Assembly (NCBI RefSeq): GCF_014195535.1
Contig: NZ_JACIBY010000011.1
Span: forward strand, 186,001-250,000
From: Runella defluvii
Lineage (GTDB): Bacteria > Bacteroidota > Bacteroidia > Cytophagales > Spirosomataceae
DNA length: 64,000 nucleotides
Direction: 5' to 3'
A model generated the notes under the pieces. That model was not told where the DNA came from, searched no databases, and was given only the letters and a program-made list of their open reading frames with translations. This document shows positions 1-64,000 of the stretch, piece by piece. Made by a program: the position numbers and the translations under genes. Positions within the stretch are counted from its first letter, which is position 1; each line of letters starts with the position of its first letter.

Positions 1-419
1 GGTGTACCACATTCTTTGGCACGTTTAAATGCCAAATCAGCTCTTTCCAACAAAGCTTCGTGGTTGGCGTTAGGCCCTACTGATTTGATACTTCCTGGAA
101 TAAACGACACATACGAACGCAACGGTACACCCGTCGTTTTGAGTGCTTCGACGTTTTTGGCGTATTGTTCGTCGCCCCCTTTGTCAGGAATCAAGAAACG
201 ACCCACGTTTTCTTCAACGTACGAATAACCAATGCTTTTGAGCAGCGCCGCTTTGTCGTAGGACGTACAAATACCCAACGGCAGCGAAAGTTTGCGGCTT
301 TCTTCCGCCCAAAGTGCCGCCTCTGCCAAAGAACTTGATGCAAGGATGCTTCCAACGGCTCCTGCGCCTAATTTTAAGAAATCTCGACGGCTACTCGTCG
401 TGTGTTGTAGTGGTTTCAT
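1..419 (-). CDS. Tat-exported sugar phosphate isomerase/epimerase-like TIM barrel protein, C-terminus cut by window edge
   Basis: Reading back from the ATG at 419 gives about 139 residues with no stop before the window edge. Residues 11-12 are the twin arginines of an SRRDFLK Tat motif, followed by a hydrophobic stretch rich in Ala, Gly and Ser. The mature part starts with KLSLPLGICTSYDKAALLKS and continues with YVEENVGRFLIP, typical of the xylose isomerase-like TIM barrel family (AP_endonuc_2). It begins 54 bases after the stop of the glycoside hydrolase upstream, so the two are probably co-transcribed in sugar breakdown. Substrate unknown; the catalytic half is missing here. Confidence 0.85.
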   Translation of the reverse strand, partial: MKPLQHTTSSRRDFLKLGAGAVGSILASSSLAEAALWAEESRKLSLPLGICTSYDKAALLKSIGYSYVEENVGRFLIPDKGGDEQYAKNVEALKTTGVPLRSYVSFIPGSIKSVGPNANHEALLERADLAFKRAKECGT

Positions 420-473
420 TCGATGCAAGGGATTATAGGTAACAGAAGGCACAAAGCCTGTTTTTTTTACTAT

Positions 474-2768
474 TTATTTCGACACAATTACATCCGACAA
501 GCGCGATGCGGGGGTCACTTTTAGGTCTTCCATCACCCCATTTTTGATACGGCCTTCAATCGTCGTTTGGTAGGGTGCGTGTAACTTAAACGTGGCATTC
601 CAGTCTTTGGGCCATGCTGGCAGCAAAACTATTTTTCGACCGTCGGTTTGCAACAGCATTTCTTGCAGCCCAATCATAGCCGAACCACCCCAATTATGGT
701 CGGGCGTCCAGTCAAACCCTGGCCCCCAAAAGGTTGGGAAACGTAAGTCGGCATCTTTAAATTTGTTTCGAGTAAGTTCAGCGGCCTCTTCTACTAACCC
801 AAGTCGCGCCGCAAAAATGTTGTGCTGACGCCAGCCCACGTGACTTTTATATTTCTGAACGTGCGGGTCGTAGCGATAGGTATTTTGGGCAACTTCCAAC
901 TCAGGCTTTCCGACCCCATACAGCCCCCACGGAAACACGGGATACAACTGCGGCGCTTCGGAGTTTTGTACCCGCATCCACGCCACGGCGGGGGCCAGGG
1001 TTTTATATCCGTCGATTTCCTGCAAAGGCAAGGGAGGCAAACGTTCCAGCATAGTCGTCCACTTTTGGCGTTGGGAAGTGGGCAAATAATAATCGGGAAG
1101 CTCAAGCATACGCGTCAAAATCACCTTCAAAGCCGAAATCACCGTGGTCGAATTGTAGGTCATTTTGTACGTTTCACAAGCCGAGCTTGGGTAAAACACA
1201 TACTGACCTTTTTCATCGAATGCCTTGGTGCCGCGTTGCTTAGCGAGCCCTTGGTAATGTTCATCAAAAAACGTCAGGCAGCTTTCGATAAAAGGCACGT
1301 ACGTTTGAATATTCCGTCCTTCATAACGCTCTGTTTCGAGCATCATCAAACAAAACTCAAACACCGTATCCCATTGGTATTCGAGCCACGCGTTGTATTC
1401 CATTCCTGCATCGTAACCTTCGGGGCGCTTGTAGCCGTACTCAAAGGGATTGGGCAAACCAAAATTTTCGATTTGCTCCGTAAAACACGCCCCATTGTGG
1501 TTCCAATACACTTTTGAACGCAGCTCGGCATTGGTCTGCGAACGCAAGTAAAAGTAAAATTGGGGTTTCATCAACTCAAAATCGCCGCTTTTGAGCATCG
1601 GAAAATACACCAATCGCTGGTTTTGGGCAGTCATAGTTCCTCCACCCCACAAGCGAAAATCGGGCGTGTGATTGTATTTTTTATCCACAAATTGTGGGTC
1701 AAATGTGAATAACCCACCGTTAAATTTCGTAGGCCATTGCCCAAAGGCATTGCAGCCCAGTTGGTAGCGAAAAAGGTGGTAATTGCGCGAAATAGTGCTG
1801 TCTTTTCCCTCAATAAAAATGTAGCTTCGTTCCCAAAACTGTTTCCACCAAGCACGGGTCTGCGCCAAGGCTGTTTGTTGGGTTCGGGTAACTTCTTGCT
1901 GTCGGCGGACTACCGTACTTTCCCATTCAGCGAGGGTGGAGGTGGGTGCTGTGTTCAGCACTACTTCTAGGTGTTCGGTACGAACGGGACGCGGGGTTTC
2001 TAGGTTCCACGCCTTAAAATCAGTATCAAGGTATTTACCCGTGGTAATGCCCGCAGGCCGCATAGTGCGGGAACGCACCGCTCCCCCAAACGTATTGTTT
2101 TTGATGGGGTTATACAGTTTTGATTTCACCGATTCCATCCCTTCAAGCTGCACCGTAAAATCAAAAAGAGTGGGTACATCGTCGCGGTTTCGGTGGTAAA
2201 ACCACAGTTCGTTGCCACGAAAAGCGATTTCGTCTTTGTACGTTTTTAGGTCAAATTTCTGGGGTGTTTTGTAGGAGTTTTCGCGAATGGCCGTTCCTTG
2301 CACCAAACGGTCTTCGTACCGCCACGATTCGTACGCGGCTTTGATATTGACGGCTTTGTCACTTTGCAACTCCGCGTGCACCACCGAACGAAACACGTCC
2401 ACCCACAAGTGCAAGCGCGTTTTACCGCCACTTATATACACACCGCCGTCTTGAAGCCGCAGTTCTTGCTTAAAATCAGGGCCTGTAAACGGATTAGGAG
2501 ACAAACGAAGGCGTACCCGCCCCAGTTTGAGCATGGCGTTGTTTTCGTCGAACGTACCACTTTGGGAAAGGTAAAAAAGAACGTCGCCGTCTTCGACCCA
2601 CACATTCAAGCCGACATCTCCCCCACCACAAGGCATGGATTCGGATGAGTTTTTACTGGGAGTCTTCCAAACAACGTTGTAGTTGGCCAATTGAGCAGGT
2701 TGGGCCAAGGTAGAAAGGCAAATTCCCCAACCAAAAACGACCAAAAGTAGATGGGTTCGTAGCGTCAC
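474..2768 (-). CDS. Secreted DUF5703 / GH95-like glycoside hydrolase
   Basis: 764 residues with a signal peptide ending near LSTLAQ (about residue 22). The N-terminal 300 residues look like the DUF5703 beta-sandwich. The rest resembles the (alpha/alpha)6 barrel of GH95-type enzymes, including a closing section like theirs (GLQEMLLQTDGRKIVLLPAW, then PKDW). The expected role is cleavage of a plant or algal oligosaccharide in the periplasm or at the cell surface; the substrate cannot be read from sequence. The start is GTG; I see no in-frame ATG nearby. A Tat-signal TIM-barrel isomerase gene follows 54 bases downstream, consistent with a small sugar-utilisation unit. Confidence 0.8.
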   Translation of the reverse strand: MTLRTHLLLVVFGWGICLSTLAQPAQLANYNVVWKTPSKNSSESMPCGGGDVGLNVWVEDGDVLFYLSQSGTFDENNAMLKLGRVRLRLSPNPFTGPDFKQELRLQDGGVYISGGKTRLHLWVDVFRSVVHAELQSDKAVNIKAAYESWRYEDRLVQGTAIRENSYKTPQKFDLKTYKDEIAFRGNELWFYHRNRDDVPTLFDFTVQLEGMESVKSKLYNPIKNNTFGGAVRSRTMRPAGITTGKYLDTDFKAWNLETPRPVRTEHLEVVLNTAPTSTLAEWESTVVRRQQEVTRTQQTALAQTRAWWKQFWERSYIFIEGKDSTISRNYHLFRYQLGCNAFGQWPTKFNGGLFTFDPQFVDKKYNHTPDFRLWGGGTMTAQNQRLVYFPMLKSGDFELMKPQFYFYLRSQTNAELRSKVYWNHNGACFTEQIENFGLPNPFEYGYKRPEGYDAGMEYNAWLEYQWDTVFEFCLMMLETERYEGRNIQTYVPFIESCLTFFDEHYQGLAKQRGTKAFDEKGQYVFYPSSACETYKMTYNSTTVISALKVILTRMLELPDYYLPTSQRQKWTTMLERLPPLPLQEIDGYKTLAPAVAWMRVQNSEAPQLYPVFPWGLYGVGKPELEVAQNTYRYDPHVQKYKSHVGWRQHNIFAARLGLVEEAAELTRNKFKDADLRFPTFWGPGFDWTPDHNWGGSAMIGLQEMLLQTDGRKIVLLPAWPKDWNATFKLHAPYQTTIEGRIKNGVMEDLKVTPASRLSDVIVSK

Positions 2769-2871
2769 GATGAAAGGCAGGATTAAGAAATAACAAAGGT
2801 TGAGTCCAAAAATACCTCATTGCTCTCAGCCTCCCGTCCTGCTACCTCCTGTATGGCGTGGGTTTCTCCAC

Positions 2872-2995
2872 AAGCGTCGCGTCGGTTTTGAAGCGTCGCG
2901 TCGGTTTTGAGAAACCGACGTCACGGGCGTGCTGGTGGTTTCTCAAGTGGTGCTGGTGGTTTCTCAAAACCACCACTGAGGTTTCTCAAAACCTC
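2872..2995. repeat. Cluster of TGAG/CTCA-loop hairpins with solitary arms
   Basis: Three perfect hairpins fill this gap: arm CGTCGGTTT with loop TGAG (2899-2920), arm TGGTGGTTT with loop CTCA (2954-2975), and arm GAGGTTT with loop CTCA (2978-2995). Each is preceded by, or close to, a lone copy of a left arm: bases 2872-2891 repeat as 2891-2910, and the second hairpin's left arm also appears alone near 2930-2947. None has a T-run behind it, so these are not ordinary terminators. They belong to the wider family described in the findings. Confidence 0.9.
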
Positions 2996-3012
2996 GCTTC
3001 AAGACACGCAAA

Positions 3013-3774
3013 TCATTTTTTCCAACACACATACACGTTCTCATCCGCCATAAGTCCGTAGCGTTTCCAGTCGATTTCTTGCACGTAAGCACTTACTTCT
3101 ACCCTAAAACCTGCGGCGGCAAGGCGGTCGGCATAGTCGCGGCCATAACGGCGAACGTGCTGGTGAGCACCCGCGATGCGTTTCCGTTCTTCGGGCGTCA
3201 GGTGCTGCGTTTCTACCGTTTTTTCCATCGAATTATTCACCGCGCCTTGAATAATGGCGTAGCCTTCGGGTTTGAGAACCCGATAAATCTCGCGCATTCC
3301 TTGGGCATCGTCAGGCACAAGTTCAAAGACGTGGTTACAAATCACGACGTCGAACGTGTTATCGGGAAATTGAATATCCGTCACCGACATAACGTGATCG
3401 GGCAACACCCCGATGGCGTCGATGTAGGTCGTCATCAAATCGGCTGTTTCGTACTGAAGTTGGGGGTGCTTACGGATTTGGTCGTGCAGGCATTTTTCGG
3501 GGGCAAAGTGCAGAATTCGTTTTTTCCCCGTAAAAAAATCGGTCTTATTTTTCAAATACAAATACACCAAACGGTGGCGTTCGAGCGACTTACAGGTATA
3601 ACAAAGGGCATTGGGGCGGTTGAAAGGCAAAAATTGGCTATACGTACTTCCACAAATGGGGCACTCGACGTCATTGCCTAATCCATATACTGCGGCTTGC
3701 GCCGAGGCTTGTAATGCTCTTAGTTGTTTGCGGCCTGCGGGGCCAATCACCGTTTTGAGAAATGCTTTCAACAC
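3013..3774 (-). CDS. SAM-dependent methyltransferase with N-terminal zinc ribbon
   Basis: About 253 residues. A likely zinc ribbon lies at the N-terminus (C39-P-I-C42 and C59-Y-T-C62 counted from the TTG at 3777). A class I methyltransferase fold follows, with FDVVICNHVFELVPDD as the conserved strand-4 region of the Methyltransf_11 group. The usual glycine-rich first motif is degenerate (ILHFAPEKCLHDQI). Proteins of this layout are often encoded near polysaccharide genes, but the substrate is unknown. The start is unclear: TTG at 3777 and GTG at 3774 are both in frame, and I chose GTG. Hairpin repeats lie on both sides of the gene. Confidence 0.8.
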   Translation of the reverse strand: MLKAFLKTVIGPAGRKQLRALQASAQAAVYGLGNDVECPICGSTYSQFLPFNRPNALCYTCKSLERHRLVYLYLKNKTDFFTGKKRILHFAPEKCLHDQIRKHPQLQYETADLMTTYIDAIGVLPDHVMSVTDIQFPDNTFDVVICNHVFELVPDDAQGMREIYRVLKPEGYAIIQGAVNNSMEKTVETQHLTPEERKRIAGAHQHVRRYGRDYADRLAAAGFRVEVSAYVQEIDWKRYGLMADENVYVCWKK

Positions 3775-3803
3775 CAATAGTGGGTTTTGTTTTTAAATGA
3801 ATA

Positions 3804-3896
3804 CGTCGGGGTATGAGTACCCCGACGCACTTTTTTGGTACCCCGATGAGTTTTTTGGTACCCCGATGAGTTTTTATACTACCCCGACGTACTTTT
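3804..3896. repeat. TGAG-loop hairpin followed by tandem solitary right arms
   Basis: A perfect hairpin (arm CGTCGGGGTA, loop TGAG, 3804-3827) is followed by three further copies of only its right arm, TACCCCGA, spaced 20-21 bases apart and joined by T-rich linkers. The whole array fills the gap between two minus-strand genes. Confidence 0.9.
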
Positions 3897-4823
3897 TTAC
3901 ACCGTAAAGCTATCCGACTCTAGGTAGGCTTTAATGAGTGCCTCTTCGCCTTCTTTGCCTGGCTTGGAGTTTCCGTGTTCCATTCCAAAAATGAAGTTTT
4001 GATTGTTGGCCTTCATTTTGGTGTAAATATGTTTGAACACGTTTTTATAGTTGATTTCGCCCGTCGTTGGTTCTTTACGTCCTGGGTTATCACCGATTTG
4101 GAAATACCCGATTTCGGACCAGCACCAGTCGATGTGCGGAATGATGTGCCCTTCGGTTTTCTGCATGTGATAAATATCAAACAAAATCTTGCACGCGGGA
4201 CTATTCACCCCACGGCAAATTTCGTAGGTTTGGTCAGAGGTTTGCAAAAACAAATTGGGACTATCGCTCAAGGGTTCCAACACCATCGTCAAACCGTGAG
4301 GAGCCAAAATATCTGCCCCTCGGCGAAGCGCATCAATTACGTGTCCCGTTTGAATTCCAATCGGAAGGTTACGTTCAAAATCGCCCGGTACGACCGTCAT
4401 CCACTTGGCATTGCAGCGTTTGGCGGTTTCTACGGCGCGCTTACAGCCATCCAAGAAAATATCAATGTGTGCTTGTTTGCCCGCCGCGAGGGTATTCTGA
4501 GAATTTCCTCCTTTGTCCACCACAAACACGCCCATGGTCATTCCCAACTTCGCCAATGTTTCGCCGATTTTGGTTTGTATTTCCACTGGGCGTCCCATCA
4601 TACCGTTGTCTTCCAAGGCCGTGAAGCCATTGTCGGCCATGAACTTAAGTTGGTCGATAAGGTCTTTACCCGCACTGTTTTGAAACATGCCAAAGTGAGG
4701 GGCATAGGCCAATTTAAAATTATTTTTTGCTTTAGGAGTCGTAGTATTAGCCGTGGCTACACCGCTCACTAGCGTAGCTGCCGAAGCCGAGACAGCAGTT
4801 TTTACAAAATCGCGACGAAACAT
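3897..4823 (-). CDS. Tat-exported hydroxypyruvate isomerase-like TIM barrel protein
   Basis: 308 residues from the ATG at 4823, chosen because it puts the Tat motif FRRDFVKT at residues 2-9, followed by a small-residue hydrophobic segment; a longer upstream reading adds 13 residues without family support. The mature part fits the hydroxypyruvate isomerase/AP_endonuc_2 family: LAYAPHFGMF, a strand with LEPLSDSPN (Glu likely a metal ligand), FDIYHMQKTEGH (Asp and His ligands) and a late FGMEHGNSKPG. Export to the periplasm suggests a role in sugar processing rather than glyoxylate metabolism proper. Substrate unknown. Confidence 0.85.
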   Translation of the reverse strand: MFRRDFVKTAVSASAATLVSGVATANTTTPKAKNNFKLAYAPHFGMFQNSAGKDLIDQLKFMADNGFTALEDNGMMGRPVEIQTKIGETLAKLGMTMGVFVVDKGGNSQNTLAAGKQAHIDIFLDGCKRAVETAKRCNAKWMTVVPGDFERNLPIGIQTGHVIDALRRGADILAPHGLTMVLEPLSDSPNLFLQTSDQTYEICRGVNSPACKILFDIYHMQKTEGHIIPHIDWCWSEIGYFQIGDNPGRKEPTTGEINYKNVFKHIYTKMKANNQNFIFGMEHGNSKPGKEGEEALIKAYLESDSFTV

Positions 4824-4883
4824 AAGTAGTTGTAGATTATAAGGTGCTGCCTCCAAAAGCAAAACAACGTTTTTTTCTAATCT

Positions 4884-5432
4884 TTACGAAACTTGGGGTT
4901 TCTTTAATTCTGCCTTGATTTCCGTCAAAATATCCCTAATCTCTCGTAATAATTCGGCATTGTCATTGGATGAAGTAGCAGCCGAGGGCGCATTTTTGGC
5001 CATGATTCTTTTTTCTCGCTGGCGTAAAATTAAGCTCCGTAATTCTTGGGCATTCACGATTCCAATCAGCTGCATATCGTGGGCTTGGCCTGCGCTCTGA
5101 CCTGCGGTTTCAAATTTTAAAATACAAAGATGAAAATACCGTAAAAGTGGCCCTTCTACAAAGGTTACATCTTGAATATTTTCCAACGGGATGGTTTTTT
5201 CGACTTGAACAAGAATCCCCTTTTTAAAGCGAATAACCGTTTCGGTAAGTTCACACTCTAGTTTATCATAATAGTGCTGGGCCCACCACTGGCCTATTCC
5301 TAAAAACCAAAACGGGATAAGTACAATCCCGAAAACAGTGGCCAACATGATAGAGGCCACATAAAGCATCATGTAAGGCTTTACCAGTTTGTTAAACTCG
5401 GATTTGAAAAGGACAGTATCGGATGTTTCCAT
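4884..5432 (-). CDS. PH domain-containing membrane protein (bPH2, YdbS-like)
   Basis: 182 residues. Two hydrophobic segments near residues 20-50 are followed by a bacterial PH-like domain (LECELTETVIRFKKGILVQ then TIPLENIQDVTFVEGPLLRY), the typical pattern of the YdbS/bPH2 family. The C-terminal 50 residues are charged, with a short predicted coiled coil (ELLREIRDILTEIKAELKK). No enzymatic role is expected; these proteins are thought to act at the membrane. It lies 30 bases downstream of the histidine kinase gene on the same strand, so the two may be co-transcribed. Confidence 0.8.
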   Translation of the reverse strand: METSDTVLFKSEFNKLVKPYMMLYVASIMLATVFGIVLIPFWFLGIGQWWAQHYYDKLECELTETVIRFKKGILVQVEKTIPLENIQDVTFVEGPLLRYFHLCILKFETAGQSAGQAHDMQLIGIVNAQELRSLILRQREKRIMAKNAPSAATSSNDNAELLREIRDILTEIKAELKKPQVS

Positions 5433-5462
5433 AAAATAGCGGCGGTTAAGGCTTAAAAACGA

Positions 5463-6845
5463 TTAAATATGCGGGAGTACTACTTCAAACGTGCTTCCTA
5501 CATCCAGTTGGCTCGTTACTTTTATGGTACCGCGGTGCATGTCCACAATCCTACGGCATACCGACAACCCAATGCCGTATCCTCGAAAAGTAGTAGCGTT
5601 TTTGGCACGATAAAGTGGTTCAAAAATCCGCTGGGTTTCGTTTTCAGGGATGCCAATTCCTCGGTCGGTGACTCGAATGTAGCAATTTTGTTCGTCAAAG
5701 CCGATTTTTACATCGGCGCGTTTGTCTGGCGAATATTTGCAGGCATTGTCCATCAAATTATTAAGTACCGTTTTGAGCAAAGGTGCATTTCCAAGGACGG
5801 TAATGTCCTGCTCATTTTCGGGAATATCTTCAAAATCAATGTGAATCTGGTAGTCGGTGCGGAGGCTTTGAAGTTCTTCTTGGGTTTGAAACACCAGCTC
5901 ATCCAAACGAATGGACTGAAAGCTCATCGTACGTTCTTCTTTTTTTTCCGATTGCGCCAGCTGTAACAGACTGTTAGTCAACTGAATCAGCCGTTGCGCA
6001 TCGTTCAGAAGCGAGTCCAAGACTTTTTGATACTCCTCGGGCGTACGTTCTTTTTCCAGCGCTATTTGAATTTCGGATTTTAAGCCCGCAAGTGGTGTAC
6101 GAAGTTCGTGGGAAGCATTGGACACAAAACTCCGTTGAAAATCGAAAGATTGTTCCAAACGCTGAAGCATTTGGTTGAAATTGATGGCCAATTGCGCCAA
6201 TTCGTCTTGGCGATTGCCTTCATTCAACTGTTTTCGCAAGTTATAAGCCGTGATGGTGCTAATCTCGCGGTTCATATCCGACAAGGGTTTTAGCGACTGT
6301 CCCGCAAAAATAAAGCCCAACACAATCGTGATGAGAATACCGAACAAAAAGCTATAAATCAACGAGTCTCGCAGGCGTTGAAGCTGGGTATTTCCCAGTT
6401 CATCCTCGGCCGAAGTCATCAGTACCAATTCTCCTTTTTCGGGGTGGGTGTACATCAAACCTGCCACCAACAGTTTCCCATTGGCGGTTTCGACGTATTT
6501 CTTTTTCCGAACAGATTTTAATAAATCGGCATTGTAATAATAATTTTCGGCGCTGTCGGGGTCGTAGCTGGCATACACGATTTTGTCTTCGTCGTTAAAC
6601 ATCAACACCTTCTCGCCGTAGAGTTTCGACAAGGTTTCTTTGTCGAGAATTTTCAGGATTTTCTTGTTGTTCGCCGCGATTTTCACCAGCAAGTCGGCCC
6701 GCGTTAGGGCGCGGTCGCACAAGTTTTTGTAGAACTCGTCTTTACGATTTTGCTCCGCCACGTAATAAAACGACACCGAAAATGTGGCCAAAATGGCGGC
6801 AATAATTACCGTAAATTGAAGGGCTATTTTGGTCCTGATTTTCAT
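5463..6845 (-). CDS. Two-component sensor histidine kinase (orphan)
   Basis: 460 residues. A transmembrane helix at residues 8-30 and another near 165-185 flank a periplasmic sensor region of about 130 residues. A HAMP linker follows, then the HisKA dimer with phospho-accepting His near residue 246 (SNASHELRTPL), and a HATPase domain with N box NNLMDNACKYSPDK, G1 VTDRGIGIP and G2 GYGIGLSVCRRI. All catalytic motifs are intact. No response regulator gene is adjacent; the only regulator in the window is 40 kb away (47592-48293) and a link is speculative. Signal unknown. Confidence 0.93.
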   Translation of the reverse strand: MKIRTKIALQFTVIIAAILATFSVSFYYVAEQNRKDEFYKNLCDRALTRADLLVKIAANNKKILKILDKETLSKLYGEKVLMFNDEDKIVYASYDPDSAENYYYNADLLKSVRKKKYVETANGKLLVAGLMYTHPEKGELVLMTSAEDELGNTQLQRLRDSLIYSFLFGILITIVLGFIFAGQSLKPLSDMNREISTITAYNLRKQLNEGNRQDELAQLAINFNQMLQRLEQSFDFQRSFVSNASHELRTPLAGLKSEIQIALEKERTPEEYQKVLDSLLNDAQRLIQLTNSLLQLAQSEKKEERTMSFQSIRLDELVFQTQEELQSLRTDYQIHIDFEDIPENEQDITVLGNAPLLKTVLNNLMDNACKYSPDKRADVKIGFDEQNCYIRVTDRGIGIPENETQRIFEPLYRAKNATTFRGYGIGLSVCRRIVDMHRGTIKVTSQLDVGSTFEVVLPHI

Positions 6846-6871
6846 TCGTTTATGCGATTTTATGCCTTTAT

Positions 6872-6925
6872 AACCTCTCGAAACTCTAATATAACCCCTC
6901 GAAAGTTCAAAACTTTCGAGGGGTT
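6872..6925. repeat. CAA-loop hairpin with a solitary left arm
   Basis: A perfect 15-bp stem (left arm AACCCCTCGAAAGTT) closes on the three-base loop CAA at 6893-6925. A degenerate copy of only the left arm, AACCTCTCGAAACT, sits just before it at 6872-6885. It lies between two minus-strand genes. No T-run follows in the direction of transcription, so plain termination is not obvious. Confidence 0.85.
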
Positions 6926-6928
6926 GCT

Positions 6929-7693
6929 TTACCCAAACAACGTCGTTACAACATCTTTGAGCTTCGAGAGTGTTTTTGCTCCTTTACCAGGCTCTACTAC
7001 CTGTTTTCCCCATTCGTACCACACGCCATCGCCTAGGTTAAAATACAATCCATTTCGCTTGGGTTTTTGACTTGAGGCATTGTCGGTGAGCCAGTTAGGC
7101 GCATATACCGTTTCCATCAACGAAGGCAGTTCTTGCCACGGATAAAAACGCAATGATGTTTTTCCATCCACCACGCGCTTGACTTGTGCCGTCCTTGTGC
7201 GAAACGACGCCGTCAACTGTGCTTCTCTGGTTCCTTGCGAAGTCGCGTCAATGACCTGCATTTCAAACGGGCGTTCTTTCTCCGATGTTTCATAAATCGC
7301 CTGAAGCAATTCTTGGGCAAAATAGAGCCAATCTTCGGTGTTTTTGGGTTGACCTTTTTTCGTCGTGTCCGTTTCCCACTCTAGGGTCAGAAAGTCCAAT
7401 TCTTCGTCTTGAAGCATACTGCCTCCCATCTGGGTTTTCTTGAGGACTTTTTCAAGCTCGTCAGACCACACTTTTTCAAGTGTTCCTTTCCACTGATAAT
7501 CATCATTATCGGTAAATCCTTCGGCTTCAATTTCATCGGCATCGAGTTCGTCGCGGTGGGTATATGTCAATTTTAAATCGACATTAATGGTTTGCTCAGT
7601 CGGAAGAATGCGCAATACGTAGCGATATGAGTAAGGCGGCGGAAGTTGCGCCGAAGTTTCAAATTGGATAGTCAGTTTACGAAAAGTTGCCAT
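6929..7693 (-). CDS. Conserved hypothetical protein
   Basis: 254 residues, no signal peptide or membrane helix, acidic in the first half (DELDADEIEAEGFTDNDDY). I do not recognise a domain. The mixture of alternating hydrophobic and charged residues and aromatic motifs (LRFYPWQELP, GLYFNLGDGVWYEWGK) suggests a soluble mostly-beta protein. The start codon directly follows the menE stop (7693/7694), so it is almost certainly the third gene of a Rieske-menE operon. A role near menaquinone synthesis is possible by location only. Confidence 0.75.
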   Translation of the reverse strand: MATFRKLTIQFETSAQLPPPYSYRYVLRILPTEQTINVDLKLTYTHRDELDADEIEAEGFTDNDDYQWKGTLEKVWSDELEKVLKKTQMGGSMLQDEELDFLTLEWETDTTKKGQPKNTEDWLYFAQELLQAIYETSEKERPFEMQVIDATSQGTREAQLTASFRTRTAQVKRVVDGKTSLRFYPWQELPSLMETVYAPNWLTDNASSQKPKRNGLYFNLGDGVWYEWGKQVVEPGKGAKTLSKLKDVVTTLFG

Positions 7694-8740
7694 TTAGCGT
7701 ATATTTTCCTCAAAGGTACGGCGCTTATCTACTTTGCCCGTGGGTGTTTCTACAAATTTTTTAACAAAATACACCTTTTTAGGAAGTTCGTAGGTCAAAA
7801 GCTCAGGTATTAATCTCGTTTGAAGTAGTTCGCTATCAAGCTTTTTTTCACTTTCTACTACTAAAATCAGCTTTTGTCCTAAGCGTTCGTCGGGTTCCGA
7901 CCACGCAAAAAACCGCGAAGCGATCAGCCCCGTTTTTTCAACGGCACGTTCTACTTTCTCCAGCTGAATTTTGACTCCTCCCGAATTAATAATGTTATCA
8001 GCGCGCCCCACTATGATGAACTTTCGGGATTCTAAAAACTCCACCACATCGTTGGTTTGAATCCATTGGTGGTTGGTTACTGCCCCGCACAGACGAAGGC
8101 AGCCGCGTTCGTCGGTAGCGGCTTTAACTCCTTCCAACAGCCAATAACTATCCGTTGCCTCGGCTCCGTTTAGCCTTCGTAGCGCCACATGCGATACCGT
8201 TTCGGTCATGCCATAGGTACTAAATACAGGCACGCTAAGCCGCTGAATACCTTCGAGCAATTGTTCAGAAACAGGAGCTCCTCCCACAATGATAACGCCC
8301 AAGGTATTTAGAACCGAGGCTTGTACTGCATCCAACATTGCTTGCAATTGGAGCGGCACTACCGCCACAAAATCTATTGCTAAATCATGGGGCAGCGCAG
8401 CAAACGGCTGCGAGGAAGGCGCGACGATGTGCATCGTTAGCCCCAATTCCATTCCACGCACGAGCATCATCGTTCCTGCAATGTAACCCACATTGAGGCA
8501 CACCAACGCTTGCTGCCCCGCCCGCAAATCCAACGCACGCTGCGTAACACGGGCACTGGCTTGCATTTGGGCGCGCGTCAAGGTAATAGGCTTAGGAGTG
8601 CCCGTCGAACCCGAGGTATGCAGCACAAAAGTTTCTTGCCCCGAGGCGTACAAACGACAAAACTCCCACGCCTGTCGAAAATAAGCATCCTCGGGCGCGG
8701 GAGTTTCAAAAATATGTTGGGGTACTAAAGTATAAAACAT
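7694..8740 (-). CDS. menE: o-Succinylbenzoate-CoA ligase (short Bacteroidota type)
   Basis: 348 residues of the acyl-adenylate-forming family. The P-loop signature is FVLHTSGSTGTPKPITLT; the adenine/ATP region is FSTYGMTETVSHVALRR; a C-terminal GRADNIINSGGVKIQLEKVE hinge and a late PTGKVDKR lysine (the adenylation Lys) are all present. The short length without a large N-terminal lobe is common for MenE in Bacteroidota. It would activate o-succinylbenzoate with CoA in menaquinone synthesis. The presence of menA at 13.9 kb supports this, though no other men genes lie beside it. A different acyl-CoA ligase is the alternative. Confidence 0.8.
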   Translation of the reverse strand: MFYTLVPQHIFETPAPEDAYFRQAWEFCRLYASGQETFVLHTSGSTGTPKPITLTRAQMQASARVTQRALDLRAGQQALVCLNVGYIAGTMMLVRGMELGLTMHIVAPSSQPFAALPHDLAIDFVAVVPLQLQAMLDAVQASVLNTLGVIIVGGAPVSEQLLEGIQRLSVPVFSTYGMTETVSHVALRRLNGAEATDSYWLLEGVKAATDERGCLRLCGAVTNHQWIQTNDVVEFLESRKFIIVGRADNIINSGGVKIQLEKVERAVEKTGLIASRFFAWSEPDERLGQKLILVVESEKKLDSELLQTRLIPELLTYELPKKVYFVKKFVETPTGKVDKRRTFEENIR

Positions 8741-8743
8741 AGA

Positions 8744-9190
8744 CTAAGGGTAAATACGAATATCGCCCGTCGATGGGTCGTACGAGGTTTTGTAGCGCGT
8801 CAACGGCTTAGTGGCTGGCCCCGTTTGCACTTCTCCCTCGCTCGAAAACACGGAGCCGTGGTTGGGACACAGAAAAGTATTGTTTGAGACAATGTAGTTG
8901 ACCGCCGTTCCTTCGTGCGTACAGGCTTGCGAAACCGCGATAAACCCACCCTGCTGCGTACGTGCAATGATTACTCCGTTGGTTCTTACAAAACCTCCTG
9001 CATTGCGCAAGGCCGTAAATGTACCATTATTGACGTTCACAGAAAAATCAGTGGGAGTCGTCGGATTGGGATCGGGACTGGCGCCTGTATTACATCCCGA
9101 CAAACACTGTTGAAGTACGATAGCTCCAAAACTCACCCCCACTAGGCGAAAAAACTCTTTTCGGTCAATCGTCGTTGCTTCCGTTTCCAT
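8744..9190 (-). CDS. Rieske [2Fe-2S] lipoprotein/Tat-like protein
   Basis: 148 residues. An N-terminal hydrophobic segment ends in LQQCLSGC, which could be a lipobox, giving a protein anchored outside the inner membrane. The Rieske cluster ligands are complete: CTHEGT (Cys and His) and CPNHGS (Cys and His), 19 residues apart, followed by a GEVQTGPATKPLTRY loop as in arsenite oxidase or cytochrome b6f-like Rieske domains. Partner unknown; its stop is 3 bases before the menE start, so co-transcription suggests a link to quinone-dependent electron transfer. Confidence 0.9.
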   Translation of the reverse strand: METEATTIDRKEFFRLVGVSFGAIVLQQCLSGCNTGASPDPNPTTPTDFSVNVNNGTFTALRNAGGFVRTNGVIIARTQQGGFIAVSQACTHEGTAVNYIVSNNTFLCPNHGSVFSSEGEVQTGPATKPLTRYKTSYDPSTGDIRIYP

Positions 9191-9308
9191 AGCGTTATTG
9201 ATATTTTTTTGTAGTTTTCAATGTTATTTTTAATAATCGAACTTAGCGTTTAAAACGCTCGCTTTTGTGGCTCTTTAAAAACGTAACTGAAACAAAAAGA
9301 TTGTAACT

Positions 9309-10919
9309 ATGAGAACTTGGCTTGGGATGGTGTTGAATTTATTTTTTTGTGCGGTGGTGTCGGCCCAAAACCTTGTGACCTCCAATTTGCCCCTTGTCAT
9401 CATTGATACCCAAGGGCAGTTGATTGTGGATTCGCCCAAAATCAATGCGCAAATGAAAATTATTTACAACGGCACTGCCCAACGAACAGCTCCCTCAGAT
9501 GCAGCCAACGTTTATCAAGGTATCGCAGGAATTGAGTTTCGCGGGTCATCGTCTCAGCTTTTCCCAAAAAAATCGTACGGATTTGAATTTCGGGACGAAA
9601 AAGGCGATGGCAAAGAAGTTGCGCTGTTTGGGATGCCTAAGGAAGAAGACTGGATTTTGTTTGCTTCTTACAACGAAAAAAGCCTTTTACACAACGTCCT
9701 CGCCATGAAAATGGCGCGCGATTTGGGGATGTACGCCAGCCGTACGCAGTTCGTCGAAGTCATCGTCAATGGACGTTATGAAGGGGTGTATGTTCTTATG
9801 GAAAAAATCAAACGGGTCAATGGGCGATTGAACATTACCAAGTTATCTGACCAAGACAACAGCGGCGATGCGCTTACGGGGGGGTATATTTTTAAGGTTG
9901 ACAAACCAACGGGTTCGGGCGGGTCGATAGGCTGGTTTTCTAAAGTCAACTACAGTGGTCGTATCCAGTATTTGTACGAATACCCCGATTTTGACGAAAT
10001 TACCCCAAACCAAAAAGCTTACCTCATTGCCAAAGTAGATAGTGCCGAAGCGGCGTTAAATGGGGGTCAGTTCAGGGACTCTCAAGTTGGCTACCGTCGG
10101 TTTTATGATGGTCTTTCTTTTGCGCGTATTTTTTTGGTCAACGAAGTAGCTCGCAACGTGGACGGCTACCGCATCAGTACGTTTTTTCACAAAGACCGCG
10201 ACAGCAAAGGGGGAAAAATAAAAGCAGGCCCCGCTTGGGACTACGATTTGGCCTTTGGGAATGCCGACTATTGTGAAGCGCCACTTACGTACGGCTGGGC
10301 ATATTTATTTGGAAACATCTGTCCTAGAGACAGTTGGCAAGTACCTTTTCATTGGAAGCGAATGCTCGAAGACCCCGCTTATGTGTCCGAACTCAACGAC
10401 GAATACCAACGAATGCGCAAAGGTGCTTGGAAAACCGAAACGCTTATGTCGTATATCGACTCACTGGCGACCGTTCTTCAAGAAGCACAACAACGGAATT
10501 TTCAGCGGTGGCCCGTTTTGGGTCAATATATTTGGCCCAATCCTACCCCTATTCCAAGCACTTGGGCAGGCGAAGTCCTTGAACTCAAACAATGGCTCAC
10601 GCAGCGCCTCGCGTGGATGGACATAAATATTCCTGGTACACTCACCTCCGTTGACCCCACTCCCATCCACGAAGTAATAGTCGAAGTAGCGCCCAATCCT
10701 TTTGCTGACGACGCCCGCCTTCTCTTTAAAGCTCCGCGCCCAATGGAAATTTTGGCGGAAGTTTTTGACCTCAGTGGCAAGCTAATTACCAGTAAGTTTC
10801 AGTACTTGTCGGTCGCTCCAACTACCGTCAGCATTCCTATTCAAGGGCCTTCGGGCACTTACGTATTACGCGTTCATACGCCCACCGAAATCATCCGAAA
10901 GCAGTTGGTAAAACAATAG
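9309..10919 (+). CDS. Secreted CotH kinase family protein with type IX secretion tail
   Basis: 536 residues with a signal peptide (cleavage after VVSAQ, about residue 20). The middle carries the CotH kinase domain: FRGSSSQLFPKKSYGFEFRD, then MEKIKRVNGRLN and the catalytic AGPAWDYDLAFGNAD (Asp residues of the DxD-like site). The C-terminal 75 residues begin VEVAPNPFADDARLLF and end in VLRVHTPTEIIRKQLVKQ, a type IX secretion sorting domain. The protein is therefore expected on the cell surface or outside. CotH proteins phosphorylate protein Ser/Thr in spores; the target here is unknown. Confidence 0.9.
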   Translation: MRTWLGMVLNLFFCAVVSAQNLVTSNLPLVIIDTQGQLIVDSPKINAQMKIIYNGTAQRTAPSDAANVYQGIAGIEFRGSSSQLFPKKSYGFEFRDEKGDGKEVALFGMPKEEDWILFASYNEKSLLHNVLAMKMARDLGMYASRTQFVEVIVNGRYEGVYVLMEKIKRVNGRLNITKLSDQDNSGDALTGGYIFKVDKPTGSGGSIGWFSKVNYSGRIQYLYEYPDFDEITPNQKAYLIAKVDSAEAALNGGQFRDSQVGYRRFYDGLSFARIFLVNEVARNVDGYRISTFFHKDRDSKGGKIKAGPAWDYDLAFGNADYCEAPLTYGWAYLFGNICPRDSWQVPFHWKRMLEDPAYVSELNDEYQRMRKGAWKTETLMSYIDSLATVLQEAQQRNFQRWPVLGQYIWPNPTPIPSTWAGEVLELKQWLTQRLAWMDINIPGTLTSVDPTPIHEVIVEVAPNPFADDARLLFKAPRPMEILAEVFDLSGKLITSKFQYLSVAPTTVSIPIQGPSGTYVLRVHTPTEIIRKQLVKQ

Positions 10920-10933
10920 AACCGTTCAATGTC

Positions 10934-11371
10934 TCATTCAAAAGGCGGGATTATTTCTAGCGCGTTCGCTTCTCCTTCTTTTATTTCAAACAATAGGTGT
11001 TCGAGTCCATTGCTAATCAGCAAATAGGGCGCTTTTAGCACGGCGTTGTAACGAATGGCTTGGTCGAGGACGGCATCCGTCAGCGGAATGTGAACAGCCT
11101 TACACTCCACCAACAAAAAAGGCGCACCCGAGCGGTCGTACACCAAAATATCGGTACGTTTAGCAAGTTGGTTGTACTGCAAGCCACTTTCGGTACGAAT
11201 CAAAGATTTTGGGTACTGATGGTGCCCTATCAACCAGTGCAAGACGTGCTGCCTTACCCACTCTTCGGGCGTGATAAGCAGGTACTTACGCCGAATTACG
11301 TCGAAGATATGAGGTTTTCCCGCAATTTTCGTAACTTTGTAATCAAAGGGGGGCAAATTTAGCTCAACCAT
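10934..11371 (-). CDS. HsdR_N-type nuclease domain protein (solitary)
   Basis: 145 residues from the ATG at 11371; an upstream in-frame start would add 8 residues with no support. The sequence matches the N-terminal nuclease domain of type I restriction R subunits. It holds a PD-(D/E)xK-like core, TDILVYDRSGAPFLLVECKA (Asp, then Glu-Cys-Lys), preceded by RRKYLLITPEEWVRQH. No helicase, hsdM or hsdS gene is near. Such single-domain proteins are frequent in Bacteroidota and their role is unknown. Confidence 0.85.
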   Translation of the reverse strand: MVELNLPPFDYKVTKIAGKPHIFDVIRRKYLLITPEEWVRQHVLHWLIGHHQYPKSLIRTESGLQYNQLAKRTDILVYDRSGAPFLLVECKAVHIPLTDAVLDQAIRYNAVLKAPYLLISNGLEHLLFEIKEGEANALEIIPPFE

Positions 11372-11446
11372 ACAGAGGAGGATTTGTAAGGGCATCTTAC
11401 AAATCTTTTTTTTAACCTATTCTCCCCAAAAATCAACACAAAACCA

Positions 11447-12217
11447 ATGAAAAGCAAAGAAGAAATCGTAGAAAATTGGCTCCCACGCTACACAGGAACT
11501 CCGCTGGAGGTCTTCGGAGAATACATTTTGTTGACCAACTTCATCAATTACGTACAAATGTTTGCCGATAAGTACGGGGTCGAAGTGTATGGTCGCGACC
11601 GTGCAATGCAAACCGCAACTGCCGATAATATCACCATCATTAACTTTGGGATGGGCAGCGCCATGGCGGCCACTGTGATGGATTTATTGTCGGCCATCAA
11701 TCCTAAAGCCGTGCTATTTTTGGGAAAATGTGGTGGATTGAAAAAAACGCAAATCGGGGACTTGGTACTTCCGATTGCGGCCATTCGCGGCGAAGGAACA
11801 AGCAACGATTACATGCGACCAGAGATTCCTGCGTTGCCCTCTTTTCGTTTGCAACGGGCCGTATCATCTATGATTAAAAAGCACGAGTTGGATTACTGGA
11901 CAGGGACGGTCTATACCACCAACCGCCGAATTTGGGAACACGACGAAACGTTTAAAGAGTACCTTCGCGAAATCAGAGCGATGGCTATTGACATGGAAAC
12001 GGCGACCATTTTTACCGTTGGGTTTGTCAACCAAATTCCACATGGCGCATTGTTGTTGGTTTCCGATAACCCACTGGTGCCCGAAGGCGTAAAAACCGAA
12101 GAGAGCGACAAAAAAGTAACTTCTCAGTTTGTAAACCGTCACCTACAGCTTGGCATCGACTCCTTGGTGGAACTAGCCAGCTCAGGCGAATCGGTCAAAC
12201 ACTTACGTTTTGAATAA
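11447..12217 (+). CDS. amn: AMP nucleosidase
   Basis: 256 residues of the PNP/UDP phosphorylase fold. Recognisable elements are FGMGSAMAATVMDLL, the phosphate-loop-like FLGKCGGLKKTQIGDLVLP, and the base/ribose-binding AIDMETATIFTVGF. This short single-domain form matches the Bacteroidota AMP nucleosidases, which split AMP to adenine and ribose 5-phosphate. The gene is monocistronic: it ends in a bidirectional terminator shared with the convergent TPR gene. Confidence 0.9.
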   Translation: MKSKEEIVENWLPRYTGTPLEVFGEYILLTNFINYVQMFADKYGVEVYGRDRAMQTATADNITIINFGMGSAMAATVMDLLSAINPKAVLFLGKCGGLKKTQIGDLVLPIAAIRGEGTSNDYMRPEIPALPSFRLQRAVSSMIKKHELDYWTGTVYTTNRRIWEHDETFKEYLREIRAMAIDMETATIFTVGFVNQIPHGALLLVSDNPLVPEGVKTEESDKKVTSQFVNRHLQLGIDSLVELASSGESVKHLRFE

Positions 12218-12270
12218 GTGCTATGTACAGTGATTGGTTAACAGTTAGCCGTTAATTGTCAGATTGAACG

Positions 12271-12304
12271 TGTTGCTCCAGAGGAGCCAAATCTTCGTAG
12301 AAAG
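12271..12304. repeat. Short hairpin with tail, likely interspersed intergenic element
   Basis: GCTCC and GGAGC (12275-12279 and 12283-12287) form a small hairpin, followed by the tail CAAATCTTCGTAGAAAG. From memory, hairpins of this shape with a GTAGAAA tail recur between genes in Bacteroidota genomes. It is present once in this window, so the family claim rests on recall. Confidence 0.4.
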
Positions 12305-12315
12305 AATCAGGTCAA

Positions 12316-12366
12316 AGAAAAAGCCCCATCGAGGCGACCAATGGTCAACTCAATGGGGCTTTTTCT
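12316..12366. terminator. Bidirectional terminator between amn and the TPR gene
   Basis: A stem with arms AGAAAAAGCCCCAT (12316-12329) and ATGGGGCTTTTTCT (12353-12366) carries T-runs on both strands, and the loop holds the smaller palindrome GACCAATGGTC. It sits between two convergent genes and should stop transcription from both sides. Confidence 0.9.
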
Positions 12367-12405
12367 ACATGGCAGCTAACAACACAATTAACTGCGTACA
12401 AGCAC

Positions 12406-13746
12406 TTAGTTACAGTAGTCGCTGATTACTTTGTAAGCCTGGGTATATCCCAATTCACCCGCTTTCGACAAGTCCAAACAACCACTATTTTCGTCGCCAA
12501 GGCTGTGTTTAATCAAACCACGCACGTAATACGCTTCTGCGTGTTTAGGGCTCAATTTGATGGCACTTGTACAATCTTGGATAGCACCTCTTTGGTCGCC
12601 AATGGCAGACTTAATCATACCACGCGTAAAATATGCTTCTGCATAAGTAGGGTTAAACTCAATGGCTTTGTTTAAGTCGATAATCGCACCTTTGCCATCA
12701 CCCTGTTTGTTTTTACCAACTCCCCGCGCAAAAAACGCCTCCGAACGCTCAGTCGAAAGCTCGTTGATTTTGTTTTTCTCTTGCACTACTTCACGAAGCT
12801 GGTCCAAAATCGAGCGGCTAATGCTTCCCATATAAACCACTTTTGTATCGGTAGGTGTGTTGTTAATATCAACTGCTTTGTTCAAATCCGAGATTGCATC
12901 GCGTTGGTTGCCCAATTTGCTTTTGCTAAACCCACGTCCATAATAAGCACGGTGGTTTTGTGGGTCAAGGCGAATCGCTTGGTCAAAATCAGTGATAGCT
13001 TCTTCGTATTTTTCTAGTTTGCTACGAGAAAAACCACGGTTGTAGAATGACTCCGCATCCTCTGGCTTCAATTCGATGGCTTTGCTGTAATCGTTTACGG
13101 CACCCGCAAAATCGTTTAATTTTATTTTCACATAACCACGTCCTGACAATGCCGATGGGCTTTTAGGGGTCAAATCCAACACGCGAGAGAAATCAACCAA
13201 AGCACTTGGGTAATCTTCCAATTTTGTTTTGACCGTACCACGGGCAAAAAGCGCGCCTGCGTTGTTTGGTTCCAACTCAATAGTACGATTCAAATCTTGC
13301 AACGCTCCACGGTAGTTTTCTACGCGAGCACGGTTAACCCCGCGTTGATAATACCCTTGTGGATCGTCAGGATTCAATTCAATAGCCCGTGAAAAGTCTT
13401 GAATCGCAGAGCGAAAATCGTCTTGTTTGGCTTTGCTCGCCCCACGGTAAAGGTACGCGTCCGAATACTTAGGATTTAATTCGATAGAACGGTCAAAATC
13501 TAAAATTGCCCCACGGTGGTCTTTCAGATTCGCCTTCGCCATGGCGCGGTTGTAGTAGCTAGGGGCGTTTTCTGGGCTCATCGTAATAGCCAAATTAAAG
13601 GCTTGAAGAGCGGCCACAAAATCGCCAGATTTACTTTTATTAACACCTTCTTCAAAATACTCCGCGGCAGTTTTTTGAGCTTTCAAAACATGAGTAAATG
13701 CCATAATACAGGCAAAAACAAACATAAAAGTTGAGCGTTGCTTCAT
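12406..13746 (-). CDS. Exported tetratricopeptide repeat protein
   Basis: 446 residues from the ATG at 13746, chosen because it starts directly with a signal peptide (MKQRSTFMFVFACIM, cleavage after HVLKAQ); longer readings lack this. About ten TPR units of 34 residues follow, with the repeating pattern AYYNRGxxKxKLGDxxGAIxDFxKAIELNP. Repeats 8 and 9 are separated by a non-repeat spacer (TDTKVVYMGSISRSILDQLR). The last unit ends in a Cys-containing GCLDLSKAGELGYTQAYKVI, a common end for these proteins. It is likely a periplasmic scaffold; no partner is evident. Confidence 0.9.
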   Translation of the reverse strand: MKQRSTFMFVFACIMAFTHVLKAQKTAAEYFEEGVNKSKSGDFVAALQAFNLAITMSPENAPSYYNRAMAKANLKDHRGAILDFDRSIELNPKYSDAYLYRGASKAKQDDFRSAIQDFSRAIELNPDDPQGYYQRGVNRARVENYRGALQDLNRTIELEPNNAGALFARGTVKTKLEDYPSALVDFSRVLDLTPKSPSALSGRGYVKIKLNDFAGAVNDYSKAIELKPEDAESFYNRGFSRSKLEKYEEAITDFDQAIRLDPQNHRAYYGRGFSKSKLGNQRDAISDLNKAVDINNTPTDTKVVYMGSISRSILDQLREVVQEKNKINELSTERSEAFFARGVGKNKQGDGKGAIIDLNKAIEFNPTYAEAYFTRGMIKSAIGDQRGAIQDCTSAIKLSPKHAEAYYVRGLIKHSLGDENSGCLDLSKAGELGYTQAYKVISDYCN

Positions 13747-13855
13747 AGCAATACGTAAAAAAAGTTTGATGAATATTGGGATTGGCTTGCCAAAACTACC
13801 GATTTTTAGACGCCTAGCCAACATGACCCCTAAAATATTTATGCCGAAAAGTAAA

Positions 13856-14752
13856 TTATCCTACCCAAAATCCTATTCCAAATAACAGAACAAAAAGCAA
13901 TGTGGAGAGCGCCATCTGTTTTAAGTACGGGTCTAACTCTCTTGGGTTTGTCAGTCGGCTAACGGCAAGACCATTCCGCACAAAAAGCGGAAAGCTAAGT
14001 ACAAACACCCACTGGCTCCATGTCCATTCGGTAAGGAGTAAATAGGCAATACTTGCCAACATCCCGACCGTCAACAATACCCAATGATACACAATTGCCT
14101 TTTGGCGCCCTATTCGCACTGGTACCGAACGCTTGCCCGTTAAGGTATCTGATTCGATGTCTCGGATATTATTAATATTCAACACCCCCACGGCAAACAA
14201 TCCGCAACTTGTGGCGGGTAATAACAACGTTGGATCAAAAGTTTTGGTATGCAAATAATACACGCCCAACACTCCTACCCATCCAAAAAATATAAGCACG
14301 GACAAATCTCCCAGCCCTTCATAACCATACGGACGCTTGCCTGCGGTGTAGGTAATGGCCGCAATGATGGCTAGAATACCCAACCCCAAGAAGGCCAAAA
14401 ACGACTGCCATGTCGCATCTTTGAGGGCTTCGTACAACAGCCCAATTCCGCTCACCAGCGATACTACCGAAAACAAAATCACGGCGTTTCGCATCGAACT
14501 AGCCGAAATCGCTCCCGACTGTACCGCCCGCTGAGGCCCTTGCCGCGCTTCGGTGTCTTTTCCGTTTACGGCATCTCCATAGTCATTGGCAAAGTTGGAA
14601 AGTACTTGCAAGCAAACGGTGGTTACAACCGCCAAAATAGCGATTGTCCAGCTAAATTGATGGTGTGCGGCGGCCAAAAAACACCCCATTAGAATACTCG
14701 ATAACGCCAAAGGCAACGTCCGCAAACGCGCCGCTTCTATCCATTTTTTCAT
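13856..14752 (-). CDS. menA: 1,4-Dihydroxy-2-naphthoate polyprenyltransferase
   Basis: 298 residues, eight to nine predicted membrane helices, UbiA superfamily. The prenyl-diphosphate binding motifs are NFANDYGDAVNGKDTE near residue 53 and the second Asp-rich loop NINNIRDIESDTLTGKR near 190. The MenA subfamily is indicated by the LRTLPLALSSILMG opening and by the position of the two motifs. It attaches the polyprenyl tail in menaquinone synthesis at the inner membrane, consistent with menE in this window. Confidence 0.92.
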   Translation of the reverse strand: MKKWIEAARLRTLPLALSSILMGCFLAAAHHQFSWTIAILAVVTTVCLQVLSNFANDYGDAVNGKDTEARQGPQRAVQSGAISASSMRNAVILFSVVSLVSGIGLLYEALKDATWQSFLAFLGLGILAIIAAITYTAGKRPYGYEGLGDLSVLIFFGWVGVLGVYYLHTKTFDPTLLLPATSCGLFAVGVLNINNIRDIESDTLTGKRSVPVRIGRQKAIVYHWVLLTVGMLASIAYLLLTEWTWSQWVFVLSFPLFVRNGLAVSRLTNPRELDPYLKQMALSTLLFVLLFGIGFWVG

Positions 14753-14865
14753 CAGTTAGTCCATTATTTTTAGCCTATAATCCATAGAAAATCGAATTTT
14801 TACAAATTTTAAAAGTATAATTATCAAGCAATTAACGATTAGCCATTGACGATTAACAATTAACT

Positions 14866-14899
14866 TTTTGCATCTCTCTTCACAATTTCCTAATTTTGC
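14866..14899 (+). promoter_or_regulatory. Bacteroidota promoter for ffs
   Basis: A TTTG-like -33 element in the run TTTTTGC (about 14864-14870) is followed about 20 bases later by TAATTTTGC at 14891-14899, matching the TAnnTTTG -7 box. It lies directly upstream of the SRP RNA. Confidence 0.75.
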
Positions 14900-14900
14900 A

Positions 14901-15004
14901 TCGGCAAATCGGAACTACCAGCTCCCATTGAATCCCCCAGGTCTTGACCGAAGCAAGGGTAAGTGGTTGTAGCGGTGAGATTCTCGGTTTGCCATTTTTT
15001 GTTT
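14901..15004 (+). ncRNA. ffs: Signal recognition particle RNA (4.5S, small bacterial type)
   Basis: The RNA ends pair perfectly: GGCAAATCG (14903-14911) with CGGTTTGCC (14985-14993). Inside, CCCCCAGGTC is followed by GAAGCAAGGG, with the same spacing as the conserved SRP domain IV sequence GGTC...GAAGCA of other bacteria. Flanking pairs such as CCATT/AGTGG extend the stem. A T-run (ATTTTTTGTTTTT) ends the RNA just at the stop of the convergent dehydrogenase gene. A promoter lies at the right distance. The apical loop (between GGTC and GAAGC) reads TTGACC, not the usual GGAA-type tetraloop. It works with Ffh to target membrane proteins. Confidence 0.88.
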
Positions 15005-17968
15005 TTAGCGCAATGCTTCCCACAAAATTTCTGCTGGGTGCAGCGCATGACGGCCCGTTCCATCGTGGATTTGATGACGACAACTCGTCCCTGGCGCCGC
15101 AATAATCACTTCTTCGGGTTGCTGACGTACGGTAGGGAACAACACCATTTCCCCGATTTTCATCGACAAGTCGTAATGCTCTTTTTCGTACCCAAAACTT
15201 CCAGCCATTCCACAACAACCGCTTGGAATCAACTGCACTTCGTAGTTTTTGGGCAACGAAAGCATTTTTTTCGTCGGTACCATTGAAGCAATCGCTTTCT
15301 GCTGACAATGACCGTGCAGTTTTATGCGTTTGGGTTCTTCGGTAAATTGCTTGCTGGTAATGCGTTTGGCATCGATTTCGCGGGCGATGAACTCATCAAA
15401 CTGTAAAGCATTTTTGGCCAAACGTTTGGCATCCTCGACCAATTCTTCACTCACCAAATCAGGATATTCGTCGCGGAATGTCAAAATCGCCGACGGCTCA
15501 ATTCCCACCAATGGTGTTTGGTCTGAAATTAGCCCTTTGAGTAGCTGCACATTTTGCTCTGCAATTTTTTTGGCATCCTTCAATAACCCTTTCGACAACT
15601 GCGGACGACCACTCGGCCCGTGTTCAGGAATCACCACTTCGTACCCTAATTTTTCCAACAATTGAATGGCTTTTTTACCAATCTCAACGTCGTTATAATT
15701 GGTAAATTCATCACAAAAAAGGTAAACTTTGCCACTTGCTTGCCCTTTGCCACTTGCACTTTGCCCTCTGCCCTTTGCCCAACTCGTCAAAGTCGTGTTA
15801 TGCAACAACGGCATGGTTCGGTCGGGATGAAAACCTACGAGTTGGTTGGCAATGCGGCGCAAGGGAGCGTTTTTAAACACCAAATTGTACGCCCAAGGCA
15901 CGTAGCTCGCAATCCCCGTCATTTTGGAAAAGTTACCCACTAGCCACGAGCGCATCGGTACACCGTTGGCATCGTAGTAGTGCTGTAAAAACTCCATTTT
16001 CAGTTTGGCAACGTCCACGTTCGACGGGCATTCTCCTTTGCAGCCTTTACAGGCCAAGCACAAATCATATACTTCTTTGACAGCCGCCATCCCAGTGGAG
16101 CTGTTTTTATCATCACTAAATTTCCCATTCGGCGTTTGGGGGCTATGCGTCAAAAACTCGCGCAATATGTTAGCCCGAGCCCGCGTGGTATCCTTTTCGT
16201 TGCGCGTGGCCATAAAGCTAGGGCACATCGTTCCACCCGACAACTGCGTTTTGCGGCAGTCGCCAGAGCCATTACACTGCTCAGCGTGTTGGAGGATGGT
16301 TTGGTTTGGATAGCGGAAATACGTTTTAACATCAGGCGTTTGTTGGTCGGCTTCGTAGCGCAAAAACGTATCCATTGGCGCCGTATCCACAATTTTGCCT
16401 GGGTTGAAAATCGCATTAGGATCCCAGGTTCGTTTAAGCTCTTTAAACAATGCGTAATTTTTTTCTCCCACCATCTGCGGAATAAATTCTCCGCGCAAAC
16501 GCCCGTCGCCGTGCTCGCCAGACAGCGAGCCATCGTATTTTTTCACCAAAGTAGCAATCTCCTCCGCAATCATTCGGAATTGACGGTGGCCTTCTTTGGT
16601 TTTTAGGTTGATGATAGGACGAAGGTGGATTTCGCCCGAGCCTGCGTGCGCGTAATGCACAGCCGACATGCCGTTTTTGTGCAAAATTTCGTTAAAATCA
16701 CGAATAAAATACGGCTGGTCTTGCACATCCACGGCCGTATCTTCAATCACAGCCACGGCCTTTTCATCGCCAGGTAGATTGGCCAAAAGCCCCAAACCTG
16801 CCTTCCGAAGCGTCCATATTTTTTTAGTATCGTCGGCATGAAGAAGCGGATAATGAAAGCCTTTACCTTCTTTTTTGTAATCCTCAATCAAAGCTGCCGC
16901 TACCCGTTCTACTTCCTCTTTGGTATCCTGAGAAACATCCACCACCAAAATGATAGGATACGAGCCATCGGCTTTTTTCTGAACAAAAAACGCGTTTTTG
17001 CTTTGTTCGGGGTTTTCCGCCGCGCATTCCAAAATGTAATTATCAATCAACTCGACGGCCTGCGGTTTGTATTTCAACGCCGTGAGGGTGGCATGAAGCG
17101 CATCGTCGATGGTATCGAAATGCACACACACCAGTCCTTGGGCTTTGGGCGGCGGCGGAATAATGTTCAACTTTATTTCGGTCAAAAAACAAAGTGTCCC
17201 TTCCGAACCTGCAATCAGTTTGCACATATTGAAGGCCTCCGTTCCCCCAAAGGGAGCAGAATCCAATAGCATATCCAACGCATAGCCCGTATTGCGGCGT
17301 TCAATTGACTTTTTCGGAAAGTTTTTGCGTATTTCTTCCTGGTTTTCAGGATTAGAAAGGATTTCAAACGTCTTGGCATAAATAGCTCCCTCTAAACCTT
17401 CCGTCGGGAAAGAAGTACTTTCCCCATTCGCAGGCAGGGAGCCGAATGTAACCTCGCTCCCATCGGCAAGCAGCGCCTTTACTTCCAACAAATGTTCACG
17501 CGTGGAGCCATAAACCACTGAGTTTGACCCGCAAGAGTTGTTTCCCACCATGCCGCCAATCATCGCACGGTTGGCAGTAGAAGTTTCGGGGCCGAAATAC
17601 AATCCATACGGCTTCAGCGCCATGTTTAGCTCATCGCGTACGACGCCTGGCTGTACGCGCACCCAGCGTTCTTCGGCGTTGATTTCCAAAATTTTCGTAA
17701 ACGTCCGCGATACATCGACCACGATGCCATTTCCAACCACTTGCCCCGCCAACGACGTTCCAGCCGTACGCGGAATGAGGGATGTTTTATGGGTATTTGC
17801 AAAACGGATAAGCACTTTTAAATCCTCAATGTCCTGCGGAATTGCCACGGCCAGAGGCATTTCACGATACGCCGACGCGTCGGTAGCGTAGAGCGTTCGC
17901 ATGGTTGTATCGTCGTACAGTTCGCCCTTAAAACGTTGGGCTAATTCAGAAAGTGGTAGGTGAGTCAT
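15005..17968 (-). CDS. FAD-linked oxidase / Fe-S dehydrogenase fusion (GlcD-GlcF, D-lactate dehydrogenase-like)
   Basis: 987 residues. Residues 1-550 are a FAD_binding_4 plus oxidase C-terminal unit, with PRTAGTSLAGQVVGNGIVVD, GGMVGNNSCGSNS and HYAHAGSGEIHLRP. Then come ferredoxin-like clusters (CNGSGDCRK near 566, CLACKGCKGECP near 640) and two CCG-type domains (HGHCQQKA near 886, SGCCGMAGSFG near 920). This layout oxidises D-lactate, glycolate or a similar 2-hydroxy acid and passes electrons to quinone. Residues 729-748 are a Gly/Ser/Lys/Gln-rich linker encoded by an in-frame GGGCAA-type repeat (see findings). The stop lies at the ffs terminator. Confidence 0.88.
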   Translation of the reverse strand: MTHLPLSELAQRFKGELYDDTTMRTLYATDASAYREMPLAVAIPQDIEDLKVLIRFANTHKTSLIPRTAGTSLAGQVVGNGIVVDVSRTFTKILEINAEERWVRVQPGVVRDELNMALKPYGLYFGPETSTANRAMIGGMVGNNSCGSNSVVYGSTREHLLEVKALLADGSEVTFGSLPANGESTSFPTEGLEGAIYAKTFEILSNPENQEEIRKNFPKKSIERRNTGYALDMLLDSAPFGGTEAFNMCKLIAGSEGTLCFLTEIKLNIIPPPPKAQGLVCVHFDTIDDALHATLTALKYKPQAVELIDNYILECAAENPEQSKNAFFVQKKADGSYPIILVVDVSQDTKEEVERVAAALIEDYKKEGKGFHYPLLHADDTKKIWTLRKAGLGLLANLPGDEKAVAVIEDTAVDVQDQPYFIRDFNEILHKNGMSAVHYAHAGSGEIHLRPIINLKTKEGHRQFRMIAEEIATLVKKYDGSLSGEHGDGRLRGEFIPQMVGEKNYALFKELKRTWDPNAIFNPGKIVDTAPMDTFLRYEADQQTPDVKTYFRYPNQTILQHAEQCNGSGDCRKTQLSGGTMCPSFMATRNEKDTTRARANILREFLTHSPQTPNGKFSDDKNSSTGMAAVKEVYDLCLACKGCKGECPSNVDVAKLKMEFLQHYYDANGVPMRSWLVGNFSKMTGIASYVPWAYNLVFKNAPLRRIANQLVGFHPDRTMPLLHNTTLTSWAKGRGQSASGKGQASGKVYLFCDEFTNYNDVEIGKKAIQLLEKLGYEVVIPEHGPSGRPQLSKGLLKDAKKIAEQNVQLLKGLISDQTPLVGIEPSAILTFRDEYPDLVSEELVEDAKRLAKNALQFDEFIAREIDAKRITSKQFTEEPKRIKLHGHCQQKAIASMVPTKKMLSLPKNYEVQLIPSGCCGMAGSFGYEKEHYDLSMKIGEMVLFPTVRQQPEEVIIAAPGTSCRHQIHDGTGRHALHPAEILWEALR
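15726..15785 (-). repeat. GGGCAA-type repeat inside a coding sequence
   Basis: On the minus strand this stretch reads as repeated GGGCAAAG, GTGGCAAAG and GGGCAAG blocks. It is translated in frame as the low-complexity linker AKGRGQSASGKGQASGK within the FAD/Fe-S dehydrogenase. The 11-mer GCAAAGGGCAA is shared with the intergenic repeat array at 45.2 kb. Confidence 0.75.
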
Positions 17969-18096
17969 TGGTGAGTTTTCGAAATCTTCTGCGAAAGCGC
18001 AAAGTTACGACCTACGCGTTTGTTATGCTAATTTGATTTTCTCTCAACACATGCTTTATAGTGCAGTTTACTCTACCAGAAATATATACTCTTTCC

Positions 18097-18127
18097 TTGA
18101 CTATCATTGTAGATAGGAATATATTTG
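18097..18127 (+). promoter_or_regulatory. Candidate promoter immediately upstream of the patatin gene
   Basis: TTG at 18097-18099 and TATATTTG at 18120-18127 are spaced by 20 bases, fitting the Bacteroidota consensus. The predicted transcript start falls within a few bases of the ATG at 18131, so the mRNA may be leaderless or nearly so. Confidence 0.5.
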
Positions 18128-18130
18128 ACT

Positions 18131-19966
18131 ATGCAAAAAGCTGTTTACTACGAATTACTCCAAATTACGCTGACCCGCATTTTTGGAGAACTCCCAATGG
18201 ATGTCTTTGAATCAGTCGTTGATTTATTAGAATGGAAAGAAATAGCAGGGGGAGAAATTTTATTCCATAAAAACGATGAAGCTGATTGTTTGTATGGCGT
18301 ACTCAGCGGACGGCTACGGGCGTATGTTCCGACCGATGATGGGTCAGAAATACCTTTGGGGGAGATTCCGCCAGGAGAAACGGTGGGAGAAATGGGGATT
18401 TTTACGGAGTCTCCGCGCAGTGCGAGTATCGTCGCCATCCGTGATTCTGTTTTGGTAAAAATCAGTAAAAGTGCCTTTGAAAAAATCATCATGGTGTCGC
18501 CCAAAGTCGTCCTCAATATCACCAATTTGATTATTGAGCGGCTAAATCGACAAAATCTTTCCAAAAAAACGAATTACAAAATCACGAACGTTGCCCTCAT
18601 TTGTTTGCATCATTCTCCTGCCGAAAAGGCATTTTGTCAAGCTGTTTTCAAAGCACTCAACCATAAGGCAAGTTGTTCCTATTTATCCATTGAGCGGATT
18701 AGCCAGCACTTCAACGACCCAGACATTGCGAATGTAGAGAAAGCAGACGTGACCAATTACCGACTGCTCAGTAATTGGCTCGATGAACAAGAAGCACAGT
18801 ATAATTATGTTTTTTACGAGGCCGATACCCTCACCAGCGAATGGGCCAAACGCTGCGTTCGTCAGGCAGATAAGGTGCTGATTATTTCTGAAAGTCAATA
18901 CGGCTCGGGGCCGAGCGCTGCCGAAATGGCCTTATTACACACGGGTTCTTCCAGTGTCAACAAAACGCTGGTGTTGCTTCACCCTCCCATGGCTGATTTT
19001 CCGACCAAGACCTCCAGTTGGCTACGAAGCAGGCGAGTTCAGCGGCATTTCCACGTCGAACAAGATAACCCCTCCGATGTTGAGCGCATTCGGCGCTACC
19101 TCATGGGCCAATCCGTCGGGTTGGTGCTATCGGGAGGTGGAGCGCGGGGCTTTGTGCACGTGGGGGTCTATCGTGCCTTGGAAGAACGAGGCATTCCCGT
19201 CGATTTTGTGGGAGGAACGAGCATGGGTTCTATCATTGGCAGTTTTATTGCCATGGGATATTCTGCCGAAACGCTTGACAAAGTCATGCGTAAAATCTAC
19301 GTAGAAGGCAAAAATCCAACGGCTGATTTTAACCTGATTCCCTACTTCTCGCTCATTAAAGGCAAGAAAGTGGAACAAATTTTAGAAAAATATTGCGGCG
19401 AGGTCGAAATCGAAGATTTATGGCGCAATTTTTATTGTATTTCTAGCAACCTCACCAAAGCCGAAGCCATGATTCACCAAGCGGGAAAATTGCGAAAATA
19501 CGTACGGGCCAGCATCTCGTTACCAGGTATTTTACCCCCAGTGATTGACGAAGAAGGCTTACTAGTGGACGGGGGAATTTTTAATAATACGCCTGTAGAT
19601 GTCATGCTGGCGCAGGGAGTGGGAAAAGTAATTTCGGTCGATATGAATGTGCAACGTACGCTTCAAAAAAATGAAAATTACCAATCAGGTGGTACGTGGC
19701 AGGCGTTCAAAGGGCGAGTTATGGGGCAAAGTACGGGAACAAGAATCCCGAATATGATGTCCGTAATTTTTCAATCAACCACCATTTCTAGTGATTTTAA
19801 AGCCAATCAATACAAGCCTTACTGCGACCTGTACATCAACCCCAATGTGACCAATTTTGGCATCATAGACTGGAAATCGTACGAAAAAATCGTTGAAATC
19901 GGCTACCAAACTGCCATTGAAGCAATAGATGAACAGTTAAAAACGACGCTTGAGTCCTTCAAGTAA
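18131..19966 (+). CDS. Cyclic-nucleotide-binding patatin-like phospholipase (NTE family)
   Basis: 611 residues. The first 140 form a CRP-like cyclic-nucleotide pocket with the phosphate-binding signature GETVGEMGIF then PRSAS. A middle region (about 150-310) resembles the corresponding section of neuropathy target esterase (YNYVFYEADTLTSEWAKRCVRQ). The patatin domain has the oxyanion loop SGGGARG, nucleophile GGTSMGS (GxSxG) and catalytic DGG (LLVDGGIFNN); all are intact. The expected role is phospholipid or lysophospholipid hydrolysis gated by a cyclic nucleotide. ATG at 18131 was preferred over TTG at 18125. A class III cyclase gene follows after 11 bases. Confidence 0.92.
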   Translation: MQKAVYYELLQITLTRIFGELPMDVFESVVDLLEWKEIAGGEILFHKNDEADCLYGVLSGRLRAYVPTDDGSEIPLGEIPPGETVGEMGIFTESPRSASIVAIRDSVLVKISKSAFEKIIMVSPKVVLNITNLIIERLNRQNLSKKTNYKITNVALICLHHSPAEKAFCQAVFKALNHKASCSYLSIERISQHFNDPDIANVEKADVTNYRLLSNWLDEQEAQYNYVFYEADTLTSEWAKRCVRQADKVLIISESQYGSGPSAAEMALLHTGSSSVNKTLVLLHPPMADFPTKTSSWLRSRRVQRHFHVEQDNPSDVERIRRYLMGQSVGLVLSGGGARGFVHVGVYRALEERGIPVDFVGGTSMGSIIGSFIAMGYSAETLDKVMRKIYVEGKNPTADFNLIPYFSLIKGKKVEQILEKYCGEVEIEDLWRNFYCISSNLTKAEAMIHQAGKLRKYVRASISLPGILPPVIDEEGLLVDGGIFNNTPVDVMLAQGVGKVISVDMNVQRTLQKNENYQSGGTWQAFKGRVMGQSTGTRIPNMMSVIFQSTTISSDFKANQYKPYCDLYINPNVTNFGIIDWKSYEKIVEIGYQTAIEAIDEQLKTTLESFK

Positions 19967-19977
19967 TCCACACATTT

Positions 19978-21246
19978 ATGAAAAGACGTCTTTGGATATT
20001 GTTATTGGTAGTGACACTTACCCATCCCTTAGCAGCACAAAAGAGCAAAACCGACTCGGCTACGACGAAAAAAAAGGGGTGGCGGCTTTTTGGCAACAAA
20101 AAAAATAAAGAGTTAGAAGCCGTTTCAAAGGAAAAAGACAAAGTTTCGGCAGAGAAGAAAAAGGTAGAAAGCGAAAAGCAATTTTTAGAGTGGAAAAATC
20201 AAAATTTGTCCTCTCAAATCGACGCCCTTGATGCGCAAAAAAAGGCGTTGGATGTTCAACAACACTTTCTGGATTCGCAGCTTGTTGTTCGCAACCACAG
20301 CCTCAAACTCATGACCGAGGCGCAAATGAAAATCCAATTGACGCTCTTGCGACAAAAACAATTGCTCGACTCCATTTCGTTTACCAAAGTCATTGACTCC
20401 CTAAAAATCAGCGACCAGCAGAAAATATTGACCCAAAAAGAAGACCAACTCCGACGGCAAGAAGCAGAAGTCGAACTTCAACAAAGCCAACGAAATTTGC
20501 TAATTGTCGTGGTATTGGGGGTTTTGGTAGTCGCTCTGGGTATCTACCGAAGCCTGCTTAATGTCAAAAAATATTCTAAAATTATTGAGGAAGAAAAAAA
20601 CAAATCGGAATACCTACTGCTCAATATCCTGCCCAAAGAAGTAGCCGACGAGCTCAAGAAAAGCGGCGCCGCCGAAGCAAAGCATTACGAAGAAGTAAGC
20701 GTATTATTCTCTGATTTTGTGGGCTTTACGTTTTTGGCCGAAAAACTCCCTCCCCAAGAACTAGTCGCTGAGCTAGACTATTGTTTCAAGCGTTTTGACC
20801 GAATTATGGGCAACAATAAGATTGAAAAAATAAAAACCATCGGCGATGCCTACATGGCCGCAGGTGGCGTACCCGTGCCCGACTCCGACGCTCACGTGCG
20901 CATTGTGCGGGCGGCACTTGAGCTGCAAGAGTTTATCGAAGCCCGAAAACAGCAACGACTCCACGAAAATTTGCCTTTTTTTGAAGCCCGCGTCGGAATT
21001 CACACGGGGGAAGTAGTGGCAGGAATTGTGGGGGAAAAGAAATTTGCCTTCGACCTTTGGGGAGATACCGTCAACATTGCGTCTCGCATGGAATCGGCGA
21101 GCCTTCCTGGCAAAGTCAATATTTCGGAAGATACCTACGAGCTGGTCAAAGCGCATTTTATTTGCTCCGACCGTGGCAAAAAAGACATCAAAAATCGCGG
21201 AGAAAAAGGAATGTATTTCGTTGAAAGGGAGGTTTTGGGAGATTAA
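19978..21246 (+). CDS. Membrane class III adenylate cyclase
   Basis: 422 residues: a signal peptide or N-terminal helix (LLVVTLTHPLAAQ), a Lys/Glu/Gln-rich coiled coil (about 45-165), a membrane helix (about 168-190), a signalling helix (YLLLNILPKEVADELKKSG), and a cyclase domain from about 230. Both metal Asp are present (LFSDFVGFT and KTIGDAYM), as is the transition-state Asn-Arg pair (VNIASRME). The base-selecting positions read Lys (EKIKTIGD) and Asp (FAFDLWGD), the adenylate rather than guanylate pattern. It probably makes cAMP for the phospholipase encoded 11 bases upstream. The sensor role of the coiled coil is inference. Confidence 0.92.
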   Translation: MKRRLWILLLVVTLTHPLAAQKSKTDSATTKKKGWRLFGNKKNKELEAVSKEKDKVSAEKKKVESEKQFLEWKNQNLSSQIDALDAQKKALDVQQHFLDSQLVVRNHSLKLMTEAQMKIQLTLLRQKQLLDSISFTKVIDSLKISDQQKILTQKEDQLRRQEAEVELQQSQRNLLIVVVLGVLVVALGIYRSLLNVKKYSKIIEEEKNKSEYLLLNILPKEVADELKKSGAAEAKHYEEVSVLFSDFVGFTFLAEKLPPQELVAELDYCFKRFDRIMGNNKIEKIKTIGDAYMAAGGVPVPDSDAHVRIVRAALELQEFIEARKQQRLHENLPFFEARVGIHTGEVVAGIVGEKKFAFDLWGDTVNIASRMESASLPGKVNISEDTYELVKAHFICSDRGKKDIKNRGEKGMYFVEREVLGD

Positions 21247-21262
21247 ACGCTCCCCAAAAATC

Positions 21263-21871
21263 TCATGTGCTTGGCAAAATCTCTTCGTCTTCTAAAATTT
21301 GTTGCAAACAAAACGTGTAATCCTCAAAGAGCGGAACGCTTTCGCTCCAAGCATATACTTCTACGTTTTTGTGGGTACGTATCACCAAAATTTGACGACT
21401 TTTTGTCAAAATCCATACAATGCCTTCTACCCCAAAAGTCAACAGTTCTTGGGATTTTTGAAGAATATAATCCGCTTCCGTGCCCCCTTCTTCTTCGTTT
21501 TCGGCTTTGGCATCAATTTTCACGTCCACCTCTATGATGAACTTAGGAGGTAGTGAAGTGTAAGTATCCGTCCACGGATGAGGTGATTTTGATTTTTCGC
21601 ATATAAGAATGTCTCCCGAAAAATTGACATTCTTACGTAAATGCAACCCTACTTCATTGGTAGGCACCCAAAATTGTTTTTTAGGTAAAAGATTTTTTAG
21701 AAAATGTACAAGGGCTTGTATCATCAAACCCTGTAAAAAACTACTTCCCACAATTTCTTCTTCCGTTTTGAGCCCAAGCAATACTTTACGATAGCCTTTT
21801 CGGTAATAAACCCGACCGCCAAACTCTTCGTAAATAAGGCTTTGAGGAATGGTTTGTGTTGTAGTAGCCAT
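21263..21871 (-). CDS. Uma2 family putative endonuclease (DUF820)
   Basis: 202 residues. The Uma2 fold is shown by YRKGYRKVLLGLKTEEEIVG, GLHLRKNVNFSGDILICEKS, PKFIIEVDVKIDAK (Glu and Asp of a PD-(D/E)xK-like site) and GVEGIVWILTKSRQILVI. These proteins are numerous in cyanobacteria and Bacteroidota, and their biological target is unknown. The gene is convergent with the cyclase gene, 16 bases away. Confidence 0.8.
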   Translation of the reverse strand: MATTTQTIPQSLIYEEFGGRVYYRKGYRKVLLGLKTEEEIVGSSFLQGLMIQALVHFLKNLLPKKQFWVPTNEVGLHLRKNVNFSGDILICEKSKSPHPWTDTYTSLPPKFIIEVDVKIDAKAENEEEGGTEADYILQKSQELLTFGVEGIVWILTKSRQILVIRTHKNVEVYAWSESVPLFEDYTFCLQQILEDEEILPST

Positions 21872-21926
21872 AGCGTTTCTCCTTTTCTGAACTTACGTAA
21901 AGTTACAACATTTTTACATTGGCTGG

Positions 21927-23381
21927 TTACTCAAACGCCGCTCGCAATTCCTCCCTGTCATCGAAATGATGCTTTACACCTTTGATTTCTTGGTAGGTTT
22001 CGTGGCCTTTGCCTGCTACCAAAATAATGTCATGCGGCTGGGCCAATGACACCGCGTACCGAATGGCTTCGCGGCGGTCTTCGATGGTTTTGGTTTTCTT
22101 AAAGTCAACGGGCGAAACCCCTGCTTGCATTTGTTCCAAAATCGCGAACGGGTCTTCGTTGCGCGGATTATCGGACGTCAGAATCACTTTATTGCTCAAT
22201 TCGCAGGCAATCCGCGCCATTTCGGGGCGCTTGGTTGCATCGCGATTTCCGCCACAACCCACCACCGTAATCACTTGCTGGTTGCCTTCGCGCAGTTCGT
22301 TGATGGTTTCCAACACATTTTGTAGGGCATCGGGCGTGTGGGCGTAATCCACAATCCCCACCACTTCACTTGGACTTACCACCTGCTCAAAACGACCTGG
22401 TGGCGGCGTAACTGCCGACAGCGCCGTCAGCACCTGTTCGGTATCTTCGCCCAACAAAATAGCCGCGCCATATACGCCCAATAAGTTGTAGGCATTGAAT
22501 TTCCCAATCAGTTTAAACCAAACTTCTTGTCCGTCCACGTCCATTTGAAGCCCAAAAAGGCTATCCGCAATAAGTTTACCTTTGAAGGTGGCAACTGTTT
22601 GTAGCGAATAGGTCTCTTTGCGAGCGGCGGTATTTTGCACCATCACCCCCCCACGACGGTCGTCGATATTTACCAATGCAAAGGCCGTTTTAGGCAACTG
22701 GTCAAAGAATCCTTTCTTGGCTTTGATGTAGTTATCGAACGTTTTGTGGAAATCAAGGTGATCGTGGGTGATGTTGGTAAAAATTCCTCCCGCAAACGTC
22801 AGCCCTGCGATGCGTTCCTGTGCCACCGCGTGTGAACTCACTTCCATGAAGCAATATGAACACCCGCGACGAACCATTTCAGCCAACAACTCATTGATTT
22901 TAACCGAGTCGGGCGTCGTATGGGTTGACGGAACAATATCATCATCAATTTGGTTTTGCACCGTCGAAAGTAACCCTACCCGATGCCCCAATTGGCGGAA
23001 TAGTTTGAACAGCAACGTCACAGACGACGTTTTCCCATTGGTTCCTGTTACCCCTACTAATTTAAGCTTCGCCGACGGGTTATCGTAAAAATTAGAAGCC
23101 ATTTGTCCCATCGCTCGGGCTGAATCCGCCACCTGAACATACGCTATTCCCTCGGCCAAATCGTTGGGTAAGTCTTGGCATAAAATAGCCGCTGCACCCA
23201 TTTCAATGACTTTCGGAATAAACCCATGCCCATCCACTTGCGTCCCTTTCTGGGCCACAAACAAACTTCCCGAAGTTACTTTTCGAGAATCAAATTCGAT
23301 GGAACTGATTTCAATATCGGTATTTCCAATTACTGAACTAATCGGAACGCTCGCTAGTAGGTTTTGAAGTGTCTTTGCCAT
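21927..23381 (-). CDS. murE: UDP-N-acetylmuramoyl-L-alanyl-D-glutamate--2,6-diaminopimelate ligase
   Basis: 484 residues from the ATG at 23381; a TTG two codons upstream is also in frame. The ATP loop is GVTGTNGKTSSV, the tripeptide-site carbamylated-Lys region is THTTPDSVKINELL, and DNPRNEDPF near residue 404 is the motif that selects meso-diaminopimelate. It adds the third residue of the peptidoglycan stem peptide in the cytoplasm. It is separated from other mur/dcw genes here, which is unusual for the family though not unknown. Confidence 0.95.
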   Translation of the reverse strand: MAKTLQNLLASVPISSVIGNTDIEISSIEFDSRKVTSGSLFVAQKGTQVDGHGFIPKVIEMGAAAILCQDLPNDLAEGIAYVQVADSARAMGQMASNFYDNPSAKLKLVGVTGTNGKTSSVTLLFKLFRQLGHRVGLLSTVQNQIDDDIVPSTHTTPDSVKINELLAEMVRRGCSYCFMEVSSHAVAQERIAGLTFAGGIFTNITHDHLDFHKTFDNYIKAKKGFFDQLPKTAFALVNIDDRRGGVMVQNTAARKETYSLQTVATFKGKLIADSLFGLQMDVDGQEVWFKLIGKFNAYNLLGVYGAAILLGEDTEQVLTALSAVTPPPGRFEQVVSPSEVVGIVDYAHTPDALQNVLETINELREGNQQVITVVGCGGNRDATKRPEMARIACELSNKVILTSDNPRNEDPFAILEQMQAGVSPVDFKKTKTIEDRREAIRYAVSLAQPHDIILVAGKGHETYQEIKGVKHHFDDREELRAAFE

Positions 23382-23407
23382 TGTCAATTCAATCTTTGAT
23401 TAAAAAC

Positions 23408-23448
23408 GAGGATGTGAGCATCCTCAGGGTTGGTTTTGAGAAACCAAC
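23408..23448. repeat. Two adjacent TGAG-loop hairpins with different stems
   Basis: Arm GAGGATG with loop TGAG (23408-23425) is followed four bases later by arm GTTGGTTT with loop TGAG (23429-23448). The stems share no sequence but the loops are identical. Both lie between two minus-strand genes. Confidence 0.9.
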
Positions 23449-23480
23449 TGCACTTGTTATTCACTCTATTACTTAATTAC

Positions 23481-24080
23481 TTAAACAGTGCCCCCATTCT
23501 CGTGCTGAATGTTCTTCAGTTCCAGTTTGGTTTCATTGCGTTCAAACGCCATCATTTTATCCAATAATTCGTCAATCGTATCCGCCACCAAGAGCAATGC
23601 GCGGTTTTCGGCTTTCAAAAATCCTTCTTGCACCATGTGGTCGATGTGGGCTAATAAATGATTGTAGAAACCGTTGATATTCAAAACGCCCACAGGGCCA
23701 TGAAAAATTTTCAACTGCGTCCAGGTCAGAATTTCAAACAGTTCATCGAGGGTTCCGAAACCACCAGGAAGTGCAATGACTCCGTCTGACATGGAAACCA
23801 TTTTGGCTTTGCGCTCGTGCATTGTATCCACAAAATGAATTTCGGTGAGGGTTTTATGCGCCACTTCTAATTCGGCCAAGAAATTAGGAATAATTCCCGT
23901 TACTTTCTGGTCTCCTGCCAATACGCCATCGGCAACGGCTCCCATCAACCCCAAATTTCCCCCTCCATAGACCAGACTTATCCCTCGGTTGGCCAACGCA
24001 CGCCCAGCTTCCTCGGCTGCTTGAAAATACTCAGGTCGCTTGCCCGCGTTTGCCCCACAATACACAACAATTGTCTTCAT
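23481..24080 (-). CDS. LOG family cytokinin riboside 5'-monophosphate phosphoribohydrolase-like protein
   Basis: 199 residues from the ATG at 24080, which starts at the conserved MKTIVVYCGANAGKRPEY; a 10-residue longer reading is unsupported. Family marks are VYGGGNLGLMG and ALPGGFGTLDELFE (PGGxGTxxE near residue 105). Members hydrolyse nucleoside monophosphates to base and ribose 5-phosphate. A purine salvage role parallel to amn is likely. Confidence 0.92.
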   Translation of the reverse strand: MKTIVVYCGANAGKRPEYFQAAEEAGRALANRGISLVYGGGNLGLMGAVADGVLAGDQKVTGIIPNFLAELEVAHKTLTEIHFVDTMHERKAKMVSMSDGVIALPGGFGTLDELFEILTWTQLKIFHGPVGVLNINGFYNHLLAHIDHMVQEGFLKAENRALLLVADTIDELLDKMMAFERNETKLELKNIQHENGGTV

Positions 24081-24128
24081 TCTCGGTTTGTTAATAATTG
24101 CTTTGGCCACAAATATCGGGAACGAAAT

Positions 24129-24180
24129 CCACCAATGCTAACGAATATCATTGGTGGGAATCGGGAATCCTCTATTTTTG
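24129..24180 (+). promoter_or_regulatory. Promoter with overlapping inverted repeat upstream of xdhC
   Basis: TTG (24151-24153), 19 bases, TATTTTTG (24173-24180) is a near-ideal Bacteroidota promoter. A perfect 9-bp inverted repeat, CCACCAATG (24129-24137) and CATTGGTGG (24149-24157), overlaps the -33 element and is placed as a repressor operator would be. Confidence 0.7.
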
Positions 24181-24215
24181 TTGTGGCTCTTACCAAGATA
24201 AATTAGCACATTCAC

Positions 24216-25337
24216 ATGAAAGAAATCAAAGCCATCATCGAAGCCTACGATTGCATCGACCGAAGCACCACCAAAGCCGCCCTCGCCACCGTTGTGCGCG
24301 TCGAAGGGTCGTCGTATCGTCGTACGGGTGCCCGTATGCTTGTCATGGACGACGGCGTGTGGGTAGGTGGCATCAGCGGGGGATGCTTAGAAGGCGATGC
24401 CCTCAAACGGGCACGCCTCGCCATTGCCAAATCGCAAGCGAGCTTAGTGACCTACGACACCACCGAAGACGACCAACACCAGATTGGTGTGGGATTGGGA
24501 TGCAACGGGGTCATTGACGTTTTACTGACTCCTCTTTCGTTTGAGGACGCTACTAATCCCGTTGAAATTCTCAAAAGCTGCATGAACGAGCGCCGTCAGA
24601 CGCACATTTTATTGACGGTGATTGGGTTAGAAGACGATTACCAAGGCTTACAAGCAGGAACGATGCTCCGTTATACAGGCCCTGAAAGCATTGCATTTTT
24701 AGACAACCCAAGCCTTCAGGCAGAACTTACCCATACCATAGAGGTGTATGCCGAAAAAGGGCGTTCACGTCCCAAGGCGTTTGACCTCCCCGACGGCCGT
24801 ACGCTTGAATTGTTCATCGAAATTCTTCCCCCCGAAATTCACCTTGTATTGATGGGGCACCAATACGATGTTTTACCATTGGCTCGTCTTACCAAAGAAA
24901 TTGGTTGGCGGACGACCATCGTTGCCAATCCTCAGAAACTGATGTCTAAATTGCTGGCTGTCACCGATGCGATTGTTACCCCAGCCGATTTTAGCACCAT
25001 TTTAATCGACGAACACACGGCGATTATTCTCATGTCACACGATTTTAAGACGGACAAATACAACCTTCCCAAGGTGCTACAAACGGCGGCGAGTTACGTG
25101 GGGATGCTGGGTCCGAAAGTCCGTTCCGAAAAAATCCTTAAAGAACTTTCTGAAGAAGGGATTGTTATTTCAACAGCCGAAAGCGAACGAATTCACGCCC
25201 CCGTAGGTTTGGACATAGGCGCTATTTCGCCCGAAGAAATTGCTTTGTCGATTTTAGCCGAGATACGGGCCGTTTTTTCCCTGCGTACGGGAGAAGCCTT
25301 GCGCCTTCGCACAACCCCTATTCACGAACGCGACTGA
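24216..25337 (+). CDS. xdhC: XdhC/CoxI family molybdoenzyme maturation factor
   Basis: 373 residues. The N-terminal XdhC_CoxI domain shows VEGSSYRRTGARMLV and GGISGGCLEGD, and a C-terminal Rossmann-like domain starts at HLVLMGHQYDVLPLARL. These proteins bind molybdenum cofactor and help insert its sulfurated form into xanthine dehydrogenase-type enzymes. moeA follows after 10 bases, confirming a cofactor operon. No molybdoenzyme structural genes are in the window. Confidence 0.9.
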   Translation: MKEIKAIIEAYDCIDRSTTKAALATVVRVEGSSYRRTGARMLVMDDGVWVGGISGGCLEGDALKRARLAIAKSQASLVTYDTTEDDQHQIGVGLGCNGVIDVLLTPLSFEDATNPVEILKSCMNERRQTHILLTVIGLEDDYQGLQAGTMLRYTGPESIAFLDNPSLQAELTHTIEVYAEKGRSRPKAFDLPDGRTLELFIEILPPEIHLVLMGHQYDVLPLARLTKEIGWRTTIVANPQKLMSKLLAVTDAIVTPADFSTILIDEHTAIILMSHDFKTDKYNLPKVLQTAASYVGMLGPKVRSEKILKELSEEGIVISTAESERIHAPVGLDIGAISPEEIALSILAEIRAVFSLRTGEALRLRTTPIHERD

Positions 25338-25347
25338 TTTATTTACC

Positions 25348-26547
25348 ATGGAATTGACCTCTGTAAACGATGCCACGCGCATTATTTTAGAAAATACCCT
25401 CGACTACGGTACCAAGGCCGTTGCCTTTACTGACGCCTACCGCCGAGTATTGGCCGAACCGCTCGTAGCCGACCGCGATTTTCCTCCTTTCGACCGCGTG
25501 ACAATGGACGGAATTGCGATTCAATGGCAAAGTTATCAAAATGGTCAGCGTACTTTTCGGATTGAAAGTACCCAAACTGCGGGCGACGTACAGCATACGC
25601 TTCAAGATCCTGCGGCTTGTATCGAGGTAATGACGGGGGCATCGCTTCCCATTAATACCGACACGGTCATCAAATACGAAGACGTGACCATCGACAACGG
25701 AGTAGCCCAGCTTACATTTGCCGTTCGCGAGAAACAAAATGTCCACTTTCGGGGCGAAGACCGTGTAGCAGGTTCCGCTATTGTTCCCGCAGGCACGTTG
25801 TTGGGCCCAGCCGAAATCGCCATTGCTGCCAGCGTTGGCGCCACGGAAGTGATGGTAAAAAAACTGCCGTCGGTGGTGATTATTACTTCGGGCGACGAGC
25901 TGGTGCCTGTAGAGGCCACCCCACTCCCTCACCAGATTCGGAGTTCAAATGTTCACTGCATCGCCACTTTGCTCAAACCGTACCAAATAGAGGTAGATTT
26001 TATTCACATTCCCGACGATTTGGCAACGACGCAGCAGGCCATTCAACAAGCCCTACAACAATACGACGTCCTCATTTTGTGCGGTGGGGTATCGCAAGGA
26101 AAAAAAGATTTTATTCCCAAAGCCCTTCAAGCTGAAGGGGTGCAGAAGTATTTTCATAAACTGAGCCAGCAACCAGGAAAACCGTTCTGGTTTGGGCGAA
26201 AAGACCGTAACGTTGTCTTTGCTTTGCCAGGAAACCCCGTTTCTTCCTTCCTGTGCGCGCGTCGGTATTTTATCCCGTGGCTACGACAGTCGTTGGGACT
26301 GGTGGCTTTCGACCACACCTACGCGGCCTTGAGCACCGACTATGTTTATACATCTCCCTTGACTTATTTTTTGCAAGTTCAACTATACCAAGAGAATGCC
26401 ACATTGATGGCTCGTCCAGTGATGGGGCATGGCTCAGGAGATTTTGCCAATTTGGTTGAAAATCAAGGGTTTTTAGAGCTACCCAAGGAGCAAACCGAGT
26501 TCAAAAAGGGAGACATTTTTCCACTTTGGCGGTACGATACCCTGTAA
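25348..26547 (+). CDS. moeA: Molybdopterin molybdenumtransferase
   Basis: 399 residues, full MoeA layout: PPFDRVTMDGIAIQW near the start, VIKYEDV in the linker, TSGDELVPVE and CGGVSQGKKDFIP in the MoCF_biosynth domain, FALPGNPVSSF and a C-terminal beta barrel (VMGHGSGDFANLVENQGFLE). It inserts molybdate into adenylylated molybdopterin. It is second gene after xdhC, ten bases apart, so the two are one transcript. Confidence 0.93.
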   Translation: MELTSVNDATRIILENTLDYGTKAVAFTDAYRRVLAEPLVADRDFPPFDRVTMDGIAIQWQSYQNGQRTFRIESTQTAGDVQHTLQDPAACIEVMTGASLPINTDTVIKYEDVTIDNGVAQLTFAVREKQNVHFRGEDRVAGSAIVPAGTLLGPAEIAIAASVGATEVMVKKLPSVVIITSGDELVPVEATPLPHQIRSSNVHCIATLLKPYQIEVDFIHIPDDLATTQQAIQQALQQYDVLILCGGVSQGKKDFIPKALQAEGVQKYFHKLSQQPGKPFWFGRKDRNVVFALPGNPVSSFLCARRYFIPWLRQSLGLVAFDHTYAALSTDYVYTSPLTYFLQVQLYQENATLMARPVMGHGSGDFANLVENQGFLELPKEQTEFKKGDIFPLWRYDTL

Positions 26548-27006
26548 TATCCTTTTTGAATATGCCTAATAAATAGCGGGAAAATACCGTTTGATAAATT
26601 CATCGAAAAAAAAACTCCCAAAAAGTTGAATGAGCCCAAAGGTTCGTCGTAAATTGTACCACGAAAAGCTCCAAACATAGCGATTTAATGGGCTACGATA
26701 CTCTCTTAAATTTTTGTATTTTTTTTCTTGATTTTTAAAAAGTGAATGCCCTAACCAAGAGACTCGTAACCTGCTAATAGCAAATTCGTTACTAATTTCT
26801 GAACACTATACGACGGCATAAAAAGTGAATCGACATCATTTTTTTTGATTAGGGTCACTCATAAAACGTTTGTAATTTCGCAAAACCAATGACAAGCTAT
26901 TTGCCCTTTCAGGTGCTCTTTTGGGCACGTGCAAAAGTGAATTGTGCTTTTCAAACCAAAATCAGTACAAAACAGACAATCACCCCAATAAAAATACGAA
27001 GTACCT
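26548..27006. other. Gene-free stretch upstream of nrdA with three copies of AAAAGTGAAT
   Basis: 459 AT-rich bases without a convincing gene. The decamer AAAAGTGAAT occurs three times in the same orientation (26738, 26821, 26933), and a CTTTTG...CAAAAG inverted repeat around GCACGTGC lies at about 26918-26937, overlapping the last copy. These may be regulatory boxes for ribonucleotide reductase. I see no NrdR-type pair of boxes and no clean TTTG/TAnnTTTG promoter. Confidence 0.55.
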
Positions 27007-29427
27007 ATGTATGTTGTTAAACGCGATGGCCGCCGTGAATCGGTCAAATTTGATAAAATCACTTCCCGCATAGAGAAGTTGTGCTACGGACTGGAAGCTG
27101 CTTACGTTCAGCCAATTGAAGTAGCTAAAAAAGTCGTATCTGGTATTTATGATGGCGTAACTACTGCTGAGTTGGACGTATTGGCTGCTGAGACAGCCGC
27201 TTCTATGACGACTAAGCACCCCGATTACGCTATCTTGGCCGCGCGTATTGCTATTTCCAATTTGCACAAAAACACGCTGAAGTCGTTCTCGGCAACGATG
27301 AAGCAACTCTATACTTATACCGACCCCAAAACAGGCGAAAATGCTTCGTTGATTTCGAAAGAAGCCTATGACGTGATTCGCAAACACGCCGCTTTGCTCG
27401 ACTCGACAATCATTTACGACCGCGACTACGGCTACGACTACTTTGGGTATAAAACGCTTGAAAAATCATACCTTTTGAAAGTAAACGGCAAAATCGCCGA
27501 GCGCCCTCAACACATGTTGATGCGCGTAGCGGTAGGGATTCACTTAGAGGATTTAGATTCGGTGATTGAAACCTACAATTTGCTTTCTGAAAGATGGTTT
27601 ACGCACGCCACTCCTACGCTTTTCAACGCAGGAACGCCGAAGCCACAGATGTCGAGTTGCTTCTTGTTGACAATGAAAGAAGATAGCATTGCGGGTATCT
27701 ACGACACCCTCAAGCAGTGCGCCCTTATTTCGCAATCCGCAGGGGGAATTGGGGTAAGTATCCACAATATTCGCGCAAAAGGTAGCTACATCAAAGGAAC
27801 AAATGGTAACTCCAACGGTATCGTGCCAATGTTGCGCGTATTCAACGACACTGCCCGTTACGTTGACCAAGGCGGTGGTAAGCGTAAAGGTTCGTTTGCG
27901 ATTTATTTGGAGCCTTGGCACGCCGATATTTTTGATTTCTTAGAATTGAAGAAAAACCACGGGAAAGAAGAACTCCGCGCCCGCGATTTGTTCTATGCCA
28001 TGTGGATTCCTGACTTATTCATGAAGCGCGTAGAAGCCAATGATACTTGGTCGTTGCTTTGCCCTCACGAATGCCCAGGTTTAGCCGATACGTATGGCGA
28101 TGAGTTTGAAGCGTTATATACCCAATACGAACGCGATGGCAAAGCCCGCAAAACGGTAAAAGCCCAAGACCTTTGGTTTGCAATTATGGAGTCGCAAATC
28201 GAGACAGGGACGCCGTACATGCTTTATAAAGACCACGCCAACCGCAAGTCGAACCAAAAGAACTTGGGAACCATCAAGTCGTCGAACTTGTGCACCGAAA
28301 TCATGGAATTCACCTCTCCAGACGAAGTAGCGGTTTGTAACTTGGCATCGATTTCGTTGCCGAAGTTTGTAGAACAAGGCACGGATGGTTTCTTGCATTT
28401 CAACCACGAGAAGTTGTTTGAAATCACGAAAGTGGTGACCCGCAACCTCAATAAAATCATTGACCTTAACTACTATCCTATCCCAGAAGCCGAACGCAGC
28501 AACAAACGCCACCGTCCTATCGGAATCGGTATCCAAGGGTTGGCCGATGCGTTCTTGTTGATGCGTATGCCGTTTGAGTCCGAAGAAGCGCGCCGCCTCA
28601 ACGAAGATATTCACGAAACGATTTATCACGGCTCATTGGTCGCTTCGATGGAGTTGGCTCAAAAAGACGGTGCTTACGAAACATGGAAAGGCTCACCAAT
28701 CTCTGAAGGTACGTTCCAATTTGATATGTGGAACGTAACGCCTAAGAGTGGTCGTTGGAACTGGGAACAGCTTCGCAAAGATGTCGTGAAACACGGTGTT
28801 CGCAACTCACTTTTGTTGGCACCTATGCCAACGGCTTCTACCAGCCAAATTTTGGGTAACAACGAATGTTTTGAACCATTTACTTCTAACCTCTACGTTC
28901 GTCGCGTATTGTCGGGTGAGTTTGTGGTTGTTAATAAATACCTCCTCAAAGACCTCGTAAAAGAAGGTTTGTGGAACGATTCGATGAAGAACAAGTTGAT
29001 GATGCACAACGGTTCGGTTCAAAAAATCGCCGAAATCCCACAACACCTCAAAGACCTTTACAAAACGGCCTGGGAAATTAAACAAAAGACGATTGTGGAC
29101 ATGGCCGCCGACCGTGGTGCGTACATTTGTCAGTCGCAGTCGTTGAATATTTTCATGGAGAATGCCAACTACGGCAAACTTACGTCGATGCACTTCTACG
29201 CATGGAAGAAAGGTTTGAAAACAGGTATGTATTACCTTCGTACCCAAGCTGCCGTTGACGCCGTGAAGTTTACGGTTGAAAAACACGTGGAAGCGGTGTT
29301 AGAACCTGTTACGACGAAAGTTTCGGAAAAAGACCTCAATTACGAGAAATACGCGCAAGAGCACGCTCCTCAGATAGCGCCAAAAGAAGATACGCAATAT
29401 CCTCTTAACTCACCTAAGGATAATTAA
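27007..29427 (+). CDS. nrdA: Ribonucleoside-diphosphate reductase, class Ia alpha subunit
   Basis: 806 residues. An ATP-cone regulatory domain fills the first 90 residues ([20 protein letters not shown]). The catalytic barrel has SSNLCTEI with the radical Cys near 429, [19 protein letters not shown], and a start of the barrel region at TPTLFNAG. It reduces ribonucleotides to deoxyribonucleotides together with a beta subunit; nrdB is not adjacent here. A strong terminator follows the stop. The upstream 459-base gap may carry its control sites. Confidence 0.95.
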
Positions 29428-29454
29428 TCTTTCGCTTTCTACTTACCCCTTGCA

Positions 29455-29484
29455 AGCCCGAACCTTTGTGTTCGGGCTATTTTT
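29455..29484 (+). terminator. Intrinsic terminator of nrdA
   Basis: Arms AGCCCGAA (29455-29462) and TTCGGGCT (29471-29478) close an eight-base loop and are followed by ATTTTTT. It lies 28 bases after the nrdA stop. Confidence 0.92.
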
Positions 29485-29498
29485 TGTGCTGTGTATTG

Positions 29499-29722
29499 CT
29501 CAGGGTATGAGTACCCTGAGGCACGATGCGAGTACCCTGAGGCACGACCCGTGCGGAGGGATACTCATATCCCGACAACTAAGCAAACTTGTCAGTCCTC
29601 AGGGTATGAGTACCCTGAGGCACGACCCGTGAGGAGGGATACTCATATCCCGACAACTAAGCAAACTTGTCAGTCCTCAGGGTATGAGTACCCTGAGACA
29701 CGACGCAAGTACCCTGAGGCAC
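29499..29722. repeat. 78-bp tandem array of TGAG and CTCA hairpins with solitary arms
   Basis: Three hairpins with arm CTCAGGGTA and loop TGAG (29499-29520, 29597-29620, 29676-29697) alternate with two hairpins of arm GGGATA and loop CTCA (29558-29573, 29636-29651). The last two full units repeat with a 78-base period. Two lone right arms (TACCCTGAGGCAC at about 29533 and 29710) flank the array. The reading frame through it happens to stay open into the next gene, which I consider accidental. Confidence 0.92.
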
Positions 29723-29787
29723 AATATGGGCGTTCCAACGTTATGCTCCTTTTTTGCGTCTTCCCAAAAACTAGACTCACCTCTTCT

Positions 29788-30840
29788 ATGAACCGTTTTC
29801 TATCGTTCGGAATTGCTGCTGCAATTGTATGTTTAATGACTGCATGCCCCAATGGTCTTTTTAATGACCGCAATGGAAAATTTCTTTCCCAGCCCGTCAA
29901 TTTGGAAGCTTTTAATTCTGAATTTGACGATTATAACTCCGCTTTGCCAGGCAACCGCTACGGAAATGGCTACCTTATTTTTTCCTCAAAACGTGACCGT
30001 AAAGAGCTTTTTAACCTTGTTGCTAAACCTTTTGAGTTAGAATACGACGACAAAACCAACTTACTCAACGCTAAAGCCAGCATTCAATACAACCTCGACA
30101 TTGCCAAAGACGAACCTTACTACCAGCTTTTAGTACGGAAGGCCAATCAATCGTGCAATGTGCTAGGGCCGGTGGTTTATTCGTTCGACCGACAAATTAT
30201 TAACGTCGGCGAAACGCGCCATGAGGGCAAATTTTTGTTGCTTTATGCCGACGATTCATCGGGGGATTTACAAATTAAATTTGTTCACAATTTCAACGAT
30301 AAAAACACGGCTGAAGGCCCTTTTGAAGTAGCATGGCTCAACAGCACGAGCGATGATGCCTATCCTACCTTCAATTCAGATTTTAGCAAAGTCTATTTTT
30401 GCTCAAACCGTGAGGGGAATTTTGACATTTTTGAGGCCGATTTGCCCAACGACAAAACCCAGCTTTTGTCCACTTTATTAGCCAGAGCTATTCTACCCGT
30501 TAAGAAAAATACGCAGCTTTCTTCATCCGCCGACGACAAATGTCCGCACTTTGCAACAAGCTATTGGAGCAATACGCTGTACTTTACATCCAATCGTTCG
30601 GGTGGTTTGGGAGGTTTTGATATTTATTCTGCTCAACTCACCAACGGAACGTGGTCACAACCCGAAAACATGGGAAGTCGCGTCAATACTTCTTACGACG
30701 AGTACCGCCCAATAACGCTTCCCAACCACGATTTCAACTATCATTTAGGAGTATTTTCATCCAACCGTCCTCAAGGCAAAGGTGGCTTTGATTTGTACAT
30801 GGTAGGATTTTTGACGGGGGAACAAACGCGGCCTAAATAG
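29788..30840 (+). CDS. Lipoprotein with WD40-like (PD40) beta-propeller repeats
   Basis: 350 residues from the ATG at 29788, chosen because it gives a lipoprotein signal (CLMTAC, Cys at residue 20); an open frame running back into the repeat array has no codon support. The body carries PD40-type blades: VYFCSNREGNFDIFEADL, LYFTSNRSGGLGGFDIYSA and SSNRPQGKGGFDLYMVGF. Such blades occur in TolB and in OmpA-linked proteins of gliding Bacteroidota. No OmpA domain is present. It is probably an outer-membrane lipoprotein of unknown role. Confidence 0.88.
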   Translation: MNRFLSFGIAAAIVCLMTACPNGLFNDRNGKFLSQPVNLEAFNSEFDDYNSALPGNRYGNGYLIFSSKRDRKELFNLVAKPFELEYDDKTNLLNAKASIQYNLDIAKDEPYYQLLVRKANQSCNVLGPVVYSFDRQIINVGETRHEGKFLLLYADDSSGDLQIKFVHNFNDKNTAEGPFEVAWLNSTSDDAYPTFNSDFSKVYFCSNREGNFDIFEADLPNDKTQLLSTLLARAILPVKKNTQLSSSADDKCPHFATSYWSNTLYFTSNRSGGLGGFDIYSAQLTNGTWSQPENMGSRVNTSYDEYRPITLPNHDFNYHLGVFSSNRPQGKGGFDLYMVGFLTGEQTRPK

Positions 30841-30956
30841 GCAACTTTCGCGGTTTTGATACCGCAAGATAAAGGATGCAAGATTGATTGGTCAAAATCA
30901 TTACATTTGTGGGTTAACCAATCTTTTTTGCTCATTTTTAACTCTTGCATCATTCC

Positions 30957-32510
30957 GTGAAAAAACACCTCGCTTGGCTCTGCCTGCTGCTGTTTTTAGT
31001 GTTAGAAGGTTGCAAATCATCCAAAAAACCGCGTACCACGCCTCGTGATTTTGGCCCAATGGGAATGAAACGCGAAATGCGGGCGGTTTGGATTGCAACG
31101 GTCGATAACATTGATTGGCCCAGCCGCAAAAACCTTCCTCCCGCTGAACAACGGGAGGAGTTTATTCGGCTCATTGAAACACACAAACGGATGGGTATCA
31201 ACGCGGTTTTTGTGCAAGTACGGGCGGCAGCCGATGCGTTTTATGCCCGTGGCGAAGAACCTTGGTCTGAATGGCTAACGGGAAAACAGGGCAAAGCTCC
31301 CGAGCCTTTTTACGACCCCCTCGATTTTATGATTGAAGAATGCCACCGTCGGGGCATTGAATTTCACGCGTGGCTCAATCTCAACCGCACGGCTCACCGA
31401 GCAAGTAAGAGTATTTCCAACGATAACATTGGCCGCAAGCGTCCTGAATGGGTCTTTGACTACGATGGCTATAAGCTATTCAACTTTGGGCTCCCTGAAG
31501 TTAGGGATTATATTACGTCGGTAACGACCAACATTGTCCACGAATACGACGTGGACGGCATTCATTTTGACGACTATTTTTACCCTTATACCGTCACTGG
31601 CCAAACGCTCAAAGACGAAGAAGCCTACCAACAATACGGCAGTCGGTTTCGCAACAAAAACGACTGGCGCCGCGACAACGTTGATAAACTTATCAAACAA
31701 ATCAGCGATGCCATCACAGCCGAAAAACCGTACGTTAAGTTTGGGGTAAGCCCATTTGGGGTGTGGAGAAATCGGAAAGATGACCCTTCGGGCTCGGCAA
31801 CGGAAGCTGGGCAAACATCCTACGATAATCTGTATGCTGATACAAAAAAATGGATGAAAGCGGGCTGGATTGATTACCTTGTTCCGCAGGTTTATTTTTC
31901 TACAAAGTTTGACAAAGTACCCTTTAAAATCCTGACTTCTTGGTGGTTGCCTTATACCTACGGCCGCCATTTATACATTGGTCAAGGCCCGTATCGGATT
32001 GGTACCGAGGACAAGGATAGAACTTGGGCAAATCCATCTGAGTTGCCAAACCAAATGCGGTTTATTCGCCTCAACCCCGAAATTTTGGGAAGCGTTTTCT
32101 TTAGTTCAAAGTCATTGATTGGAAACAAACTAGGACACGCCGATTCCTTGCGTACCAATTTCTACAAAGACCCAGCGTTTCCGCCTACCATGCCGTGGAA
32201 AGACCATACGGCACCTTTGACTCCCAAGAATTTACAGGTAAAAGATACCCGCGACGGCGTCGAACTGCGCTGGGCGGCCTCTGAAGCAGCCCGCGATGGT
32301 AGTCTTGCTCACTATTATGCCGTCTATCGCTATTCCGACAGTGAAGCTCCTCGCCTATTGGCAGGCTGCTATGAAGGTCAAACGCGCGCGCTTGATAAAA
32401 GTGCCAAACGTGGCAGACGCTATACCTACGCTGTTACGGCCCTCGACCGCCTTCACAACGAAAGTGAGCCTGTGTTGGCGACGGTCTATGCCCGTTTGGC
32501 GCGGAAATAA
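30957..32510 (+). CDS. Family 10-like glycosyl hydrolase lipoprotein (GHL10)
   Basis: 517 residues from the GTG at 30957, which begins a lipoprotein signal peptide with lipobox LVLEGC; a TTG four codons upstream is the alternative. The GHL10 (DUF187) barrel is marked by EMRAVWIATVDNIDWPS, INAVFVQVRAAADAFY, EFHAWLNLNR and DVDGIHFDDYFYPY. A fibronectin-type C-terminal domain starts near APLTPKNLQVKDTRDGVEL. It is probably a cell-envelope glycan hydrolase; the substrate is unknown. Confidence 0.9.
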   Translation: MKKHLAWLCLLLFLVLEGCKSSKKPRTTPRDFGPMGMKREMRAVWIATVDNIDWPSRKNLPPAEQREEFIRLIETHKRMGINAVFVQVRAAADAFYARGEEPWSEWLTGKQGKAPEPFYDPLDFMIEECHRRGIEFHAWLNLNRTAHRASKSISNDNIGRKRPEWVFDYDGYKLFNFGLPEVRDYITSVTTNIVHEYDVDGIHFDDYFYPYTVTGQTLKDEEAYQQYGSRFRNKNDWRRDNVDKLIKQISDAITAEKPYVKFGVSPFGVWRNRKDDPSGSATEAGQTSYDNLYADTKKWMKAGWIDYLVPQVYFSTKFDKVPFKILTSWWLPYTYGRHLYIGQGPYRIGTEDKDRTWANPSELPNQMRFIRLNPEILGSVFFSSKSLIGNKLGHADSLRTNFYKDPAFPPTMPWKDHTAPLTPKNLQVKDTRDGVELRWAASEAARDGSLAHYYAVYRYSDSEAPRLLAGCYEGQTRALDKSAKRGRRYTYAVTALDRLHNESEPVLATVYARLARK

Positions 32511-32594
32511 ATGCTTACGCACTGTTAATCGTTATCTGTTAACCGTTAAACAACTGATTACTAACTACTTAAAGAATGTTTTTGAAGTTTTTTA

Positions 32595-32653
32595 TAGACT
32601 TTCCAAGTTTCAAAAACTTGGAAAGTCTAACTGTCTTTGAAACTTGGAATGTC
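32595..32653. repeat. CAA-loop hairpin with a solitary degenerate right arm
   Basis: A perfect 16-bp stem (left arm TAGACTTTCCAAGTTT, loop CAA) spans 32595-32629. A second copy of the right arm alone, AAACTTGGAATGTC with one mismatch, follows at about 32640-32653 and overlaps the end of the next gene. Confidence 0.88.
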
Positions 32654-33545
32654 AGCGTTTTTCTAGCTTTACTTTCCAATTAGGGCCGCTTTTTACACCG
32701 TATTTGGTAGCAAAATCACCCATATTGACGGCAAAAGAAAAATTCATCAAGCTATTCAAGTAACAAAGATTTTGTCCTTCGGGCACTTCACCGAAGGTAT
32801 TGGCAAAAGGCATTTCACCACGAAACACTTCTTTGTCGCCCTCCCAAACCGTCACCATTACCTTTTTACCCGCCGTTAAACCCCAATTTTTCACCATGTC
32901 AGCGGGGATATTTGTCCAAACGTTACCGTACTGAACGTCCAAAATTGGGATAGTTCCGACAATGGCATTTCCTTCTAAAACCGCTTTTTGGTACGGAATT
33001 CGAACCACTTCGTTGGGCAAACGCGTCCCTACTTGCGCCAGCGTAATGACACCCGCAGCCAACCGCGCCGCTGTAAACGCATATACGTCACGTCCGTGAA
33101 AGGTATAAGAGCCTTGCGAATTACGTCTTCGATTGATGGCTTCGTCAATCTCTCTTACTTCTTGAATCCCCATCGACTCGGCTACCAAAGAAAAGCTCCC
33201 GTTGTTGGGTCCCACAAAAAAATGCCCGCTCTTGGTTTTTAGCACCACCGATTTACGGTCGGTTCCCACGCCTGGGTCCACCACCGACACAAACACCGTT
33301 CCTTTAGGCCAGTAGGTTGCCGTTTGTTGGAGGCGATAAGCGGCTTCCCAAATGTTATACGCAGGAATTTCGTGGGTCAAATCAAACAGCCGTAGTGCGG
33401 GGTTTACGCCCATTGCCACACCCTTCATGGCCGATACCGCGCCGTCTTTCAAGCCAAAATCCGTTTGAAAAACCACTGTTTTGGGTTGGGCATACAGGGT
33501 GGTGGCAAAAATCCATGCCGTGATTGCAGTAATGAGTTTTTTCAT
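32652..33545 (-). CDS. Secreted SAM hydroxide adenosyltransferase (DUF62 family)
   Basis: 297 residues with an N-terminal signal peptide (ITAWIFATTLYAQ). The DUF62/fluorinase fold is shown by VVFQTDFGLKDGAVSAMKG, VSVVDPGVGTDRKSV, FFVGPNNGSFS and YTFHGRDVYAFTAARLAAG. Family members split S-adenosylmethionine to adenosine and methionine with water. A signal peptide is odd because SAM is cytoplasmic; export suggests a scavenging or SAM-removal role in the periplasm, or a different substrate. It is downstream of and on the same strand as the NAD salvage genes, 13 bases after prs. Confidence 0.88.
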   Translation of the reverse strand: MKKLITAITAWIFATTLYAQPKTVVFQTDFGLKDGAVSAMKGVAMGVNPALRLFDLTHEIPAYNIWEAAYRLQQTATYWPKGTVFVSVVDPGVGTDRKSVVLKTKSGHFFVGPNNGSFSLVAESMGIQEVREIDEAINRRRNSQGSYTFHGRDVYAFTAARLAAGVITLAQVGTRLPNEVVRIPYQKAVLEGNAIVGTIPILDVQYGNVWTNIPADMVKNWGLTAGKKVMVTVWEGDKEVFRGEMPFANTFGEVPEGQNLCYLNSLMNFSFAVNMGDFATKYGVKSGPNWKVKLEKR

Positions 33546-33558
33546 TAGAAACCTATAT

Positions 33559-34395
33559 TTACAGAACTGATTCTACGGGAAAGATACGTACAGAAGGCGG
33601 AGTTTCAGTAAATTCTTTAAAAGAGTTTGTACTAACGATCCCATCTATTCCTGCAATATCAAACCCTCGGCTAAAGATACCATGACTAACCACCAATAGT
33701 ACTTTTCCTGCATTTCGGCTTTTTAAAAGTGCGGCTAGTCCCGCAAAAGTGCCGCCACCGTCACAAATATCATCAATGATAAAACAAGGTCGTTGGCCAA
33801 AATCTTCTTCAAACGTCTTAAAACCTGACAATTGTCCCGTTTTTACATCCCTAAATTTGATACATTCCGCCACTCGCTCCGCACCTATCGACGCTGCAAT
33901 TTTATAGACCTTTTTTAATGCACCTGAATCGGGCGAAACCAAATAATAACCGTCGGTATTGGTAAGATTGGGAAACGCTTCCATTGCCTTTTTTACCAAC
34001 GTTACATTTGAAATCGCCACCGAACGATGGACAAGAGCCGTGGCAACGTCGGAATGCGGGTCAAAAATGCGGACTTTACGAAATTGTCCTGCATTGAGCA
34101 TATCAGCCACAATTTTGAGCGAAAACGGCTCTCCTTCCGTCATAACTCGGTCCATACGAGCTGCCATTAGGTAAGATATAGTCACATCTACTGTCTCGAC
34201 GCCTGCATAATCAAGGGCATTTTTGGCGGCAAGGCAGAGAAATACATCATTCATGGTCGATAAACGTGTCAAAATATGCACGTGCTTGGTGTTGGCGGGA
34301 AGAACCTCCAATTGAAGGTGCGGCTGTCCGTCGGGAAAAGTAAAGCTTTTGAAAGCTATTTCACTTTTTTGTGGCGTAATTAAGTTAAGGTTCAT
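33559..34395 (-). CDS. prs: Ribose-phosphate pyrophosphokinase-like protein of NAD salvage
   Basis: 278 residues from the ATG at 34395; the longer reading to 34428 runs into the inverted-repeat array. It has the PRPP synthase fold with PRPP loop CFIIDDICDGGGTFAGLA, the flexible-loop region SYLMAARMDRVMTEGEPFSLK and FDPHSD. It is shorter than housekeeping enzymes. As last gene after nrtR and nadV it probably supplies PRPP for the nicotinamide phosphoribosyltransferase. Regulation by NrtR is inferred from the operators at 36.65 kb. Confidence 0.85.
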   Translation of the reverse strand: MNLNLITPQKSEIAFKSFTFPDGQPHLQLEVLPANTKHVHILTRLSTMNDVFLCLAAKNALDYAGVETVDVTISYLMAARMDRVMTEGEPFSLKIVADMLNAGQFRKVRIFDPHSDVATALVHRSVAISNVTLVKKAMEAFPNLTNTDGYYLVSPDSGALKKVYKIAASIGAERVAECIKFRDVKTGQLSGFKTFEEDFGQRPCFIIDDICDGGGTFAGLAALLKSRNAGKVLLVVSHGIFSRGFDIAGIDGIVSTNSFKEFTETPPSVRIFPVESVL

Positions 34396-34413
34396 TTCTG
34401 TTTCGTTTTTTTG

Positions 34414-34480
34414 AACCATATAAGACATGTAAGGCCATATAAGTTGTTTTCTTATAATCTCTTATATGACTTATATGGTT
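34414..34480. repeat. Nested inverted repeats of TTATATG/CATATAAG between nadV and prs
   Basis: AACCATATAAG (34414-34424) pairs with CTTATATGGTT (34470-34480), and CCATATAAG (34435-34443) with CTTATATG (34461-34468). The short gap between the two genes is built almost entirely of these AT-rich units, which could fold the transcript between nadV and prs. Confidence 0.8.
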
Positions 34481-35955
34481 TAAAGCTGTTGTTGCACCCG
34501 TGTTCGTATCTCCGACAGTGTCCAATCAATGGTAAGTTTTCCATCCAAAAAGACCGTTTTAAGCTCACCTTGGGCTTCTTCCTCCCACGTACATTGATCT
34601 TGCAATACGTACTTGCCCGTAACAGCATCCCGATGCACCGCCATCAACCCTTTGGCCGATTTTTTAGTCCCATCGTCCGTTTTAGGGTCTTTGAAAATAT
34701 CACGTCCCTCACCATCTACTTCACCGTAAGTCGCCTTCATGGCAAAACCAAATGTGTCACGTGTCACGTATTCGTAGGTGTATGAACCTATTCCGAGCAC
34801 CACGTTATAACTAGCAAATCCTTTTTGTTTGAGTCCTTCTAAAATGGATAGCTGCCGCGCAGGCGTAATGCTATCTCCGTAAATAAGGCCAATATGCGCA
34901 TCCAGTAATTTAAAACCCTGAGGCGTAACGCTCCCCCCAAACGTTTCCCACATGCACGCTATCGCCCCTTTGTATTCGGGTGAACCAACGGGCGCGGCAG
35001 GGTCGCCAACGATAATTTTTACAGGATCACCGCTATCAGGACGAATAACCACTTTGCCATCGCGGGCCAAAATTTGGTGTTTGAGTTGAGGTAAAAACTC
35101 CGTAATCACTTGCCAAAAATCCCACGTATCGCTCACGATAGAAACAATTCCAGCGGGATATACCTCCGTAATTAGTCGCTCAAAGGTCTCTATTTCACCG
35201 TCTTTTGTCCCCATACACATTACGCTATGCTCCGTAGCAGGCACCGAACCACCAATCAACTCTGCTTCACAATCTGCGTTATAGTAATTTTCCAAGAAAT
35301 CAATGGCAGGAATGGTATCGGTTCCCGTAAAGCTCAGCAGGTGTCCCGCACCACTCATCACCGCATCTTCAATACCCGACATTCCTCTAAAACTGAAGTC
35401 GTGGCCTTGCCAAGGCACAAAACTAAGGTCATCCCCCACGGTTTCGCGGGCATAATTGGTAAACGTTTGGAAGTATTCAAATGCCGTTGTAGCCGAAGTG
35501 CTTGGTTTCCATAAAATGGTACTCATCAAGGTTTCGAGCATGTTGGTCAACCAAAAAAATTCAGGTTTTGTATTGCGAATCGTCAGAACAGGTACGCGCA
35601 TTGGAACAAGACTACCTTCGGCTAACGCCTTGATTTCGAGTGGCAAGTACCCCAAATCATGCAGTGCTTCTACGTGGTCGTATGGAATACAATCTTTTCC
35701 CAAATAGTTATCAATACGACGCTTGTATTGTTGGATAACTTCGGCTTTGGGACGTTGAAAGAAATTTTCATCAAACTGGCGAATGAGGTATTCTTTGATA
35801 AAATACTGCAACCCAAAAAATACAATTTCATTCTGTTCTGGGTTTCGTGATTTACGAGGCGTAAAGTTAGAATACACCAAAGTTGTCCCGTCGGGGTATT
35901 GGAATTTGTGTCCTACTTTGTAACCGTCTTTTAGTAAAATGGGAAGTGTTTTCAT
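34480..35955 (-). CDS. nadV: Nicotinamide phosphoribosyltransferase
   Basis: 491 residues, same length class as animal NAMPT. Typical blocks are LLKDGYKVGHKFQYPDGTTL, YSNFTPRKSR, VPWQGHDFSFRGMSGIEDA, PATEHSVMCMGTKDGEIETF, VSDTWDFWQVI, VIRPDSGDPVKI (the phosphoribosyl-binding region) and MKATYGEVDGEGRDIFKDPK. It makes nicotinamide mononucleotide from nicotinamide and PRPP. It sits between nrtR and prs, forming a compact salvage operon. Confidence 0.95.
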   Translation of the reverse strand: MKTLPILLKDGYKVGHKFQYPDGTTLVYSNFTPRKSRNPEQNEIVFFGLQYFIKEYLIRQFDENFFQRPKAEVIQQYKRRIDNYLGKDCIPYDHVEALHDLGYLPLEIKALAEGSLVPMRVPVLTIRNTKPEFFWLTNMLETLMSTILWKPSTSATTAFEYFQTFTNYARETVGDDLSFVPWQGHDFSFRGMSGIEDAVMSGAGHLLSFTGTDTIPAIDFLENYYNADCEAELIGGSVPATEHSVMCMGTKDGEIETFERLITEVYPAGIVSIVSDTWDFWQVITEFLPQLKHQILARDGKVVIRPDSGDPVKIIVGDPAAPVGSPEYKGAIACMWETFGGSVTPQGFKLLDAHIGLIYGDSITPARQLSILEGLKQKGFASYNVVLGIGSYTYEYVTRDTFGFAMKATYGEVDGEGRDIFKDPKTDDGTKKSAKGLMAVHRDAVTGKYVLQDQCTWEEEAQGELKTVFLDGKLTIDWTLSEIRTRVQQQL

Positions 35956-35983
35956 GGCAACTGTAAACGTATCTATTTAATTT

Positions 35984-36631
35984 TCAAGGAATAAACTCAA
36001 ACAATTCAGCAGGGCGACTTTTTAGTCCTTCTCGGCGCTCGCCTGTGCTTCGCAATAAGCCCGAAGCCATCATGCGTTTGTGAAAATTGCGACGGTCGAG
36101 GCTTTCACCCAAAATACATTCGTGCAACGCCTGCAATTCGCTCATTGTAAACTGGGCATTCAACAATTCGAAACCAATGGGTTGGTACTGAATTTTGGCA
36201 GCTAAACGCGCCTGCGCCACCTGAGCGATGTGCTCGTGGTCAAACCCAAGCGGAGGGAGCAGCTTCCAATGAAACCACCGCAGCTCATTCGCCATTTGCC
36301 CAACCATCAATTGGTACTTTGCTGGGTTGACCAACGCGTAATAAGCCACCGAAAGCACCCGACCTCTTGGGTCACGCGAAAGCCCTCCAAAGGTGTATAA
36401 TTGCTCTAAAAATAGATTTTCAATCCCCGTTTTGTCCTTCAAAATCCGCTGTGCTGCCTCCTCAAACGTTTCTTCCAAGCGTAAAAAGCCGCCTGGCAGC
36501 GTCCATTGGTTGGCAAATGGTTCATCTCGACGATTGAGCAACAAAATTGAAAGCTGTTCGCCATCGTAACCAAATACAACGCAGTCGATAGTAACCGAAG
36601 GGTGGGGATATAGTAATAGTTCGTCTTGCAT
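35984..36631 (-). CDS. nrtR: NrtR-type Nudix transcriptional regulator of NAD metabolism
   Basis: 215 residues. The N-terminal Nudix-like domain (ILLLNRRDEPFANQWTLPGG, then EETFEEAAQRILKDKTGI) has a degenerate Nudix box, as in regulators that sense ADP-ribose-type ligands rather than hydrolyse them. The C-terminal winged helix (QFTMSELQALHECILGESLD, RRNFHKRMMASGLL) is typical of NrtR. It lies first in an operon with nadV and prs and overlaps its own predicted operator. Confidence 0.93.
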   Translation of the reverse strand: MQDELLLYPHPSVTIDCVVFGYDGEQLSILLLNRRDEPFANQWTLPGGFLRLEETFEEAAQRILKDKTGIENLFLEQLYTFGGLSRDPRGRVLSVAYYALVNPAKYQLMVGQMANELRWFHWKLLPPLGFDHEHIAQVAQARLAAKIQYQPIGFELLNAQFTMSELQALHECILGESLDRRNFHKRMMASGLLRSTGERREGLKSRPAELFEFIP

Positions 36632-36716
36632 TTACTTTGCGTATTAACGACACAAAGTAAATTATTCCACTTCAAACCTGCAAAATATTTTGCGTATTTA
36701 TTACACGAAGTTATTT
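36631..36716 (-). promoter_or_regulatory. Promoter and two NrtR operators of the nrtR-nadV-prs operon
   Basis: Operator 1 (36631-36663) has perfect outer arms ATTTACTTTG and CAAAGTAAAT around a 13-base centre. Operator 2 (36684-36716) has the same centre pattern (TTTGCGT, 7 bases, ACACGAA) and weaker outer arms. Their centres are 53 bp apart, about five helical turns. On the minus strand TTTTG (36682-36686) and TACTTTGT (36653-36660) are 21 bases apart, so the -7 box lies inside operator 1 and the -33 edge at operator 2. NrtR should repress its own transcription here. Confidence 0.85.
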
Positions 36717-36735
36717 AACGGTCCACCCAAAAGCG

Positions 36736-37920
36736 CTAGAGCAAGGAAAAAAGAGGTTCTTTTGATACATACCCAACAGAATTAATCCATTGATTTTCAG
36801 AACCTTTTAAATAAGAAACTACCTCTAAAAGCGGCTGTTTACCCCGCACAAAATCAATCAACAATTCGTCCCCTACCAAAATCTCCAACGCCGTACGCGG
36901 ATTTCCTTTTTCGTAAGAACCTATTCGCCAAAGATTTGGAATGTGTTCGTTAAAGGTGCGTAGCAGCAGCAATGAACTCAGCAATGAATGGTTTTTTGCT
37001 TGCGTAGAAAGGTGTATTTGAAAACCTCCGCAGAGTTCGTTGGCATATTTATGAAAAGTGGGGATAAACTGGAGTGGTCGCAACACGTAATTGAACCAAT
37101 GGTATTCTTTGCTTAGGTGTTCAACGTCGTGTTTGATGCGATGCAGGGTTTCCCAACGCAAAAAAGGTGCTCCCACTATTTCAAAAGGACGGGTTGTGCC
37201 TCGCCCTTCGCTCAAAATCGTGGCTTCAAACAAGCATTGGCCGCTGTAAAGCTCGGCGGTTTGTAACGAAGGGAAATTGGGAGAAGGGTAAATTTGCATA
37301 AAATAGTCGGGAGACGCCCCCATAAGCACCTGTAAGTCAAACGCTCCTCCATAAAATTCTTTTAACCAAAATGCGATTTCACCCAACGTCAGGCCGTGAC
37401 GGTGCGGCAGTCCCTCGTGCCCAATAAAAGACGCGTACGTAGTCGAAATGGGTGAGCCTTCCACTTGACGACCTGCGGGATTGGGGTGGTCTATCACCCA
37501 CACGCGCGGCGGACGTTGGCAACGGGCAATTGTTTCAAACAAATACGCAATGGTAGTCAAATACGTAAAATACCGACACCCAACGTCCTGAATATCAATC
37601 AGAATATCGTCTAATTCTTCCACCTTTTCAGGGGAAGCTTTCAGGCTCTGTTCGTCGTGCCCATACAACGAAACGCAATTCACGCCTTCCCAAAAATGAT
37701 AGATTTCGGCATTTTCCAGTGCTTCTTGGTCCTGTAGTTCAGAAAAAAGACCGTGTTCGGGCACAAAAATCGTTTTCAGTACTTTTTCTTTGGCCAACCA
37801 ATCCATCAAATACATTTTTTCTTCAAACAAAAAGGCCGTTTGGTTGCACAAAAGCCCTACGTTTCGGTGGTTAGTTTTGAGGGTATCAATGAGCGCACGT
37901 AACGAATGAGGGCGTATCAT
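36736..37920 (-). CDS. DUF1343 family protein (exo-beta-N-acetylmuramidase NamZ-like)
   Basis: 394 residues. DUF1343 signature blocks are present: NVGLLCNQTAFLFEEK, FVPEHGLFSELQDQE, SLYGHDE, DDILIDIQDVGCRYFTYLTT, WVIDHPNPAGRQVEG and FIGHEGLPHRHGLTLGEIAFW. Members related to NamZ remove N-acetylmuramic acid from peptidoglycan fragments. No signal peptide is visible, so this copy may act in the cytoplasm on imported muropeptides, unlike most secreted relatives. Confidence 0.88.
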   Translation of the reverse strand: MIRPHSLRALIDTLKTNHRNVGLLCNQTAFLFEEKMYLMDWLAKEKVLKTIFVPEHGLFSELQDQEALENAEIYHFWEGVNCVSLYGHDEQSLKASPEKVEELDDILIDIQDVGCRYFTYLTTIAYLFETIARCQRPPRVWVIDHPNPAGRQVEGSPISTTYASFIGHEGLPHRHGLTLGEIAFWLKEFYGGAFDLQVLMGASPDYFMQIYPSPNFPSLQTAELYSGQCLFEATILSEGRGTTRPFEIVGAPFLRWETLHRIKHDVEHLSKEYHWFNYVLRPLQFIPTFHKYANELCGGFQIHLSTQAKNHSLLSSLLLLRTFNEHIPNLWRIGSYEKGNPRTALEILVGDELLIDFVRGKQPLLEVVSYLKGSENQWINSVGYVSKEPLFSLL

Positions 37921-38059
37921 AAAAACAAATTAAGGATAGTAAGTTGGCAAATTAGCAGAATGTTTGTTTGAAATAAACCCTAAAAATTGATTTATGTCAA
38001 GTTTTTTAAAGAATTGATTGGAGACTTTTGTCTCACAAAATCAACCAATTAACAAAACC

Positions 38060-38446
38060 ATGAACCCTTCAGAACAACTCCGTTACGCCAACTTCTTTCG
38101 TGTTTTTGCCCGTTATACACTCCTCATTATCACCTTACTTACCCTTGTATTTGCCCTGCTTTCAGGAGCCGAAACCTACGGAGGTGGGTGGCAAGGAATC
38201 ATCAAAAATAGCCCTAACGCCTTACCATGGGCTGGGTTATTGCTTCTTTTGGTTATTGCTTGGAAATGGGAGCTTATCGGCGGAAGTATCATCACTTTCT
38301 TTGGACTATTTTCCATTTATTTCTTCAACATTGGGAGGAATCACTTTTACTGGAGTACTTTGCTGTTAACCCTTTTTATTACCCTGCTGGGAGGGTGTTT
38401 CTTAGCAAGTGGCATCATTCGCCGAGCTGCCCACTCACAGATATAA
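38060..38446 (+). CDS. Small four-helix membrane protein of unknown function
   Basis: 128 residues from the ATG at 38060; a 14-residue longer reading is possible but unsupported. Four hydrophobic segments (about 15-35, 55-72, 78-95, 102-122) indicate an integral inner-membrane protein. I recognise no family. The next gene starts 45 bases after on the same strand. Confidence 0.7.
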   Translation: MNPSEQLRYANFFRVFARYTLLIITLLTLVFALLSGAETYGGGWQGIIKNSPNALPWAGLLLLLVIAWKWELIGGSIITFFGLFSIYFFNIGRNHFYWSTLLLTLFITLLGGCFLASGIIRRAAHSQI

Positions 38447-38490
38447 CAGAATCGGTTATCTTCGCGGAGTTTTGTTCCTTTTTTATTCCC

Positions 38491-39651
38491 ATGCACTACT
38501 CCCAAATCATTAACGAACTCGCCGAAGACCGCGAACAGTACTTCAACGCCGTCAGCCCACCGATTGTCCAAACCAGCAATTTTGCTTTCAACGACTTTGC
38601 CTCATTACGCAGTGCTTTTGAAGACGAAATGTCGGACTACCTTTATACACGAGGCATGAACCCTACGGTGGATATTCTCCGTAAAAAATTGGCCGCCATC
38701 GACGAAGCCGAAGATGCCCTTGTGCTCAACAGCGGAGCCTCAGCTATCTTTTGCGCCGTTATGTCCAACGTCCAAGCGGGCGACCACATCATTAGTGTTC
38801 AGAAACCCTACACCTGGGCGTGGAAACTGTTTGACAACGTACTGACTCGCTACAACGTAAGCACCACTTACATCGACGGGACACGTATTGAACATTTTGA
38901 GGCAGCCCTTCAGCCCAACACCAAAGTCATCTACCTCGAATCGCCCAACAGCCTCACCTTTGAGCTTCAAGACATTGAGGCCGTGGCGAAGTTGGCCAAA
39001 TCGCGGGGCATCATTACCATCATCGACAACAGCTATTGCACCCCTATTTTCCAAAAACCGCACCGCCTCGGCATTGACCTTTGTCTGCAGTCAGCCACCA
39101 AATACATTGGCGGACACTCAGACACCGTGGCGGGTGTGCTCACGGGCAGCAAAGCCATGATAAAACAGATTTTTGACCGTGAAGCCCACAATACAGGGGC
39201 TTTTGTGTCGCCTTTCAATGCGTGGTTGCTGTTGAGGGGCTTGCGCACGTTACCGATTCGCCTCAAACAAAGCGCCGAAAGCACCCAAAAAGTACTCTCT
39301 TTCTTGAAAAATCACCCTAAAATTGAGAAAGTCTATTTTCCACTTGACCCCGATTTTCCTCAATACGAACTTGCTAAAAAACAAATGACGGGCGCAAGTG
39401 GCTTGATCACCGTGGCCATTAAAGCCGAATCGCACGCCCAAATCGAGCGCTTCACCTTTGACCTCAAGCACTTTTTGTTGGCCGTAAGCTGGGGCGGGCA
39501 CGAATCGCTGGTATTGCCTAAATGCGCAGGGTTACACCCCGATGGCTTTGACCCTCATGAGCAAGAACACCGATTGATACGATTTTATATTGGACTAGAA
39601 GAGGCAGACTTTCTCATTGAAGATTTGGCTCAGGCATTAGACAAATTATAG
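38491..39651 (+). CDS. Cys/Met metabolism PLP-dependent transsulfuration enzyme
   Basis: 386 residues from the ATG at 38491; an open frame extends upstream into the previous gene without support. Key features are SDYLYTRGMNPTVDILRKKL, DALVLNSGASAIFCAV, the PLP Lys in LQSATKYIGGHSDTVAGVL and GFDPHEQEHRLIRFYIGLEE. It belongs to the cystathionine gamma-synthase/beta-lyase/gamma-lyase family; which reaction it performs is undecidable from sequence alone. No methionine pathway partner is adjacent. Confidence 0.9.
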   Translation: MHYSQIINELAEDREQYFNAVSPPIVQTSNFAFNDFASLRSAFEDEMSDYLYTRGMNPTVDILRKKLAAIDEAEDALVLNSGASAIFCAVMSNVQAGDHIISVQKPYTWAWKLFDNVLTRYNVSTTYIDGTRIEHFEAALQPNTKVIYLESPNSLTFELQDIEAVAKLAKSRGIITIIDNSYCTPIFQKPHRLGIDLCLQSATKYIGGHSDTVAGVLTGSKAMIKQIFDREAHNTGAFVSPFNAWLLLRGLRTLPIRLKQSAESTQKVLSFLKNHPKIEKVYFPLDPDFPQYELAKKQMTGASGLITVAIKAESHAQIERFTFDLKHFLLAVSWGGHESLVLPKCAGLHPDGFDPHEQEHRLIRFYIGLEEADFLIEDLAQALDKL

Positions 39652-39744
39652 GCACATCGGTTTTTCTATACATAACAGTACAGGAGGGTTGCGCCCAAAG
39701 ATTCTTTTTGGTTTGTTATCTTTTATTTCTTACCCAAGACACAC

Positions 39745-40059
39745 ATGGAAAAAGTTGCTTTTTTAATGAAACTAAAGCCTGGTTTTGAGGCTGAGTATAA
39801 AAAACGCCACGACGAAATCTGGCCCGAACTCTCCGCAGTGCTCACCGAGGCGGGGGTTTATGATTATTCGATTTATTTGGACCGTGCTACAGGCATTTTA
39901 TTTGCGGTTCAAAAACGTACCGAAAACAACACCGCCGACGACCTACCCAACCACCCTATCGTCAAAAAATGGTGGGCATACATGGCCGACATCATGGACA
40001 CTAACGCCGATAACTCACCCGTGAGTACGTCTATTGACTGTGTCTTTCACATGGATTAA
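39745..40059 (+). CDS. rhaM: L-rhamnose mutarotase
   Basis: 104 residues, the usual size. Family sequence includes [32 protein letters not shown], and the conserved Trp-Trp [20 protein letters not shown] near the end. It speeds the anomer exchange of L-rhamnose. It stands 24 bases before a Gfo/Idh/MocA oxidoreductase gene on the same strand, suggesting a role in rhamnose or related deoxysugar use, though no rhamnose isomerase or kinase is nearby. Confidence 0.93.
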
Positions 40060-40083
40060 TCTTGATTTTTAAAACCTATTTAC

Positions 40084-41436
40084 ATGAACACTCCTCAAGA
40101 AACGTTTAATCGCCGCGAGTTTATTCAGAAATCTTCGTTGGCAACGGCAGGAATGCTCGCTTCTTCGACCTTGTTTGCCAATGCAACCCCCAGCGCCAAA
40201 CGCAAAGTAGCGATGGTCGGAACGGGCCACCGTGGAACGAGTATGTGGGGCATACCTGTGGTAAAAGAATTTGGCGACGTCATCGAATTTGTAGGCCTGT
40301 GCGACATTAACCCTGGCCGCGCCGAAACAGCCCGCAAAATGCTCAACGTCACTTGCCCGCTTTATACTGACTTTGAGAAAATGATGGCCGAAACCAAGCC
40401 TGATATTCTCATCGTAACGACGGTCGATGCCACGCACGATAAGTTCATTGTGAGAGGAATGGAACTGGGGGCGGACATCGTCACCGAAAAACCCATGACC
40501 ACCGACGAAGCCAAGTGTCAGGCCATTTTGGACGCCGAAAAGCGTACGGGTAAAAAAGTAACGGTTACGTTCAACTACCGTTATTCGCCGCACCGCCAAA
40601 AAATCTACGAACTCCTCCGCGAAGGAGCCATCGGGACTGTTACCTCCGTTGATTTTCACTGGTATTTGGACGTTCGCCACGGAGCAGACTACTTCCGCCG
40701 TTGGCACCGCCTCAAAGAAAACAGCGGTTCGTTATGGGTACACAAAGCCAGTCACCATTTCGACCTGCTCAACTGGTGGTTGGAATCAGAACCTGAGAGC
40801 GTTTTTGCGCAAGGTTCACTGGAGCATTACGGTAAAAATGGAGCACTTAGAGGCAACAATTGCCGCAGTTGTGCCCACAAAAACGAATGTAAGTTTTATT
40901 GGGACGTGACGAAAGACAAACGTCTCGTTTCTCTATATGTCGATAATGAAAAACACGACGGCTACTTACGCGACGGCTGTGTTTTCAAGGAAGACATCAA
41001 TATTTTTGATAAAATGGCGGCCACCATTCATTATGCCAACGGCGTAAACGTGAGTTATTCACTGACCACTTATTCGCCCTATGAAGGCTACCGCATTGCT
41101 TTCAACGGGACAAAAGGCCGTTTGGAGGCTTGGATTAAAGAATCAGGCAAAATGACAATTGAGCCCTACGATGAGTTGATGTTGTCGAAAAACTTTGGCG
41201 ATGTCGAATACATCAAAATTCCTCAAGCCGAAGGACACGGGGGAGGTGATGCTCGCTTGCGAGATAAAATTTTCCGCAACCCGAATGCGCCCGACACCTA
41301 CCGCCAATCAGCAGGTAGCCGCGACGGCGCCATGGCGATTTTGGTCGGAATCGGTGCTCGGAAAAGCATTCAAACGGGTCAGCCCGTCAAAATTTCAGAC
41401 CTTACCGACTTGAAGCCCAAAGCGGTGAAGGCTTAG
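40084..41436 (+). CDS. Tat-exported Gfo/Idh/MocA family oxidoreductase with a Cys cluster
   Basis: 450 residues. Tat motif NRREFIQKSS precedes an ANA-type cleavage region. The Rossmann domain has VAMVGTGHRGTSMWG, and EKPMTTDEAKC holds the conserved Lys-Pro. Residues around 260-275 (NCRSCAHKNECKFYWD) form a Cys-x2-Cys-x5-Cys cluster, with another Cys in YLRDGCVF; this insertion is typical of one Bacteroidota subfamily and may bind a metal. Periplasmic sugar oxidation or glycosidase-like redox chemistry is likely; substrate unknown. Confidence 0.9.
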   Translation: MNTPQETFNRREFIQKSSLATAGMLASSTLFANATPSAKRKVAMVGTGHRGTSMWGIPVVKEFGDVIEFVGLCDINPGRAETARKMLNVTCPLYTDFEKMMAETKPDILIVTTVDATHDKFIVRGMELGADIVTEKPMTTDEAKCQAILDAEKRTGKKVTVTFNYRYSPHRQKIYELLREGAIGTVTSVDFHWYLDVRHGADYFRRWHRLKENSGSLWVHKASHHFDLLNWWLESEPESVFAQGSLEHYGKNGALRGNNCRSCAHKNECKFYWDVTKDKRLVSLYVDNEKHDGYLRDGCVFKEDINIFDKMAATIHYANGVNVSYSLTTYSPYEGYRIAFNGTKGRLEAWIKESGKMTIEPYDELMLSKNFGDVEYIKIPQAEGHGGGDARLRDKIFRNPNAPDTYRQSAGSRDGAMAILVGIGARKSIQTGQPVKISDLTDLKPKAVKA

Positions 41437-41482
41437 AGTCGATGGTTTACGGTTTTAAATGCAGAATGAATCATAATAGTGA

Positions 41483-41504
41483 GTCGGGTTGCTTACAACC
41501 CGAC
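41483..41504. repeat. Hairpin with CTTA loop, variant of the TGAG family
   Basis: Arms GTCGGGTTG and CAACCCGAC close on CTTA. It lies between a plus and a minus gene (convergent), followed by ATTTTTATT on the plus strand, so it may double as a terminator. Confidence 0.75.
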
Positions 41505-41574
41505 ATTTTTATTACCCTACCAAAGCTTATTCAATTTTTAAACTCGAAACCTCAAACCCAAAACCTCAAACACC

Positions 41575-42333
41575 CTACTTCCCATTCAAATCCCAATCAT
41601 AATCTAAGTAAGACACGGGGGTATTGGCCTCAATTTTCACGGTCGAATATTTATTTACCCACTCCACTATCGGCATTTTTTTGGTAAAATCGCCGCCGTA
41701 CCACGTCAAAATCTTCGATAGTTCCGCTTTGTCTTTGCGGATATTATTCTTCGACTTATCATTCATAAAATCTCGTCCTTGCTCGTCCAATTGCTTGTTG
41801 AGTTGGTCGGCCGTAAACGCCTCATTACGCAGGGGTGGGCACGATTTGGCCGCACACACCAAGGCAAAATGAATACGTGGCTCGTCAAATTTTTTGCGAA
41901 TGATGCCGTGTTCTATGTCGTTCAGGTTCATTTTTTTTCCGCCAATGACGATAAAATTGACCGTCCAGGCATCGCTCACCAACGGGATTTTAATCTTAGA
42001 ACCAATGTCTTTAATGGTAGAAATCCCAGGGTAATGGTCAAGGATAAGCTGAACTGTAAAGGCATTGTACGCATTTATCCAGTACGCCAACTGCTCCTCT
42101 TTCGTCCATTTATTATTAGGAGCGCTGGCACTGAGCATATCCAAGTACTTTTTTAGCTCGTCATAATCCTTTTTAAACGCCGTATAATTGACAAATCCTT
42201 TGTCATTTACGTGTTTTTTGAGAAGTTTGTCCCACGCCGAATGATCCACGGGAGCGGCCGTTGAGGTTGGCGTAGCTGTACAACTACCAAATAGCCCCAC
42301 GACAAAAAACAGAACAAAAGCGAAACTGCGCAT
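41575..42333 (-). CDS. DUF547 lipoprotein
   Basis: 252 residues from the ATG at 42333, which starts a lipoprotein signal (FVVGLFGSC). The DUF547 domain is clear: KEEQLAYWINAYNAFTVQLI, DIEHGIIRKKF, RIHFALVCAAKSCPPLRNEA and LSKILTWYGGDF. The Cys/His-containing core looks like a papain-like or transglutaminase-like fold but no activity is proven. It is likely anchored in the envelope. Confidence 0.9.
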   Translation of the reverse strand: MRSFAFVLFFVVGLFGSCTATPTSTAAPVDHSAWDKLLKKHVNDKGFVNYTAFKKDYDELKKYLDMLSASAPNNKWTKEEQLAYWINAYNAFTVQLILDHYPGISTIKDIGSKIKIPLVSDAWTVNFIVIGGKKMNLNDIEHGIIRKKFDEPRIHFALVCAAKSCPPLRNEAFTADQLNKQLDEQGRDFMNDKSKNNIRKDKAELSKILTWYGGDFTKKMPIVEWVNKYSTVKIEANTPVSYLDYDWDLNGK

Positions 42334-42421
42334 AATTTTCGATGGTTTTATCCTACAAACGTAAATCTCTGAAAAACGGTTTTTACTATCGTCCAAACGC
42401 GCTAACTATTTTTAGAATCAA

Positions 42422-43210
42422 ATGAATCTTGACTTAACCCACAAAACTGCCATTGTCTGCGGAAGTACCCAAGGTATTGGACGTGCGTCGGCCGTCGAAC
42501 TTGCCCTTTTGGGGGCGAATGTCACGCTTATGGCCCGCAACGAAGCCTCATTACAAGCAACTTTAGCGGCACTTGACACCAGCAAAGGACAAACTCACCG
42601 CTACCTTGTCGCCGATTTTGCCAGTAGTAGTTCGGTAAAAAACGCCATCGACGCCTATTTAGCCGAATTTCCTGAAGTACATATTTTGGTCAACAATACA
42701 GGTGGCCCGACGGGAGGCCCCATCATCGACGCTGCCCCCGAGCAGTTTTTGGCTACCTTTGAAATGCACCTCGTCAACAACCAACTTTTGGCGCAGGCTG
42801 TTGTTCCTGCCATGAAAAAAGCAGGTTTTGGCCGAATTATCAACATCATTTCCACTTCCGTGAAGCAGCCTATCGTTGGCTTGGGAGTTTCAAATACCAT
42901 TCGTTGGGCGGTGGCAAGTTGGGCGAAAACGCTTTCGCTCGAAATCGGCAAATTTGGCATTACGGTCAACAACGTCTTGCCTGGTTATACCAAAACAGGC
43001 AGGTTAGATTCGGTGAACAAAATGCGTGCCCAAGCGACAGGAAAAACGGTTGAAGAAATTGCCACTCAACTCGAAGCCGAAATCCCTATTGGTCGTTTTG
43101 CCGAAGCCGAAGAAGTCGCCGCCGCCGTGGCCTTTTTATGCAGTCCTGCCGCCGCTGCTATCAGCGGCATCAACCTGCCCGTAGATGGCGGAAAAACCGC
43201 AAACCTTTAA
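42422..43210 (+). CDS. Short-chain dehydrogenase/reductase lacking the usual Tyr-x3-Lys
   Basis: 262 residues. NAD(P) site CGSTQGIGRASAVEL, then LVNNTGGPTGGP and a catalytic-Ser strand (IINIISTSVK). Where YxxxK is expected the sequence reads VSNTIRWAVASWAKTLSLE, so the Tyr is replaced while the Lys-containing helix remains. A subgroup of SDR proteins with this change is known, with uncertain chemistry. The end (GINLPVDGGKTANL) is standard. Confidence 0.88.
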   Translation: MNLDLTHKTAIVCGSTQGIGRASAVELALLGANVTLMARNEASLQATLAALDTSKGQTHRYLVADFASSSSVKNAIDAYLAEFPEVHILVNNTGGPTGGPIIDAAPEQFLATFEMHLVNNQLLAQAVVPAMKKAGFGRIINIISTSVKQPIVGLGVSNTIRWAVASWAKTLSLEIGKFGITVNNVLPGYTKTGRLDSVNKMRAQATGKTVEEIATQLEAEIPIGRFAEAEEVAAAVAFLCSPAAAAISGINLPVDGGKTANL

Positions 43211-43218
43211 AAATAAAT

Positions 43219-43286
43219 GTCGAGGGTAGAATGCAGAGTGTCGAATTTGGTATTTCATTCGACATTCTACCTTCTGCACTCGACAC
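43219..43286. repeat. Long imperfect inverted repeat with permuted inner blocks
   Basis: Left half 43219-43246 contains GTCGAG, GGTAGAA, TGCAGAG, TGTCGAAT in that order. The right half (43257-43286) read on the other strand gives GTCGAG, TGCAGAA, GGTAGAA, TGTCGAAT: the two inner heptamers are swapped. The outer parts still pair. It lies between two plus-strand genes. Confidence 0.8.
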
Positions 43287-43325
43287 TTTTTAGGCAATGA
43301 CACTCACTATTTAACTTTTATACTT

Positions 43326-43733
43326 ATGAAACTTTCCATTGGCGACACGTACGAGTACGAATTCCGTTTTTCACAAGAAGAAGTCATTGCATTTGCTCAG
43401 CTTACGGGCGACGATAACCCTTTGCACTTAGACCCCGATTACGCTGCTACAACGCCCTTCAAACGCCCGATTATCCACGGGATGCTAGGCGCTAGTGTTT
43501 TCACCAAAATCATTGGTACTCGTTTTCCTGGTTACGGTTCGATTTACGTAGGACAAACGTTTCAGTTTTTACGCCCTATGTTTGTCGATACCGATTACAA
43601 AGTGAAGTTTACCGTACAAAGCCTTAACCCCGAAAAGCACACAGGTGAAATTTTAGGTGAGGTATTTGACGTAACGACGGGTAAAATCACGACCAAAGGC
43701 GTCGCAACGCTTATGCACAAAGAGAAGATATGA
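43326..43733 (+). CDS. MaoC-like (R)-specific enoyl-CoA hydratase
   Basis: 135 residues, hot-dog fold. The hydratase motif is clear: LTGDDNPLHLDPDYAATTPF, then KRPIIHGMLGASVFTKIIG, with the catalytic Asp and His. Probably hydrates short enoyl-CoA. The stop overlaps the start of the Maf gene by four bases, so they are translated together; the functional link is unknown. Confidence 0.9.
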   Translation: MKLSIGDTYEYEFRFSQEEVIAFAQLTGDDNPLHLDPDYAATTPFKRPIIHGMLGASVFTKIIGTRFPGYGSIYVGQTFQFLRPMFVDTDYKVKFTVQSLNPEKHTGEILGEVFDVTTGKITTKGVATLMHKEKI

Positions 43734-44308
43734 TAAACCTCTCTCACGCCCTCGTTCTTGCTTCCAACTCTCCACGCCGTCAGCAATTACTGAGGGAAAT
43801 GGGGGTTGAATTTACGGTGCAAGTTCGCCCCACCGACGAGCTTTTTCCCGCTGATATGCCCGTTTCGGACGTGGCTGGGTACTTGGCCCAACACAAAGCC
43901 GAACAATTTGCCCATGATTTAGGCGAAAAACTCATTCTTTGTGCCGATACCGTCGTGGTCGTCGATGATACCATTCTCAACAAACCTGCCGATGCCGCCG
44001 AAGCACGCGAGATGTTACAATTGTTGTCGGGGCGGTCGCACCAGGTCATCACAGGCGTGTCTTTGTTAAGTCCTCAGGGTTACCAAACCATCAGCGATGT
44101 AGCCCATGTGGCATTTAAAACACTCTCCGAGAGTGAAATTGAGTATTACATCGCCCATTACCGCCCATTCGACAAAGCGGGGGCATACGGCGTGCAAGAA
44201 TGGATTGGCATGATAGGGATTCCGCGTATCGAGGGTTCATTTTATACCATCATGGGGTTACCACTTCATAAAGTTTACGAACTTTTGCAGCCTTTTATGG
44301 TCGCCTAA
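43730..44308 (+). CDS. maf: Maf family nucleoside triphosphate pyrophosphatase
   Basis: 192 residues. LVLASNSPRRQQLLREMG starts the protein, LILCADTVVVVDDTILNKP holds the conserved Asp, and GAYGVQEWIGMIGIPRIEGS closes the pocket. It hydrolyses non-canonical or methylated nucleoside triphosphates (YhdE-type dTTP/UTP pyrophosphatase subgroup likely). The start codon overlaps the preceding stop (ATGA). Confidence 0.93.
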   Translation: MINLSHALVLASNSPRRQQLLREMGVEFTVQVRPTDELFPADMPVSDVAGYLAQHKAEQFAHDLGEKLILCADTVVVVDDTILNKPADAAEAREMLQLLSGRSHQVITGVSLLSPQGYQTISDVAHVAFKTLSESEIEYYIAHYRPFDKAGAYGVQEWIGMIGIPRIEGSFYTIMGLPLHKVYELLQPFMVA

Positions 44309-44326
44309 CCGTTCGTCAAAAAATTA

Positions 44327-44357
44327 TTTGAAAGCGAGTTTTCTGTGCGTATTTTTG
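44327..44357 (+). promoter_or_regulatory. Bacteroidota promoter of the 44387 lipoprotein gene
   Basis: TTTG (44327-44330), 19 bases, TATTTTTG (44350-44357), a close match to the consensus. An 11-base inverted repeat with one mismatch (AGCGAGTTTTC / GAAAATTCGCT) flanks the -7 box. Confidence 0.75.
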
Positions 44358-44386
44358 TTGTACAGCACTGAAAATTCGCTTTTGCC

Positions 44387-45163
44387 ATGAAACACCTACG
44401 ACTCGTTTTGTTTTTAGTTGCCGCTTCGCTCATGTCGGGTTGCAGCACGTATTTTTACCAATGGAAACCCGCCTCAGGCGACATTGCCTGGATCGAAGGA
44501 AGAGAAGTGACGCGCGCCGAACAAAACGGCGTTGTTTTGGTCGCCTCCTACGAGTTTGAAGATGCCCACAACATTGTTTTGGACGTCGAAGTCAAAAATC
44601 GCACGCAGGCTTCGCTCTTGGTTGACCCCAACGATTTTCACTACATCCCTTTCGATACTAAAAACGACACCCTGCGCAGTGCTATCAACGCCTCCTACAC
44701 GGCTTTTTACCGCGCCCTCAATCCCGAAGAAAAAATTCAACAAGCAACGTTGGACATCCAACGCGAAAAACGACGCCTTGCCGCAGCGTCTATTCTGAAC
44801 GGCGTGTTGTTGGTGGCAACCGTTGCCAGCGACATCAACTCGTCCAACCGCCGCGATAAGTCGTGGACGCAACGCGCCAACTTGCAATATGCCCACGCTC
44901 AAGCCTATAATTTTATCATCCAAAAACAAATTGCTGACGTAAATCTCCAACGAATCCGCACGGAACGACTACAACACGAACGCGCCAATTGGCAAGAAAT
45001 GTCCCTGCGAAAAACTACCCTTCCGCCCAACGAATCGATACGCGGTTTGGTGTTCTTGCCCAAAGACGAACGCGCTTCTTCGGCTTGGCTGACCTACACT
45101 TCTCCCAGCGATTCTACCCAAATGCAGTTAAAATTTTTGCAGGAAAAGATAAAAGGGAATTAA
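44387..45163 (+). CDS. Lipoprotein of unknown function
   Basis: 258 residues. Signal peptide and lipobox LMSGC place the lipid-bearing Cys near residue 19. The body starts with a beta-rich domain (VLVASYEFEDAHNIVLDVEV, with LLVDPNDFHYIPF). A charged helical stretch (ALNPEEKIQQATLDIQREKR) precedes a short hydrophobic segment (AAASILNGVLLVATVASDI). It ends with SIRGLVFLPKDERASSAWL, a pattern seen in envelope proteins related to DUF4352-like folds. No assigned family. Confidence 0.75.
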   Translation: MKHLRLVLFLVAASLMSGCSTYFYQWKPASGDIAWIEGREVTRAEQNGVVLVASYEFEDAHNIVLDVEVKNRTQASLLVDPNDFHYIPFDTKNDTLRSAINASYTAFYRALNPEEKIQQATLDIQREKRRLAAASILNGVLLVATVASDINSSNRRDKSWTQRANLQYAHAQAYNFIIQKQIADVNLQRIRTERLQHERANWQEMSLRKTTLPPNESIRGLVFLPKDERASSAWLTYTSPSDSTQMQLKFLQEKIKGN

Positions 45164-45168
45164 GCGAA

Positions 45169-45320
45169 GGGCACGTTTGCAAAGGGCAAGGGACAAGTTT
45201 GCAAAGGGCAAAAGGCAAGTTTGCAAAGGGCAAAAGGCAAGTTTGCAAGAGGCAAAAGGCAAGTTTGCAAAGGGCAAAAGGCAAGTTTGCAAAGGGCAAG
45301 GGGCAAAAGGCAAGAGGTAA
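45169..45320. repeat. 22-bp tandem repeat array (GTTTGCAAAGGGCAA type)
   Basis: About six copies of a 22-base unit containing GTTTGCAAAGGGCAA and AAGGCAA, with small substitutions, fill the space between two convergent genes. All copies run in one direction. The unit shares the 11-mer GCAAAGGGCAA with the repeat embedded in the dehydrogenase gene at 15.7 kb. Confidence 0.93.
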
Positions 45321-45335
45321 ATGAGCAAAAGGGGG

Positions 45336-46730
45336 TTAGTTAGTTTCCCAATCAATACCTTTTAGAAAAGCTTCGTACGCAAAAAGTCCGAAAATAAGAA
45401 TGTATTCTACCCCTACCACTCGGAGATTTTCATGGTAGGGAGACGAAGCGTAGGCCACGTACGTCAAAGGTAACATCAGCGACCAAAGCACAGGGTACCA
45501 ATGCCTTGTAACCACCCCCAACGCCACAAGCGTCGTAATGTACCACGGGTGTACGGTCGTGGCTAAAAAGAAATAGACGGTCAACGAAAGGAGCATTTTC
45601 TCGGCAAGGCTGCGTTTTTGAAATGCTAACCAACTCACCGTTCCCAAGGTAATCAATGACAACACAGGCCCCAACGATTGGATAAGGTTATAACCCGTTA
45701 TCCGATAGCCAACTTCACGTAGGAGGTAATAGACGCTGGCATTAAACTCAAACTTCTGGAAATACAAATCAAGGCTTGCTCCAACGTTGGTAAAAAGACT
45801 TTTATTCAAAAAAGGGAGAAATAAACCAACCATTGTTGCGCCTACGACTCCACCGTAGATTATTCCTTTCTGCCAACCTATCCGCCGTACCAGTGATGGT
45901 AGAAAAATCAGCGGCAGCAGCTTTACTGATGCCCCCAGCCCTAACGCCACAGCAGAGGCTGTCAAATAAGAATCCTTGAACCAAGGGCGATTGAGCCAAC
46001 GCACAGCCAGTAACACAAAGAACAACGTCACTGCTTCGAAATGTAAGTTGCCAGTTAGTTCCACAATCACCAGCGGGTTTAAGGCATAGACCAAACCGTT
46101 GATTTTCCGCTTTGCAGATGGTCGAATTCCAAGGTTTTGGGGTGATGATAACAACCAGCAATTCCCCACCTCAGCCATGAGAATGATAACCCGCATCACA
46201 ACCACCGAAAGTTGGACATTATCCCCTCCAATCCAGGCTGCCATGCCAAAAAACAACTGGTTAAGAGGTGGGTAAACTGTAAAGTAATTGGGGGAATTAA
46301 GCCCTTCGTACAAAGCTGTGCTTAGATTTGCTGATAAAAAAAGGGGTGAATGAAGCACGTTGGAAGGAAGATACAGGTATGGATTAACACCCGCCACCAA
46401 CAGGCGTCCGTCCCACACAAAACGAAAAAAATCATCGGACAAAACAGGCGTTGAAAACAGAAACACAAGCCGCAAAAGCACGGCAATCCCCATCCACCAA
46501 CGCGTTTGTGCCGCATTCCACGAGCGAGTTACGACAAGCCCATATACCAAAAATAGGCTTCCATACACCAAAATCAACGTTTTTAACTGTGTACGGTCTA
46601 TTTCATAGCCAATCCACCAATAACCAATGCTACCACTCAACAAGACTAGCAGCATCCACCCTATTGGCTGTTTGTCAGGCAACGTGTGCAGGGGTAATTT
46701 GGGGGTTTGATGACGCTGAAAGAGGGGCAT
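45336..46730 (-). CDS. Multi-pass membrane glycosyltransferase (GT87/DUF2029, mannosyltransferase-like)
   Basis: 464 residues with about twelve membrane helices. The first loop holds the acidic catalytic motif LSDDFFRFVWDGRLLVAGVN followed by PYLY, typical of lipid-linked-sugar transferases of the GT-C fold. FTVYPPLNQLFFGMAAWIGG and LTGNLHFEAVTLFFVLL fit GT87. It probably transfers a sugar from a polyprenyl phosphate to an envelope glycan. Acceptor unknown. Confidence 0.85.
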   Translation of the reverse strand: MPLFQRHQTPKLPLHTLPDKQPIGWMLLVLLSGSIGYWWIGYEIDRTQLKTLILVYGSLFLVYGLVVTRSWNAAQTRWWMGIAVLLRLVFLFSTPVLSDDFFRFVWDGRLLVAGVNPYLYLPSNVLHSPLFLSANLSTALYEGLNSPNYFTVYPPLNQLFFGMAAWIGGDNVQLSVVVMRVIILMAEVGNCWLLSSPQNLGIRPSAKRKINGLVYALNPLVIVELTGNLHFEAVTLFFVLLAVRWLNRPWFKDSYLTASAVALGLGASVKLLPLIFLPSLVRRIGWQKGIIYGGVVGATMVGLFLPFLNKSLFTNVGASLDLYFQKFEFNASVYYLLREVGYRITGYNLIQSLGPVLSLITLGTVSWLAFQKRSLAEKMLLSLTVYFFLATTVHPWYITTLVALGVVTRHWYPVLWSLMLPLTYVAYASSPYHENLRVVGVEYILIFGLFAYEAFLKGIDWETN

Positions 46731-46786
46731 AAAGTCGTTGAATACAAATAATCAGCAACAAAGGTCGGTTTTTTCTTCAAAATTAG

Positions 46787-46819
46787 TTTGTAAACTTTTG
46801 AAAGTTTCCGTACCTTTGC
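46787..46819 (+). promoter_or_regulatory. Promoter of rpmH
   Basis: TTTG (46787-46790), 20 bases, TACCTTTGC (46811-46819), matching the Bacteroidota consensus. It lies 49 bases before the rpmH start. Confidence 0.85.
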
Positions 46820-46867
46820 GGACTCGTTTTGAAATCAAGGATTTACAGGTAATAAAAGGCATAAGAA

Positions 46868-47026
46868 ATGAAACGTACATATCAACCTTCAAACCGCAAA
46901 AGACGTAACAAGCACGGATTCCGTGAGCGTATGTCTTCTGCTAATGGCCGCAAAGTATTGGCAGCTCGTCGCAAAAAAGGCCGTTGGAAATTGACAGTTT
47001 CTGACGAGAAGCGTCACAAGCAATAA
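46868..47026 (+). CDS. rpmH: 50S ribosomal protein L34
   Basis: 52 residues, [20 protein letters not shown] then [20 protein letters not shown], unmistakable L34. It is part of the large ribosomal subunit. rnpA follows 76 bases downstream, the conserved arrangement. A strong promoter precedes it. Confidence 0.98.
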
Positions 47027-47102
47027 AGTCAATAGTTTAGAGTTTGAAGTCTAAAGTTGTCGCTTTGTAAGCTACCGCTTTGGCTTGATGCTCGATGCTA
47101 AG

Positions 47103-47492
47103 ATGAAGCAAACTTTCCCAAAAACTGAACGTCTCTGTAGTCGAAAAACCATAGGGCGTTTGTTCGAAAAAGGTAGTACGGAAGCAAAAACGTCCTACCT
47201 TTTTCCATTTAAGGTATTTTATCTAGTTGATTCGGACGTTCCGCCGAATCAGCCTCCTCAAGTCTTGTTTTCGATTTCAAAGCGCAATTTCAAAAAAGCG
47301 GTTGATCGAAACCTTCTACGCCGCCGTTGTCGAGAGGCGTATCGAAAGAATAAACATCTTTTCTTTTCTTCTCCAGAACAGCGTCCACCAAGCTACATTG
47401 CGTTTATTCTTATTGCCAAAACAAAAGTGGACTACGAAACCATCGAGCGTGGTTTACAGAAGCTTATTGGGCGCCTCGGTAAGGAATTGTAA
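47103..47492 (+). CDS. rnpA: Ribonuclease P protein component
   Basis: 129 residues from the ATG at 47103 (TTG at 47085 and ATG at 47088 would lengthen it). FPKTERLCSRKTIGRLFEKG opens the protein; the RNA-binding signature is KKAVDRNLLRRRCREAYR. It helps the RNase P RNA mature tRNA 5' ends. The gene order rpmH-rnpA is standard, but no yidD or yidC follows; a response regulator gene comes next. Confidence 0.95.
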   Translation: MKQTFPKTERLCSRKTIGRLFEKGSTEAKTSYLFPFKVFYLVDSDVPPNQPPQVLFSISKRNFKKAVDRNLLRRRCREAYRKNKHLFFSSPEQRPPSYIAFILIAKTKVDYETIERGLQKLIGRLGKEL

Positions 47493-47591
47493 AAGTGATT
47501 TCTACTGTTAAATTTGTGTTAAGAATAAGTTTAGCGTGTTAAAATTGTTTACACGACTCGTAATTTCGTCGCCGTAATAAAAATCCATGCT

Positions 47592-48293
47592 ATGAGCGCT
47601 GCCAAATCGGCTCAAATCGCACACAAAGTTTTAGTCGTCGATGACGACCCAGATATTGTTGAGCTACTTGAATACAATTTAGAAAAAGAAGGTTACGAAG
47701 TAGCCACCGCTGCCAACGGAAAAATGGCCATTGAAACGGCTCGCTCGTTTATCCCTGAGCTGGTCGTTCTCGATATTATGATGCCTCAAATGGACGGTAT
47801 CGAAACCGCCCGCCAACTGCGAGCAATCCCCGATTTTAGAAATACCTACATCTTATTTTTGACCGCCCGCTCGGAAGAATATTCGGAAGTAGCCGCTTTC
47901 GAGATTGGTGCCGACGACTACCTGACCAAGCCCATCAAGCCACGCGCGCTGATGAGCCGTATCAATGCGCTTTTTAGAAGAGAAGCCCAAAAATCGGAGC
48001 CAGAGTCCCAAATTGAGATTGCAGGCTTGCACATCAACCGTAAAAATTATACGGTTACGAAGGGCGATAAAGCGGTTGTTTTGCCAAAAAAAGAATTTGA
48101 ATTGTTGTTTTTCTTGGCCAATCACCCCAATAAAGTCTTCAACCGTGAAGAACTTTTGCAAAAAATTTGGGGAGCCGATATTTATGTTCTCGAACGCACC
48201 GTCGATGTTCACATTCGTAAAGTCCGTGAAAAGGTCGGCGAAAACTACATCAAAACCCTCAAAGGCGTAGGGTACATGTTTACCGACGAATAG
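47592..48293 (+). CDS. OmpR/PhoB family response regulator
   Basis: 233 residues. The receiver has the acidic pair VVDDDPDI, phospho-acceptor Asp in LVVLDIMMPQMDG, the Thr in LFLTARS and the Lys in DYLTKPIKP. The C-terminal winged helix has PKKEFELLFFLANHPNKVFN and RTVDVHIRKVREKVG. It is close to Bacteroidota RprY/PhoB-type regulators. No kinase is adjacent. The stop is only 6 bases from the convergent nuoD stop. Confidence 0.95.
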   Translation: MSAAKSAQIAHKVLVVDDDPDIVELLEYNLEKEGYEVATAANGKMAIETARSFIPELVVLDIMMPQMDGIETARQLRAIPDFRNTYILFLTARSEEYSEVAAFEIGADDYLTKPIKPRALMSRINALFRREAQKSEPESQIEIAGLHINRKNYTVTKGDKAVVLPKKEFELLFFLANHPNKVFNREELLQKIWGADIYVLERTVDVHIRKVREKVGENYIKTLKGVGYMFTDE

Positions 48294-48299
48294 AAATTC

Positions 48300-49520
48300 C
48301 TAGCGATCCACTTCGCCCATTACGACGTCGATAGAACCGATAATAGCCACTAAGTCAGCGAGCATAGCACCGCGTGAGATTTCGGCAATGACCGATAAGT
48401 TATTGAACGAACACGCTCGTGCTTTGCATCGCACGGGAATATCCGACCTCCCATCGGTACGGAAGAAAAAGCCTAGTTCACCTTTGGGATTTTCAGCTCT
48501 TATGTAAAAATCCATCGCCTGAGGGCGAATTTTCTTCGGCACGACTGCCTGCGGGTCAAAGTCAGGCGTGCGACGGTGCTCTCCCAACAGTTTTTCTACA
48601 CACTGTTCGATCAGGCCAAGAGATTCCCAGCACTCCTGCACCCGAACGTAGTTTCTATCCCAACAGTCGCCAACAGTACCCACGAGTCCTTCTCCAATCG
48701 GTACGTTAAATTCCAACTCAGGATAGACCGAATAGCCATCCACTTTGCGCAAATCCCAACGCAAGCCCGAACCGCGCAACACAGGCCCCGAGCAGCCATA
48801 ATTGATGGCCACGGGGAGCGGCAAAACGCCGACATTGGCCGTACGCTCCACAAAAATCTTGTTGTCGATGACCAATTGTTGCAATTCCCGCAGTTTGGGT
48901 TTGAGGTAACTCACAAACTCCTGACAGCGCTCTTCAAAACCTACTGGCAAATCGTAAAATAAGCCTCCAACCCAAACGTAGTTATAGAGCATTCGAGCGC
49001 CCGAAAGCCACTCTAACATCCGCAAAATATGTTCGCGGTCGCGCATGAGCCACAAAAAAGGCGTGTATGCCCCAATGTCCATGGCATACGTACCAATGGC
49101 TACAAAGTGCGAAGCCAGGCGGTTGAGTTCTGCTACCAACACCCGAATGTATTCAATCCGCTTTGGAATATCTTTCTCTATGCCTAACATCCGTTCGACA
49201 CCCATCACGTAGGCATGTTCGGAGTTGATAGCCGCCACGTAGTCCATCCGATCTACGTACGGGATGATTTGGTTGAAAGGCAGCGATTCGGCGTGTTTCT
49301 CAAAACAACGGTGCAAGTACCCAAGGTGCGGCACTACGTCCACGATAATTTCACCATCCGACACCACTTCTAAGCGCAACACTCCGTGGGTGGAAGGGTG
49401 CTGCGGGCCTAAGTTAATCACCATTTCTTCCGACTTTAGCTGGTCGGCGGTGTATTTACTCGGCTCCGAAATGTTCAAATGCTCGGGTTGGTAATCGTAT
49501 TGTACCGTTGAAGTAGCCAT
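48300..49520 (-). CDS. nuoD: NADH-quinone oxidoreductase subunit D
   Basis: 406 residues. Quinone-site and family marks: NLGPQHPSTHGVLRLEV, PHLGYLHRCFEKHAE, PYVDRMDYVAAINSEHAY, LGAYTPFLW-like AYTPFLWLMRDRE and a C-terminal SIDVVMGEVDR. It forms the peripheral-arm side of the quinone pocket of complex I. It stands alone, flanked by a convergent regulator gene and a divergent unknown gene, away from any other nuo gene in this window. Confidence 0.96.
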   Translation of the reverse strand: MATSTVQYDYQPEHLNISEPSKYTADQLKSEEMVINLGPQHPSTHGVLRLEVVSDGEIIVDVVPHLGYLHRCFEKHAESLPFNQIIPYVDRMDYVAAINSEHAYVMGVERMLGIEKDIPKRIEYIRVLVAELNRLASHFVAIGTYAMDIGAYTPFLWLMRDREHILRMLEWLSGARMLYNYVWVGGLFYDLPVGFEERCQEFVSYLKPKLRELQQLVIDNKIFVERTANVGVLPLPVAINYGCSGPVLRGSGLRWDLRKVDGYSVYPELEFNVPIGEGLVGTVGDCWDRNYVRVQECWESLGLIEQCVEKLLGEHRRTPDFDPQAVVPKKIRPQAMDFYIRAENPKGELGFFFRTDGRSDIPVRCKARACSFNNLSVIAEISRGAMLADLVAIIGSIDVVMGEVDR

Positions 49521-49628
49521 AACAATGGGTCAAATTGAGGATGCAAGTTAGTAAGAAAATCCTTCCACCTCGCCCTTACTAACCTTTGGCGTTTGTATAT
49601 TTGTCACGGACGAAGAGAAGAAAGCGCT

Positions 49629-50195
49629 ATGCACGAGATAGAACCTTTTTATAATTGGGAAAAACATTATGTCGCTGCCAACGACCGCAAATCCCCTTTT
49701 TACGGTCGAGACTATAATTTAAACCAGTACGAGCACGACATTTACGGGTATTATATTCACCCTTTGTGGGACGAAATAGACTCCGAGACGCTCTATGTCA
49801 AGATTTTATTTGCTGACTACAAGAAGAAGTTTGCCGTCATTGAGCTTTTTGGGGAATGGAACGACACGCTTCACAACGACATCATGCACTTCAAACGCAA
49901 TGTCATCGACCATTTGCTGGCCCAAGGCATCAATAAATACATTCTTATTGCCGAAAATATTCTTAATTTTCACGGCTCCGACGATGAATATTATGCCGAA
50001 TGGTTTGACGAAATCGAAGATGGCTGGATTGCCGTTGTGGGTTCTCGCGACCATACCGAACGCGAATGGAAACGCTACCGACTCGACTATTACCTCAATT
50101 TTGGGGGAACTCTCCACCTTGAAAACTGGCGCACGCTACAGCCTCAACCGTTTTTTGAGTTGGTGCAAAGTTTGATTGTGCGGCGCTTGATGTAG
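49629..50195 (+). CDS. Conserved hypothetical protein
   Basis: 188 residues from the ATG at 49629, where codon pattern becomes regular; a 12-residue longer start exists. No membrane or signal segment. It is rich in aromatics and acidic residues (WDEIDSETLYVKILFADYKK, DDEYYAEWFDEIEDGWIAVV). I recall similar proteins only from Bacteroidota. It is convergent with the MarR gene, with no gap between the stops. Confidence 0.75.
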   Translation: MHEIEPFYNWEKHYVAANDRKSPFYGRDYNLNQYEHDIYGYYIHPLWDEIDSETLYVKILFADYKKKFAVIELFGEWNDTLHNDIMHFKRNVIDHLLAQGINKYILIAENILNFHGSDDEYYAEWFDEIEDGWIAVVGSRDHTEREWKRYRLDYYLNFGGTLHLENWRTLQPQPFFELVQSLIVRRLM

Positions 50196-50681
50196 TTATT
50201 CTTCGGCATCAAGCACTGCCAGCAAATCGCACATGGTATCCACCATTTGGTTATACTTTTTGGCACTTACTGCTTTTTCAAAACGCGCCTGCATTCCTTG
50301 CATTTCTTCGTTTAAGTCTAGCAAAAACTCTTTGCCACGATCGTCCAAAAAAATGATGCTCGCTCGGGCATCTTTTTCGCTTGGGCAGCTGTAAACGTAC
50401 CCCGTTTCTTCTAACTCTTTGACGGCTTTACTCATGGCTTGCTTGGTCACTTCCAACTTTTTGGCCAATTCACTGCTCGTAATCCCTTCCTCCTCAATGT
50501 TGACCAACAACGAAATCGAGCTCATCTTAATATCTGTGTAGCCACGTTTCTCTAAAAGTGGGGCAATGTGAAGATGAACGTGACGCTTGAGCCGCCACAA
50601 AAGCCGCCCAATGGAGCGCTGACGCATTGATTCAAACTTCTCAAAGCTATATATCCGTCCTGATGCAAGTACTTTTTCCAT
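50196..50681 (-). CDS. MarR family repressor of the efflux operon
   Basis: 161 residues with the MarR winged helix: SISLLVNIEEEGITSSELAK, KLEVTKQAMSKAVKELEETG (recognition helix) and the wing CPSEKDARASIIFLDDRGKE. It is divergent from the EmrA-EmrB-TolC operon, and three 17-bp palindromes in the gap are the likely binding sites. Ligands relieving repression are unknown. Confidence 0.93.
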   Translation of the reverse strand: MEKVLASGRIYSFEKFESMRQRSIGRLLWRLKRHVHLHIAPLLEKRGYTDIKMSSISLLVNIEEEGITSSELAKKLEVTKQAMSKAVKELEETGYVYSCPSEKDARASIIFLDDRGKEFLLDLNEEMQGMQARFEKAVSAKKYNQMVDTMCDLLAVLDAEE

Positions 50682-50743
50682 GTTACAAATCTATTGGAAT
50701 ACAGGTTATTAAAAAATAGCACTCAAATTTTAATCCAATTTTT

Positions 50744-50816
50744 AGTCAACTTATTTGACTTTTTTGGTCAACTTAGTTTACCTTTGCTGCCGCAAATATA
50801 GTCAACCAAGTTTACT
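50744..50816 (+). promoter_or_regulatory. Efflux operon promoter with three MarR-type operators
   Basis: Palindromes AGTCAACTTATTTGACT (50744-50760), GGTCAACTTAGTTTACC (50766-50782) and AGTCAACCAAGTTTACT (50800-50816) share the pattern RGTCAAC-N3-KTTKACY with small variation. The promoter TTTG (50754-50757), 21 bases, TACCTTTGC (50779-50787) is overlapped by the first at -33 and the second at -7; the third sits downstream of the start point. Centres are 22 and 34 bp apart. Confidence 0.85.
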
Positions 50817-50872
50817 TATAACTTTTTTGTAAAACAACTTATTGCTCACCTCCGCATAAAAAACAAAACGCC

Positions 50873-51919
50873 ATGGATACCACTTCATCTAAAAGTCCTT
50901 TCAAAAAACTGCTACCATTTGCCGTTGTTCTTGCCGTACTCGGCGTAGGTAGTTTTTACGGTTTTCAATCGTATCGTTACAATCAAACCTACGAAACCAC
51001 CGACAATGCCCAGATTGAAACCAAGAACTCGCCCGTTCTTGCCCGCGTAGCAGGGTATGTACTCGAATCGAACGTAGAAGATTATAAAAGTGTACGCGCC
51101 AACGACCGTCTCATTGAGATTGATCCCCAAGAATACCAAATTGCCGTAGCCCAAGCCGATGCCGACCTACAACAAGCCGTAGCCGACATCGAAACCGCCA
51201 AAGCAGCGCTCCGCAACGCTCAAGAAGCGTACAAAGTAACCAAGGCCAACGCCGACGTACAAGCCAGCCGCAAAACCAAAGCCGCGGCCGACCTGACTCG
51301 TGACAAAAACCTGTACGAAGGAGGCTCAACGACCAAAAAAGTACTAGACGATAGCCAAGCCAACGTAGAAGTGCAAAATCGCCAATACGACGCAGCTTTG
51401 GCCCAAGTAAACCAAGCGAAAGTAGCCGAAGGGGCAGCGATAGCGACCATCAAAAAAATGGAAGCCATGGTAAAAGTAAAGCAAACCGTGCTCGACCAAG
51501 CCAAATTACGTTTGTCATATACCCACATCGACGCGCCTGTATCGGGAAAAACGGGCAAAATCAACGTTGCCAAAGGTCAATACGTACAACCTGGGCAAAA
51601 CCTGTTCACGATTGTCAACGAAGCGGCTTACTGGGTAACGGCCAATTTTAAAGAAACCCAGCTCGAAAAAATGCGCGTAGGACAGCCCGTTGAGCTCAAA
51701 ATTGATGCGTACCCAACGTTAAAAATAAGTGGTAAAATCCAAACTATTTCCGACGCTACAGGCGCAAAATTCTCGCTTCTTCCTCCCGACAACGCTTCGG
51801 GTAACTTCGTAAAGCTTACGCAGCGCGTTCCCGTTAAAATCGAGATTGAGCACCCCGAACAATACAAAGAACTACTCCGCGCTGGTTTGAGCGTTGAAGT
51901 AGCGGTCAAAGTACAGTAA
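50873..51919 (+). CDS. emrA: HlyD/EmrA-type periplasmic adaptor of a drug efflux pump
   Basis: 348 residues: an N-terminal membrane anchor (residues 13-32), the biotinyl-lipoyl half-motif VLARVAGYVLESNVEDYKSV, a long coiled coil (about 90-200), the second lipoyl half YTHIDAPVSGKTGKIN and a beta-barrel KETQLEKMRVGQPVELKI. It links the inner-membrane transporter encoded next to the TolC-type channel. Confidence 0.93.
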   Translation: MDTTSSKSPFKKLLPFAVVLAVLGVGSFYGFQSYRYNQTYETTDNAQIETKNSPVLARVAGYVLESNVEDYKSVRANDRLIEIDPQEYQIAVAQADADLQQAVADIETAKAALRNAQEAYKVTKANADVQASRKTKAAADLTRDKNLYEGGSTTKKVLDDSQANVEVQNRQYDAALAQVNQAKVAEGAAIATIKKMEAMVKVKQTVLDQAKLRLSYTHIDAPVSGKTGKINVAKGQYVQPGQNLFTIVNEAAYWVTANFKETQLEKMRVGQPVELKIDAYPTLKISGKIQTISDATGAKFSLLPPDNASGNFVKLTQRVPVKIEIEHPEQYKELLRAGLSVEVAVKVQ

Positions 51920-51955
51920 ACGAGGTTCAATCATCGGAGTTAGAACACACACACT

Positions 51956-53515
51956 ATGAAAAGATGGATTGTTGTCATCACGGTCATCACAGCGGCCGTT
52001 ATGGAACTGATAGATACCTCGATTGTGAACGTAGGTATTTATCAGATGGCGGGCAACTTGGGCGTGACCATTGAAGATATTTCGTGGGTTATTACGTCGT
52101 ATGCCATCGCCAACGTGATTATTATTCCGCTAACGGGATTTTTACAGAACTACTTTGGGCGGAAAAACTACTTCGTCGCCTCCATTGCCCTTTTTACGTT
52201 TGCCTCCTATTTGTGCGGCATTGCCGATACCCTGCCCCTGCTCGTCTTGGCGCGTTTTTTACAAGGTGTAGGTGGTGGAGCTTTACTTTCGGTTTCCCAA
52301 GGGTTGTTGTATGATTCTTTCCCAATTCATCAACGCGCCATTGCTTCGGCGGTATTTGGGATGGGTATTGTGCTTGGGCCGACGTTTGGGCCGACCCTCG
52401 GCGGGTACATTATCGACAATTACCATTGGAGTTGGATGTTTTTTATCAACGTTCCGATTGGGATTGTCGCCTTCTTGTTAAGCTATATCTACATCGACAA
52501 AAAACCCGAAGAGCACCACATCGACCGCAGTAAAATCAAGATTGATTATTTGGGAATTGTGCTTCTTTCAATTGGTATCGGGTGCTTGCAGTACGTGCTC
52601 GAACGCGGCGAAGCCAACGACTGGTTTGAAGACCCAACGATTGTGATTTGTACCATTGCGCTGATTGTTTCGCTGACCTCGTTCATTTGGTGGGAATTAA
52701 AAATCCCCAATCCCGTAGTAAACCTGCGGGTGCTGAAAAACCGCAACCTTTTACTAGGCTCTATTCTTGTCTTTGTGATTGGTATTGGACTTTTTACGTC
52801 GGTATTTATGTACCCGTTGTTTGTCCAACGGATTATTGGCTACACTGCCACCCAAACGGGGCTTTTGCTTATCCCTGGCGCAGGAATTACACTTTTTATT
52901 TTCCCAATTGTGGGACGATTAATTTCAAAAGGCGTTCCACCGCGTTCCATTGCCACCGTCGGTTACCTTGCCTTTGCCCTTTTTTGTTACCAAATGTCTA
53001 TCATCGACCTCAACGCGTCTCCTGCCATTTTAATGGGCGCCTTGATGATTCGTGGTGTAGGGCTTGCTCTTTCCAACGTCCCGCTCATCAATCAGTCGAT
53101 TTCGACCTTGACGCCCCAAGAAATGCCGATGGGTATCGCCATCACTAACATGATTCGGCAGATTGGAGGTGCCGTTGGAGTGGCACTTGTCAATACGTAC
53201 ATTGCCCAACGCCTCCCGCTCAATGCCATGAATCTTTCGGCGCACCTACAGCCTGGCGATATGCTTACCCAAGAGCGCCTCACGACCATGTCGCAAGGGC
53301 TCATAGCGCGTGGCATCAATCCACTCGACGCCCTTCAACTTTCGTACGGCAACCTCAACTTAGCCGTCCAAAAACAAGCCTTGATGCTCTCTTATTTGGA
53401 CGTGTTTCAGGTGGCTACGATGTTCTTTATTGTCACATTTCCATTATTATTTCTCCTAGAAAAGAAAAAAATGACGCCTCAAACTGCCAAAGCGGCGGCC
53501 GATGCTTCTCACTAA
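51956..53515 (+). CDS. emrB: DHA2 family MFS drug transporter (EmrB-type)
   Basis: 519 residues with 14 membrane helices, the DHA2 number. ELIDTSIVNVGIYQMAGNLG (motif D1-like), ISWVITSYAIANVIIIPLTG, FGRKNYF (motif A) and FGMGIVLGPTFGPTLGGYI (motif C of antiporters) are all present. It should export drugs or amphipathic metabolites using the proton gradient. It lies between emrA and tolC genes, 36 bases after emrA. Confidence 0.94.
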   Translation: MKRWIVVITVITAAVMELIDTSIVNVGIYQMAGNLGVTIEDISWVITSYAIANVIIIPLTGFLQNYFGRKNYFVASIALFTFASYLCGIADTLPLLVLARFLQGVGGGALLSVSQGLLYDSFPIHQRAIASAVFGMGIVLGPTFGPTLGGYIIDNYHWSWMFFINVPIGIVAFLLSYIYIDKKPEEHHIDRSKIKIDYLGIVLLSIGIGCLQYVLERGEANDWFEDPTIVICTIALIVSLTSFIWWELKIPNPVVNLRVLKNRNLLLGSILVFVIGIGLFTSVFMYPLFVQRIIGYTATQTGLLLIPGAGITLFIFPIVGRLISKGVPPRSIATVGYLAFALFCYQMSIIDLNASPAILMGALMIRGVGLALSNVPLINQSISTLTPQEMPMGIAITNMIRQIGGAVGVALVNTYIAQRLPLNAMNLSAHLQPGDMLTQERLTTMSQGLIARGINPLDALQLSYGNLNLAVQKQALMLSYLDVFQVATMFFIVTFPLLFLLEKKKMTPQTAKAAADASH

Positions 53516-53530
53516 TTGCCGATATATCAA

Positions 53531-54847
53531 ATGAAAACTTTTGTAAAAATATCCGTCGTAGGCGTGCTTATGCTCGTTTTGAGAAACGCCGCAGTGGCCC
53601 AAACTCCTACCCCACTTTCCAAGTTGGTCCAGCAATCTTTTGAACATTTCCCCAAACTCAAAGAAGCCGAACAACTCATCAAAGCAGGTGAGCTACGCGT
53701 AGATGTAGCCAAAACAGCGCTTTTGCCTTACGTCAATGCCAACGCTTCTTACAGCTACGTGGCTCCTACGATGAAGGCCACTTTGCCTCTGCCTGAGGGT
53801 TCACGCGAGATTCAGTTTATGCCCAACCACAACGTCAACGTAGGGATAAACGCAGGCTATGGTTTGTATGATTTTGGAAAAACAAACCTAAGTATTCGTC
53901 AAGCCCAAGAAAATGTCTTGAGCGCCCGCCATTCTTTAGAGTTAAATCGACACAATTTAGCCTATCAAATTGCCCAGTTGTATTACACCATCGCGTTTTT
54001 GGAGAAAAGTAAGCAAGTACAGCAAGACGTCATTCAAACCAGCGAAAATGTATTAAAACAAATCAGTAAACGGGTTCAAAATGGTGATGCGTTGGAGTTT
54101 GACGTTGTTTCTCAGCAAGTAAAATTGAAACTCGCCCAAAACCGTAAAGTGGATTTTGAGAACCAAATCGACAAACAAAAAATCACGTTGAGCTACCTTA
54201 CGGGAACTCCGAGCAGTGAAATTAGCGTCGCAGATTTGGCACTTGGGCTTAATGCCAATCTACCAACAAAAGAAGCGTTGACCCAGCTTTTCAACAACCA
54301 GAATAAAGAGGTGCAATTGGCCAAAGACCGCATTCAAAGTGCGGAAACCGAGGTGGCGGTTGCTGCCAAAGCCCACTTACCAACGTTGATGCTCACAGGA
54401 AGTGCTGGCGAAAAAAATGGGTACATGCCCAACGTCAATCAATTGCGTTTCAACGTTGCGGCGGGGCTCAGTGTCACCGTTCCGTTGTATTCGGGCAAGC
54501 GGTACGACATTCAGCGTAAGGCAGCTCTGGTGAATTTGGAAGCCACAAAATACAACCTCGAATCGGTGAACGCATCGCTTCAGAAAGACGTTGAGATGGT
54601 TCTTTCTGACCTCAAAAGCAACGAACAGCGCCTCGAAAACGTGAGAATTCAGGTAACCCAAGCCGAAAGAGCCTTGGCACTTGCCCAGAACCGTTTACAA
54701 AACGGAACCATTACGACCGTAGAGTTAGACAATGCTCAAACTTCCATTGAGGAAGCTCGTTTGGCGGAACTCACCTATCAGTTTCAATGGTTTATCAATC
54801 AACTGGAATTAAAACGTTTAACGGGAGACGAGTTTTGGAAAAATTGA
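53531..54847 (+). CDS. TolC family outer-membrane efflux channel
   Basis: 438 residues from the ATG at 53531, which begins the signal peptide ending AAVAQ. Two OEP repeats follow, rich in Ala, Gln, Asn and Leu, with NLAYQIAQLYYTIAFLEKSK and LNLEATKYNLESV-like helices (VNLEATKYNLESVNASLQKD) and RLQNGTITTVELDNAQTSIE near the end. It completes the tripartite pump with EmrA and EmrB. A terminator follows after 33 bases. Confidence 0.93.
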   Translation: MKTFVKISVVGVLMLVLRNAAVAQTPTPLSKLVQQSFEHFPKLKEAEQLIKAGELRVDVAKTALLPYVNANASYSYVAPTMKATLPLPEGSREIQFMPNHNVNVGINAGYGLYDFGKTNLSIRQAQENVLSARHSLELNRHNLAYQIAQLYYTIAFLEKSKQVQQDVIQTSENVLKQISKRVQNGDALEFDVVSQQVKLKLAQNRKVDFENQIDKQKITLSYLTGTPSSEISVADLALGLNANLPTKEALTQLFNNQNKEVQLAKDRIQSAETEVAVAAKAHLPTLMLTGSAGEKNGYMPNVNQLRFNVAAGLSVTVPLYSGKRYDIQRKAALVNLEATKYNLESVNASLQKDVEMVLSDLKSNEQRLENVRIQVTQAERALALAQNRLQNGTITTVELDNAQTSIEEARLAELTYQFQWFINQLELKRLTGDEFWKN

Positions 54848-54879
54848 GTGTAGGCAACTAACCATTAGCGCCTATTTTC

Positions 54880-54914
54880 GCCCTTTTAGGAAATTCACCT
54901 AGAAGGGCTTTTTT
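54880..54914 (+). terminator. Terminator of the efflux operon
   Basis: Arms GCCCTTTTAGG (54880-54890) and CCTAGAAGGGC (54898-54908) with one G-T pair, followed by TTTTTT. Confidence 0.93.
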
Positions 54915-54988
54915 GTGTCGTTCATTCCTAAAACGCTGAAAAGTATTTTTAGGGAGGTTTGTGCCTTTTTACTGAAAATGAAACCCTT

Positions 54989-55912
54989 ATGGCTACCTCT
55001 CGTCGTCGATTCATCAAAACGCTTGCTGCTACCAGCGCTATTGTAGCGTCCAAACCTTCTTGGGCCACAACTTCAGCTGCACCCTTCATTTCGTGTAATC
55101 AATATTCGTGGTTTACCTTTTATGAACGCGAAAAACGCAGTTGGGGCGCAAACCTCGACGCCTCGCTTGCTGAATACGTAAAATCAGGATTGAAAGCCTT
55201 TGAACCCAGTTTTTATTCCACCAACGACGTCAAAACGCTGGCACCTCTCTTAAAAAAATACCAATTGGCCCTTCCTTCGGCTTACATCGGAAGTATTTTG
55301 CACGAAGACGCCGAAAGTCAAAAAACCATCGAAACGGCCATTGCCATTGCCAAAGAAGCCAAGCCGCTGGGTTTATCGATTTTAGTTACGAGTCCCAATC
55401 CCATTCGTTGGGGAGGGGCCGAAATCAAAAGCGATGAACAGCTAATCAAACAAGCCAAAAATTTAGACCTGCTAGGTTCTGAGTTAAAAAAGCAAGGCAT
55501 TACCCTCGCCTATCATACCCACGACGCGGAGTTTAAGGCAGGCGCGCGGGAGTTTCACCACATGCTACAAAATACGCATCCGCAAAATGTCAGCCTGTGC
55601 TTGGACGCACATTGGATCTACCGAGGAGCTGGCAACTCCCAAGTTGCACTGTTCGATATTGTAAAAATGTACGGAAAACGAGTCGTAGAACTTCACATAC
55701 GACAGTCGGTGGGGCAAATTTGGGGAGAAACCTTCAGCGAAGGCGATATCGATTACCCACGACTTGTCCGCGAATTGAAAACCATGAACGTCAAACCCTT
55801 ACTCGTATTGGAACAATGCTTAGAGCCACAATCTCCCAACACGCTCAACGCCATTCAAGCCCATCAACAAGACCTTGCTTACGCTCAAAAAGTTTTTAAA
55901 GGCTGGGTGTAA
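54989..55912 (+). CDS. Tat-exported sugar phosphate isomerase/epimerase-like TIM barrel protein
   Basis: 307 residues from the ATG at 54989, which gives the Tat motif SRRRFIKTLA; a longer reading to 54959 lacks it. The barrel has FISCNQYSWFTFYEREKRSW, ITLAYHTHDAEFKAGAREF, LCLDAHWIYRGAGN (Asp/His metal ligands), VVELHIRQS and LLVLEQCLEPQ. Periplasmic role in sugar metabolism likely, substrate unknown. It is the third such exported barrel in the window. Confidence 0.87.
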   Translation: MATSRRRFIKTLAATSAIVASKPSWATTSAAPFISCNQYSWFTFYEREKRSWGANLDASLAEYVKSGLKAFEPSFYSTNDVKTLAPLLKKYQLALPSAYIGSILHEDAESQKTIETAIAIAKEAKPLGLSILVTSPNPIRWGGAEIKSDEQLIKQAKNLDLLGSELKKQGITLAYHTHDAEFKAGAREFHHMLQNTHPQNVSLCLDAHWIYRGAGNSQVALFDIVKMYGKRVVELHIRQSVGQIWGETFSEGDIDYPRLVRELKTMNVKPLLVLEQCLEPQSPNTLNAIQAHQQDLAYAQKVFKGWV

Positions 55913-55967
55913 ACAAAGTACAAATTGTATATTTGTTATAGTGACATACTATTTGAAGTTAGGTACA

Positions 55968-56423
55968 ATGACATTTGACCAAAACGGACACCTATTCCCC
56001 TACGAGGTGATTGAGACCACTCTAGAAATTTTTGAGGATGTATTTGTAAAAAGTTTTCCAACTTCCTCTACACGCTCAGTAATTTTTACAGAATATTTAA
56101 CCTATCTCAATAGGTTACAAGAAATTATAGGTAACGAGTTCTATCAATGGATTGACGGGAGTTTTACCACTCAAAAATTAAACCCTCGTGATATTGACAT
56201 AGTGACATTTATAGATGCTTCTTTATTTGATGCTAACGAACCGTTGTTAAGAGATTGGAACAAACAAAGTTTGATAGATGCTTACTTTGTTCGGGTCTTT
56301 CCCAAAGAACACAAGCAACGCGTATTTTACGAGTCTGATTATTTACGCTGGTTGCATTTATTTGGTCGAAGCCGTGAAAAGAAATCAAAAGGAATTATTC
56401 ATTTACAACTATTAGGACAATGA
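55968..56423 (+). CDS. DUF6932 family protein with nucleotidyltransferase-like motif
   Basis: 151 residues from the ATG at 55968; the longer reading covers the preceding gene's end. GHLFPYEVIETTLEIFEDVF opens the protein, and WIDGSFTTQKLNPRDIDIV is a GS-x-D-x-D-like nucleotidyltransferase core (GSF...DID). The sequence looks more AT-rich than its neighbours. Its stop overlaps the next gene's start by four bases. The pairing of a minimal nucleotidyltransferase-like protein with a small helical partner resembles toxin-antitoxin layouts, but no function is shown. Confidence 0.78.
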   Translation: MTFDQNGHLFPYEVIETTLEIFEDVFVKSFPTSSTRSVIFTEYLTYLNRLQEIIGNEFYQWIDGSFTTQKLNPRDIDIVTFIDASLFDANEPLLRDWNKQSLIDAYFVRVFPKEHKQRVFYESDYLRWLHLFGRSREKKSKGIIHLQLLGQ

Positions 56424-56647
56424 CTGCAATAGGTAATTATGAAGAATGGGCAATAAGGGTATCACGCCTATTAGAGCTGATTGCTATGGACAATGATGCC
56501 ATAAAAATGCACCAAGAAGGTAATAGCCCTGCATTAATCGTTGAGCAGTACCAACGTTTAAGAAACGACCATTTGGAAGAATTGCGAGAATTATTAAAAG
56601 ATTCAGGCATGACTATCCAACTATTAAATATAAGTAATGCTGCGTAA
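56420..56647 (+). CDS. Small helical partner of the DUF6932 protein
   Basis: 75 residues, predicted mostly alpha-helical (WAIRVSRLLELIAMDNDAIK, HQEGNSPALIVEQYQRLRND). It starts inside the stop of the DUF6932 gene (ATGA), which indicates translational coupling. No family recognised. An antitoxin or regulatory-subunit role is a guess from the arrangement. Confidence 0.7.
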   Translation: MTAIGNYEEWAIRVSRLLELIAMDNDAIKMHQEGNSPALIVEQYQRLRNDHLEELRELLKDSGMTIQLLNISNAA

Positions 56648-56669
56648 ACTCGTATGCACGGCACACAAA

Positions 56670-56699
56670 AGAGCCAGAGAAGATATCTTCTCTGGCTCT
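56670..56699 (-). terminator. Perfect 30-bp palindrome, terminator of the OmpA gene
   Basis: AGAGCCAGAGAAGAT and its exact complement follow each other without a loop. On the minus strand it is followed by TTTTGTG, so it should end the OmpA transcript; on the plus strand there is no T-run. Confidence 0.8.
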
Positions 56700-56814
56700 C
56701 CGTCTATTCCTAAACCCTTTACCTTATGAAAAAACAATTACTATTACTTTATTCTTGACGAAATTTCTGATTTTTGGCCATAGCCATAAAAAAACTTTGA
56801 GCGCTTTCAGCTAC

Positions 56815-57513
56815 TTAGTTCTGAACTACACTACCTGATTCTACGGCTTTCCGAACCTCCTCTTTCAAACGTTGGTTAGCCACAACAACGACTTCAACAC
56901 GCTGATTTTGACGACGGCCATCCAGCGTTTTATTTGAGGCTTTAGGCGTCGTTTCGCCAAAGCCCTCGGTTACAATTCGCAATTGGGGAACCCCATGTGC
57001 TTGCAAAAAATCCGCCAAAGCTTCCGCGCGTTTCTCAGAAAGCGCTTGGTTTACTTTCAAACTTCCTTGAGAATCGGTATGTCCCGCTACCAATATTTCA
57101 GTGTCTTTAAAATCTTGCAATACCTGCGCAAGTTTCTTTACGAACGGTTGTGGGTCGTTCGATAACACATACGAGCCTTCAGGATATAAAATAGCGGATT
57201 GAAACGTCATTTTAATGCCTTCTCCCAAGCGTTCAATTTGGGCGATGCCTCCTAGCTGTTGGCGTAGCTGGATGGTTTGCTGTTCCATGTATTGTTCAAT
57301 ACGAGTACCCGGCAAACCACCCACTACTGAAGCGCTTATCGCGTAATTGGCAGGATCTTTCGATTTACTTTGCCCATGTTTGGCAGGTGAAACCGTTTTC
57401 CCCTTAGTTCTTGATAGAAAGGATGTGGATGTGCAGTCGGAAAGCCCTAGAATCAATGAACAACTCATCGATACGAGCAAGAGACTTTTAACTGATTTTT
57501 TTATTGTGTTCAT
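56815..57513 (-). CDS. OmpA family lipoprotein
   Basis: 232 residues from the ATG at 57513, which starts the lipoprotein signal (LILGLSDC, Cys near residue 27). The OmpA domain at the C-terminus has ILVAGHTDSQGSLKVNQALS, EKRAEALADFLQAHGV and FGETTPKASNKTLDGRRQNQ, the peptidoglycan-binding Asp and Arg positions. The N-terminal half is similar to a glycine-zipper-free YiaD-like spacer. It likely tethers the outer membrane to peptidoglycan. Confidence 0.92.
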   Translation of the reverse strand: MNTIKKSVKSLLLVSMSCSLILGLSDCTSTSFLSRTKGKTVSPAKHGQSKSKDPANYAISASVVGGLPGTRIEQYMEQQTIQLRQQLGGIAQIERLGEGIKMTFQSAILYPEGSYVLSNDPQPFVKKLAQVLQDFKDTEILVAGHTDSQGSLKVNQALSEKRAEALADFLQAHGVPQLRIVTEGFGETTPKASNKTLDGRRQNQRVEVVVVANQRLKEEVRKAVESGSVVQN

Positions 57514-57697
57514 GGCTGACAAAAAACTTTGTTAGTAAAAAAGGAGCTTTTGAATTTTCAATGCTCAAAAGAGCCTTATTGATAAACTCCGTGTTATTGT
57601 CATTGCTGTTAATCTGACATTAGTTGTAAAATACTTATGCCACGGTAGTTTTAGGATTTCAGTAGGGAGATATGGGGAATTTGGGGAATTTTTGGGC

Positions 57698-57729
57698 AAA
57701 AAAATCCCCACTTAATTGGTAAGTGGGGA
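57698..57729 (-). terminator. Terminator of the aldo/keto reductase gene
   Basis: Arms TCCCCACTTA (57705-57714) and TAAGTGGGGA (57720-57729) around ATTGG; on the minus strand a run of seven T follows. Confidence 0.93.
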
Positions 57730-57752
57730 GGTTATCAAACGAAATTTGGCTT

Positions 57753-58739
57753 TTACCACAAATGATGCACCTGTGGTTTTATGTATTTAGCGTAGATTTC
57801 ATTCACAGATTGTAATTGTTGTTGGGTCAAATCAGGAATCGTGAGCGCTTCCAAATTGGCGGTTGCTTGCGTAGGATTAGAAGCTCCTGGGATAATGGTG
57901 CTCACTGCCGAAAAGCCCAAAATCCAGCGTAAAGCCACTGGAGCAAGGTTTTCGTACGAAGGGAATACCGCTTTAAGTTCTTCTACTGCGGCCAATCCTG
58001 TTTCATAATCAATGCCCGAAAACGTTTCTCCTTTGTCAAAGTGTTCTCCGTTACGATTAAAAAAGCGGTGGTCGCCTGCCGTGAAACTCGACGACTTCGA
58101 AAATTTACCCGTCAATAACCCACTGGCCAACGGCACACGCACAATGACTCCGATGTTTTTCTTTTGGGCTTGCTCAAAAAACAATTCCGACGGACGCTGA
58201 CGGAACATATTGAAGATGATTTGAACCGTGGTAACGTTTTCGTATTCAATGCCTTTCAATGCCTCTTCTACTTTCTCAACGCTAATACCCAAATTCAAGA
58301 TTTTACCTTCTTGTTTTAAGCGGTCAAACAACTCAAAAATTTCGGGGCGATAATACACCTCCGTGGGTGGACAATGGAGTTGAATCAAATCCAGGGTCTC
58401 TAACCCCATATTTGTGAGGCTATCTTCTACAAACTTACGCAATACCGCAGGCTGGTAGGCTTCACTAACATGCGGGCTCAGTTGACGTCCGCATTTGGTG
58501 GCAACATAAATACGTTCTGAGCGGCTTTTCACAAATTTACCCACGGCTTTTTCACTTTCGCCCGCACCATAGACATCGGCCGTATCAATAAAATTGATGC
58601 CCGAATCAACGGCCGCGTGAAGAATTTTCTCCGCATTTTCGTGGCTAAAATCGTCCCCCCATTTTCCGCCTACCTGCCACGTTCCTAGGCTGATTTCCGA
58701 AATCTCAAATCCAGTTTTTCCTAATTTTCTGTAATTCAT
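57753..58739 (-). CDS. Aldo/keto reductase
   Basis: 328 residues from the ATG at 58739 (a TTG two codons upstream also in frame). The catalytic tetrad is visible: Asp and Tyr in DTADVYGAGESEKAVG, Lys in YVATKCGR and His in LIQLHCPPTEV. NADPH-binding end: SVSTIIPGASNPTQATANL. Substrate unknown. The upstream gap is a long hairpin array. Confidence 0.93.
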   Translation of the reverse strand: MNYRKLGKTGFEISEISLGTWQVGGKWGDDFSHENAEKILHAAVDSGINFIDTADVYGAGESEKAVGKFVKSRSERIYVATKCGRQLSPHVSEAYQPAVLRKFVEDSLTNMGLETLDLIQLHCPPTEVYYRPEIFELFDRLKQEGKILNLGISVEKVEEALKGIEYENVTTVQIIFNMFRQRPSELFFEQAQKKNIGVIVRVPLASGLLTGKFSKSSSFTAGDHRFFNRNGEHFDKGETFSGIDYETGLAAVEELKAVFPSYENLAPVALRWILGFSAVSTIIPGASNPTQATANLEALTIPDLTQQQLQSVNEIYAKYIKPQVHHLW

Positions 58740-58748
58740 TATCAATGT

Positions 58749-58964
58749 TGTTTTTGGGTTACAGTCAGACGGTTGTACTCAGTCAGACGGTGGTCTAGTA
58801 CGCAGTCAGACGATAGTCAGACTGCACCACCAAATAGCTACGGTCTGACTGTCGTCTGACCTTTTTGTTTTTGGGTCACAGTCAGGCGATAATCAGGCGG
58901 CGGTGACAGTCAGACGGTAGTCAGACTGCACTATCAAATGGTTACGGTCTGACTACCGTCTGAC
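58749..58964. repeat. Array of 18-bp stem-loops with a conserved 20-base loop
   Basis: Two hairpins: arms GTCAGACGATAGTCAGAC / GTCTGACTGTCGTCTGAC (58805-58822, 58843-58860, one G-T pair) and GTCAGACGGTAGTCAGAC with its exact complement (58909-58926, 58947-58964). Both loops follow TGCACYAYCAAATRGYTACG. Solitary left arms (GTCAGACGG at 58764 and 58781; GTCAGGCG variants near 58880) precede them. Stem differences between copies keep pairing. The array lies between two minus-strand genes. Confidence 0.93.
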
Positions 58965-58965
58965 C

Positions 58966-59559
58966 TTATTCATTCCACGCATTCATGCCTGGAGTTAGCG
59001 GCATACATGCGATGTATTTTCCTGGAATTGGGTCATAGCCCAGCACTTCTTTCCCGATTTTTTGAGAGGTAAAATACCCAAGAAGGGTTAATTCTTTCAC
59101 TCTTCTAAAAAACGGCGTGGGCGAAGGGGGAGCCAAACGAATGCCCCATACTGATGGCGGTAGCTTCTCCGCTTCCACATCCAGTTTGGTCAAAAACTCC
59201 TTTCGTTGTTCAGGCGTACATTCCACAAACGACTTCCCGTAGGCTTTTTCACAATCTTCTTCCAATTTTTCTAAACCACCCACAAAATCCTTTTGTTCTT
59301 CTTCCGAAAGCAAATCTTTCAACATTTTATCAATAAACTGCGGCACACCTAGCTCTTTTGCTCCTGGAGTTTTGGTTTTGGGCAGAATTGTTTCTGCAAT
59401 TTCAGCAATGCTTGCCGCTTGGTTATTGGTCAAAAAAGTAGGTTTCCAGTCTAATTTTGCTTCTTGCGAGCAGGCCATAAACGCCTCGCTCAACGTAGCC
59501 GTGGAAACAGCATAGCCCAAAAACAGGGCCGACGATTTTATAATGTCTCTGCGGTTCAT
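58966..59559 (-). CDS. Gluconate 2-dehydrogenase subunit 3 family protein
   Basis: 197 residues. A Tat-like start (NRRDIIKSSALFLGYAVS) precedes the Gluconate_2-dh3 domain: IAEIAETILPKTKTPGAKEL, GVPQFIDKMLKDLLSEEEQK, FFRRVKELTLLGYFTSQKIG. It is the small partner of the GMC oxidoreductase encoded just upstream (11-base gap) and should carry it through the Tat system. Confidence 0.92.
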   Translation of the reverse strand: MNRRDIIKSSALFLGYAVSTATLSEAFMACSQEAKLDWKPTFLTNNQAASIAEIAETILPKTKTPGAKELGVPQFIDKMLKDLLSEEEQKDFVGGLEKLEEDCEKAYGKSFVECTPEQRKEFLTKLDVEAEKLPPSVWGIRLAPPSPTPFFRRVKELTLLGYFTSQKIGKEVLGYDPIPGKYIACMPLTPGMNAWNE

Positions 59560-59570
59560 CTGATTGGGGA

Positions 59571-61277
59571 TTAGAGATTTTTACGATTGAGTTCATTGAC
59601 GGCAAAATCGGCCGCACGCGCCGTGAGCGCCATGTAGGTGATGGACGGATTGACACAACTCGATGAAGTCATGCAGGCTCCATCGGTTACAAACACATTT
59701 GGAACAGCATGAAGTTGGCTATTGGCATTGACCACCGACGTTTTCGGGTCGCGGCCCATACGCGCCGTTCCCATTTCGTGAACGCCTACGCCAATTCCCC
59801 CTGAATAATCAAACGGCGTCACATTTTTCAACCCCGCATTTTCGAGCATTTCTACGGCATCTTCTTTCATTTGCTTACGCATGGCCATTTCGTTGGTCTT
59901 AAACTCGGCATCTATGCTCAACGTTGGCAAGCCCCATTTGTCTTTTGCGTCTTGGTTGAGGGTTACTTTGTTTTCGTGGTAAGGTAAACATTCTCCAAAA
60001 CCTACCAACGACATCCCCCAGCTACTTGGGGCAAACAAGCTATCTTTAAACTCAGCGCCTACCCCACCTCCACTAATGCCTCCGCCCCAGTTGCCTCGTC
60101 CACCAGCACCTTGATAGTCATACCCCCGAATAAAATCTTTCATTTTGGAAGCTTCATCGAGATTGCGGTAACGTGGAATAAAAATCCCGTTGGGGCGACG
60201 GCCTTTGTAATATTGGTCTTCAAAACCATCGTAACTGCCCATTGCTCCTACTCGATAGTGGTGATCCATCAAGTTATGTCCCAATTCGCCACTATCATTT
60301 CCTAGGCCGTTGGGGAAACGACTTGACGTAGAATTCAACAAAATTTGGGTGGTTCCGAGCGTCGAAGCGTTCAAGAAGATGATTCGCGCGTAAAACTCAA
60401 TTTCCTCTTTGGTTTCTGAATCAATCACTTTTACACCTTTTGCTTTGCCCAATTTCTCATCATAAATAATCGACGCTACTTGCGAATTTGGGCGAAGCGT
60501 TAATTTACCTGTGGCATCGGCCGCAGGCAGCGTTACGGCATTGCTGCTAAAATACGCCCCAAAAGGGCAGCCTCTCGAACAACGGTTACGATTTTGGCAT
60601 TGCCCCCGACCGTTGATAGGTTCGGTCAAGTGCGCTACGCGTCCAATGGTCAGGTGGCGACCTTTGTACGTTTTTTCAATGCTTCCTTTGACGTGTTTTT
60701 CGAGGCAATTTAGCTCCATCGGAGGCAAAAAATGCCCGTCGGGCAAGTGCGACAATCCTAGCTTTTCACCACTAATCCCGACATATTTCTCCACGTAGGT
60801 GTACCAGCTTTCAAGATCTTTGTATCGAATCGGCCAATCTACCCCGATGCTTTGTTTTGCATTAGCTTCAAAATCAAGGTCGCTCCAGCGGTAGCATTGT
60901 TTGCCCCAAAGCAACGAACGCCCTCCTACCTGATTTCCCCGAATCCAGTCAAAACGCTTTACTTCGGTGTAAGGGCTATCGAGGTCGTTGTTATAAAAAT
61001 GTTTGTTGGATTCATCAATAAAGCCACTCCGAACCTGAATATGGTATTTCTTTTTGTCTTCATCGGTCAGCTTACCACGGTGTTCAAAATCCCAGTGGTC
61101 GTTATTCATCGTAGGGTAGTCTTCAACGTGACGTACCATCCGTCCTCTTTCCAAGACAAGCGTCTGCAACCCTTTCTCACACAACTCTTTAGCAGCCCAT
61201 CCGCCACTAATTCCTGACCCAATCACGATGGCATCGTAGGTATGGGTTTTGTTCACTTTCAAATTAAAACTTGGCAT
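59571..61277 (-). CDS. GMC family oxidoreductase, large subunit of a periplasmic dehydrogenase
   Basis: 568 residues. FAD site VIGSGISGGWAAKELCEKG then VLERG; Cys-rich CQNRNRCSRGCPFGAYFSS as in gluconate 2-dehydrogenase and glucoside 3-dehydrogenase; C-terminal VGVHEMGTARMGRDPKTSVV with the active-site His, and NVFVTDGACMTSSSCVNPSI. It oxidises a sugar or sugar acid hydroxyl. No signal peptide of its own; export by hitch-hiking on the subunit 3 protein is expected. Confidence 0.93.
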   Translation of the reverse strand: MPSFNLKVNKTHTYDAIVIGSGISGGWAAKELCEKGLQTLVLERGRMVRHVEDYPTMNNDHWDFEHRGKLTDEDKKKYHIQVRSGFIDESNKHFYNNDLDSPYTEVKRFDWIRGNQVGGRSLLWGKQCYRWSDLDFEANAKQSIGVDWPIRYKDLESWYTYVEKYVGISGEKLGLSHLPDGHFLPPMELNCLEKHVKGSIEKTYKGRHLTIGRVAHLTEPINGRGQCQNRNRCSRGCPFGAYFSSNAVTLPAADATGKLTLRPNSQVASIIYDEKLGKAKGVKVIDSETKEEIEFYARIIFLNASTLGTTQILLNSTSSRFPNGLGNDSGELGHNLMDHHYRVGAMGSYDGFEDQYYKGRRPNGIFIPRYRNLDEASKMKDFIRGYDYQGAGGRGNWGGGISGGGVGAEFKDSLFAPSSWGMSLVGFGECLPYHENKVTLNQDAKDKWGLPTLSIDAEFKTNEMAMRKQMKEDAVEMLENAGLKNVTPFDYSGGIGVGVHEMGTARMGRDPKTSVVNANSQLHAVPNVFVTDGACMTSSSCVNPSITYMALTARAADFAVNELNRKNL

Positions 61278-61465
61278 AGGTTAATTAGATATTAGAATAG
61301 TGAAATATGTTTGCGAAGATAGGTATTTAACTGTCTATACGACAATTAAAATGATTTAATAGCAAGCAAAAATGAAGGGAGAACTATTTTGGAAAATTAT
61401 ATGTATCTACATATATTTATAACATCCTAAGCTACTAGGCTCAAGGTGGTGTAAAATAGCGTGAT

Positions 61466-62338
61466 ATGAAAAGAAATGAATTTCTAAAAAGTGTTCTGGG
61501 AGGAACTATTGCAATGGACTCATTAAAAGACCTTTATAAATGGAACGAACAATTGGCAACCAAAGACTCGCTCATGCCCCTGCTTTTTGTGGGTCATGGC
61601 TCGCCCATGAATGGAATCGAAGAAAATGAGTTTAGCGGCGGCTGGAAACGGCTTGGCAAAGACATACCCGTCCCAACGGCCGTCTTGGTAGTGTCGGCGC
61701 ACTGGTACACCCGTGGCACCAAAATAACGGCCATGAATGCCCCGCGTACCATTCACGATTTTGGTGGGTTTCCGAGGGCTTTGTTTGAAGTTCAGTACCC
61801 TGCGCCAGGTAGCCCTGCGTTGGCCAACGAAACAGCATCGCTCGTTAAAAAAGCGCAAGTCGGCCTTGACCATGAATGGGGCTTAGACCACGGAACGTGG
61901 ACGGTCGTACGTCACATGTATCCTAAAGCCAACATTCCAGTATTACAATTGAGCATTGATTACACCCAACCACCTCGTTATCATTATGAGCTGGCGAAAG
62001 AATTAGCAGCTTTACGCAAAAAAGGGGTGCTAATTATTGGAAGCGGAAACATGGTTCATAACCTTGGTATCCTCAATTGGCAATACACCGAACGAGGTTA
62101 CGATTGGGCCATTGAAATGAATACCAAATTCAAAAAACTAATTGTCGAGAATGACCACGCTCCGCTGATTAATTACGAAAAATTGGGCCAAGCAACGTTG
62201 TTGTCGATTCCATCCCCCGACCACTACTTACCATTGTTATATATTTTGGGCTTAAAAGAAGAAAAAGAGCCTGTCAGTTTCTTTAATGATAAAACTGTTT
62301 TGGGCTCTATTTCAATGACTTCTGTGAAGGTTGGATAA
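61466..62338 (+). CDS. ygiD: 4,5-DOPA extradiol dioxygenase-like (YgiD/LigB family)
   Basis: 290 residues. Metal ligands: LFVGHGSPMN, VVSAHWYTRG and LDHGTWTVVRHMYP; the catalytic-His region IIGSGNMVHNLGILNW and IPSPDHYLPLLYILG are also intact. Opens catechol-type rings. The N-terminal 30 residues, before the core, are a Bacteroidota-type extension with a weak hydrophobic stretch. Its stop abuts a pair of hairpins. Confidence 0.92.
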   Translation: MKRNEFLKSVLGGTIAMDSLKDLYKWNEQLATKDSLMPLLFVGHGSPMNGIEENEFSGGWKRLGKDIPVPTAVLVVSAHWYTRGTKITAMNAPRTIHDFGGFPRALFEVQYPAPGSPALANETASLVKKAQVGLDHEWGLDHGTWTVVRHMYPKANIPVLQLSIDYTQPPRYHYELAKELAALRKKGVLIIGSGNMVHNLGILNWQYTERGYDWAIEMNTKFKKLIVENDHAPLINYEKLGQATLLSIPSPDHYLPLLYILGLKEEKEPVSFFNDKTVLGSISMTSVKVG

Positions 62339-62397
62339 AGAGTGCGGTTATGAGTAACCGCACTCTCGTGCCTCTGGTTGTGAGCAACCAGAGGCAC
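62339..62397. repeat. Two long TGAG-loop hairpins filling the gap between convergent genes
   Basis: Arm AGAGTGCGGTTA with loop TGAG (62339-62366, 12-bp stem) and arm GTGCCTCTGGTTG with loop TGAG (62368-62397, 13-bp stem). Both stems are perfect and unrelated in their outer parts. They begin at the ygiD stop and end at the dehydrogenase stop. No T-run follows either one. Confidence 0.95.
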
Positions 62398-63417
62398 TTA
62401 CAATTCTATTACCGCTTTTATGACTCGGCTTTCAGGAAGAAGAAGCGTTTCAAATGAGTCGATGAGGGAGTCAAACGGAACGCGGTGAGAAACCCACGGG
62501 TGCGTGTCTAATGTTCCATTTTCCATTGCCGCAATGATGCTCGTAAAATCCTCTGGTAAGGCGTTGCGGCTGGCCAGTAACGTTACTTCACGGCGGTGGA
62601 ACTCAGGATCGTTGAAAGTCACATCCCCCTGAAACAACCCAACAAAGGTCAATCGCCCACCGTGAGCTACATATTTGAAGGCTTGCATCATCGACGCTGG
62701 ATTTCCTGTGGCATCAAACACCGCCGTTGGCAAATCACCGTTCAACACGCCCCGAATAGCCTCTACGGGGTCATTATCTTTCAACAAAATGGTTTCGTCC
62801 ACCTTGAGTTGTTGTTTGCAAAACGCCAACCGCCCCTCGTTCATGTCCATCACGGCTACTTTGGCCCCTTTGAGCTTGGCAAATTGAATTACAGAAAGGC
62901 CAATCGGCCCCGCTCCAATGACTAACACCAAATCGTTGGCTTGCACTTGTGCCCGATTGACCGCGTGCGAGCCAATGCCCAACGTTTCGACCAAGGCCAA
63001 CTGCTCATAACTCAATGTTTTTGACGCATACACTTTATTGGCAGGAACTTTCAGAAACTCACGCATTCCACCGTCGGAATGTACACCGAGTACTTGAAGT
63101 TTTTCACAGCAGTTGGTTTTACCATTGCGACACGCTTGGCATTTACCGCAATTGATGTAAGGCTCTACCGACACTTTATCACCTACCACTACGTTGTCAA
63201 CACCTGCACTTATCGCCACTACCTCCGCTCCGAGTTCATGACCAAGAATACGAGGGTACGAAAAAAACGGCTGCTTCCCACGGAAAGCATGGTAGTCGGT
63301 TCCACAAATACCAATGCGATGGATTTTTAAAAGAACTTCGCCGTCTTGAAGTTCCGTGTTCAAGTCCGTTTCAGACTGCTGAAAATGGCCTGGGGCATTT
63401 AAAACAAGGGTTTTCAC
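62398..63417 (-). CDS. Zinc-dependent medium-chain alcohol dehydrogenase
   Basis: 339 residues from a GTG start; the nearby ATG at 63419 is out of frame. Catalytic zinc region GICGTDYHAFRG and ILGHELGAEVV; structural zinc Cys in CGKCQACRNGKTNCC; NAD site VIGAGPIGLSVIQFAKLKGA then VMDMN. It resembles sugar alcohol or L-threonine/galactonate dehydrogenases; substrate unknown. Confidence 0.9.
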   Translation of the reverse strand: MKTLVLNAPGHFQQSETDLNTELQDGEVLLKIHRIGICGTDYHAFRGKQPFFSYPRILGHELGAEVVAISAGVDNVVVGDKVSVEPYINCGKCQACRNGKTNCCEKLQVLGVHSDGGMREFLKVPANKVYASKTLSYEQLALVETLGIGSHAVNRAQVQANDLVLVIGAGPIGLSVIQFAKLKGAKVAVMDMNEGRLAFCKQQLKVDETILLKDNDPVEAIRGVLNGDLPTAVFDATGNPASMMQAFKYVAHGGRLTFVGLFQGDVTFNDPEFHRREVTLLASRNALPEDFTSIIAAMENGTLDTHPWVSHRVPFDSLIDSFETLLLPESRVIKAVIEL

Positions 63418-63480
63418 ATTAATCGTGTTTTGAAAGCGACAAAGATAAAAATCCCTGTTGGAATAAACGGGTGCATTGCC

Positions 63481-63888
63481 TCACTTTACTTCAAAGAAAT
63501 GTTCAAATCCTTTTTTTCTCAAATGTGTCTTCAGCGTTTCGTCTTTTGACCATAGTTTGGCTTGCAGTTCAAGGGTCAAGGCTAAAAAAGGGGTATCGTC
63601 TTCATCTACCCCTTTACACAATTGGTAAGCACGAAGATAGTTTTCGGTGGATATATAGTCGTTGCTTACAAAAGTGATTTTCTGTAAGACATCATCTAAA
63701 TATTCATATACTTCACGAGGAGAAGCTTTCGATTTTGCAACTATCCGCTCTTTGTGCTCAAATATTTCTACAATCAAAAATTTAGGAGCGTAAAAAGTAT
63801 AATCCGAAAAGTAAAGCTGCTGTCGAAAATTTCTGTTGATAGAACGTAAAGCTGCAAATAGGATATTGGCATCAACAACCACTTTCAT
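63481..63888 (-). CDS. PIN domain toxin-like ribonuclease
   Basis: 135 residues from the ATG at 63888, which begins at MKVVVDANILFAALRS; the first Asp of the PIN site is residue 6. Later acidic residues are in KFLIVEIFEHKERIV and GVDEDDTPFLALTLEL. PIN proteins of this kind cut RNA and are usually the toxin of a type II pair. Its start overlaps the stop of the upstream gene, which fits that model. Confidence 0.9.
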   Translation of the reverse strand: MKVVVDANILFAALRSINRNFRQQLYFSDYTFYAPKFLIVEIFEHKERIVAKSKASPREVYEYLDDVLQKITFVSNDYISTENYLRAYQLCKGVDEDDTPFLALTLELQAKLWSKDETLKTHLRKKGFEHFFEVK

Positions 63889-64000
63889 TTCTCTTGAATG
63901 TATTGGTTTTTGTTGCGTTGCCACCAGCTATGCTTTATTTCTTTACCCAAATCCTCAACACTCTCGTCGAAATCAACTCGCTGGGCAAGGTATTCTGTGC
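63885..64000 (-). CDS. Probable antitoxin of the PIN pair, N-terminus cut by window edge
   Basis: The last 37 residues are in the window, ending ...DLGKEIKHSWWQRNKNQYIQ EK and a TGA at 63885-63887 that overlaps the ATG of the PIN gene. The acidic helix (VDFDESVEDLG) followed by a basic/aromatic tail fits the toxin-wrapping C-terminus of small antitoxins. The DNA-binding part lies outside the window. Confidence 0.65.
   Translation of the reverse strand, partial: TEYLAQRVDFDESVEDLGKEIKHSWWQRNKNQYIQEK

Follow-up and report, generated by a model that had tools for sequence, protein, structure and literature searches.

The window, a 64,000-nucleotide stretch of the Runella defluvii genome, carries 13 hairpins with a TGAG loop (CTCA on the opposite strand) at five loci, as listed in a preliminary description; 11 have stems of 7–13 bp, and two, at 29.56 and 29.64 kb, have 6-bp stems. 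Ten of the 13 possess a second fixed element, the trinucleotide CAC (GTG on the opposite strand), located exactly 10 nt from the loop and hereafter called the foot. At the first locus, a plus-strand unit (2899..2924; hairpin 2899–2920, CAC foot 2922–2924) is followed by a minus-strand unit (2950..2975; hairpin 2954–2975, plus-strand GTG at 2950–2952) and by a degenerate minus-strand neighbour (2978..2995) with the family tip, the stem segment next to the loop, and no foot at 10 nt. The next plus-strand unit spans 3804..3830 (hairpin 3804–3827, CAC foot 3828–3830), and partial repeats of the 3′ half of its hairpin continue to about 3890. Near 23.4 kb, a plus-strand hairpin with the deviant tip GGATG and without a foot (23408..23425) lies beside a complete plus-strand unit (23429..23453; hairpin 23429–23448, CAC foot 23451–23453).

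The fourth locus alternates between strands: plus-strand units at 29499..29524 (hairpin 29499–29520, CAC foot 29522–29524), 29597..29623 (hairpin 29597–29620, CAC foot 29621–29623) and 29676..29701 (hairpin 29676–29697, CAC foot 29699–29701) are interspersed with the two short-stemmed minus-strand units at 29551..29573 (hairpin 29558–29573, plus-strand GTG at 29551–29553) and 29629..29651 (hairpin 29636–29651, plus-strand GTG at 29629–29631). At the fifth, two plus-strand hairpins together occupy the gap between two convergent genes: a 12-bp hairpin (62339..62366) with the family tip and no foot, whose loop is inverted in genome G075, and a 13-bp hairpin (62368..62397) whose CAC (62395–62397) lies within the stem, 10 nt from the loop. 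Two further TGAG hairpins outside the preliminary list, at 3266–3283 and 56098–56117, both without the CAC foot, look like chance occurrences; the former lies within a methyltransferase gene, where G075 and G095 have no hairpin of at least 6 bp. The sole Rfam match in the window at the gathering threshold is a small SRP RNA (14895–14998).

The TGAG/CTCA loop prevails over all others among perfect 4-nt-loop hairpins with stems of at least 7 bp: the window has 16 such hairpins, 13 of them with this loop, and 1.16 Mb of contig C1 has 144, of which 52 carry it and where the runners-up under the same selection are CTCC (6), AAAA (6) and CTTA (5). Hairpins with loops of 3, 5 or 6 nt yielded no comparable class in the same comparison. 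Across the window and 1.16 Mb of the same genome, CAC stands at 10 nt in 71 of 96 TGAG hairpins, leaving 25 without it, versus 8 of 644 hairpins with unrelated loops; it also accompanies GGAG loops (8/8) and TAAG loops (7/10). Selection by the tip alone gives the same picture, with the foot in 62 of 83 sites and on the mirror side in 4 of 83; in G075, 45 of 59 tip-selected sites have the foot, and with a GGTA tip it occurs at equal distance in 14 of 14. The GTG is fixed in place, and the next base outward is C in 45% of cases; the GT[AG]G that precedes canonical REP hairpins is absent, no GTAG being found at the foot. Read from the foot, the unit thus runs 5′-GTG, 10-nt arm, CTCA loop, 10-nt arm. 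The preliminary view that only the loop-adjacent part is alike overlooked the foot, and our own early idea of a tip conserved alone was abandoned once the foot was found.

Within the stem, the 4–5 bp adjoining the loop are nearly fixed, and the outer 5 bp vary by locus but pair far above chance. For quantification, pattern GGNNTGAGNNCC was rejected as loose (110 matches, 96 with the reversed control) and GGTWTGAGWACC was weak, whereas GGTTNTGAGNAACC provides a clean strict tip pattern (reversed control 0–3) with 530 sites in the genome. Among 99 sites chosen by tip alone, successive outer pairs are formed in 92, 69, 60, 63 and 35%, against a column expectation of 23–36%, and pairing further out is at chance; in most copies, pairing stops at the foot and does not run on. 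The impression that stems are always paired is due in part to the picking of perfect hairpins. The reported difference of stems between loci applies to the locus-specific outer half: the 99 sites comprise 82 distinct 27-mers, so that stems are unlike at nearly all loci.

A REP-associated Y1 transposase, suggested beforehand as a possible partner, is encoded within an array of these hairpins on contig C4 (567258–567848, minus strand). The protein, P0001, is a REP-associated tyrosine transposase (RAYT) by NCBIfam NF047646 (101.3 bits, cut-off 80) and by a profile match to TnpArep 4er8 (E 1.9e-9), and scores only 18.6 bits against the IS200 transposase model NF033573 (cut-off 55); it has no match among phage records. 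Of the subclass 2.6/group 5 motifs NH[LIV]H, WQ, YIH[QN]NP and SS, motif inspection finds NHIH and SS, YMHNNP close to the third, and W followed by D instead of Q. Around the gene lie 27 hairpins, 26 of them with a TGAG/CTCA loop; flanking hairpins without GT[AG]G and with copies elsewhere in the genome are a trait of that subclass that is seen here, and many palindromic, mainly extragenic copies together with a RAYT flanked by the same hairpins agree with REPs in the broad sense. A protein search of this genome returned one close match to the RAYT and a distant second one (P0002, locus L007), whose 3.2 kb contains no 4-nt-loop hairpin with a stem of at least 7 bp. With a single close copy and the low IS200 score, identification as an IS200/IS605 element, mobile as a unit, was rejected.

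Copy number follows the state of the gene within the genus. Congeners with an intact gene, this genome included, hold 530, 448 and 438 tip-pattern copies, those with a broken or partial gene 37, 68 and 59, and those without an orthologue 62, 37, 29, 0, 1, 0 and 0. The association of RAYT and hairpin recurs in G075, G095, five genomes of genus g5 and Bernardetia. In the latter, a member of another family, the transposase is 47% identical to P0001, and all seven hairpins listed from its flanking gaps have a TGAG/CTCA loop with different stems; four of the seven are without a foot, and loop orientation relative to the foot varies. A RAYT tree was built from 88 of the 105 loci supplied out of 110 (L063 and L066–L069 were left out); in the remaining 17, translation of the strand used met a stop, and they include unturned minus-strand loci, among them L058, the window genome's own, represented in the tree by L059 and L060 (93–95% identical). 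Locus L082, from the same family as the window's genome, is placed beside the Emticicia locus L224, which makes this family the one that includes Emticicia. A repeated tip is present at 56 of the 88 loci, and over these the tip trinucleotide tracks the tree, with 23 changes versus at least 35 in 300 shuffles. At least one hairpin lies near 64 of 80 RAYTs, a figure without a random control.

Position, copy number and phylogeny tie the family to the transposase, and the initial proposal of a constrained fold, probably recognised by its loop, is supported. We consider the hairpins, with a probability of about 0.8, to be the REP elements of the RAYT (TnpA_REP) on C4, of the Bacteroidota type subclass 2.6/group 5, spread by this transposase or an ancestor that would have read loop, tip and foot on folded single-stranded DNA. 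Most probably, what matters to the enzyme is the loop and the foot, with nothing but pairing required of the bases between them. As an HUH-tyrosine enzyme, it would bind the unit as folded single-stranded DNA and recognise loop, tip and GTG foot, the foot guiding the cut, and the stem would serve merely as a paired ruler. Such tolerance of stem sequence would let stems drift apart among loci while both ends stay fixed, and copies spread by the RAYT or its ancestor would now be mostly static, retained at gene ends. Several findings count against this reading: of 188 genomes in which no orthologue scores below 1e-30, 10 nevertheless hold at least 10 tip sites, two of these more than 80; some TGAG hairpins have no foot; the canonical GT[AG]G is missing; the Bernardetia hairpins are partly footless and variably oriented; and other RAYT genomes, described below, show different loops or little stem diversity.

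By crude ORF calls, 33 of 40 C1 loci are intergenic; convergent gene pairs enclose 18 of these 33 and divergent pairs none (one at a 150-aa limit), a placement like that reported for other REPs that would also suit a role in RNA, with the hairpins terminating or stabilising transcripts at their 3′ ends. Against this role, 8 of 71 hairpins have a TTTT in the 12 nt of either flank (genome rate 9.3% per 12-nt stretch), which agrees with the T-run absence described earlier and led us to reject an intrinsic terminator; no Rfam family matches the hairpins at the gathering threshold; and the CAC foot and RAYT link are left unexplained. The asymmetric unit also shows no strand preference in co-directional gaps, TGAG reading along with the genes 13 times and against them 19 times; a strand-specific RNA signal is thereby disfavoured. 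A 3′-end function is highly unlikely as the main explanation, but the hairpins may have a secondary RNA role. The hairpins might instead be bound by some DNA-binding protein of the host, and the array at the RAYT gene would then be coincidental or a bystander; in favour of this, only one array in this genome was seen beside the gene, and genomes without an orthologue may hold dozens of copies. The recurrence of the association in the genomes named above and the shift of hairpin type with RAYT type over 56 loci make host-protein sites extremely unlikely.

The remaining alternative, an elaboration of the earlier idea of a copying process that restores palindromes, is fold-back copying, in which the GGTTTTGAGAAACC core would serve as primer for a polymerase that then copies the adjoining flank, giving each locus its own perfect stem. 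It would accommodate the 82 distinct 27-mers in 99 sites, the perfect 25–26 bp stems with the same tip that flank RAYTs in genus g5 (L061, L065), the tandem 3′ half-units and one loop inversion between orthologues (window 62341–62364, versus G075). Orthologue comparison, with G075 alone, covered 57 hairpins, 47 of them aligned gap-free; contig C4, segments above 480 bp, pairs differing by more than 120 bp and the 10 gapped hairpins were left out. Stem bases differ at 4.1% (39/940) versus 9.3% (238/2560) in nearby sequence, so that stems are the more conserved. Of 235 outer pairs, 0 are altered on both sides while still paired, and 59 are unpaired in each of the two genomes. These observations, and the halt of pairing at the foot in most copies, speak against palindrome restoration and render fold-back copying very unlikely; for want of compensatory double changes, we rejected the view that it chiefly produced the variety of stems.

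The REPs of subclass 2.6 TnpA_REP genes in Bacteroidetes have been noted for "atypical secondary structures" (Quentin et al. 2018, PMC6006769), and the present family resembles them in having hairpins next to the gene, genome-wide copies and no GT[AG]G, and probably, judging from the motifs, in enzyme type. Passages of that study's main text call the structures weaker and give no anatomy, describing these REPs, whose existence was known, just as atypical; measured here are the GTG foot, the 10-nt spacing, the fixed loop and the freely varying outer stem. As a precedent for the proposed recognition in group 3 TnpA_REP, Corneloup et al. (2021, PMC8266576) describe loop bases as essential and stem identity as mostly tolerated, and the foot matters, mismatches impairing cutting. 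Group 3 (subclass 2.5) REPs of Stenotrophomonas and Marinomonas are, as here, short perfect palindromes but have a GTAG foot and another enzyme group, according to the same paper. E. coli-type REPs/BIMEs (group 2) share the extragenic location, the foot 5′ of the hairpin and the RAYT link, whereas in E. coli the stem carries a bulge and the foot is GTAG (PMC8266576), in place of perfect short stems and GTG. The CGTC-tagged REPs of some Bacteroidetes (Di Nocera et al. 2013, PMC3733652) are similar, with 8–9 bp stems and 4–5 nt loops, but are reported there with a CGTC tag and no associated transposase; we rejected this identity, CGTC here occurring only in some units, as part of the stem and not as an unpaired tag, and a RAYT being present.

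It is an even bet that some Bacteroidota RAYTs, forming one branch, recognise folded single-stranded DNA by a two-point code, loop with tip plus a trinucleotide foot exactly 10 nt away, blind to the stem sequence between, with loop and foot changing with the transposase and the 10-nt ruler staying. REP populations would then exist nearly without consensus sequence, missed by repeat finders and findable by structure rather than sequence, a mobile DNA family whose copies share the same ends and have their own stem at nearly every locus; recognition by this transposase group would become testable. Loop and foot would vary by enzyme at constant distance, with GTG/TGAG here and GCC/TTGT in one Mucilaginibacter genome, where the search pattern itself prescribed [GC]CC as foot. 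The wider clade can do without TGAG, since L066 (a related enzyme whose gene contains a stop) combines the foot with CCC/ACG loops, and the loops in Brocadia are GAAA/TTTC; nor is extreme stem diversity general, as in Mucilaginibacter the outermost stem base alone varies. Over the 56 RAYT loci, within-locus trinucleotide sharing peaks at 10 nt (0.63, against 0.57 at 9 nt and 0.45 at 11 nt), a modest peak given the similarity already present among stems and within arrays, and sharing between loci is 0.11.

One loop predominates among perfectly paired hairpins whose loop measures 4 nt and whose stem reaches 7 bp or more. TGAG (CTCA on the other strand) closes 13 of the 16 such hairpins in the window and 52 of the 144 across 1.16 Mb of the genome's contig C1, where CTCC (6), AAAA (6), and CTTA (5) follow; hairpins with 3-, 5-, or 6-nt loops contain no comparable class. 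The preliminary description had reported 13 TGAG hairpins at five window loci; a hairpin scan of the window recovers all 13 as described, and the C1 counts show TGAG in excess of other loops. Two further TGAG hairpins, at 3266 and 56098, look like chance occurrences; the one at 3266 is intragenic, with no hairpin of at least 6 bp there in either of two related genomes, G075 and G095. A second class is possibly represented by the hairpins at 6893-6925 and 32595-32629, of 15-16 bp, which share a TTCAAAA-type loop but have dissimilar stems. Among 3-nt loops in C1, CAA is the most frequent, closing 8 of the 18 hairpins whose stems reach at least 9 bp.

Selection by the tip alone (the stem bases next to the loop), which avoids selecting for pairing, yielded 99 sites across the window and C1. 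Outward from the tip, successive positions pair at 92, 69, 60, 63, and 35% of sites, and at chance level beyond. Of 83 sites whose tip spans 5 bp, 62 have CAC at one fixed offset on one side; no other offset exceeds 5 sites, and the mirror side has 4/83. In G075, CAC holds this place at 45 of 59 tip-selected sites. With the shorter GGTA tip, CAC lies one base farther from the tip (14/14 sites), and the conserved distance is therefore 10 nt from the loop. A second selection, by loop with a stem of at least 6 bp, places CAC 10 nt from TGAG (71/96), GGAG (8/8), and TAAG (7/10) loops, and from any other loop in 8/644 cases, close to the expected 1 in 64. Because CAC is fixed 10 nt from the loop under both selections, the unit is 5'-GTG, 10-nt arm, CTCA, 10-nt arm, and 10 of the 13 previously described window hairpins are complete by this rule.

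In units carrying this GTG/CAC foot, the five loop-adjacent bases are GGTTG, GGTTT, GGGTA, GGTTA, or GGATA, and the outer five are free in sequence and usually paired. The 99 sites comprise 82 different 27-mers, the best of which covers 7 sites within two mismatches, whereas 387 identical copies are listed for a P. fluorescens SBW25 REP (PMC2817692). Tandem partial units, with only the hairpin 3' half and CAC or a CAC relic, occur at 3830-3890 in the window and near 893250 in C1. Units of a 3' half plus foot number 18 in the window's genome and 10 in G075, with none of the reversed motif in either.

Repetitive extragenic palindromes (REPs) and REP-associated tyrosine transposases (RAYTs) are well known. 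The genome contains seven Y1_Tnp matches, and a Y1 transposase of this kind, which the preliminary description had suggested looking for, is encoded at 567258-567848 of contig C4 (196 aa), within a 3.2-kb stretch holding 27 perfect 4-nt-loop hairpins, 26 with TGAG and one with TAAG. The protein scores 101.3 bits against a cut-off of 80 on the NCBIfam REP-associated tyrosine transposase model, and a profile built from 13 such proteins matches TnpArep chain 4er8 (E 1.9e-9). Its motifs (NHIH, YMHNNP, SS, and W then D where the published table gives WQ) appear to agree in part with subclass 2.6.

Across 200 family genomes, this RAYT has some match in 104 and a match below 1e-30 in 12. Within the genus, the three genomes whose gene is intact contain the tip pattern GGTTNTGAGNAACC 530, 448, and 438 times; three whose gene is cut short or carries a stop contain it 37, 68, and 59 times; and the seven lacking such an orthologue contain it 62, 37, 29, 0, 1, 0, and 0 times. 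The reversed control pattern gives 0-3 occurrences. At least 10 tip sites are present in 11/12 family genomes with an orthologue versus 10/188 without, a contrast for which no P value is relied on because the genomes are related. Two of the ten exceptions hold 85 and 108 tip sites, and the ten argue against a strict requirement for the gene, barring its loss or a missed gene in those genomes. In another genus, with RAYTs of 50-58% identity, same-tip hairpins with TGAG or TAAG loops lie beside RAYT loci L062-L065, and a single one, its stem 25 bp long, beside L061. The perfect stems at L061 (25 bp) and L065 (26 bp), which have CTTA/TGAG loops, lie directly up- or downstream of the RAYT and far exceed the usual 10 bp.

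For varied yet paired stems, the preliminary description had offered a copying process that restores palindromes as one alternative. Comparison with G075 was possible for 57 hairpins; 47 of them aligned gap-free, and in these 231/235 tip pairs are unchanged. The 235 outer pairs divide into 158 that are identical and paired, 59 that lack pairing in either genome, and 18 that have changed, with a G-T pair or pairing lost in one genome; none of the 235, in 47 hairpins, changed on both sides while remaining paired, which leaves palindrome-restoring copying without support. Stem bases diverge by 4.1% (39/940) versus 9.3% (238/2560) for nearby bases. The stems are under constraint, not rebuilt, and their diversity predates the split from G075. 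Hairpin arrays gain and lose tandem pieces, with partial-unit copy number differing between the two genomes. One loop is inverted: the hairpin at 62339-62366 (62341-62364) has TGAG in the window and CTCA in G075, with conserved arms; in G095, a neighboring hairpin is altered, with loop CTCA.

The units combine a fixed loop and a fixed foot at a strict spacing, an outer stem that is paired yet free in sequence, and a link to a single transposase. We infer that the RAYT binds the unit as a folded single strand; it would recognize loop and foot, with GTG serving as its guide. This proposed mode is partly that of group 3 enzymes, for which loop reversal abolished binding by one enzyme, cutting was lost or strongly diminished by single changes in the loop, and stem mismatch harmed cutting, stem base exchange having little or moderate effect; group 5, the Bacteroidota type, is not among the three systems assayed there (PMC8266576). 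Atypical hairpins without GT[AG]G are already reported for subclass 2.6 (PMC6006769). No description of the GTG foot, 10-nt, fixed-loop anatomy was found in REP/RAYT titles or abstract openings, and supplementary tables may hold related sequences. GTG foot, 10 nt, and TGAG loop provide a concrete, testable rule for a known kind of element.

A Bernardetia plasmid record, from another family, encodes a 47%-identical RAYT whose flanking gaps contain seven hairpins of at least 6 bp (loops 3-5 nt), 7/7 with a TGAG or CTCA loop and none of the seven with a stem similar to those of the window's genome. The three whose stems are 10 bp long carry a foot, GTG or CAC, at 10 nt, one with the loop reversed relative to the foot; the four shorter ones lack it. 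A 51%-identical gene with a stop (L066) has CAC at 10 nt and loops CCC and ACG, and hairpins of a planctomycete RAYT locus (L204, Candidatus Brocadia sp. WS118) have GTG feet and GAAA/TTTC loops; the foot is therefore kept more widely than the loop. The L204 RAYT falls with the TGAG clade in the tree (SH-aLRT 86), and its hairpins share the GTG foot 10 nt from a different loop, which hints at transfer between phyla.

Of 80 named RAYT loci, most of them from Bacteroidota, 64 have at least one hairpin (at least 7 bp, loop 3-5 nt) nearby, a count without a random control, and many of these stems are exactly 10 bp. The tip trinucleotide tracks the RAYT tree, with 23 changes over 56 loci versus at least 35 in 300 shuffles. 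In the Mucilaginibacter genome of locus L277, a pattern prescribing foot and tip ([GC]CC, four bases, TTGGTG, four bases, CACCAA) matches 15 sites, 15/15 with GCC and loop TTGT; counted from the listed letters, the outermost position varies among G, C, and T, and 12/15 are fully paired. The enzyme group as a whole may therefore share a loop, a foot, and a length of about 10 bp, whereas the great diversity of stems is a marked feature of the TGAG group.

By crude ORF calls, the 40 C1 loci lie between convergent genes (18), between co-directional genes (15), or in called ORFs (7), and 0/40 lie between divergent genes versus 8.2 expected by length; a 150-aa ORF limit gives 18 convergent, 18 co-directional, 3 in ORFs, and 1 divergent. 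Other REPs are similarly placed relative to genes (PMC3733652). Relative to genes, the TGAG strand has no preferred orientation (13 versus 19 sites), and T-runs are not enriched at the hairpins, in line with the preliminary description's objection to plain terminators. Beside the hairpin locus at 23.43-23.48 kb, G095 carries an insert of about 1.8 kb (its C1:306286-308117) with two minus-strand genes by eye, one like an AAA/ABC-type ATPase, perhaps a defence pair. A Bacteroidales small SRP RNA (Rfam RF04183, 83 bits) lies at 14895-14998 in the window.
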